A stretch of 22,834 nt of DNA from a virus. The notes under the pieces were generated by a model. That model did no database searches. It worked only from the letters and a program-made list of their open reading frames with translations, and was not told the origin of the DNA. Location: the IMG/VR virus record IMGVR_UViG_3300033571_000722, positions 1 to 22,834 of that record. One strand, written 5' to 3'. The translations under genes and the position numbers were made by a program. How positions within the stretch are numbered: position 1 is the stretch's first letter; each line of letters begins with the position of its first letter. Positions 1-22,834 of this stretch are shown piece by piece.

Positions 1-132
1 ATCTTTTCTCCAATATGAGTAACATACTGCTGCTGCTTGGTCTTGTTCCATACCATTCTTTATTTCTTCTCCTATACAGTAAGATATATAATCATCTTCT
101 GTTTCTCCTGCTTTTGGCAAATCTATTGGCAT
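1..132 (-). CDS. Small phage protein with paired-Cys motif, N-terminal part (cut by window edge)
   Basis: The first 44 codons of a gene that continues beyond the left edge. It starts with ATG at 132, six bases after the stop of the glycine-rich fibre gene, after an A/T-rich leader with no Shine-Dalgarno sequence. The visible protein begins MPIDLPKAGE and carries a C-I-x-E-E segment, then an EQ-x-QAAAVCY segment ending in W-R-K. This pattern of two short Cys-containing helices is one I recall from small proteins encoded near phage protease or portal genes. I know no proven function for it. It is the last visible gene of the block that starts with the protease. Calling it a gene is fairly safe because frame, spacing and motif agree; its full length is unknown. 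Confidence 0.6.
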   Translation of the reverse strand, partial: MPIDLPKAGETEDDYISYCIGEEIKNGMEQDQAAAVCYSYWRKD

Positions 133-138
133 AATATT

Positions 139-1146
139 TTATTGTTTTGCGTATCTAAAATCTGCACTTCCTGTAAATGTATGATAGTAATATCCACCAC
201 TTTGAGTTACAACTCCACCATATCCTGGTTTAACTGAACCTGTTGAGTATCTAATGATTACAACACCACTACCACCTGATGTTCCTGCTCCGGAAGCACC
301 ACCACCTAAACCATTTACACCATTTGCAGTGCTGCCAGTAGCATAACCACCACCACCTAGTCCTGCACTACCTGGATTTACAGGACCAGGATAACCACCT
401 GTTCCTCCACCTCCACCTGCGTAGTAAACTCCATCTAACCAAATTGAACCAGTTCCTCCATCACCATTTTGGTTTAATAGACCGTTATTACCATTTTTAG
501 ATGAACCAGCACCACCACCTTGTGATAAGCCTGGACCAGATAAACCTTGGTCAAAGTATTGAGGACCACCTGATTTACCTAGTGTTGCACCACCTGCTCC
601 AAATAATCCTAATGTAGAAGATGATATTGAAGAAGAACCTGCTTGTAATACTATATTAAGTCCATCAGTAGTTCCAGCATTACCAACAGTATTTGTTAAT
701 GTTGTTTTCCAAGGTATAGATAACGAACCTGATACAACTCCCCCACCGTTACCACCTGCTCCACCTGTTCCACCACTACCACCTGCAACTACTAAATATT
801 GCACACTTAAATCAGGTGGATTAGGGCAATTTACTAATACACTTTGAGTATATGCAAATATACCTAAATTACTTATATTTAGTAAATAAGTAGAATTATC
901 TAAATCACTAATAAGTGCAGATGAAATTGCAGTTGATTGTGTAACAAATGCAGATACACTTACATCATATAAACTATAATTGTATTCAGGTCCTCTACCA
1001 CCTGTGATACCTGACATACTAATAAAGCCAGTACCTTCATAGTTTACACAACTGCTAGTTACACTTGCAGTAATGTTTGGTAAAGTTCCTCTTCCAACAC
1101 CTTTATCTAATGTTTGAGCCTGATTAGTGTTTCTTAAATACAACAT
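139..1146 (-). CDS. Glycine-rich tail fibre / receptor-binding tip protein
   Basis: A 335-aa protein. Residues 1-115 form a Ser/Thr/Asn-rich N-terminal part with two Cys (C33, C107). Residues 117-300 are a glycine-rich domain that opens with YLVVAGGSGG and closes with GGSGVVIIRYSTG, followed by a short YYYHTFTGSADF end. The LVVAGG...GVVIIRY frame around Gly-rich loops is the known layout of phage glycine-rich tip domains, which pack polyglycine helices and present variable loops to the host surface (compare the T4-like gp38 adhesin idea). It follows the 87-aa spike-base-like gene by 11 nt and is probably co-translated with it. Its role as a distal adhesin is inferred from the domain. The alternative is a decoration protein on the head. 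Confidence 0.7.
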   Translation of the reverse strand: MLYLRNTNQAQTLDKGVGRGTLPNITASVTSSCVNYEGTGFISMSGITGGRGPEYNYSLYDVSVSAFVTQSTAISSALISDLDNSTYLLNISNLGIFAYTQSVLVNCPNPPDLSVQYLVVAGGSGGTGGAGGNGGGVVSGSLSIPWKTTLTNTVGNAGTTDGLNIVLQAGSSSISSSTLGLFGAGGATLGKSGGPQYFDQGLSGPGLSQGGGAGSSKNGNNGLLNQNGDGGTGSIWLDGVYYAGGGGGTGGYPGPVNPGSAGLGGGGYATGSTANGVNGLGGGASGAGTSGGSGVVIIRYSTGSVKPGYGGVVTQSGGYYYHTFTGSADFRYAKQ

Positions 1147-1157
1147 TGTGTTTGAAT

Positions 1158-1421
1158 TTATCTTAATCCTATGATACTTCCTGCGGTTGAAGATGCAGAT
1201 ACAGCTGTAAATATTCCTGGAATAAATCCGGAAGCAGATACAAAAGTTAATACTGAACCATCAATTGTTTTAGCAGTTAGATTTCCTGTTAAACCAACAT
1301 ATAATCCACCATATACTGATGTAGAATTACTAAATGCACTACCTGTTGTTGGTGTTATTGATTCACCACCAGAAAATTGACCGTTCTCAACGTATCCCTT
1401 TTCATTAAAAATTTTGCTCAT
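1158..1421 (-). CDS. Small spike-base-like / decoration protein
   Basis: An 87-aa protein. Its middle and end (VYGGLYVGLTGNLTAKTIDGS, then FIPGIFTAVSASSTAGSII) follow the GG-x-YVG-x-x-G-x-L pattern, then a T-x-D-G strand, P-x-x hinge and a terminal small-residue strand. I recall this pattern from the short spike base protein family of gene transfer agents (RCAP_Rcc01079 type) and from many small phage virion proteins. The N-terminal 20 residues look like a flexible leader. It sits between a 109-aa protein and the glycine-rich fibre with 21-nt and 11-nt gaps, so a role as a base or adaptor for that fibre is plausible. The family assignment is from pattern memory and is moderate. Confidence 0.55.
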   Translation of the reverse strand: MSKIFNEKGYVENGQFSGGESITPTTGSAFSNSTSVYGGLYVGLTGNLTAKTIDGSVLTFVSASGFIPGIFTAVSASSTAGSIIGLR

Positions 1422-1442
1422 ATTTTTGTTTTTTAATTGTTT

Positions 1443-1772
1443 CTAATTTACTCTAAATGTTTGTCCGTTGAATCTACATTTAGTAACTGTATTATAATCT
1501 ATCGTTCTCCAAGTTCCATCTGCTAAATCTAAACATTGTAAGTTTACCATACCTTGTGCTGCTTTTGTATCAGAACCACCTGCTGAACCACCAACATATG
1601 CTGCTGAATCCCAATATGCAAAGTAGTATCTATTATTACCCTCTTCGGTAGTCCAACCTATTCTGATAGGATTACTTGCAGTAGATTCTTTTAACATTAG
1701 TTCAAATGTTTTAAATGAAATCTCACTTAAAGCAAAGTTTACTAACTTATTATATACAGATGTATTATTCAT
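1443..1772 (-). CDS. Hypothetical 109-aa virion-associated protein
   Basis: I do not recognise this family. The frame is open back to 1811, but I choose the ATG at 1772 because it forms a one-base TAATG overlap with the stop of the protease gene, the same coupling seen elsewhere in this window. The upstream extension would lie entirely inside the protease gene. The protein starts MNNTSVYNKLVNFALSEIS. It has a basic central segment (IRIGWTTEEGNNRYYFAYW), a stretch VGGSAGGSDTKAAQGMVN and a C-terminal beta-rich part with two Cys (QCLDLADGTWR, KCRFNGQTFRVN). The position between the protease and a spike-base-like protein suggests a small structural or accessory protein. No catalytic motif is visible. 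Confidence 0.65.
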   Translation of the reverse strand: MNNTSVYNKLVNFALSEISFKTFELMLKESTASNPIRIGWTTEEGNNRYYFAYWDSAAYVGGSAGGSDTKAAQGMVNLQCLDLADGTWRTIDYNTVTKCRFNGQTFRVN

Positions 1773-3190
1773 TATTCTGTTATTGGTCCTCCTACAACCC
1801 ATGCTGAGCATGTTCTTTTAGCTGCACATTTAAAATCAAATGCTTCACAATATCCTAAATCACCTGCTTCAATTGTTGCCCATTCATCTTTTACATCACC
1901 ACCTATTCCTTTTGCTATACAATCTAAAATTGGTTTTGTTTGTAAAAAGAATGCGCAGTTTCCACATAGAGCTTTCTTTGCTTCTTCAACACTACCACCG
2001 AATGTTTTAGCTTTCTTATTCCAATAATCCTCATTTGGTTCATTTGGATTTAAAGGTCCGTAATCTGCACTATAAATTGCTTTCTGACGGTTCTTTAAGT
2101 TTGTTGGTATATCTTGTGTAGCAGGAGGACAAACCTCTGCAAATAATGCAGGAGCTACATACTTCTCTTTCTTTTTAGTTTTTGCAGTTTCTCCACCATA
2201 TGAAGAACCTGGTATTGATGGATTTGCTTCTGCTTCTTCTAATAAACCTAACTCTCTTAGTTTATTTCTACTCCAACTCAATGCTGCTTTTCCACCCCAT
2301 AATAAATAAGATATAGTTCCGCAAGCATTCATATCAGTTTCGTCATAGTATGTTTCTGCTCTACTTAGATAAGAATACATTCTTTTGATAGTTTCAACTG
2401 AAATTGGTTCTCCTTTTGCTAACTGTTGTGCTCTAATTTTACCTACTGGTGTAGCACATTTATTATTATTCTTTTCATTTAAGTCAATTCCTTTCTGAGC
2501 ATTATTAGAAATACCACTACCATAATCAGAATAAGATTCCATTTCAATTCTTTCTCCTTTTCCAAATCTCTTATCTTTCTTAATGATAGCTACCATCTTA
2601 GATAGTACTATTTCTGCTTCTTCTTCTGATAATTCGGTAATTTCTTTTTCCATAATTACCAATTCTTTTGATGCTTTAACCAACCGATGTTCTAAAACTG
2701 CTTCTACTGAAAATCCTTTTACCTTACCAGTTTTAACATAGTTGTTCCAAATATCATCGTTGTTTATCTTCATCATACCTACCCACGTCCCAACTGGTAA
2801 ATTCAAACCATATATGTTTGATTTATCATTAAGTTTAGATTCTTTAATCCAACTCTCTACTAATACAACATCTTTGATTTTTTTATCATGTTCTAATGTA
2901 GCTTCCCCTTGATATTTTTTCATAAGGTAGTTTTGAGCTAATTGAGCTACACTTTTTTTACTAAAATAAACTTCGTATGGCTCATTAAAAGCATCTACTC
3001 TCAATATCTTTTTATCAGGAATAAGGATAGGTCCTAAAACAATTCTTTGCTCATCGTTTATAGCAGTAAACTTTATTTCTTCTTTATCAAAGTAGATAAA
3101 TGGAGATTCTATTGCTTCATTTTCCACAAGAGATATTGCAAATACCTCATCAACATTCTCATCCTCTACTGTTAATTCATATAGCTTCAT
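1772..3190 (-). CDS. XkdF-like prohead serine protease fused to two extra domains
   Basis: A 472-aa protein. Residues 1-170 match the XkdF-type putative phage serine protease family (Peptidase S78_2): an N-terminal ISLVENEAIESPFIYF segment, H101 in ATLEHDKK, a VESWI strand (111-115), GTWVGMMKINNDDIW and S161 in KGFSVEA. H101 and S161 are the likely catalytic pair. Such proteases clean out the scaffold during head maturation. Residues 215-315 form a second domain (GKIRAQQLAKGEPIS, MYSYLSRAETYYDE, LLWGGKAALSW) that I recall appended to phage proteases, of unknown role. Residues 405-465 form a Cys-rich domain (C409, C412, C424, C448, C455, C461, W464) resembling small metal- or Fe-S-binding folds. 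An upstream promoter-like motif lies at 3227-3254. Unusually, the gene lies after the tape measure rather than beside the capsid gene. Confidence 0.8.
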   Translation of the reverse strand: MKLYELTVEDENVDEVFAISLVENEAIESPFIYFDKEEIKFTAINDEQRIVLGPILIPDKKILRVDAFNEPYEVYFSKKSVAQLAQNYLMKKYQGEATLEHDKKIKDVVLVESWIKESKLNDKSNIYGLNLPVGTWVGMMKINNDDIWNNYVKTGKVKGFSVEAVLEHRLVKASKELVIMEKEITELSEEEAEIVLSKMVAIIKKDKRFGKGERIEMESYSDYGSGISNNAQKGIDLNEKNNNKCATPVGKIRAQQLAKGEPISVETIKRMYSYLSRAETYYDETDMNACGTISYLLWGGKAALSWSRNKLRELGLLEEAEANPSIPGSSYGGETAKTKKKEKYVAPALFAEVCPPATQDIPTNLKNRQKAIYSADYGPLNPNEPNEDYWNKKAKTFGGSVEEAKKALCGNCAFFLQTKPILDCIAKGIGGDVKDEWATIEAGDLGYCEAFDFKCAAKRTCSAWVVGGPITE

Positions 3191-3226
3191 AGCTTGTTTT
3201 TTTGAATTATTTTTTGTATCTTTAAT

Positions 3227-3254
3227 TATAACAGATAAAACTTAAAAAGTATGT
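3227..3254 (-). promoter_or_regulatory. Phage promoter-like motif upstream of the protease gene
   Basis: On the minus strand this has TACTTTT, then an AT-rich spacer, then TGTTATAAT, a perfect extended -10 (TGnTATAAT). Layout and spacing match the motifs at 10836, 15860, 18346 and 21715. The predicted start site would be about 30 nt before the protease ATG at 3190. The upstream element overlaps the ATG (3251) of the divergent homing endonuclease gene. On the plus strand the same box reads TATAAC and has TTGAAT 19 nt upstream (3202-3207), so it could also serve that gene. Confidence 0.55.
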
Positions 3255-3697
3255 ATTACCTATACCATATTAAAGGAATTAAATGGGGATGTTCAAAAGA
3301 ATTACCCAATAGATTAAAAAGACAAGGATATACATTAGATGATGTATGTGAAATAGTTGAACAATCTGATATTGATATTGCTTCTGAATTAGAAAAAGAA
3401 TGGAATATTAGAGATGGTTATAGTTGGAATGATTCACAGGATTATAGAATAATTACAAAAGCTGCTTCACTAGGTGGTAAAGCATCTGTGCAAAATATGT
3501 TAAATAAAAGACCATCTACAAAAGGAGAAAGTAATATAAAAGCATTTTTAACCGAAACTGATGTACTGAATATCAGAAAAGATTATGAAGATGCCAAAAA
3601 AGGATATGGTGCATTATCTTCTTTGGCATCTAAGTACAACCTAAAACACGGTCATATATCATCAATTATCCATCGTAAAATATGGAAACACATTTAA
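3251..3697 (+). CDS. Probable free-standing GIY-YIG-like homing endonuclease
   Basis: A 148-aa protein and the only gene on the plus strand. Residues 1-70 begin MYYLYHIKGIKWGCS and continue NRLKRQGY, then ASELEKEWNIRDGY. This fits a compact GIY-YIG-like nuclease: YLYHI and KWG replace GIY and YIG, R in NRLKRQG is the expected catalytic Arg, and E in ELEKEW the likely metal-binding Glu. Residues 70-95 (ASLGGKASVQNML) resemble a NUMOD-type linker. Residues 98-148 (LTETDVLNIRKDY to IIHRKIWKHI) look like a helix-turn-helix that reads the target site. Its stop abuts the tape measure stop with no gap. Its start lies 60 nt from the divergent protease gene. This is the expected arrangement for an intron-less homing gene inserted at a gene boundary. 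Other DNA-binding roles are possible. Confidence 0.7.
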   Translation: MYYLYHIKGIKWGCSKELPNRLKRQGYTLDDVCEIVEQSDIDIASELEKEWNIRDGYSWNDSQDYRIITKAASLGGKASVQNMLNKRPSTKGESNIKAFLTETDVLNIRKDYEDAKKGYGALSSLASKYNLKHGHISSIIHRKIWKHI

Positions 3698-6600
3698 TTA
3701 TCCAGCATTAAATGTAGCAGCTCTGTTCGTTCTTCTATCTAATGCAGCTTGACTACTTATGTCTTGTGATACAACATATGCTCGTACGGGTTGCATTGCA
3801 CCTGTTAGAGTTTGTGCTAATTGTGTATTAGGGTTGGCTCCACCTTGTGTTTGTATTTGAGGTGCTTGTGTAGATGCTACCGTTGGTACTTGTGGTGGTG
3901 TTGGTAATGCAGAAGCTGAACTACCAATAGCTGCTCCACCTCCTGAACTACTTTGTGCATCAGCTGAATTTATCTGTTGTATAGATTTAACTGCTCCTGC
4001 AATTGTAGATGCAATAGATAAACCTGCTGAGATAGTATTAATTGCTACCCAAGGCATACCTGCCGTTAAAGGAGATGCAGCTACCGATTTGGCATTTGCA
4101 ATAGCAGTTTGTGCTATAATCTGTCCGATTGCAGCAGCTTGTGATATTACAACACCTGCAATTGCTAATCCTTTATTCTTACCTGCTATCTGTCCTAATA
4201 GATTACCGAATTGTTGAAACAATCCTAAGTAAGCCATATTGATTGCATGTTTAGCTTCCATTGCAGATTTCTCTGCTGCAACTTCTTTATCACTTAACGC
4301 AATTCTAGCATCAGCATACTTCTTACGAATTTCTGTTTTTTGGAATTCTGTAAGTTCAGTATTTGATAAATCCGTTGCTTCTTGCTCTGCAAGTATATCT
4401 TTTTGTTGTTGTATTCTTTCTAAATCAGCTTGAAAATCACCATCTATTAGAGCATTCTCTCTCTCCAATGCTTCAAATTTAGCCTGTAAGGTTGTTAAAA
4501 TAATACTTCTCTCTTCTTCTGCACTTAATTTCTTTTGTTCGGTTTTGTATTTTTCTAATTCAACCTCCGCGTTAATGAATTCTTTATTCTTAGCTAATGC
4601 TTCTTTACTTAATATATCTAAATTAGATTGATATGTTTTTTCTACTTCAACCTCTGCCGTAGAGAATTCTATATTCTTATTTAATGCTTCTTGATTTATT
4701 GTATCTAAATTAGATTGATATGTTTTTTCTATTTCTAATTTTTTAGCATCAAAATCTTGTTGAGTTATAGTTTGATTTTTTAATGCAGTTTGTAAATTAA
4801 CTAAATCTGTATCTCTTTTTGTATTTAAAGTTTGTTGTTCTTTATTTAAACTATCATTAATTAATGCTTCATTTACAATAGCAGCATTTTTACGAATATC
4901 AGATAACTTTTGTTGATATTGAGATTCTGTAATTTCACCTTTTGAAACTTTTAAATTCAATTGTGCTTCTTCTAATGCTACTGATTTGGTTAGTGATTGT
5001 TGAGCTTCGGTTAATGTCTTTTCTCTTAAATCTAATGCTGATTTTGCTGCCTTTTCATCCTTTTCTAATTGTTGCTTAGCAAACTTATCTTTAATTGCAG
5101 AGATTTCTTTCTCTCTATTTTCTTCAATTACTTTCGTATCTTTACCATATTTCTTAGCTTTTGTAGCTAATTCATCGTACTTTAATTTTACTGCTTCTAA
5201 CTCTTTTGATTGCTGACCTAAAAGAGATAATCGAGATTCTTCTAATCCTTTCTTAATTTCTCCTAATGCATCATTAGATGCTTTTGTAATAGCACTAAAA
5301 TCAATTGGTTTAGCTAAACCTTTCTTTAAAGTATCATTAACTAATGCTTCATTTTTAATAGCAGCATTTTTACGAATATCAAATAATTTATTTTGATACT
5401 CAGTTTCATCTATCTCACCCTTAGCTAATTTTAAACTTAATTGTGCTTCTTCTAATGCCGTCGCTTCACTTATTATCTTTTGAGCTTCACTTAATGCTTT
5501 TTCCTTTTTATCTAATAATTCTTTTGCCGCTCTCTCATCTTTTTCTAATTGTTGTTTAGCATACTTATCTCTAATTGTAGCATTTTCTTTTTGTCTAGCT
5601 TGCTCAATTATTGCAGTATCCATACCAAACTTTTTAGCTTTGGCAAGTAATGCATCATATTTTAATTTTACTAATTCTAACTCTTTTGCTTGTTCACCTA
5701 AAAGAGTTAATCTAGCTTCTTCTAACCCTTTCTTAACTTCTGCTAATGCATCATCACTTGCTTTTTTAGTAGCACTAAAATCAGGTGCTTTTGCTAAACC
5801 TTTCTTTAATTTCTTATCATTCTCAATTGCTAGTTTGGTAAGTTTATCTCCCTCTGCTGAAAACTTCTTTTCAGTTTCGGTAAGTTCTTTGAAATTACCA
5901 ACCATAGTTTCAGCCTGGTTGAGTGTCAATGACAACATACTACCACCCGATTTGATGAAATTCCCTGCGGTTTGCCAGAATGATGGGTCAACTCCTTCAC
6001 CACTAATTGCCTTAGCAGCTGCTTCTGCTGATTTTGCATAAAATACGTTAGCCTGTGTTCTTAGTTTTATTCCCTCAATTACTACTTGCGTATTAGATGC
6101 CATCAACTTTTCAGCTTGGTCTAATGAACCAGCATATCCAATGGTTGCACCTAATGTATCATTGTATTTTTTGAGAGCATCTTCCTTAGAAATTGTACCC
6201 TCCTTAGCTGCTTTAAAAGATGATTCAACATCAATTAATTTCTTATTAAAATCAGTAAGTGATTTAGTTACTTCAACTTGTGCTTCTTCATATGTTTTAG
6301 ATTCTGCCGTTGCACCTGTTATTGCATCAGCTACTTTATCCCAATTGGCAATTAATAAACCTAAACCAACAACTAATGCACCAATACCTGTGGCAGTTAA
6401 TGCAGCTGCAAATGCTTTTGCACCTGCTGCTGCGGCAGTTTCACTTACACCAACGGCAACAAATGAACGTGCTAATGCAGTATTAAGGATTGTATATACT
6501 TTCGTAATACCTGTTAAATCAAAGAATCCTTTTGCTACATCTCCTAAATCTTTACCTAATTCAACAAATGATGATTGTAAATCACTTATTTTTAATGCTC

Positions 6601-6877
6601 CAAATTGTTTTAATGTAGCAATCAAACCACTTGCTTGCCCACCGATAGCACCAATTGGACCTGGTAAACCACCCAATACATCAACAAAGTTACCTGCTCC
6701 TTTTCTTGCAGTAGCTAAACTATCCTGAACATCATCTATTTGTTGTTGTAGACGTAAGAATTCCTCAGAACCTGCGGCAGTATCTTTGATTTGTCTTTTT
6801 AAAGCTTTAAGATTTGCAATTGATGGTTCTACATCAGTTTCAACATCTACCTTTACTTTTATTTTCTTATCAGCCAT
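3698..6877 (-). CDS. Tail tape measure protein
   Basis: A 1059-aa protein and the largest gene in the window. It begins with a coiled-coil region (LKALKRQIKDTAAGSEEFLRL) and a Gly/Ala-rich hydrophobic part with a likely membrane-type segment near residues 145-180 (GIGALVVGLGLLIANW). A long charged helical region (about 190-840) and a second hydrophobic segment near 890-960 follow. It ends in an Ala/Pro/Gln-rich tail closing VRAYVVSQDISSQAALDRR. That ending and the overall layout are typical of tape measure proteins of Bacteroidota phages. These proteins set tail length and help DNA cross the host envelope. By the usual 0.15 nm per residue rule the tail would be about 150-160 nm. It contains two 160-aa tandem copies (about 357-676) and a 29-aa repeat (about 715-775). 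Its start overlaps the preceding small gene by 19 nt. Confidence 0.92.
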   Translation of the reverse strand: MADKKIKVKVDVETDVEPSIANLKALKRQIKDTAAGSEEFLRLQQQIDDVQDSLATARKGAGNFVDVLGGLPGPIGAIGGQASGLIATLKQFGALKISDLQSSFVELGKDLGDVAKGFFDLTGITKVYTILNTALARSFVAVGVSETAAAAGAKAFAAALTATGIGALVVGLGLLIANWDKVADAITGATAESKTYEEAQVEVTKSLTDFNKKLIDVESSFKAAKEGTISKEDALKKYNDTLGATIGYAGSLDQAEKLMASNTQVVIEGIKLRTQANVFYAKSAEAAAKAISGEGVDPSFWQTAGNFIKSGGSMLSLTLNQAETMVGNFKELTETEKKFSAEGDKLTKLAIENDKKLKKGLAKAPDFSATKKASDDALAEVKKGLEEARLTLLGEQAKELELVKLKYDALLAKAKKFGMDTAIIEQARQKENATIRDKYAKQQLEKDERAAKELLDKKEKALSEAQKIISEATALEEAQLSLKLAKGEIDETEYQNKLFDIRKNAAIKNEALVNDTLKKGLAKPIDFSAITKASNDALGEIKKGLEESRLSLLGQQSKELEAVKLKYDELATKAKKYGKDTKVIEENREKEISAIKDKFAKQQLEKDEKAAKSALDLREKTLTEAQQSLTKSVALEEAQLNLKVSKGEITESQYQQKLSDIRKNAAIVNEALINDSLNKEQQTLNTKRDTDLVNLQTALKNQTITQQDFDAKKLEIEKTYQSNLDTINQEALNKNIEFSTAEVEVEKTYQSNLDILSKEALAKNKEFINAEVELEKYKTEQKKLSAEEERSIILTTLQAKFEALERENALIDGDFQADLERIQQQKDILAEQEATDLSNTELTEFQKTEIRKKYADARIALSDKEVAAEKSAMEAKHAINMAYLGLFQQFGNLLGQIAGKNKGLAIAGVVISQAAAIGQIIAQTAIANAKSVAASPLTAGMPWVAINTISAGLSIASTIAGAVKSIQQINSADAQSSSGGGAAIGSSASALPTPPQVPTVASTQAPQIQTQGGANPNTQLAQTLTGAMQPVRAYVVSQDISSQAALDRRTNRAATFNAG
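4560..4735 (-). repeat. 87-bp (29-aa) tandem repeat in the tape measure gene
   Basis: Two in-frame units of EKTYQSNLD...EAL-x-KN-x-EF...AEVE lie 87 bases apart (matching blocks start at 4623 and 4710), with a third degenerate unit beginning LEKYKTE. They add length to the helical rod downstream of the 160-aa duplication. Confidence 0.75.
4847..5326 (-). repeat. Second copy of a 480-bp tandem duplication in the tape measure gene
   Basis: This copy encodes about 160 aa, starting near KKGLAKPIDFSA and ending near IRKNAAIVNEALIND. It lies exactly 480 bases from its partner: the blocks beginning at 5341 and 4861 match over most of a 40-base stretch. The copies have diverged at many third positions, so the duplication is not recent. 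Exact ends are approximate. Confidence 0.85.
5327..5806 (-). repeat. First copy of a 480-bp tandem duplication in the tape measure gene
   Basis: This copy encodes KKGLAKAPDFSA through IRKNAAIKNEALVND, in the same frame as the second copy at 4847-5326. Shared blocks include KQQLEKDE, ALEEAQL and IRKNAAI. Because the repeat is a multiple of three and helical, it lengthens the coiled coil without breaking it. Confidence 0.85.
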
Positions 6878-7071
6878 TTCGAATTCTTTATTTTATTCCA
6901 TACATCACTCCAACCAAACGGTTTCTTTTCTATTTTAGAATGTCTTTTTATTTTCTCCCAAACATCTTTCCAATCATTTGGAATTTCTTTCTTACCCTTT
7001 GCCATATCTATCTTATCAGTTGTATTATAATGTTCTGATGTATTCAGTAAATCTATAATGTTTTTTATCAT
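6859..7071 (-). CDS. Small protein with a duplicated W-x-DVW-x-KIK motif
   Basis: A 70-aa reading frame, or 48 aa if translation starts at the internal ATG at 7005 (MAKGKKEIPNDW). I do not recognise it. It contains two copies of W(K/S)DVW(E/N)KIK, 20 residues apart (W34-K42 and W54-K62 in the long form), so it is a short internally duplicated, basic, helical protein. Its 3' end overlaps the tape measure start by 19 nt. The promoter-like motif at 7077-7104 would place the transcript start almost on the upstream ATG, which favours the 48-aa form or leaderless translation. The duplicated motif and position argue it is real. A tape measure partner or tail-tip component is a guess. Confidence 0.5.
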   Translation of the reverse strand: MIKNIIDLLNTSEHYNTTDKIDMAKGKKEIPNDWKDVWEKIKRHSKIEKKPFGWSDVWNKIKNSKWLIRK

Positions 7072-7076
7072 ATTAG

Positions 7077-7104
7077 TATAACAGATTAAATGTATAATAT
7101 TATT
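7077..7104 (-). promoter_or_regulatory. Weak copy of the phage promoter-like motif upstream of the tape measure block
   Basis: The extended -10 (TGTTATACT on the minus strand) is the same as in the other copies. The upstream YAYTTT element is poorly matched, so this is the least certain of the six. It sits in the short gap between the 172-aa tail gene (stop at 7100) and the small gene before the tape measure. Confidence 0.35.
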
Positions 7105-7618
7105 GATTGATTGAATCTAATGCATCTGGAATCACAGGTCCTAATAATTGTAATTCACACTCACCTGTTTTAAGTGAGTAATCATTTATTGCTCTTAAAT
7201 GCCAATAGTTTCCTCTAAAATTAACAATATCATTAAGTTCCATTTTAAAGTAATCCGCTAATGGTATAATAGCGGAACAATTTAATAATCTTGTTTTAGG
7301 ATTATATAAAAATGAAATGTACTTTTCCCAATATGTTGAGTACAATGAATCATTTGGTAATTGACCATACGATGGTGCTTCATTATTAAATAGTAATGAA
7401 TCAGAATCTGTTGTAGGGAAACTACCTGTTACCACATTATAATGGTCGAAATATGGGAAAGATGTTTGTGCTCTTGCATCATTATCTTCATCTGCAATAT
7501 ACCAAGTTTCACAATCTATCTGTCCATTATAAAAATAAATACGTGGTAAAACTCTTGCTGGCGCATAGGTAGCAGAGTTTATAAAAGTTGGAATGTATAA
7601 AGGTATTTTTTGACTCAT
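7100..7618 (-). CDS. Putative tail hub / baseplate-associated protein
   Basis: A 172-aa protein starting MSQKIPLYIPTF, preceded by an A-rich leader. Features include PRIYFYNG near the N-terminus, then FPYFDHYN, a central YSTYWEKYISFLYN, and a C-terminal part with LNDIVNFRGNYWHLRAINDYSLKTGECELQLLGP. I recall this last arrangement (a 'Yn-x-YW-x-x-YI' block followed by an 'I-x-x-InDYsl-x-tGeC-x-L-x-L' strand pair) as the C-terminal part of larger tail hub proteins in Bacteroidota phages. It lies 11 nt after the 672-aa hub-like gene, so the two may be halves of one ancestral protein. Calling it a tail component is likely right; the precise role is inferred. Confidence 0.55.
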   Translation of the reverse strand: MSQKIPLYIPTFINSATYAPARVLPRIYFYNGQIDCETWYIADEDNDARAQTSFPYFDHYNVVTGSFPTTDSDSLLFNNEAPSYGQLPNDSLYSTYWEKYISFLYNPKTRLLNCSAIIPLADYFKMELNDIVNFRGNYWHLRAINDYSLKTGECELQLLGPVIPDALDSINQ

Positions 7619-7629
7619 ATTATTTTATT

Positions 7630-9648
7630 TTAACAGAAATATCCACTAGGGTATCCAATTTCACCAGTAGAAGAATTTATATCCCAAGCTTGCCCATACA
7701 AATCTACAAAACTACTAAATCCAGTTATTGGTGTATTTCCATAAGGGTCTACATAAGCAATTAAACTAGTTTGAATTGTTCCATTAGATGTATAGAATGG
7801 AATAGTTGAGAAAGATGAACAAGTATCAGCACCTGCTGGTTTAGAACTTACTTTCAAATATCCAACTTGATACTGTGTAACAACAGGACTAAATCCACCA
7901 ACTGAACCTGATAAACCTGTTCCTTGCACATATACTAATGGTTCAGAAGCAAATGTTGTTTTAACCTCAAATGTTCCTTGTGAGAAAAAGTTTTCTGTAT
8001 CTATGTAATATATCTTACCAAACTCTCTATTTGCTCCTTTTGCAAATTGTTGTGAAACGTAATCCTGGTCTAATGTATCTCCAAAGTTTAATCTATTTAC
8101 TGCAAAATTATTAGCAGGGATAACATCAATAGGTTTATCTAAATTGATATATCTGTTGAAATCCTTTATATCTCCTTTCTGATACCAATCATTGAATGTT
8201 TCAATAATAAAATTGTTTGGTTTAGTATTATCAGGATAAATTACCAAATTGAATTTCTTTTGTATACCTGATATAAAATCAACTAATTTAATTCCTGATG
8301 TACCATAAGGTAAATTAGATGGTATATCCATTATTCTACCATCTGCTGCTTGTCTAACTCTTCTTATCTCTAAATAAGATTTAGGTTGTCCAGCTGGGTC
8401 TAACTTAAACTTAAAATTATTATATGGTGCATTGAACCAATTTCCCCATTCTAAACCAAAGTAATATGTTCCAGGTGCTACAACATCTGTTGCAAATGTT
8501 TGTTGAACTGTTAGAGTTTGATTTTGACCTGTATTACCTGCTGCAAAATCTTGTAATGTTAAATTATAAAAGTAAGTGCTTGAATCGTTTAAAGGTGAAT
8601 TTGATTTAGTTGTTAATGAACCAGTTTCTCTCATATATAGAGCTAAAACAGGACCACCTAATGAACCTGATAGGTTTATATTTAAATTTATAATACCTTG
8701 CAAAGATGAACTATGGTCTAATGTTATAGTATATGATGAATTATCACCAACAACATTTGATGGGTCATTTTCAACATTATACCAAGGTAAGTTAGTTATT
8801 GTTCCAGATGGTATCAGTAAATCAGTTTGTCCACTTCCTGAGAATGGTGCAATTTTAGCTACACCTAATGTTTCCATATCAACACCTGAATACTCAGGAT
8901 ATTTCAATGCATTATTACAGAACATATAAACATCATCCAATACTCCCGAATTTATAAACGATGAAGAGTATGTGTATCCTGTTGTTTCGAATATAGCATC
9001 CCAAACTGCTTTCACTCTGATAGCAGGTTTGAAATCCATTACAGATAAACCTTGTTGTTGATTATTATTATCATCTATACCTGTATTTAGTTCATTTGGA
9101 GTAAATTGCCACCCTTGTCCATAATCAGCAAGTGGATAAACAATATCTCTGTTGAACAAACCCGTACTACCGGTATTCCAACTTTCTGCAATATTTGCAT
9201 AAGATGATGTATGGTTATATTTTGCTAACGATGTTAAATCTGTTAAATATAATCTGTTAATATCTCTACCAAATGATGATAGAGTACCATATACAGTCAC
9301 CTCATACGAATCTATAAACTTATTAGCAGTTAGAGATACTTTATTTAATTGTAAATATCCTTGTGATAAATAAATACCACCAAAATCAAAGTATGCTGGA
9401 ACTTTAATGTTCGTTGCAAATAGAAATGGTGTATCTATTGAAATATCATAAACGTGTTCAAAGAACGCATTGTTTACTTTTGTTCCTGGCAAAGATAATT
9501 GACGAGTAAAATCAGATGGTAATACACCTATATCAAATAGACCTGTTACGTTATTAGATAATCTAATATCTTCATCGTTAAATAAGTCTAATTGTACTCC
9601 GTTTGCTATTAACTTATACTGAAACCCTTGTGTCGAAATTACTCCCAT
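7630..9648 (-). CDS. Putative tail hub / baseplate protein
   Basis: A 672-aa protein. The N-terminus has VQLDLFNDEDIRLSNN, followed by SDFTRQLSLPGTKVNNAFF. That 'T-R-x-L-x-LPGTK-x-NN-x-F' pattern, then IYLSQGYLQLNKV and SYEVTVYG, is one I recall from large tail tip or hub-like proteins of Bacteroidota phages. The middle (about 280-420) is rich in Ser/Thr beta strands and may be a carbohydrate-binding or fibre-like insert. The region near 450-540 (LVDFISGIQKKFNLVIYPDNT) resembles a hub-domain strand pattern. It is coupled by a one-base TAATG overlap to the 388-aa gene upstream. It lies before the tape measure gene, whereas tail tip genes normally follow it. No lysozyme or peptidase motif is seen. 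Confidence 0.6.
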   Translation of the reverse strand: MGVISTQGFQYKLIANGVQLDLFNDEDIRLSNNVTGLFDIGVLPSDFTRQLSLPGTKVNNAFFEHVYDISIDTPFLFATNIKVPAYFDFGGIYLSQGYLQLNKVSLTANKFIDSYEVTVYGTLSSFGRDINRLYLTDLTSLAKYNHTSSYANIAESWNTGSTGLFNRDIVYPLADYGQGWQFTPNELNTGIDDNNNQQQGLSVMDFKPAIRVKAVWDAIFETTGYTYSSSFINSGVLDDVYMFCNNALKYPEYSGVDMETLGVAKIAPFSGSGQTDLLIPSGTITNLPWYNVENDPSNVVGDNSSYTITLDHSSSLQGIINLNINLSGSLGGPVLALYMRETGSLTTKSNSPLNDSSTYFYNLTLQDFAAGNTGQNQTLTVQQTFATDVVAPGTYYFGLEWGNWFNAPYNNFKFKLDPAGQPKSYLEIRRVRQAADGRIMDIPSNLPYGTSGIKLVDFISGIQKKFNLVIYPDNTKPNNFIIETFNDWYQKGDIKDFNRYINLDKPIDVIPANNFAVNRLNFGDTLDQDYVSQQFAKGANREFGKIYYIDTENFFSQGTFEVKTTFASEPLVYVQGTGLSGSVGGFSPVVTQYQVGYLKVSSKPAGADTCSSFSTIPFYTSNGTIQTSLIAYVDPYGNTPITGFSSFVDLYGQAWDINSSTGEIGYPSGYFC

Positions 9649-10814
9649 TAGATGATTAGTTTATAACTCTGTCCGTAATTGAAATCAAATGAGTATTGAA
9701 TTAGTTTATCTACTACACCTGTTTTAAATACTATATCTTGCGTTGCAATAGTTAAAGGTCTTACTAATTGAGAAGACTCATCGTATATCCAATATATCTC
9801 ATCAGATACCAATAATTGTTTTAACCTATCATTATAATCCTCTGAAATCCAAAATGAATTTACAGAAATAGCTTGATTTGAATCTACAATATAGTTTAAT
9901 ATACCTGAATCGTAATTTTGATAAGATAAAGTAGAACTTTCCCAACTACCCAACTGAGGTTGATATGTTTTTCTTTCAGTTTTGAATGATTGTTTATTAA
10001 CCATATAAAAGTTAAAGTAATCAAACTGTCCGTATCTGTTCTTCCATTTAATTCTTACATTAGGATATTTCTGTATACATTCTATGTTATACTTAATAGG
10101 TAATCCCAAAGCAGTTGAATTATTATATGCTTGAACTGAATACCATTCTAACCCAACTGTTGATAAAGGGAATCCACTTTGTGATGCTCCAATTGGGTAT
10201 TGTGCTATTTGTGCTGATGATGATGTGCTACCACTAATAGTGTAGTTTGCCGAACCCAAATTAGAATTGTATACAATCTTATTAGGAGCAAGAGTCCCAC
10301 CGGCAGAACCAACGTATACCCCTCCATTTCCAAAGTTATTAACGAATGCAGATTGAGTTGCAGGACCATCTGTCATTAGAGGCCAGTAAGCAGATGCAGA
10401 TGTTATGTTTTGTCCAATTGGTTCTTGGAATATACCATATCCATCTAATGCTTTATAAACATCTGATTTGGTATGTGAACCTGTTACGAATATAGAACCA
10501 CTCAACCATTGCCAATAAAAATCTACTGCATAATACTTTACATTAGATGTATTTTGTATTGCTAAATCTGTAAGAGTTGAATTTATAATTCTATTTAAAT
10601 CAAAAATACCTACATTAGATGTATTAGGATATTTTACAATTGTATATTGAGAAGAACCTGAATTTGATACAGAACCCGTCCAATAGTATAATTCACCAAC
10701 ATATTGAAATGAAGATGATGTTAATAGGTTTGTATCCGATTCAGAAAGTGTAAATATAATTGGCGATTGTGCCAAAGATACTAACGCAGGTGTTTGGGTT
10801 ATAGATAAAGACAT
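9648..10814 (-). CDS. Putative minor tail / distal-tail-like protein
   Basis: A 388-aa protein starting MSLSITQTPALVSLAQSPI. The N-terminal 120 residues are a beta-rich domain (PIIFTLSESDTN, FDLNRIINSTL, YYAVDFYWQW). The centre is Ser/Gly-rich. The C-terminal 150 residues (VRIKWKNRYGQFDYFNFYM, NDRLKQLLVSDEIYWI, LIQYSFDFNYGQSYKLII) are the conserved part I recall from tail proteins encoded between connector and hub genes in Bacteroidota phages. It begins its own block: the spacer in front (10815-10867) holds a promoter-like motif. It overlaps the 672-aa hub-like gene by one base, so the two are probably made in similar amounts. A distal tail or tail tip role is inferred. Confidence 0.6.
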   Translation of the reverse strand: MSLSITQTPALVSLAQSPIIFTLSESDTNLLTSSSFQYVGELYYWTGSVSNSGSSQYTIVKYPNTSNVGIFDLNRIINSTLTDLAIQNTSNVKYYAVDFYWQWLSGSIFVTGSHTKSDVYKALDGYGIFQEPIGQNITSASAYWPLMTDGPATQSAFVNNFGNGGVYVGSAGGTLAPNKIVYNSNLGSANYTISGSTSSSAQIAQYPIGASQSGFPLSTVGLEWYSVQAYNNSTALGLPIKYNIECIQKYPNVRIKWKNRYGQFDYFNFYMVNKQSFKTERKTYQPQLGSWESSTLSYQNYDSGILNYIVDSNQAISVNSFWISEDYNDRLKQLLVSDEIYWIYDESSQLVRPLTIATQDIVFKTGVVDKLIQYSFDFNYGQSYKLII

Positions 10815-10835
10815 TATTTAGAATGTTTTTATTAT

Positions 10836-10863
10836 TATAACCTATATTTTTGGAAAAGTATTG
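10836..10863 (-). promoter_or_regulatory. Phage promoter-like motif upstream of the 388-aa tail gene
   Basis: On the minus strand this has TACTTTT, then an AT-rich spacer, then GGTTATAAT. The -10 hexamer TATAAT is perfect; the extended TG is changed to GG. The spacing equals that of the copies at 3227, 15860, 18346 and 21715. The predicted start is about 15 nt before the ATG at 10814. It occupies nearly the whole gap after the HK97-gp10-like gene. Confidence 0.5.
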
Positions 10864-10867
10864 AATG

Positions 10868-11251
10868 CTAGGAATCTAAATCGTCAATTGCCTTTTGTAT
10901 TTGCTCTACAACCTGCATACCAATCTCGTCCATATAATCCATCAAAAGAGAATCTACTATTGGAGAGTTGATTGCTTTATCAGCAAAGTTTATTGCCTGT
11001 GGTATGTTTTTAGTTTTACCATTACGAACTGTTTTAGATACAGTAGGGTCATTCCACCATTGTCCGTATTCAGCACCTGGTGGAGAAAAATCTATTTCAA
11101 ATTCAAATGATTTTGTATTCTTATCTTCCTTTAATACTTTATCAGGAGTATTTGCTCTTGCTAATGCTTTCTTTAATCTACCAGTTTTTATGGGGGCTTT
11201 GGCAACTGCTAAACCCCCAATCTGTTTTGCTATATCTTTTAAAGTAGGCAT
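10868..11251 (-). CDS. HK97-gp10-like tail completion / head-tail joining protein
   Basis: A 127-aa protein. It carries APIKTGRLKKAL near the N-terminus, then FEIDFSPPGAEYGQWWNDP and VSKTVRNGKTKNIPQAINFADKA. The 'AP-x-KTG-x-L' start and the central beta segment followed by a helix are typical of the HK97 gp10 family, which terminates the tail tube or joins it to the head. Its start abuts the stop of the 505-aa fibre gene with no spacer, and it closes the portal-to-completion block. A helical C-terminus (DYMDEIGMQVVEQIQKAI) fits the family. Length is normal and nothing is missing. Confidence 0.8.
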   Translation of the reverse strand: MPTLKDIAKQIGGLAVAKAPIKTGRLKKALARANTPDKVLKEDKNTKSFEFEIDFSPPGAEYGQWWNDPTVSKTVRNGKTKNIPQAINFADKAINSPIVDSLLMDYMDEIGMQVVEQIQKAIDDLDS

Positions 11252-12769
11252 TTATCTTACTTGTGTTACTGTTAAGATTACTGATGGTACTAATGGTATA
11301 TTACCACTTGCAGGGAATGAAATCAATTTAATATTAGTATCAGATGTTTGCCAACACAATTCCCAATAATCACTGCTAGTTGATTCAACTACATAATTCC
11401 ATGCTGCTAATGCTTTTGCTTGATTAGCTCCACCACTAACTGTTAATACTCCTGCTGATGCAGTGTAATTAACTCCATTCTTTTTTAACCAAACATGGAC
11501 TGTGTCATTTCCACTACCAGTAACTCTATCAAATTGTGCAGAGAATTGGATATTGTATGTTCCACTATTTGCTAATGTTATTCTACTATTAGATACAATT
11601 GTTACACCTTGTGATATATCAGTTGTTTCAAAATTCATTGATTGAGAAACGTTTGCAGAACCAGATTGAGTTACTAATGAACTAAATGCTCCTACGTTAA
11701 ATTGTTTGTTTCCATGAACTACTAATCCATTACTACCACTTTGTATTACTAAATTACCACCATTTATTTGTGCACCTTGTGAACCAGTAAATGGAGCATT
11801 GATTGTAGTTCTACCCTCTGCTTGAATAAATCCAAAGAAAGCATTACCAAATGTTCCACCTTGATTATCAATCAACCATATATCTTGATTGACAGAACCT
11901 GTCATTCTAAAATCAAAAGTATTTCCATTATCAGAAACACCTAATCTCAAAACATCAGTTCCACCTGGTCTGTTTATGTAAATATGATTATCGTTAGAAC
12001 CTGATATACGTTGTGGTCCTACAAAGGTATTACTACCAGTAGTTGCAAATGAACCTGTGTTTATAGGTTGGTTAGATGCCGTATAAGAGTTTAATGCATT
12101 GATACTAATCTGTTGTGAAGCAGATGAAGCATTCAATTGTGTAATAGAACTATTAGTAGATGCCGTATATGAGTTAAATGAGGATGTTTGTAAGAATCCT
12201 AATGCAACTATCTGTGCCGAACCTGAAACAGTTCCTGCTGGTACAGTACCACTTGAATTTAATGTCACAGTTTGTTGTGAACCATCTCCTTTTGTATAAG
12301 TAAATTGATTATCAACAAGTGTACTAAATATATCAACAACTGAACTTGCAGTAATAGCAGATGTTGCATAAGATGATGTTGCTCCATTTAATGCATTTAT
12401 ACTAATTTGTTGTGAAGCAGAACTTGCATTCAACTGAGTTATAGAACTATTAGTTGATGATGTGTAAGCATTAAATGAAGATGTAGTTACAAATGAACCT
12501 GTGTTGATAGATGACCCACCACCAAAAGAAGATGTAGCAACTAATGTAGTTCTATTATTTGCATCTCCTACCCAAACATATCCATTTGTTAATGATGATG
12601 TAAGAGAACCGGATAAGAATACATTACCCAATGAATTTACAAAGACACCAATTCCATTACCTAAACCATCTTGTAATTGAACAGATGCCGTAGTAATTGT
12701 TGTATCGTTACCTAAATGAATTAAAGAGGTATAACTCTGTGAAATATATAAATTACTTAAACTTCCCAT
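11252..12769 (-). CDS. Fibre protein with C-terminal C1q/TNF-like jelly-roll domain
   Basis: A 505-aa protein. Residues 90-240 are Ser/Thr/Asn-rich heptad-like repeats, including two near-identical units (SSFNAYTSSTNSSI at about 97-128 and SSFNSYTASTNSSI at about 195-227), 99 residues apart. Residues 240-350 contain ATTGSNTFVGPQRISGS, a module also found in the 754-aa fibre. Residues 350-505 begin VHGNKQFNVGAFSS and carry NSRITLANSGTYNIQFSAQF, a WLKKNG turn and AWNYVVE. That order of strands is the jelly-roll of C1q/TNF-like domains on phage fibres, which trimerise and often bind surface sugars. The gene sits among neck genes, so it could be a head or neck fibre rather than a tail fibre. It follows the tail completion gene by 19 nt. 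Confidence 0.7.
   Translation of the reverse strand: MGSLSNLYISQSYTSLIHLGNDTTITTASVQLQDGLGNGIGVFVNSLGNVFLSGSLTSSLTNGYVWVGDANNRTTLVATSSFGGGSSINTGSFVTTSSFNAYTSSTNSSITQLNASSASQQISINALNGATSSYATSAITASSVVDIFSTLVDNQFTYTKGDGSQQTVTLNSSGTVPAGTVSGSAQIVALGFLQTSSFNSYTASTNSSITQLNASSASQQISINALNSYTASNQPINTGSFATTGSNTFVGPQRISGSNDNHIYINRPGGTDVLRLGVSDNGNTFDFRMTGSVNQDIWLIDNQGGTFGNAFFGFIQAEGRTTINAPFTGSQGAQINGGNLVIQSGSNGLVVHGNKQFNVGAFSSLVTQSGSANVSQSMNFETTDISQGVTIVSNSRITLANSGTYNIQFSAQFDRVTGSGNDTVHVWLKKNGVNYTASAGVLTVSGGANQAKALAAWNYVVESTSSDYWELCWQTSDTNIKLISFPASGNIPLVPSVILTVTQVR
12090..12190 (-). repeat. Downstream copy of an in-gene fibre repeat (297-bp period)
   Basis: This copy encodes about 30 residues around ITQLNASSASQQISINALN. 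It pairs with the copy at 12387-12487, exactly 297 bases (99 codons) away. DNA identity is high but not perfect. Likely a duplicated trimerising coiled-coil unit. Confidence 0.75.
12387..12487 (-). repeat. Upstream copy of an in-gene fibre repeat (297-bp period)
   Basis: Partner of the copy at 12090-12190. Both encode SSF-N-x-YT-x-STNSSITQLN followed by ASSASQQISINALN. Similar but weaker units occur in the 754-aa fibre, so the unit is shared between fibre genes. Confidence 0.75.
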
Positions 12770-12788
12770 TTATTTTTATTTTATAATT

Positions 12789-13652
12789 TTAAGCCGTTGA
12801 CCAGGTTTTGAATGTTACGTTAGAACCAGATGACCAGTTTTGAAATGTAGTTCCCCATATTTGAGGTTCAATCCATTTTAAACAAGTTGGGCAATCTCCA
12901 AAATTAGTATAAGGTAATGCTAATATTGGTAAGTTTACTAAATCAAAATCATCTGAATTTTCAATTACATCAACAATAGTATAACAATCATAACCATAAG
13001 AAGTAGTGATGTTCTGAGATGCAGCAGGAACGTAGTTACTAGCAAACACTTGCCCTATACTACCACTTGAACTTAATATAGCTCTATATGTTCCACCACT
13101 AATACAATCTTGAATTACATACCCATTATCATTCGGATTAATCAAAAAAAAAAGGCAACGATTCTTATCGTTATGGGTAGTAAGTGTGAACTCTGCCATC
13201 CATCCTGCCAATCCATTATTGAATTGGTCTTGGAATGGAGTACAAGTTATTTCACCATTTACCTCAAACCCAACTACACCTCTTTGAGTATAAGCAGTTA
13301 AATCATTTAGAATTGCTAATGTGTTAGCATGAATATCAACAACATCTGTTGAACCAAAGAATGGAATTTCATCTTCGTTATTTCTAGCATCGGATTCGTT
13401 ATTCTTATTTTTGATTTTATCAGCAACTATTACCTGCACACTAAATTCAGTAATACTCGGTCCAAATGTGCTATTTAGAATGTTTATATTACCAATTGGG
13501 TATTGAGGAAATGCATATGTATCCAAACTTTCTAAATCACCCATTGTAACTAATGTTATAGATGGATGATTGTTCATAATAGTTCTAAAATAACTTAGAA
13601 CATTATAGTATAGAGTATAATTTACACCAGCATTATTTATTAAATTAGCCAT
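12789..13652 (-). CDS. Tail completion protein with Cys-rich C-terminal extension joined through a T10 tract
   Basis: A 287-aa reading frame. Residues 1-166 (MANLINNAGVNYTLYYNVL; FPQYPIGNINIL; NDLTAYTQRGVVGFEVNG; MAEFTLTTHNDKNRC) match in layout the tail completion or neck proteins that follow the DUF6712-type connector in Bacteroidota phages, which I recall ending close to the NRC segment. Codons 167-170 are a run of ten T. A slip of one base either way gives a stop within four codons, making a product of about 169-171 aa; normal reading adds 117 residues. The extension has two parts: a strand-rich module with C183, then YDCYTI and GDCPTC (C223, C254, C257), a Cys module I recall from phage structural proteins. 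It starts 6 nt after the connector gene. Confidence 0.65.
   Translation of the reverse strand: MANLINNAGVNYTLYYNVLSYFRTIMNNHPSITLVTMGDLESLDTYAFPQYPIGNINILNSTFGPSITEFSVQVIVADKIKNKNNESDARNNEDEIPFFGSTDVVDIHANTLAILNDLTAYTQRGVVGFEVNGEITCTPFQDQFNNGLAGWMAEFTLTTHNDKNRCLFFLINPNDNGYVIQDCISGGTYRAILSSSGSIGQVFASNYVPAASQNITTSYGYDCYTIVDVIENSDDFDLVNLPILALPYTNFGDCPTCLKWIEPQIWGTTFQNWSSGSNVTFKTWSTA
13144..13153 (-). promoter_or_regulatory. T10 slip tract inside the tail completion gene
   Basis: Ten A on the plus strand, read as CC-T10-GATTAA on the coding strand, at codons 167-170. In frame the reading continues for 117 codons. One extra T gives FFFD then stop; one fewer T gives an immediate TGA. RNA polymerase or ribosome slippage here would make a short form without the extension. 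Confidence 0.4.
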
Positions 13653-13658
13653 AATTTA

Positions 13659-14177
13659 TTATAATTGAATTCCACCAAAATATTGGTTACTTTGGTCTGG
13701 ATAGATTTGAGTTTGATTTCCAACAGATTCCAAATATTGAGGAATAAATTGAGAGTATGCAATCAAATAGTTTTGTAATCTTAAAGCATAGTAATCAGCA
13801 TTGTTTAATGCTTTATTCAAAAGATAATCTACCTCTGATTTAACAGGTGCTTCCCCTTGCTCACTTTTTTGTTTAATTGCTCCATTAGATTTAAATTGAA
13901 CAGATGAGAATGGTATATATTCAACTGCCGAATACCATATTAAAGTATTCTTAATGTAATCATCTAAAAGGTCTTGATAATATACTGACAAATTGTCAGT
14001 AGTATTTGCTATAATCTGTGCTTGTAGAAAATCAAACAATACAGTTCCTAATAAGTTCTTCAAATACTTATCTTGTGCAGTTCTAACGAATGGTAACAAA
14101 GAATCAGCATCTATTGCACCTTGCAATGGAGTGTTCTTTATAATGTCGTTTCTGTTTATGAATAATGCGTATGCCAT
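13659..14177 (-). CDS. Head-tail connector (DUF6712-like)
   Basis: A 172-aa protein starting MAYALFINRNDIIKNTPLQG. It continues with DADSLLPFVRTAQDKYLKNLLG, a central helix pair (LLDDYIKNTLIWYSAVEYIPF) and EVDYLLNKALNNADYYALRLQ. This order is characteristic of the DUF6712 neck or head-tail connector family of flavobacterial and crAss-like phages. It sits just after the portal gene (2-nt gap) and before the tail completion gene (6-nt gap), the usual place for a connector that docks on the portal. All expected helices are present and nothing is truncated. Confidence 0.75.
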   Translation of the reverse strand: MAYALFINRNDIIKNTPLQGAIDADSLLPFVRTAQDKYLKNLLGTVLFDFLQAQIIANTTDNLSVYYQDLLDDYIKNTLIWYSAVEYIPFSSVQFKSNGAIKQKSEQGEAPVKSEVDYLLNKALNNADYYALRLQNYLIAYSQFIPQYLESVGNQTQIYPDQSNQYFGGIQL

Positions 14178-14179
14178 AA

Positions 14180-15466
14180 TTAGTCTTTATAAGTTTCGTA
14201 TTCGTTCTCAAAAAATGCCTGTGATTGTCTTACAAATCTAGGTTCTGTTGATTGGTCTTCTGTTGTTTGGTCTTGTGGGTCTTCTATTGTTGCAGGATTC
14301 TCCATTGCCTTATTAGTTTCATCTTCAACTTGTTCAACAGTTTGACCTGTTTCTTCTGCTTGTTGTGATAAAATTACCAATGGTGTTAATTGCTCAAAGT
14401 ATAATTCCATATTATCATATCCACCTGCTGTCAAAGCATAATCTAATGCATTTAAGATAAGGTTTTGAAATGGAGATATTGTCATAGTTTGCATAATAGA
14501 GAATGCAGTTTTCATCTCTTCTGATTGGGAGCTAAATCCGTTGTTAGCCGTTCTTATACCAAACAAAAGAGGTGATGTAACTCTATGTGCAACAAGGATT
14601 CTATCCTGAGTATAATCTGCTACATAATGATATTTCTCATGTAGGTTATCAGTTTGAATTACATCTATTGTAGGTTTAGTTAAAGGGTCATCGTTAAACG
14701 ATAACATAAATCTACCTGCATTATCTGTACCTGTAAACTTTGCTTGAATTAAATCCTCAATAGTTTCTCTTTCCTCAGGAGCAGGAACACCATTGTTAAA
14801 GTTAATCATTACTGCCGGTAAGAAACCATTAGTAATATTATTTAAATGTAAGTTTGAAATCTCTCCTTCACTAATTGCAAACTGCATTGCTGCAACCCAA
14901 TCAGGCAAAGAATAATAATATAAACCTGGACAATAGTTTTTGATATAAAGAATTTCCATCTTTTGGTTTGATGTTTCAAAAGCAGGGATTTTCTTTTTAT
15001 CTTTAATTTTTCTTTGGTCATTCCAATCAGTACAATAGTAATAGTTTTGTATTCTTGTATGTGAACCTAATTTCTCAGCTCTTAAATTCTGAATAGGTAC
15101 ATGATACATCTTAATTATCTTAGTATGGTCATCATTCCAATATACCTGATAAGCAGCATTACCATACAATTTCAAATCGAATGCAACCCTTTTCGTCTCC
15201 TCCTGAGGGATTATCTTTTGTAGTATGGTATCAAACCCCTCTATCTTAGAATACAATCCCTTACCGTAGATTAAATCACCTATACCCTCAATACAAGCAC
15301 TATTAGTTGTACTCACATTAAAGGTTGTAGTAACTGCATCAAAGAAATCATCGTGACCATAAACTCCAAACGGTACCCAGGTATAACGAGTTTTAGTATC
15401 TTCCTGTATAATAGGAAGTTGGTTATTGTTTACATTAACTATTGCAAAGTTCTGTTGTTGTTTCAT
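14180..15466 (-). CDS. Portal protein
   Basis: A 428-aa protein, the expected length for HK97-type portals. Near the N-terminus is DDFFDAVTTTFNVSTTN with IEGIGDLIYGKGL, followed by the clip and wing region. The central NYCPGLYYYSLPDWVAAMQ and a QTDNLHEKYHYVADYTQDRIL stretch are typical portal landmarks, as is HRVTSPLLFGIRTANNGFSS. The acidic Gln/Glu-rich C-terminus (about 375-428) would project into the head. The protein forms the dodecamer through which DNA enters and leaves. It lies 3 nt after a 119-aa gene and 2 nt before the connector. The gene sits downstream of the capsid and tail tube genes, not upstream as is usual. Confidence 0.9.
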   Translation of the reverse strand: MKQQQNFAIVNVNNNQLPIIQEDTKTRYTWVPFGVYGHDDFFDAVTTTFNVSTTNSACIEGIGDLIYGKGLYSKIEGFDTILQKIIPQEETKRVAFDLKLYGNAAYQVYWNDDHTKIIKMYHVPIQNLRAEKLGSHTRIQNYYYCTDWNDQRKIKDKKKIPAFETSNQKMEILYIKNYCPGLYYYSLPDWVAAMQFAISEGEISNLHLNNITNGFLPAVMINFNNGVPAPEERETIEDLIQAKFTGTDNAGRFMLSFNDDPLTKPTIDVIQTDNLHEKYHYVADYTQDRILVAHRVTSPLLFGIRTANNGFSSQSEEMKTAFSIMQTMTISPFQNLILNALDYALTAGGYDNMELYFEQLTPLVILSQQAEETGQTVEQVEDETNKAMENPATIEDPQDQTTEDQSTEPRFVRQSQAFFENEYETYKD

Positions 15467-15469
15467 ATG

Positions 15470-15829
15470 TTAATCTATGATTATATACCTGTTTTCACTT
15501 TCATGCGATATTACAGGTGGAATTTGGTTTTCGTATACTGATTTATCTACTGATTGAGATTTGTATGATTGTAATGAACCATGCCATATTGGGTCAGTTG
15601 TTCCTGAATTGAATAATTCTAATCTATATTCAGTTGCAACACTTGCAGATGCAATACTTCCAGTAAATTGTAATAAACTTTCATATCCATTATATGTGAT
15701 ACCACTCAAAGACATAGTAGTGTTCTCTAAGGTATACATATTCTGCATATTCATTGTAAATGTATTAGATGATGTTACATCGGTTCTAATAGCATATGCA
15801 TTGCTCTGAGATATATAATATGGTAGCAT
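15470..15829 (-). CDS. Hypothetical 119-aa protein preceding the portal gene
   Basis: I do not recognise a named family. The protein begins MLPYYISQSNAYAIRTDVTS and is strand-rich: TMSLSGITYNGYESLLQFTG, then TEYRLELFNSGTTDPIWHGSLQ. Its end, NQIPPVISHESENRYIIID, resembles small virion proteins of Bacteroidota phages encoded near connector genes. It is the first gene of the block that starts at the 15860 promoter-like motif, and it lies only 3 nt from the portal start, so the two are probably co-translated. Upstream in-frame TAG limits the start to 15829. A small head or neck decoration is a plausible role; the evidence is position only. Confidence 0.6.
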   Translation of the reverse strand: MLPYYISQSNAYAIRTDVTSSNTFTMNMQNMYTLENTTMSLSGITYNGYESLLQFTGSIASASVATEYRLELFNSGTTDPIWHGSLQSYKSQSVDKSVYENQIPPVISHESENRYIIID

Positions 15830-15859
15830 TAGCTAGTATTTATGTTGTTCTTATCTAGA

Positions 15860-15887
15860 TATAACATACCATTTTGTTAAAATAGTT
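15860..15887 (-). promoter_or_regulatory. Phage promoter-like motif upstream of the portal block
   Basis: On the minus strand this has AACTATTTT, then an AT-rich spacer, then TATGTTATA (extended -10 TGnTATA). It lies just downstream of the strong terminator at 15896-15923 and about 30 nt before the ATG at 15829. A terminator followed directly by a promoter-like motif is the clearest block boundary in the window and supports the motif being real. Confidence 0.6.
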
Positions 15888-15895
15888 AAAATAAA

Positions 15896-15923
15896 AAACC
15901 CCACTCCGTTGGGAGTAGGGTTT
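15896..15923 (-). terminator. Rho-independent terminator after the tail tube gene
   Basis: The inverted repeat has arms at 15896-15907 and 15912-15923 (AAACCC-C-ACTCC / GGAGT-A-GGGTTT) with one internal mismatch and a GTTG loop. On the minus strand it is followed by a T-rich tract (TTTTTTATTTT), as expected for intrinsic termination. It lies 24 nt past the stop of the 182-aa gene. Confidence 0.85.
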
Positions 15924-15946
15924 CATAATCTTTATACTATACTGAA

Positions 15947-16495
15947 TTAACTATTACTTCCGTAAACGATAGTTCCACCATTTAATACTGATGTTGGAAA
16001 AGCAGTAGATGTAGAAGAACCAGATAAGAATGCTGCTGGCAATTGTTCCATACCTGTAAATGTTACAGAGTATCCGTACAAATCACCTAATGCTGCACCA
16101 GTTTGGATTGTTCCACCTGTTACATCAGCTCCTAATTTTTCTCCAACTAATAATGTATCACCATTGTTGGTCCAAATTAAGATTTGTGGTCTACCATAAG
16201 CCATCAACTTTAATTGAGTGCTCATTTCGTTTGTTAATTTCTTCAAGTTAAGAACTAATTCTTGTGAGAAGAAAGTTGTACCGTTATCTCTTGAAGAGTT
16301 TACGGTTTCAGTATAACTTGAATTTCCCTTTAACTGATAATAGTAAAGAGATGATGATGGAGGTAAAGCAGTTACCTCACCACTTCCGTTCTTTGTGAAA
16401 GAGCCAGTTGTATAGTTAATAAAATATACCCCTTGGATACCTCCTATTGATTCTTTACATACTTCGTTTCTTCCAGCTGATAAATTACAAGCCAT
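15947..16495 (-). CDS. Major tail tube protein (probable)
   Basis: A 182-aa protein starting MACNLSAGRNEVCKESIGGI. It continues with VYFINY and then YYYQLKGNSSYTETVNSSRDNGTTFF, LVLNLKKLTNEMSTQLKLMAYGRPQI, and GADVTGGTIQTGAALGDLYGYSVTFTGMEQLP. I recognise this string of blocks from the major tail or tube proteins of Bacteroidota phages, with the VTGG-x-x-x-TGAA-x-GDL core and the final FTGMEQ strand. Its place next to the capsid gene, in a cassette that ends at a strong terminator, fits a very abundant virion protein. The start codon at 16495 is 62 nt from the capsid stop; the spacer holds a hairpin that may adjust output between the two. Confidence 0.8.
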   Translation of the reverse strand: MACNLSAGRNEVCKESIGGIQGVYFINYTTGSFTKNGSGEVTALPPSSSLYYYQLKGNSSYTETVNSSRDNGTTFFSQELVLNLKKLTNEMSTQLKLMAYGRPQILIWTNNGDTLLVGEKLGADVTGGTIQTGAALGDLYGYSVTFTGMEQLPAAFLSGSSTSTAFPTSVLNGGTIVYGSNS

Positions 16496-16523
16496 GTCTT
16501 TTAATGTTTAATTGTTGTTAAAT

Positions 16524-16550
16524 ATAGGGGTGAGTTTATCCCACCCCTAT
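16524..16550. terminator. Perfect 9-bp hairpin between capsid and tail tube genes
   Basis: Arms ATAGGGGTG (16524-16532) and CACCCCTAT (16542-16550) with a nine-base loop. On the plus strand it is followed by a T-rich run (TTATTTTTTA), a good intrinsic terminator shape. On the minus strand (the direction of the genes) the following bases are only weakly T-rich, so it may act there as a partial terminator or an RNA stabiliser that sets the ratio of capsid to tail protein. Confidence 0.7.
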
Positions 16551-16557
16551 TTATTTT

Positions 16558-17550
16558 TTAGTATGCTCCGTAGTATACAATATCTTGTCCTACACCGAAT
16601 TGAGTACCACCTGTGTATCTCATTATGATTCTGTAATTCTGAGAACCATCAATGTTAGCCATGTCTAATACTTTAACTTCGTTATAATCACTTAAAAGGC
16701 CTGTACCGAAGAATAAGTTAGATTTTTGTGCTGCGATGATTTTAGAATCAGATAAACCTGGACACATTGCCAATTCAATTCCTTGGAAGTTCATTGGTTT
16801 CTCACCAACGTTCAATTGGTTGTTGAATCCGTTTGCTCCTAATCCTGATGCACCACCACCTGCTAATGCTGATTGGTAAGCTTTTGCTACGTTAGTAGAA
16901 ACATAAATCAATAAATCTTGCTTACCGAATACTGTCTTAGGGATAGTTTGGTAAACTGAATCTAATTTAGATACTACGTTTGCTGATGTTACCGAACCAG
17001 AAATCAAAGCAGATGAACCACCTGTTGTTCTTGCTGGCAATACTGCCGTTGCTCCACCCGCTGCAACTGATGCAGAGAATGCAGTTTCAAATCCACCGAA
17101 CTGACCGTTAGATGAATTAACACCTTGCCAGATAGATTCTTCTGTTGCTTGTGCAACTACACCACCTACATAAGATACTAAGTAATCGTTGAAGTTCTTT
17201 GGAATTTCATCGAATGCAGAGAATCCTAATTGTAATGCTTCCCATGATGCAACAAATTCTTGCTTACATAATTGGATGTTTACTTGTAACTCTTTTGGAG
17301 TTAAAACTTGCTCAGAGATTGTTACTGAACCTGTGTTTGCTACGAAATCACAACTAGCGTCATTTACTAAGTTAGCTACTGCTAATTTTTGGATAACAGA
17401 CTTGTACTTCACGTTTGGCATGATAGTTACATATTTGTTATCCAAAGTTGTAGCACTTAACAATGCTGCCGCGATGTAGCCAGAAGCTGCCTCACCTGCG
17501 TAAGTTGTTGCAGTGATAGTTGGATTAGCGAAATTTTGAAATTTTTTCAT
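16558..17550 (-). CDS. Major capsid protein (HK97 fold)
   Basis: A 330-aa protein starting MKKFQNFANPTITATTYAGEAA. The N-terminal arm is followed by YVTIMPNVKYKSVIQKL and a glycine- and serine-rich loop (about 150-190; FSASVAAGGATAVLPA, ISGSVTSANVV) as in E-loop or insertion regions. KQDLLIYVSTNVAKAYQSAL, GIELAMCPGLSDSKIIAAQ and YRIIMRYTGGTQFGVGQDIVYYGAY form the P- and A-domain core. Length and layout are those of an HK97-fold coat protein, and placement right after a scaffold-like acidic protein supports it. The start is preceded by an A-rich leader (TTAAAGAAAAAGAA) 26 nt long. Direct homology was not tested. Confidence 0.9.
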   Translation of the reverse strand: MKKFQNFANPTITATTYAGEAASGYIAAALLSATTLDNKYVTIMPNVKYKSVIQKLAVANLVNDASCDFVANTGSVTISEQVLTPKELQVNIQLCKQEFVASWEALQLGFSAFDEIPKNFNDYLVSYVGGVVAQATEESIWQGVNSSNGQFGGFETAFSASVAAGGATAVLPARTTGGSSALISGSVTSANVVSKLDSVYQTIPKTVFGKQDLLIYVSTNVAKAYQSALAGGGASGLGANGFNNQLNVGEKPMNFQGIELAMCPGLSDSKIIAAQKSNLFFGTGLLSDYNEVKVLDMANIDGSQNYRIIMRYTGGTQFGVGQDIVYYGAY

Positions 17551-17576
17551 TTCTTTTTCTTTAATGTGTTAATAAT

Positions 17577-18323
17577 TTATTTATATAATTTTGATAAGAA
17601 GTTTGATTGTGCATCTTTAACTCCTTTTCCGTAATTTCTCTTATTCATTTCAGCTGAGAATTTAAGACCTTCTTCGATAGGTGCTCCATCTAATTTAGGT
17701 AAATCTTCTTCTTCATCAGTTACTTCTGAATCTACTGGTGGTAATAATGCTTCTTCCATTTTAGCCATCTTAGATTGTAACTCTTGAATGATGTATGCCA
17801 TATCTTCAATCTTCTTACCTAATTCGATTTCGATTTCAGGTTTCTCTTCTGAATCTGTATCAGCAGGAATTGGCTCAGCAGTTTCTGTTTCTTCTTCTAA
17901 TTTTAAAGTTCCAGATTCAACTTGTCCCTCAGAATCAGGTACTTCATTTACCTTTTCTTTCTTATCTGCTTGTGGTATTGGTTTTACTTCAACTGTTTCA
18001 GCATCTGCTTCTGCCATTTCTTCTTCTTTTGGTAATGCAGGATTTGCTTCTTCTACGTTTTCTCTTTGAACGATTTTACCGTCCTTAGTTTCAACTCTGA
18101 TTACTACCTCTCTACCCTCTGAATCTTTAAGTGCAATTTCATGCTCTCCATCAGGTGCAGGAGTTTTAGTTCCATCTTCTGATATAACATCTACGGTTTC
18201 ACCCAAATCAAATGTTGGAGATTGTAAAATTGTTCCGTCAGCAGTTCTAGCATCCGTAAATTCAACTTCTGATTGTATTGAAAGAAGTTGTAAAATTTTA
18301 GTAAGTACTTTCTTTGAATTCAT
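17577..18323 (-). CDS. Acidic scaffold-like protein preceding the capsid gene
   Basis: A 248-aa, Glu-rich protein. Residues 20-95 form a conserved N-terminal region (TDARTADGTILQSPTFDLGE, then EDGTKTPAPDGEHEIALKDS and EGREVVIRVETKDGKI) that I recall from proteins next to capsid genes in Bacteroidota phages. Residues 95-165 are a low-complexity Glu/Pro/Ala linker. Residues 166-192 (GKKIEDMAYIIQELQSKMAKM) form a likely coiled coil. The C-terminus (EMNKRNYGKGVKDAQSNFLSKLYK) is basic, as expected for a scaffold that binds the coat protein. The charge split and location give the call; a decoration protein is the alternative. It starts a block with a promoter-like motif (18346-18373) and is followed by the capsid gene after 26 nt. 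Confidence 0.7.
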   Translation of the reverse strand: MNSKKVLTKILQLLSIQSEVEFTDARTADGTILQSPTFDLGETVDVISEDGTKTPAPDGEHEIALKDSEGREVVIRVETKDGKIVQRENVEEANPALPKEEEMAEADAETVEVKPIPQADKKEKVNEVPDSEGQVESGTLKLEEETETAEPIPADTDSEEKPEIEIELGKKIEDMAYIIQELQSKMAKMEEALLPPVDSEVTDEEEDLPKLDGAPIEEGLKFSAEMNKRNYGKGVKDAQSNFLSKLYK

Positions 18324-18345
18324 AATTGTTTGTTTATACTCTGTA

Positions 18346-18373
18346 TATAACAGAGGTAATTTTAAAAATAGTT
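18346..18373 (-). promoter_or_regulatory. Phage promoter-like motif upstream of the scaffold-capsid-tail tube block
   Basis: On the minus strand this has AACTATTTT, then a spacer, then CTCTGTTATATA (extended -10 TGnTATA). It is the same motif and spacing as at 15860. The -10 sits within a perfect 17-base inverted repeat (CTCTGT, five bases, ACAGAG; 18339-18355). The start site would lie about 16 nt before the ATG at 18323. This is the promoter that would drive the most abundant virion proteins. Confidence 0.6.
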
Positions 18374-18389
18374 ATTTTTTTTATATAGT

Positions 18390-19148
18390 CTATGATACAG
18401 TTAGTCTTTGTTTGAATACATACCAGTTCTGTCTAATCTGTTTTGGTGATAAAACAAATGGATATACCATATATGCCATCATAACTCCATTCAGATAATT
18501 GTTACTCAAAGCATTCTTACCTATTCTAATGTTTGCAGTTGATGGAGAAAACAATCCTCTATCATATGTGTTAGTATCTGTTGAGTTTGTACTACCATCA
18601 TTTAGATACATAGTATGTGAATTTAAACCATTGGTTGTAAATGTTACCACATTCCATCCATTATATTGTGATACCAATGTTACATTACAACTTAAAGTTG
18701 CTTGTGTATTTCCACTTGCTCCATACCATATAGTAGGTGTTACAACTCCCGCAGTTGAAAGCACTAAATTTAATCCGTTATTGTTTTGTAATCCAACTAA
18801 TGCACCATTTTGAAATTCTCCTCCTCCTTTATAAACAGAAACAACAGACATTGCTCCCGTAGGAAATGTAGAGTTAAATACAGTATTCAAACCATTTGAT
18901 GCATTGAATCCTATACTACCACCATATGAAGTGCTCCACATAGAAGCAGCTGCACCACCACCTGTTTGGAATTGCCCTTGTGGCTCTCCACTATTATATA
19001 CATTAGATGTTATACCACCTGCTCCTTGACCAGGAGGATATGATACAGGATTCCCCCAATCAAATATTAGATTTGCTCCATTTACATATGCAAATTTAGC
19101 AAAGTTGATTTGTTCCCCGCTACTCTTTACAAAAAATTGTGGTATCAT
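18390..19148 (-). CDS. LamG/concanavalin-like structural protein
   Basis: A 252-aa protein starting MIPQFFVKSSGEQINFAKF. The region from residue 90 on (FPTGAMSVVSVYKGGGEFQ, NGWNVVTFTTNGLNSHTMYL) and especially the end (IRIGKNALSNNYLNGVMMAY, YPFVLSPKQIRQNWYVFKQR) match the LamG/concanavalin A-like jelly-roll found on phage fibres and spikes: a last pair of strands followed by an 'L-S-x-x-Q-I-x-x-NW' helix. Such domains bind sugars or other surface groups. It lies one base after the stop of the 754-aa fibre gene, so it is probably a fibre partner or a separately encoded tip. No signal peptide is visible. Confidence 0.65.
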   Translation of the reverse strand: MIPQFFVKSSGEQINFAKFAYVNGANLIFDWGNPVSYPPGQGAGGITSNVYNSGEPQGQFQTGGGAAASMWSTSYGGSIGFNASNGLNTVFNSTFPTGAMSVVSVYKGGGEFQNGALVGLQNNNGLNLVLSTAGVVTPTIWYGASGNTQATLSCNVTLVSQYNGWNVVTFTTNGLNSHTMYLNDGSTNSTDTNTYDRGLFSPSTANIRIGKNALSNNYLNGVMMAYMVYPFVLSPKQIRQNWYVFKQRLTVS

Positions 19149-19149
19149 A

Positions 19150-21414
19150 TTATACGAATGAATAAGCAGGTACTAAATAAACATTAGTTGAATCTACCGA
19201 AGTTAATGATATAATATCAGTTGAACCAGATGGAGATGGAACGTATGAAGAACCTGATACCTGTTTTACGTTTGAACTAAACGATGCAGTTACAGATGCT
19301 CCTGTTGTAATTACTAATGTTGCAGTTACACCAGGTCTAGGGTTTGTTACATTTATGTTTGTAGTACCTGATAGAGTTAAAGTAAAGTAGTTAGCTACAC
19401 TTAAATCTATACTTGCAGTTTGTGATGTTATAGATGATGCGGATACGTTACCATATACAGAACCCGTAATAGTTAAAGAACCACTAACATTTAGAGTTCC
19501 CTCTACAAATGTGTTAGAACCACTATCAATTAAGAAAGCTGTTTTAGGTGTAGTTGTTGTTCCTGTACCAATTGCAAATACTGTTTCAGCAGTTTTAGCT
19601 TTGTTACCATCTTGTGCATTAAATCTACCAAAGAATGCAGAACCATAAGTATTACTTCTTATTGGTGCACCGGTTTGTAATGCTGCTGAACCAGTTACAC
19701 CTAAATTATGTCCAATGATTGCAGTTGCAACTATATTGGAATTATCACCATTTAGATTTAGGGATGCTGAATTAAATGTTCCCGCTAATAAGTTTGCATT
19801 AAACTGTCTTCCGGTTGCAGCAGTTGTATTAGAACCAGATGCGTATAATAAAGTAGCACTACCAAATATAGCATTACCTTGTTGCATTGATAATGAATTA
19901 CCACCACCGGTTGCGGATGCATTATAGTAACTATTATTTACAGTTAAATTGGCATTTTGTATTGTATTAACTGCTAATGTTAAAGATGAACTATCTGCAT
20001 TTAACGATACTGTGCCACCTATATTATTAGAAGCTATTAGCATTGTAGAAGAACTAATAAAATTAGTTTTATATGCAGTTACATTTACAGTTCCATTTAC
20101 AATATTGTTTGTTATGGTAGTTCCGTTTATTGCTCTTTCATAATTGGTAGAAGCGGCAGTTCCTAAACTTATTGTTCCACCAAATAGACCATTATTAGTT
20201 ATACTATATGCAGATGAACTAACAGGTCCTCTAACTGTCATTCCAAACGTATTGGTGTTTGCAAAATAGTTACCACTCAAAGTTGGAGAGAATCCCATAG
20301 AAGCAGAGAACTGTGGTAAACCAGTTGCTACTAATCCTATGTTACCAGTTGTTAAATATCTTCTGAATCCTGCCGTATTTGCGTTAGGATTTGCAATTAT
20401 ATTATTACTACCTGATATTACAGTATCACTTGTAGTAGAACTTGCCTTAAAAATTAAATTGAGTTGGTTAGCAGATGATGTATAGTTAGATAGTGTGGAT
20501 GAACCAGATGCTATCGTTTTACCTGTCAATACTAACGAACCACTATATGATTGTATAGCAACCGTATTACCAGTCGTATCTGCTATCGTTTCTGTACCTG
20601 TTATAAATTGGTCTCCTACAAATACATTTGAACCCGTAGTTGCAAATCCTAATCCAAATATAGTTGATGAGGTGAATTGATTAAATGATGATGTGTTTAA
20701 CTTTGTATCTATATTAGCTTGTAATACAGATGATGAATAATCCAATTCACCTTGTGTTGCATAACCACCACTTAAAGATGATGATAAGTTTAATAATTCT
20801 TGTATAGATGCAGTTGCTGATGCATTCCAAATTGCTTGTGATGCACTAACTGAATATAATGAAGAAGATATACCATTAATAGATGTTGCAACAGATGCAC
20901 TATATGCATTGAATGAAGAAGTAGTTACATAACTCGGGTCTGTTAATATAGTAATAGAAGCAATTGGTCCATTTACATTAGGAACAATACTAGCTGATAC
21001 TAATCCATTAAAGAAGAATCTTGTAGATGTTCCTATACTTGCACCATTAACTATAATTTGATTTATAGAAGATGTGAATGCTTGTAATGTTGTTACCTCT
21101 GCATCTAATGTGTTTATAGATGTATTAGCACTTTGTGTGAATGTATTTACACCTGAGTTTATACTCAATTGAGATGCCGTAAAAGCATTCAATGCAGTAA
21201 ACGATGGTTGTTGTGATGATGTAAATGTATTTAACGCAGATATAGATTGATTCCAACTACCACTATTAGATGTGTATTGAGATTGATTAACTGTTGAGTC
21301 AATCATATCAGTATTGAAATCTCTTAATAAAGCAGGTGTTATATATCCTGTATTATTATTTGGGAAGCTTGTAGTATTCTCTACGGCCAAAGCCTGTTTT
21401 GATATTTGAGACAT
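19150..21414 (-). CDS. Large Ser/Asn-rich fibre protein
   Basis: A 754-aa protein starting MSQISKQALAVENTTSFPNN. Residues 30-260 are Ser/Asn/Thr-rich helical repeats (FTSSQQPSFTALNAFTASQ, then FNAYSASVATSINGISSSL), much like the repeats of the 505-aa fibre. Residues near 255-280 contain FATTGSNVFVGDQFITGTE, a module also in that protein. Residues 280-680 are beta-rich (SYSGSLVLTGKTIASGSSTL, TLAVNTIQNANLTVNNSYYN), as in beta-helical fibre shafts. Residues 680-754 form a Thr-rich C-terminal domain (LSGTTNINVTNPRPGVTATL). It follows the 86-aa Cys-rich gene by 22 nt and precedes the LamG-like gene by one base. A tail or head fibre is likely; which one is not settled. Confidence 0.7.
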   Translation of the reverse strand: MSQISKQALAVENTTSFPNNNTGYITPALLRDFNTDMIDSTVNQSQYTSNSGSWNQSISALNTFTSSQQPSFTALNAFTASQLSINSGVNTFTQSANTSINTLDAEVTTLQAFTSSINQIIVNGASIGTSTRFFFNGLVSASIVPNVNGPIASITILTDPSYVTTSSFNAYSASVATSINGISSSLYSVSASQAIWNASATASIQELLNLSSSLSGGYATQGELDYSSSVLQANIDTKLNTSSFNQFTSSTIFGLGFATTGSNVFVGDQFITGTETIADTTGNTVAIQSYSGSLVLTGKTIASGSSTLSNYTSSANQLNLIFKASSTTSDTVISGSNNIIANPNANTAGFRRYLTTGNIGLVATGLPQFSASMGFSPTLSGNYFANTNTFGMTVRGPVSSSAYSITNNGLFGGTISLGTAASTNYERAINGTTITNNIVNGTVNVTAYKTNFISSSTMLIASNNIGGTVSLNADSSSLTLAVNTIQNANLTVNNSYYNASATGGGNSLSMQQGNAIFGSATLLYASGSNTTAATGRQFNANLLAGTFNSASLNLNGDNSNIVATAIIGHNLGVTGSAALQTGAPIRSNTYGSAFFGRFNAQDGNKAKTAETVFAIGTGTTTTPKTAFLIDSGSNTFVEGTLNVSGSLTITGSVYGNVSASSITSQTASIDLSVANYFTLTLSGTTNINVTNPRPGVTATLVITTGASVTASFSSNVKQVSGSSYVPSPSGSTDIISLTSVDSTNVYLVPAYSFV

Positions 21415-21436
21415 ATCTTTTTATATATTTTATTTT

Positions 21437-21697
21437 TTATTCAAAACCATCAGAATAACCATCATTGAATGCTCCTCTATCAGGAGTAGGTGATTCGATT
21501 TGTCCAATACCCTGCTCCATTAAAGCACCATTACAACATCTAACATCGTATGTGTTAGAATCTAAACACAAACACGCTCTTCTACTATTCTTAGGAGAAG
21601 ATAAACCACGTGTTGGCCCTAGGTATATACCAGAGTTGTTCTCTCTGTTTACTGAATACCTAAGATTACCACTTCTGCTATTAGACCACTTTGCCAT
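21437..21697 (-). CDS. Small Cys-rich virion-associated protein
   Basis: An 86-aa protein. The core RRACLCLDSNTYDVRCCNG followed by ALMEQGIGQI has Cys at 42, 44, 54 and 55, arranged C-x-C then CC. I recall close variants of this core (a CLC...Y...CC-x-G...QGIG pattern) in small proteins of Bacteroidota phages but know no tested function. A Cys-paired mini-domain that binds metal or is disulfide-stabilised in the virion is possible. The start at 21697 is preceded by AAAAGGA, one of the few Shine-Dalgarno-like leaders here. It is the first gene of the block carrying the fibre genes, 17 nt from the promoter-like motif at 21715-21742. Confidence 0.65.
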   Translation of the reverse strand: MAKWSNSRSGNLRYSVNRENNSGIYLGPTRGLSSPKNSRRACLCLDSNTYDVRCCNGALMEQGIGQIESPTPDRGAFNDGYSDGFE

Positions 21698-21714
21698 AAT
21701 ATTCCTTTTCTATG

Positions 21715-21742
21715 TATAACATACCTAAACTGAAAAATGGTT
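21715..21742 (-). promoter_or_regulatory. Phage promoter-like motif upstream of the fibre block
   Basis: On the minus strand this has AACCATTTTT, then a spacer, then TATGTTATA (extended -10 TGnTATA), the same layout as at 15860 and 18346. The -10 is part of a short inverted repeat (TATGT, three bases, ACATA; 21711-21723). It fills the gap between the chaperone-like gene (stop at 21744) and the 86-aa gene. Confidence 0.6.
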
Positions 21743-21743
21743 A

Positions 21744-22507
21744 TTAACGCATAGATTTCATTGCCTGTTTATGTAAGAGTTCTTCTAACTGTATTCTATC
21801 AGCTCTGAATGAAAGATACAAAAGACATTTTTCTAACGGTTGTTTAATAACTTCGTCAAATTTAAGGATGTCTCCATTGGAGAGTTCAAAGATTGTTGAA
21901 TAAGCAGACCACTTCTTTGCAAAATTGGCTTGATGGTCGGATGAAGCTCCTCCTCCATCAAAGAGTTCAGGATAGAACTCACTAAGTCGGTGTGTAAATT
22001 TAACAAAAAAAAAAGAGCACCAAAGTGTACATCCATAGGTACATCTAAAAACTTCTCCCAATTCAAATCTCCATCATATGGTTTTATCGAATACATCTCT
22101 CCTTTCTTATGTTTAATAGGTCTGTATAAGATGTTCATTATCTTTCCCCAATTATCATCTATTGCAATATTTTCAAATTTAGATATATCAGCATAAGCAC
22201 CATAAGACATCTTAGATAAGTTTGGTTCAAACCCATACTCTACACCATCTATTTTGATGTGTTCTTTTAAAGGTAAATCTACCTTTGTCATAAACGAATT
22301 TAATGATTCTCTAATCATTGTATAATCCTCCATACTTAATCCTCTGAAATATAAGGGGTCTAAACCACATAGGTGTTGCAACATAACCGCAGTTACTGCT
22401 TCGTTATCTCCTTCGTAGTTTTTAATTTCCTTTTGTAATTCCAACCATTGCTTTAAAGTTATATCTTCGTATGATGTTGGTAATGTTAGTTCTAATTCTT
22501 TTTTCAT
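21744..22507 (-). CDS. Tail assembly chaperone-like protein expressed through a -1 frameshift
   Basis: The coding frame from 22507 runs to a stop at 21833 (224 aa). A second frame, shifted by -1 at a run of ten T (22005-22014), runs on to 21744. Joining them gives 254 aa: residues 1-167 (KKELELTLPTSYEDITLKQW; EYGFEPNLSKMSYGAYADI; MNILYRPIKHKKGEMYSI; FGALFF), then FVKFTHRLSEFYPELFDG, KKWSAYSTIFELSNGD and KFDEVIKQPLEKCLLYLSFR. Both the 57-codon end in frame 0 and the 87-codon end in frame -1 look like real protein, which fits a programmed frameshift of the gpG/gpGT type that makes two chaperone forms for tail assembly. A homopolymer sequencing error is the main alternative. It lies next to the terminase, unlike normal chaperone genes. 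Confidence 0.6.
22005..22014 (-). promoter_or_regulatory. T10 slip tract (candidate -1 frameshift site)
   Basis: Ten A on the plus strand, read on the coding strand as CTC-T10-GTT. The frame-0 codons are CTT TTT TTT TTG; reading one T twice gives CTT TTT TTT TTT GTT and enters the -1 frame. A run of U is a standard substrate for -1 slipping by ribosomes and for polymerase slippage. No clear downstream hairpin was established by eye. Confidence 0.5.
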
Positions 22508-22519
22508 AGTTTACAATTG

Positions 22520-22711
22520 TTAATTGTTTACATTTGTTAAATGTGCAATATACATAGTTAGTTTCCTAACCTTTGCTTCTTCATTATCTAATTTAGCTTG
22601 CATCGTTATAATACCCGCTCTTAAATCTTCGTTGGTTTGTTGCAACTCTTGTGCAAATAAGATTAAATCTCTAATCTCTTCTGCTGTCCATACTTGTGTT
22701 GGTTCATTCAT
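22520..22711 (-). CDS. Small coiled-coil protein after the terminase gene
   Basis: A 63-aa protein starting MNEPTQVWTAEEIRDLILFA. Residues 10-55 are a charged amphipathic helix (AQELQQTNEDL, then AKLDNEEAKVRKL) typical of a short coiled coil. I do not recognise a family and see no catalytic motif. It is coupled to the terminase gene by a one-base TAATG overlap and precedes the chaperone-like gene by 12 nt. A small accessory or assembly factor is possible; the call rests on coding quality and tight spacing. Confidence 0.65.
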   Translation of the reverse strand: MNEPTQVWTAEEIRDLILFAQELQQTNEDLRAGIITMQAKLDNEEAKVRKLTMYIAHLTNVNN

Positions 22712-22834
22712 TATATTCTGTTCTTACCTATGGAGATAGCATAACTACCTTTCTTCTGTGCTTTCTGTGTTAGTTTCATTAGTGCTACATATCTTGCAGC
22801 ATCTAATAAGTGGTCTAATCCTCCTTCTGGATTA
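22711..22834 (-). CDS. terL: Terminase large subunit, C-terminal fragment
   Basis: The last 40 residues of a gene that begins beyond the right edge. The visible part includes GGLDHLLDAARYVALMKL, the 'DH-x-LDA-x-RY' end of the terminase nuclease domain, where the Asp helps bind metal in the RNase H-like site. Terminase cuts and pumps phage DNA into the prohead. The stop at 22711 overlaps the start of the next gene by one base. Only the C-terminus is seen, so ATPase motifs could not be checked, and a resolvase-like nuclease remains a remote alternative. Confidence 0.7.
   Translation of the reverse strand, partial: NPEGGLDHLLDAARYVALMKLTQKAQKKGSYAISIGKNRI

Follow-up and report, generated by a model that had tools for sequence, protein, structure and literature searches.

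Cellular ECF sigma factors recognise promoters with an AAC-type -35 box and a GT-type -10 box. Bacteroidota use an atypical primary sigma factor, and to our knowledge little is known about the control of transcription in the phages that infect them. In Salmonella phage 7-11, as outlined in PMC8948821, the sigma factor SaPh711_gp47, which has a region 4 homologue, works with the host core RNA polymerase; bipartite promoters of the form GTAAtg-(16)-aCTA precede the late genes, and the early genes depend on host sigma70. The same source describes gp36 of the kuravirus phiEco32 as a phage sigma factor for middle and late genes (PMC8948821).

The locus studied here lies in a 22,834-nt stretch of viral DNA (the window), which had no match among named phages. 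Recurrent bipartite sites precede its structural gene blocks, and these are very probably late promoters read by a phage-encoded ECF-type sigma factor together with the host core polymerase.

Promoter-like sites in the window

The original prediction described a 28-base layout shared by five minus-strand spacers. An exact search for YAYTTT-N13-GTTATA recovered five sites, all in spacers on the minus (coding) strand (3227, 10836, 15860, 18346 and 21715), where 0.07 were expected per shuffled window; none of 100 shuffles reached five, and the reversed pattern was absent from the window. With two mismatches allowed, the pattern occurred 32 times against 28.7 expected, which is the level of chance; the proposed consensus was thus correct but truncated. 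A scan of the window for sigma70-type promoters was discarded, having returned 64 against 104 in shuffles.

The TATA end lies 17 nt (21715), 22 nt (18346), 30 nt (15860), 21 nt (10836) and 36 nt (3227) from the following ORF start, within the predicted 10-37 nt; a weak sixth site at 7077 falls outside that range, at only 5 nt. As predicted, the downstream box is TGTTATA at five of the six sites, the exception being 10836 (GGTTATA), and a strong terminator directly precedes the 15860 site. Scored with a 36-bp matrix whose training set excluded the window, four of the window sites reached 17.9-23.1, and values were lower for 3220-3255 and for 7077 (Table 1).

Table 1. Predicted promoters and associated features of the window
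Feature	Position	Strand	Details
Late promoter site (predicted)	21708..21743	-	TAACCATTTTT...TGTTATA; matrix score 19.5; before 86-aa ORF 21697-21437
Boxes of 21708..21743 site		-	-35-like TAACCA 21743-21738; core TGTTA 21721-21717
Late promoter site (predicted)	18339..18374	-	TAACTATTTTT...TGTTATA; score 17.9; before 248-aa ORF 18323-17577
330-aa ORF, likely major capsid protein	16558..17550	-	phrog_11320, E 2e-36 (family of unknown function)
Intrinsic terminator	15895..15924	-	13-pair stem (15924-15895), then T tract; directly upstream of 15853-15888 site
Late promoter site (predicted)	15853..15888	-	TAACTATTTTA...TGTTATA; score 23.1; before 119-aa ORF 15829-15470, then portal gene
Portal protein gene	14180..15466	-	phrog_33693 portal, E 5e-61; PF04860 above its cut-off
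Late promoter site (predicted)	10829..10864	-	TCAATACTTTT...GGTTATA; score 21.3; before 388-aa ORF 10814-9648
Weak candidate site	7070..7105	-	TGTTATA, poor upstream box; score <6; before 70-aa ORF 7071-6859
Late promoter site (predicted), upstream box weakened	3220..3255	-	TACATACTTTTT...TGTTATA; score 10.6; before 472-aa protease-containing ORF 3190-1772

The 330-aa ORF, used as the anchor for finding relatives, is from its gene order likely the major capsid gene, and the 248-aa ORF sits just upstream of it. The portal gene is presumably transcribed from the 15853-15888 site. A 1059-aa tape-measure-like ORF lies downstream of the weak 7070-7105 site, and the -35 end of the 3220-3255 site overlaps the start of a plus-strand ORF (3251-3697).

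Conservation of the motif in relatives

Motif discovery in the intergenic regions of relatives, as the original prediction had proposed, was carried out by de novo expectation maximisation (EM) on 234 non-redundant spacers and returned one 36-bp motif in about half of them: TAAC-n-A-(T-rich)-N10-TTGTTA, with an AAC-GTT distance of 19 bp. Its upstream box, which comprises TAACnA (positions 1-6) and the T-rich stretch after it, is longer than the one first described. An equal frequency in coding or shuffled sequence and in spacers had been named as evidence against a promoter; at a score of at least 16, however, 157 of the 163 matches of the matrix trained without the window, in 80 relatives, lay in coding-strand spacers, with six in sense coding sequence and none in antisense. 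A test set of 69 further contigs gave 94 matches, 87 of them in coding-strand spacers; the reversed matrix gave two. A hand-made pattern with the spacing one base off matched 14 times in 16 contigs, against nine matches of its reversed form; it is therefore not the motif and served as an accidental control.

In ten related contigs, all 49 contig-junction pairs that could be assessed at the five junctions carry the core, while motif scores before six control genes in the same 10 contigs, among them the orthologues of the 330-aa ORF, reached at most 5.2. The predicted promoter-like mark at the start of structural blocks is supported. The core occurs at the orthologous junction in 10/10 relatives for the sites at 21708-21743, 18339-18374, 15853-15888 and 10829-10864 (the last in the GGTT form), and in 9/9 assessable relatives for 3220-3255. 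Two contigs among the ten long ones, G002 and G008, have the core but a weak upstream box. At the 7077 junction, the gene start was placed by script in six of ten relatives, three of which have the core, and a fourth case (G004) was found by eye; support for this junction is partial.

The invariant part of the motif is GTT within (T/G)GTT(A/T), with A27 mostly kept. The extended -10 reading (TGnTATAAT) of the original prediction is not supported, since bases 28-31 vary by phage and conservation does not extend to the final T of TATAAT. The Bacteroidota boxes (TAnnTTTG, and TTTG at -33) are absent from the motif, in agreement with the predicted misfit. In sequence, the layout instead resembles an ECF sigma promoter, with AAC at -35 and GTT at -10.

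A candidate sigma factor in relatives

The suggestion that a phage factor is probably needed gains a candidate from the relatives. An ORF of about 185 aa with two domains occurs upstream of the structural genes in all ten of the longest relatives; the complete ORFs among those listed measure 176-187 aa, within the roughly 160-200 aa of ECF sigma factors, and consist of just regions 2 and 4, without regions 1.1 or 3. TIGR02937 (sigma70-ECF) matches 13/13 members of this family; member 1 stays under the curated cut-off of 42.9 bits, scoring 37.2 (alignment 23-176 of 183). Of six relatives queried, four match the phrog_1740 sigma factor over nearly full length (E 5e-10 to 2e-8) and a fifth at 7e-4, while the profile search gave no phrog_1740 match for L123. 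Pfam region 2 and 4 matches lie below the curated cut-offs (PF04542 in 6/6 relatives queried; in a separate set it was just above the cut-off in only 1 of 16 contigs), so the label ECF-type rests on full-length profile matches and on the fold.

An AlphaFold model of the relatives' protein (pLDDT 84.8) has two domains, with helices at 4-86 and 107-177 and a linker between them. Nearly all top Foldseek matches are ECF sigma factors. Structure comparison matched region 4 of sigmaE bound to -35 DNA (Z 10.1 over 69 residues at 2.3 A) and region 2 of SigR; identity to the matched ECF chains is roughly 10-19%. A sequence search of solved structures gave weak matches only, including SigR (E 0.05). BLAST with a relative's protein retrieved no named phage, no relative was found in genome_contigs, and Cellulophaga phage phi46:1, whose capsid-like protein is distantly related, did not match the sigma profile. 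By sequence profile and predicted structure, the protein thus matches an ECF-type sigma factor. The gene is not in the window, which ends before its expected place; the window's own phage would carry it beyond the right end.

Placement relative to the sigma gene

The motif threshold was reached by only 54 of the 135 spacers downstream of the sigma gene (the late side) against 5 of 122 upstream (Fisher p 7e-13). The TAnnTTTG host-type box was distributed the other way, in 26/122 upstream and 8/135 downstream (Fisher p 4e-4). At sigma-anchored loci, 36 of 100 motif matches lay upstream of sigma, which likely reflects permuted contig ends; on ten long contigs, three of 52 plus-strand matches were on the apparent early side, with three more on the opposite strand. 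By this proxy for timing, the genes that follow the motif are probably expressed late.

Linked variation of the -10 box and a sigma loop

Bases 27-29 of the motif differ from phage to phage (AAA, ATT, ATA, ATC, AGA or TTT), and bases 27-31 are phage-specific (z 3.4-10.9) whereas the -35 bases 1-7 are not. Clustering of the sigma proteins at 95% identity gave 77 distinct sigma-promoter sets, and base 27 is T in nine sigma clusters. The change of base 27 from A to T follows sigma residues 68 and 66, which rank first and second of 178 columns in column-wise tests that treat the columns as independent while sharing one phylogeny; with base 28 or 29 in place of base 27, the columns of the loop ranked no higher than the rest of the 178. 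In a tree test, which comprises three independent pairs only, base 27 and the loop changed together in 3/3 independent changes (sign test p 0.25). One of the three, L230, is a long branch. Campagne and colleagues reportedly described a role of this loop, the L3 loop, in -10 recognition by ECF factors.

From their sequences, the -10 base and the sigma loop seem to have changed together from phage to phage. The chance is about even that this large group of uncultured phages of Bacteroidota is a natural collection of sigma factors matched to promoters, in which a private -10 box per phage is read by a short loop that may change, or perhaps recombine (as in L230), together with all promoters of that genome. 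If so, the code of -10 recognition could be read from the sequences of the group, and orthogonal sigma-promoter pairs would be at hand for use in Bacteroidota.

A cultured relative

Nonlabens (Persicivirga) phage P12024S shares 34.5% identity with the window's portal protein, and a capsid-like protein near its portal block shares 28% with the 330-aa ORF. Its gp33, annotated as Sigma-70 region 2, aligns with the relatives' sigma profile (hhalign probability 94, E 1e-7) and with phrog_1740 (E 6e-6). The full matrix found nothing convincing in this genome. A pattern chosen after inspecting its spacers by eye, AAC-N16/17-CGTTA, stands 7-8 nt before seven annotated starts of gene blocks. Order-1 shuffles on both strands gave 2.7 expected sites and a largest count of 10, so the evidence is this placement and not the number of sites. 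The sites differ from those of the window's relatives in having CGTTA for TGTTA, an AAC-GTT distance 1-2 bp shorter, and their closeness to the ATG. Literature searches found no description of P12024S late promoters.

Proposed mechanism and alternatives

The phage would be a tailed phage of about 31-34 kb with a Bacteroidota host. Its early genes, including the sigma gene, would be transcribed by the host polymerase and primary sigma factor from TAnnTTTG promoters. The small phage sigma factor, built of just regions 2 and 4 and encoded a few kilobases ahead of the structural genes, would then redirect the host's core polymerase to a bipartite promoter of high stringency, region 4 reading the TAAC-n-A box (-35) and region 2, via the loop at about residues 60-69, the TGTT(A/T) part of the TTGTTA box (-10). 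With one motif copy per structural block, each block would fire from its own copy. The motif with its position, strand, spacing and junction conservation, the sigma gene and its fold family in relatives, and the linked loop and -10 changes were computed here; binding of the sigma factor at the sites, the timing and the transcription start points are predicted from them.

Borrowing of a host ECF factor to read the sites, with the phage protein acting otherwise, is very unlikely. Flavobacterium psychrophilum is described as having seven ECF sigma factors and a promoter class, SM6, with CGT at -10 (PMC9723704), like the CGTTA of P12024S; a host factor, however, leaves unexplained both the phage-specific continuation of the -10 box and the tracking of the phage sigma loop by base 27, and the phage gene is present in 10/10 long relatives.

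Highly improbable, too, is an operator bound by a dimeric phage activator or repressor, with host polymerase starting nearby. TAAC (1-4) and GTTA (24-27) are indeed reverse complements, as such inverted repeats would be, yet phages with T27, such as G007, keep TAAC and so break the dyad, C4 is conserved in only 48%, P12024S has AAC and CGTTA at another spacing, and no second conserved host-type box was found near 95 aligned sites.

Least plausible is an RNA element of translation or the 5'-UTR, or the shared AT-rich spacer composition of a 33% GC genome: the sites do lie near start codons in an AT-rich region, but the distance to the ATG varies widely while the box distance is fixed (of 211 spacers anchored by the core alone, AAC stands at 19 bp in 57, at 18 bp in one and at 20 bp in seven), some upstream boxes abut terminators, and the motif is strand-specific and absent from shuffles, reversed controls and the positions before control genes.

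Comparison with known systems

The analysis yields a testable late-promoter sequence, the gene probably reading it and a cultured test phage, P12024S; the 77 sigma-promoter sets are a source for decoding ECF -10 recognition and for building compatible Bacteroidota expression tools. The Bacteroidota housekeeping promoter (TAnnTTTG at -7), present among the early spacers of these phages, is distinct from the motif. Cellular ECF factors (sigmaE, SigR, SigW, and SigL and SigH of M. tuberculosis) share the two-domain fold and flexible linker, whereas the relatives' proteins are phage-encoded, would serve a late-gene regulon and are only about 10-19% identical to the ECF chains matched.

Among phage factors, phiEco32 gp36 matches the same PHROG family, phrog_1740, but its hhalign probability against the relatives' sigma profile is only 1.2, and it is described as using a single-element promoter, tAATGTAtA, and as lacking region 4 homology (PMC8948821). 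Phage 7-11 differs as an elongated-head podophage of Enterobacteriaceae with other promoter letters, and its start sites and in vitro activity have been demonstrated, whereas the present promoters are predicted from sequence (PMC8948821). Judged by the published description of gp47, it shares with our phages a phage sigma factor and bipartite late promoters (PMC8948821), and by analogy its sigma/late-promoter system is the precedent for the one proposed here.

Promoter-like sites ahead of the structural gene blocks

The window contains five exact copies of YAYTTT-N13-GTTATA, all on the minus strand, against 0.07 expected; at least five copies were found in 0/100 shuffles. The common layout that the original prediction had described for five minus-strand spacers is thus borne out, as is its claim that the sites mark the starts of structural blocks: they lie ahead of block-first ORFs of 86, 248, 119, 388 and 472 amino acids. 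When two mismatches are tolerated, the count of this pattern in the window is at chance level. The relatives (80 of 597 confirmed IMG/VR contigs, retrieved with the window's likely capsid protein) hold ten exact copies, eight in coding-strand spacers 14 to 22 nt ahead of an ORF and two antisense within coding sequence.

Motif discovery in the relatives' spacers, the check proposed with the prediction, recovered a single motif that extends further upstream. ZOOPS expectation maximization on 234 non-redundant spacers gave this 36-bp motif, TAAcTAtttTTa-N10-tTGTTATaaatA, used by about half of them; in unbiased word counts over 330 spacers, the upstream word TAACTAT occurs in 52 spacers, against 0 on the opposite strand. 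With the matrix retrained without the window, matches scoring at least 16 in the relatives comprise 157 in coding-strand spacers, 6 in sense coding sequence and 0 elsewhere. A second test set comprised 69 loci anchored on the putative phage sigma factor gene (80 minus 6 on contigs already used and 5 sharing >20% of 31-mers with training loci). It gave 94 matches (87 in coding-strand spacers, 2 in opposite-strand spacers, 5 in coding sequence), and the reversed matrix gave 2.

G24, T25 and T26, a core that itself helped to find the sites, are invariant in 95 distinct sites, with A27 in 93% and A6 in 97%. The distance of AAC upstream of the core peaks at 19 bp (57 of 211 core-anchored spacers; 1 at 18 bp, 7 at 20 bp), with a minor peak at 16 bp (15 spacers). 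Around oriented positions 19286-19327 of G009, one of the ten longest related contigs (G001-G010), a motif match on one strand (score 14.5) overlaps one on the other (15.0), possibly a divergent promoter.

Orthologues of the six window genes that follow sites, and of six control genes, were located in these ten contigs. The core (T/G)GTT(A/T) is present at five junctions in 49/49 assessable cases; the junction of the 472-aa gene in G010 could not be assessed. Full-matrix scores run from 1.8 to 26.9, with the smallest values in G002 and G008, and the 60 control values (six genes by ten contigs) reach at most 5.2. At 7077 the ORF start is ill-defined, which makes this junction uncertain; a script found the core there in G002, G003 and G008, and inspection by eye added G004. 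At window position 7077 and at seven sites of phage P12024S, the core lies only 5-8 nt before ATG, so that either the late mRNAs are leaderless or the start codons are misplaced. The sites are real and conserved.

Features of the window and of phage P12024S
Sequence	Feature	Position	Strand	Remark
Window	Exact YAYTTT-N13-GTTATA	3227, 10836, 15860, 18346, 21715	-	
Window	Portal gene	14180-15466		Family match
Window	Prohead-protease-like domain	within 1772-3190		Family match
Window	148-aa ORF	3251-3697	+	Opposite strand, between tape-measure-like and protease genes
Window	TTCAGTATA	15895-15947	-	Within this range, between 182-aa gene and terminator
Window	Run of about ten A	about 22003-22013	+	Within gene 21833-22507
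Window	Run of about ten A	about 13144-13153	+	Within gene 12789-13652
P12024S	AAC-N16/17-CGTTA in spacers	147, 2999, 5380, 21249, 23930, 25169, 26770		Each 7-8 nt before annotated start

The window, a virus record of 22,834 bases, is probably a fragment, and two of its genes are called "capsid" and "tape measure" on the grounds of their size and their place in the gene order. The 148-aa ORF has no match in Pfam or PHROG, and G001 has no counterpart at that place. Overlap of its start with the -35 end of the site at 3220-3255 may explain the weakness of that site. TTCAGTATA occurs in 20/330 spacers of the window and relatives, followed in 18/20 by a terminator-like G/C run. The gene with the first A run shows a weak tail-assembly-chaperone-like match, and programmed frameshifting is possible since this run falls in the overlap with an ORF in another frame (21744-22061).

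A putative phage sigma factor and presumed late genes

Among named phages the nearest are two of Nonlabens, P12024S and P12024L (34.5% for the portal, 28% for the capsid-like protein); these and the early promoters point to Bacteroidota as the host phylum. P12024S gp33, encoded slightly upstream of the terminase, is annotated as containing Sigma-70 region 2. PF04542 matched in 10 of 16 longer relative contigs at E <= 1.2e-4, and three further contigs matched weakly with gp33 as query. A profile of those 13 sequences, three seed rows being empty or truncated, identified a single ORF per contig in all of the ten longest, among them G009, a contig that both other searches had missed. TIGR02937 (sigma70-ECF; best 4.4e-13) and TIGR02985 were each matched by 13/13 members of the corrected alignment. 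Phrog_1740, "RNA polymerase sigma factor", was matched by four of six queried relatives at E 5e-10 to 2e-8 and by a fifth at 7e-4, with no match for the sigma of L123; gp33 matched at 6e-6.

In the AlphaFold model (pLDDT 84.8, pTM 0.44), a linker of low confidence connects two helical domains. The best Foldseek matches of this model are ECF sigmas (SigL, E 5e-4). The top VIA-align match is E. coli sigmaE region 4 bound to -35 DNA (Z 10.1, 2.3 A, 69 residues), with SigR region 2 also found (Z 8.7, 3.1 A, 78 residues); Z of 9-10 is moderate for helical domains, and the assignment rests mainly on many ECF chains agreeing with the profile matches. Judged by the related contig L001, the window phage's putative sigma gene is expected about 3.5-4 kb beyond the right edge of the window.

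In the ten longest contigs, motif sites lie near 1.4, 3.7-4.8, 8.5-9.2, 11, 15-18, 22 and 24-25 kb from the sigma gene. Of 52 plus-strand matches scoring at least 13, three fall in the presumed early part (G002, G003, G009); another three matches are on the opposite strand, G009 having two of them and G010 one. In spacers of sigma-anchored loci, the motif occurs in 54/135 downstream of sigma versus 5/122 upstream (Fisher 7e-13), and TAnnTTTG, given as the F. psychrophilum -7 box in PMC9723704, in 8/135 versus 26/122 (Fisher 4e-4), "upstream of sigma" being only a proxy for early. Across all sequence of these loci, 36/100 matches scoring at least 14 lie upstream of sigma, probably through permuted contig ends. 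Four of the ten longest contigs carry terminal repeats of 123-127 bp and thus are probably complete circles. The sites are best explained as late promoters of a putative phage-encoded ECF-type sigma.

Promoter-sigma covariation

Among 36 contigs with at least three sites each, bases 27-31 agree within a phage far above expectation (z 5.9, 10.9, 10.4, 5.4 and 3.4), so the window's "TATA" is a private continuation of that phage. Bases 21 and 22 also agree (z 3.8, 4.2), bases 8-9 slightly (2.8, 2.4), and bases 1-7 and 32-36 show no agreement beyond expectation.

The covariation set comprised 202 sigma-bearing loci, of which 156 have sites. Clustering at 95% sigma identity gave 77 clusters, 9 with T and 68 with A at base 27. 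The most associated of all 178 sigma columns are 68 and 66, in a scan that is not fully independent because the loop was first noticed in a smaller set, part of which lies inside the larger. Column 68 is N in 68/68 A27 clusters, and H in five and N in four T27 clusters; column 66 is A or P in 8/9 T27 clusters and never in A27. In the model, both sit in the loop that links helices two and three of region 2 (38-55, 69-86), in ECF sigmas the presumed reader of a -10 base. A tree built without columns 60-76 shows three changes of base 27, each accompanied by a change of the loop (sign test 0.25, three changes being too few for significance). The long-branched sigma of the related locus L230, with TGTTT promoters, combines the HM-type loop of one clade with a body grouping with L137 of another, and its specificity loop has possibly recombined. 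Columns 163, 74 and 29 also separate the A27 and T27 groups, and the leading columns for bases 28 and 29 lie outside the loop; the link between loop and base is therefore a strong lead, not a proven code. The sign of promoter-sigma coevolution is unusually clear.

Comparison with known systems

The P12024S sites, which include the capsid-block, pre-portal and pre-terminase junctions, have the classical ECF promoter look. They differ from those of the window's group in their letters, and their AAC lies 1-2 bp closer to GTT. The literature searched, most subscription journals lying outside it, yielded no description of an ECF-type sigma or of late promoters for phages of Bacteroidota; phage sigma factors in Bacillota are the subject of PMC9429907. 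Close homology of the group's sigma to phiEco32 gp36 is unsupported (hhalign probability 1.2), with phrog_1740 common to both. According to PMC8948821, Salmonella phage 7-11 uses its sigma gp47 with host core on bipartite late promoters, GTAAtg-(16)-aCTA, and host sigma70 for early genes, with start sites 6-9 bp from the element; an earlier method paper is PMC4331800. With start sites 6-9 nt away from the element, the distance that PMC8948821 gives for 7-11 and phiEco32, several P12024S mRNAs would be nearly leaderless. As far as sequence tells, the window's group would work in the same way as 7-11; the strategy itself is known, and here the phage group and the host phylum are different ones.

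Follow-up and report, generated by a model that had tools for sequence, protein, structure and literature searches.

The window analysed here – the whole 22,834-nucleotide stretch of virus record IMGVR_UViG_3300033571_000722 – carries on its minus strand a gene that can be read to two different ends. Its 0-frame ORF (21833..22507, minus strand; ATG at 22507, stop at 21833-21835), which ORF translation and profile searches describe as a tail-assembly-chaperone-like short form of 224 aa, consists of a conserved N-terminal part (N-part) of about 166 aa and a 57-codon 0-frame extension. The two parts meet at a candidate slip site, a run of ten T residues (T10; 22005..22014, minus strand) that is read CTT TTT TTT TTG in the 0 frame and holds the heptamer T_TTT_TTT. 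Past T10, the 57 codons of the 0 frame compare with 87 in the -1 frame, which stays open to 21744; the 87-aa tail so encoded (21744..22007, minus strand), recognised by comparison with homologues and by the tail profile phrog_38404, would form the C-terminus of a 254-aa long form. The two frames overlap over 172 nt (21833..22004, minus strand), a stretch that appears dual-coding from its openness and synonymous conservation. A sequence-only reading of the window had described two overlapping frames meeting at T10, with 57 and 87 codons and about 170 nt in common, and every part of that description holds on the minus strand.

The gene's position beside the terminase, also claimed in that reading, was confirmed through a related locus: the partial C-terminal end of a terminase large subunit in the window (22711..22834, minus strand) has the same C-terminus as a complete terminase copy there (L002:3672-4838), which matches PF04466 at E 7e-23. 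A probable tape-measure protein of 1059 aa (3698..6877, minus strand) – suggested by its length, coiled repeats and a hydrophobic stretch, and without any profile match – is separated from the chaperone-like gene by about 15 kb. A 182-aa gene (15947-16495, minus strand) belongs to phrog_19091, is shared with P12024S_09 of the isolated Nonlabens phage P12024S, and is possibly, by position, a tail-tube protein. The minus strand also encodes two long, Ser/Thr/Asn-rich, repetitive and structural-looking proteins (19150-21414 and 11252-12769), one of which adjoins a laminin-G-like gene (18390-19148), while a 148-aa ORF at 3251-3697, on the plus strand and thus opposite to the neighbouring structural genes, has the appearance of a homing-endonuclease-type insert.

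Homologues of the T-run junction

Homologues were fetched through N-part or tail peptides, and the T run itself was never a search criterion. A first peptide-based scan of IMG/VR gave 80 close relatives; scans that took the -1 tail or distant members as queries, together with one genome scan, enlarged these to a final set of 274 distinct homologous junctions from IMG/VR, Nonlabens phages and one MAG contig. The conserved T run that the sequence-only reading proposed looking for is present at all 274 of them – T9 at 179, T10 at 88 and T11 at 7 – and because the searches were blind to it, its presence at every junction is more than chance would give. A run shorter than nine T, or a homologue with a single unbroken frame, occurs at none of the 274 junctions. 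As a consequence of this minimal length, the heptamer T_TTT_TTT, of the canonical X_XXY_YYZ type, is in phase in every homologue.

The tail stands in the -1 relation to the N-part at all 273 junctions where both halves can be scored, which bears out the proposed programmed -1 event. The fused proteins, of about 254 aa, can be aligned from end to end and have invariant residues before as well as after the slip; the -1 tail keeps the motif YPELF..F.KKW..Y....PLEKCLLYLAY. The two C-termini, which had been called natural-looking from the window alone, are both supported by this comparison.

P12024S and P12024L, two phages of Nonlabens that have been isolated, show the same arrangement, with T9. 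In P12024S, the N-part and the tail are annotated as two separate hypothetical genes, P12024S_38 and P12024S_39, which an unannotated T9 frameshift joins (JQ823122 23136-23829; L082:6001-6694); the tail was located here by reading onward from the N-part match, since a tblastn search of phages with the -1 tail alone gave no match. Likewise, phrog_32199 (matched by the window's 0-frame ORF at E 3e-13) and phrog_38404, listed by PHROGs as separate families of unknown function, are the two halves of one recoded gene in P12024S and P12024L, so that an annotation is repaired.

Long homopolymers are error-prone, yet sequencing or assembly error, or decay of the gene, has next to nothing left in its favour, given that 274 distinct sequences, those of the isolates P12024S and P12024L among them, share one relation, that both frames are conserved and that the 0 frame is kept open; moreover, the codon phase differs between T9, T10 and T11 while each keeps the -1 relation, which rules out a read error behind the ten-T length in so many assemblies. 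Hardly more probable is a phase-variation contingency locus, in which replication slippage would alter the run length between phage generations and so switch the fusion on and off. Homopolymers do slip in replication too (PMC3711429), and lengths of 9, 10 and 11 all occur, but not one of the 273 scored assemblies has the halves fused; they are out of frame in all 273, and the changes in length are accompanied by changes in codon phase that preserve the -1 relation. Sequencing error, pseudogene formation and phase variation were all rejected on this uniform out-of-frame relation of the 273 homologues. Judged on the sequences compared, programmed recoding at the T run, rather than error, decay or phase variation, is almost certain.

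Dual coding and the nature of the protein

The openness of the 0 frame was compared with a null in which the -1 protein is fixed and its codons are redrawn according to codon usage within the family. Under this null, a stop would usually interrupt the 0 frame after anything from a few to about 20 codons, whereas some 50 codons were in fact open (40 representatives, median P 0.002); in P12024S, the extension is 24 codons and its openness is not significant. Synonymous codon identity relative to expectation is raised as well, at 1.37x in the overlap compared with 1.19 on either side of it, the confidence intervals overlapping marginally. The roughly 170 nt of dual coding claimed from the window thus find support in both measures. 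The similarity of the 0-frame proteins also exceeds simulation, by 0.89 with stops excluded, against 0.17-0.37 in control stretches; however, the third frame of the overlap shows an excess of 0.77, which means that part of the 0-frame similarity reflects general nucleotide conservation. The proposed selection on both frames therefore stands as regards the 0 frame being kept open and is weaker as regards its exact residues; we read this as selection that maintains both frames, acting more strongly on 0-frame openness than on residue identity.

What the protein does is suggested by distant similarities. Phage_TAC_7 (PF10109), the family of P2 gpE and Mu gp41, matches the window protein with 16.4 bits (E 0.009), which is below the cut-off of 25 bits, and 11 of 30 relatives match it too, the best at E 3e-4; phrog_166, annotated 'tail', is matched by 18 of the same number, down to E 2.4e-4. 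An AlphaFold2 model of N-part residues 1-166 reaches a pLDDT of 90.7 and resembles uncharacterised phage proteins; among predicted viral proteins, one named tail assembly chaperone appears only at E 0.035. Sequence and fold searches of the PDB with the N-part returned no match, and a pairwise profile comparison with P2 gpE was not significant (probability 0.5%). The gene does not lie between the major tail protein and tape-measure genes but adjoins the terminase instead, as its P12024S homologue does.

The P2 gene E, with gpE and gpE+E' as its products, offers a close parallel in layout: there, too, a tail gene has a U-rich site at which a -1 shift yields a short and a long form, with weak profile similarity to the proteins described here. 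Its annotated -1 frameshift site, GGT TTT TTG, has six T's and then G, compared with the 9-11 T always found here, and E directly precedes the tape measure whereas the window gene follows the terminase. Hence the earlier suggestion that a pure-U slip site is undescribed holds only in part: U-rich sites in tail genes are known from P2, albeit with only six T's. In phage lambda, the slip sequence of gpG/gpGT differs from the T run. Lambda gpG and gpGT likewise share an N-part and differ by a -1-encoded C-terminus (PMC5009743), but the window gene has a selected 57-codon 0-frame extension and a different gene position. Of the proposed analogy with lambda gpG/gpGT, the two-form -1 layout is upheld, but family membership is no more than plausible, the PF10109 match being below its cut-off, the position unlike that in lambda or P2 and the model without a match among solved structures.

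A dual-product gene that is real but serves another purpose, for instance as a terminase-linked packaging or head-completion factor, would accord with its place beside the terminase and its distance of some 15 kb to the tape measure, as well as with the sub-threshold Pfam match, the missing PDB fold match and the negative comparison with P2 gpE. We consider this unlikely, since the matches to Phage_TAC_7 and to a tail PHROG among the relatives speak against it and an extended second form made by a -1 shift is typical of chaperones. A chaperone-like role is, on balance, fairly probable; by analogy, the gene would work like gpG/gpGT in its two-form layout, and membership of a tail-chaperone family is plausible. 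The N-part would then bind the tape measure, while the -1 tail would recruit tail-tube subunits in a minority of molecules, as in gpG/gpGT or P2 gpE/E+E'; by the same analogy, the long form is presumably the minority product.

Polymerase or ribosome at the T run

However the shift occurs, one gene would yield two proteins with a common N-part, of about 224 aa (0 frame) and about 254 aa (-1 frame). The sequence-only reading took the slip to be ribosomal; a run that is always at least nine long points no less to slippage by RNA polymerase. The polymerase would slip on the T run, adding one U or dropping two in some mRNAs, and with the U count altered in part of the mRNAs, ordinary translation would read the -1 tail. 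On runs of 9 A or T, slippage by bacterial RNA polymerase is efficient, its hybrid measuring 9-10 bp (PMC5009743), and the E. coli enzyme prefers poly(T) for slipping, which reaches about 10% already at T8 (PMC6260861). Such programmed transcriptional realignment is known from Thermus dnaX (a run of nine) and Shigella mxiE (a T run), which have a homopolymer of at least 9 A or T in common with the window gene; it needs no stimulatory structure and gives products in more than one frame. A conserved homopolymer of at least 8-9 A or T at the shift, by which realignment is recognised, is present here, with a minimum of nine in 274.

The way in which the run is maintained is informative. Its start differs in codon position between lineages, and a tree built from the N-part only implies about 15 changes of run architecture (length or phase), 12 of them of phase, with the run at nine or more throughout. 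An NTT first codon goes with a fourth codon starting with T in 201 of 201 cases; with TTT in first place, the fourth is free and begins with a base other than T in 65 of 72. The residues at these compensating codons vary between lineages, in both frames (V/L/I/F and W/Y/L/F/V/A/I, with F/L/C/Y/S in the -1 frame). Independent pairs that show compensation on well-supported branches number only four (sign test p 0.125), so common descent and residue preferences could account for part of the minimum of nine. At other [LVIF]FF motifs in the fetched loci (n=33), the longest T run is 6, and runs of at least nine T are nearly absent elsewhere on the coding strand. As a separate observation, Phe-Phe motifs other than those at the two T-run sites use TTC far above the prediction from codon usage across all fetched loci, as if T runs were avoided.

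The strongest competitor is programmed -1 ribosomal frameshifting on U_UUU_UUU (and, in T10 members, on U_UUU_UUR as well), as in P2 gene E: two tRNA-Phe would slip back by one base in a minority of ribosomes, producing the long chaperone form. The heptamer lies in the correct phase in all members, the known shifts in tail chaperones – lambda and P2 gene E among them – are treated as ribosomal (PMC5009743; P2 annotation), and other phage chaperone sites shifted 6-7% in E. coli assays (PMC3711429). Yet seven T's suffice for this mechanism and runs of 7 or 8 occur in 0 of 274, while the run ends compensate; U_UUU_UUU is, moreover, weaker than A_AAA_AAG in E. coli. RNAalifold found no conserved RNA structure downstream of the run that might be stimulatory (31 sequences, -0.43 kcal/mol, no double compensation), and a Shine-Dalgarno-like stimulator was rejected because the upstream GGAG seen in many members is absent from the window and from distant ones. 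We rate ribosomal frameshifting as a serious contender at somewhat less than even odds. A run that never falls below nine and whose ends compensate is something that the heptamer would not need but a polymerase hybrid of 9-10 bp would, which narrowly favours polymerase as the main slipping machine over the ribosome; from these sequence patterns, we would call polymerase slippage about an even bet.

A second T10 run in a tail-terminator-like gene

The only other coding-strand run of eight or more T in the window is again T10 (13144..13153, minus strand), reading CTT TTT TTT TTG in the identical codon phase. It falls within a 287-aa gene (12789..13652, minus strand) called tail-terminator-like because its structural model matches tail terminators, resembling those of Mu (9khy) and lambda gpU (3fz2) over residues about 12-160. 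Confidence for the whole model is modest (pLDDT 63), and the run lies in a low-confidence linker, residues 162-175, ahead of a second domain. One gene of P12024S that had initially been assigned as the terminator turned out to be related to the window's 182-aa gene instead.

The exact T10 occurs in 57 of 59 distinct homologues of the terminator-like gene, as LFFL encoded by CTT TTT TTT TTR, for which codon usage would predict 4% each. One of the two exceptions has the same residues without the run and the other a different residue, so that the site is strongly, though not absolutely, conserved. In nearly all homologues, a stop follows the run after 2-6 codons in the -1 frame and immediately in the +1 frame. 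From the sequence, a slip in either direction would truncate the terminator to about 170 aa and remove its C-terminal domain; a short form would thus arise in the way that truncation makes gamma from dnaX.

Tail chaperones made in two forms are already known, and so is slippage at T runs. In the literature searched, which included few subscription papers, we found no description of an obligate run of at least nine T in a chaperone-like gene, of a polymerase origin for the shift or of a twin site in a terminator, and transcriptional realignment in phage tail chaperones is not known from the papers found. A bolder reading, to which we assign a probability of roughly 0.4, is that in a widespread lineage of phages, probably of Bacteroidota, programmed slippage of RNA polymerase at runs of at least nine T controls two tail-building genes, the chaperone-like one and the terminator, in place of the ribosomal frameshift that other tailed phages use to this end. 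If polymerase slips, the two-form logic of tail chaperones would have been reached by a second decoding route, with the product ratio set in the RNA and not on the ribosome. The second T10 suggests that the same phages also tune their tail terminator, which is without precedent among the papers found. P12024S and P12024L, isolated on a cultured host, allow a direct test.

The T-run gene also occurs on MAG contig PAPR01000004.1 (L171), from a bin named Pseudooceanicola; this contig resembles marine viral contigs and is probably a phage contig that was binned with the MAG.
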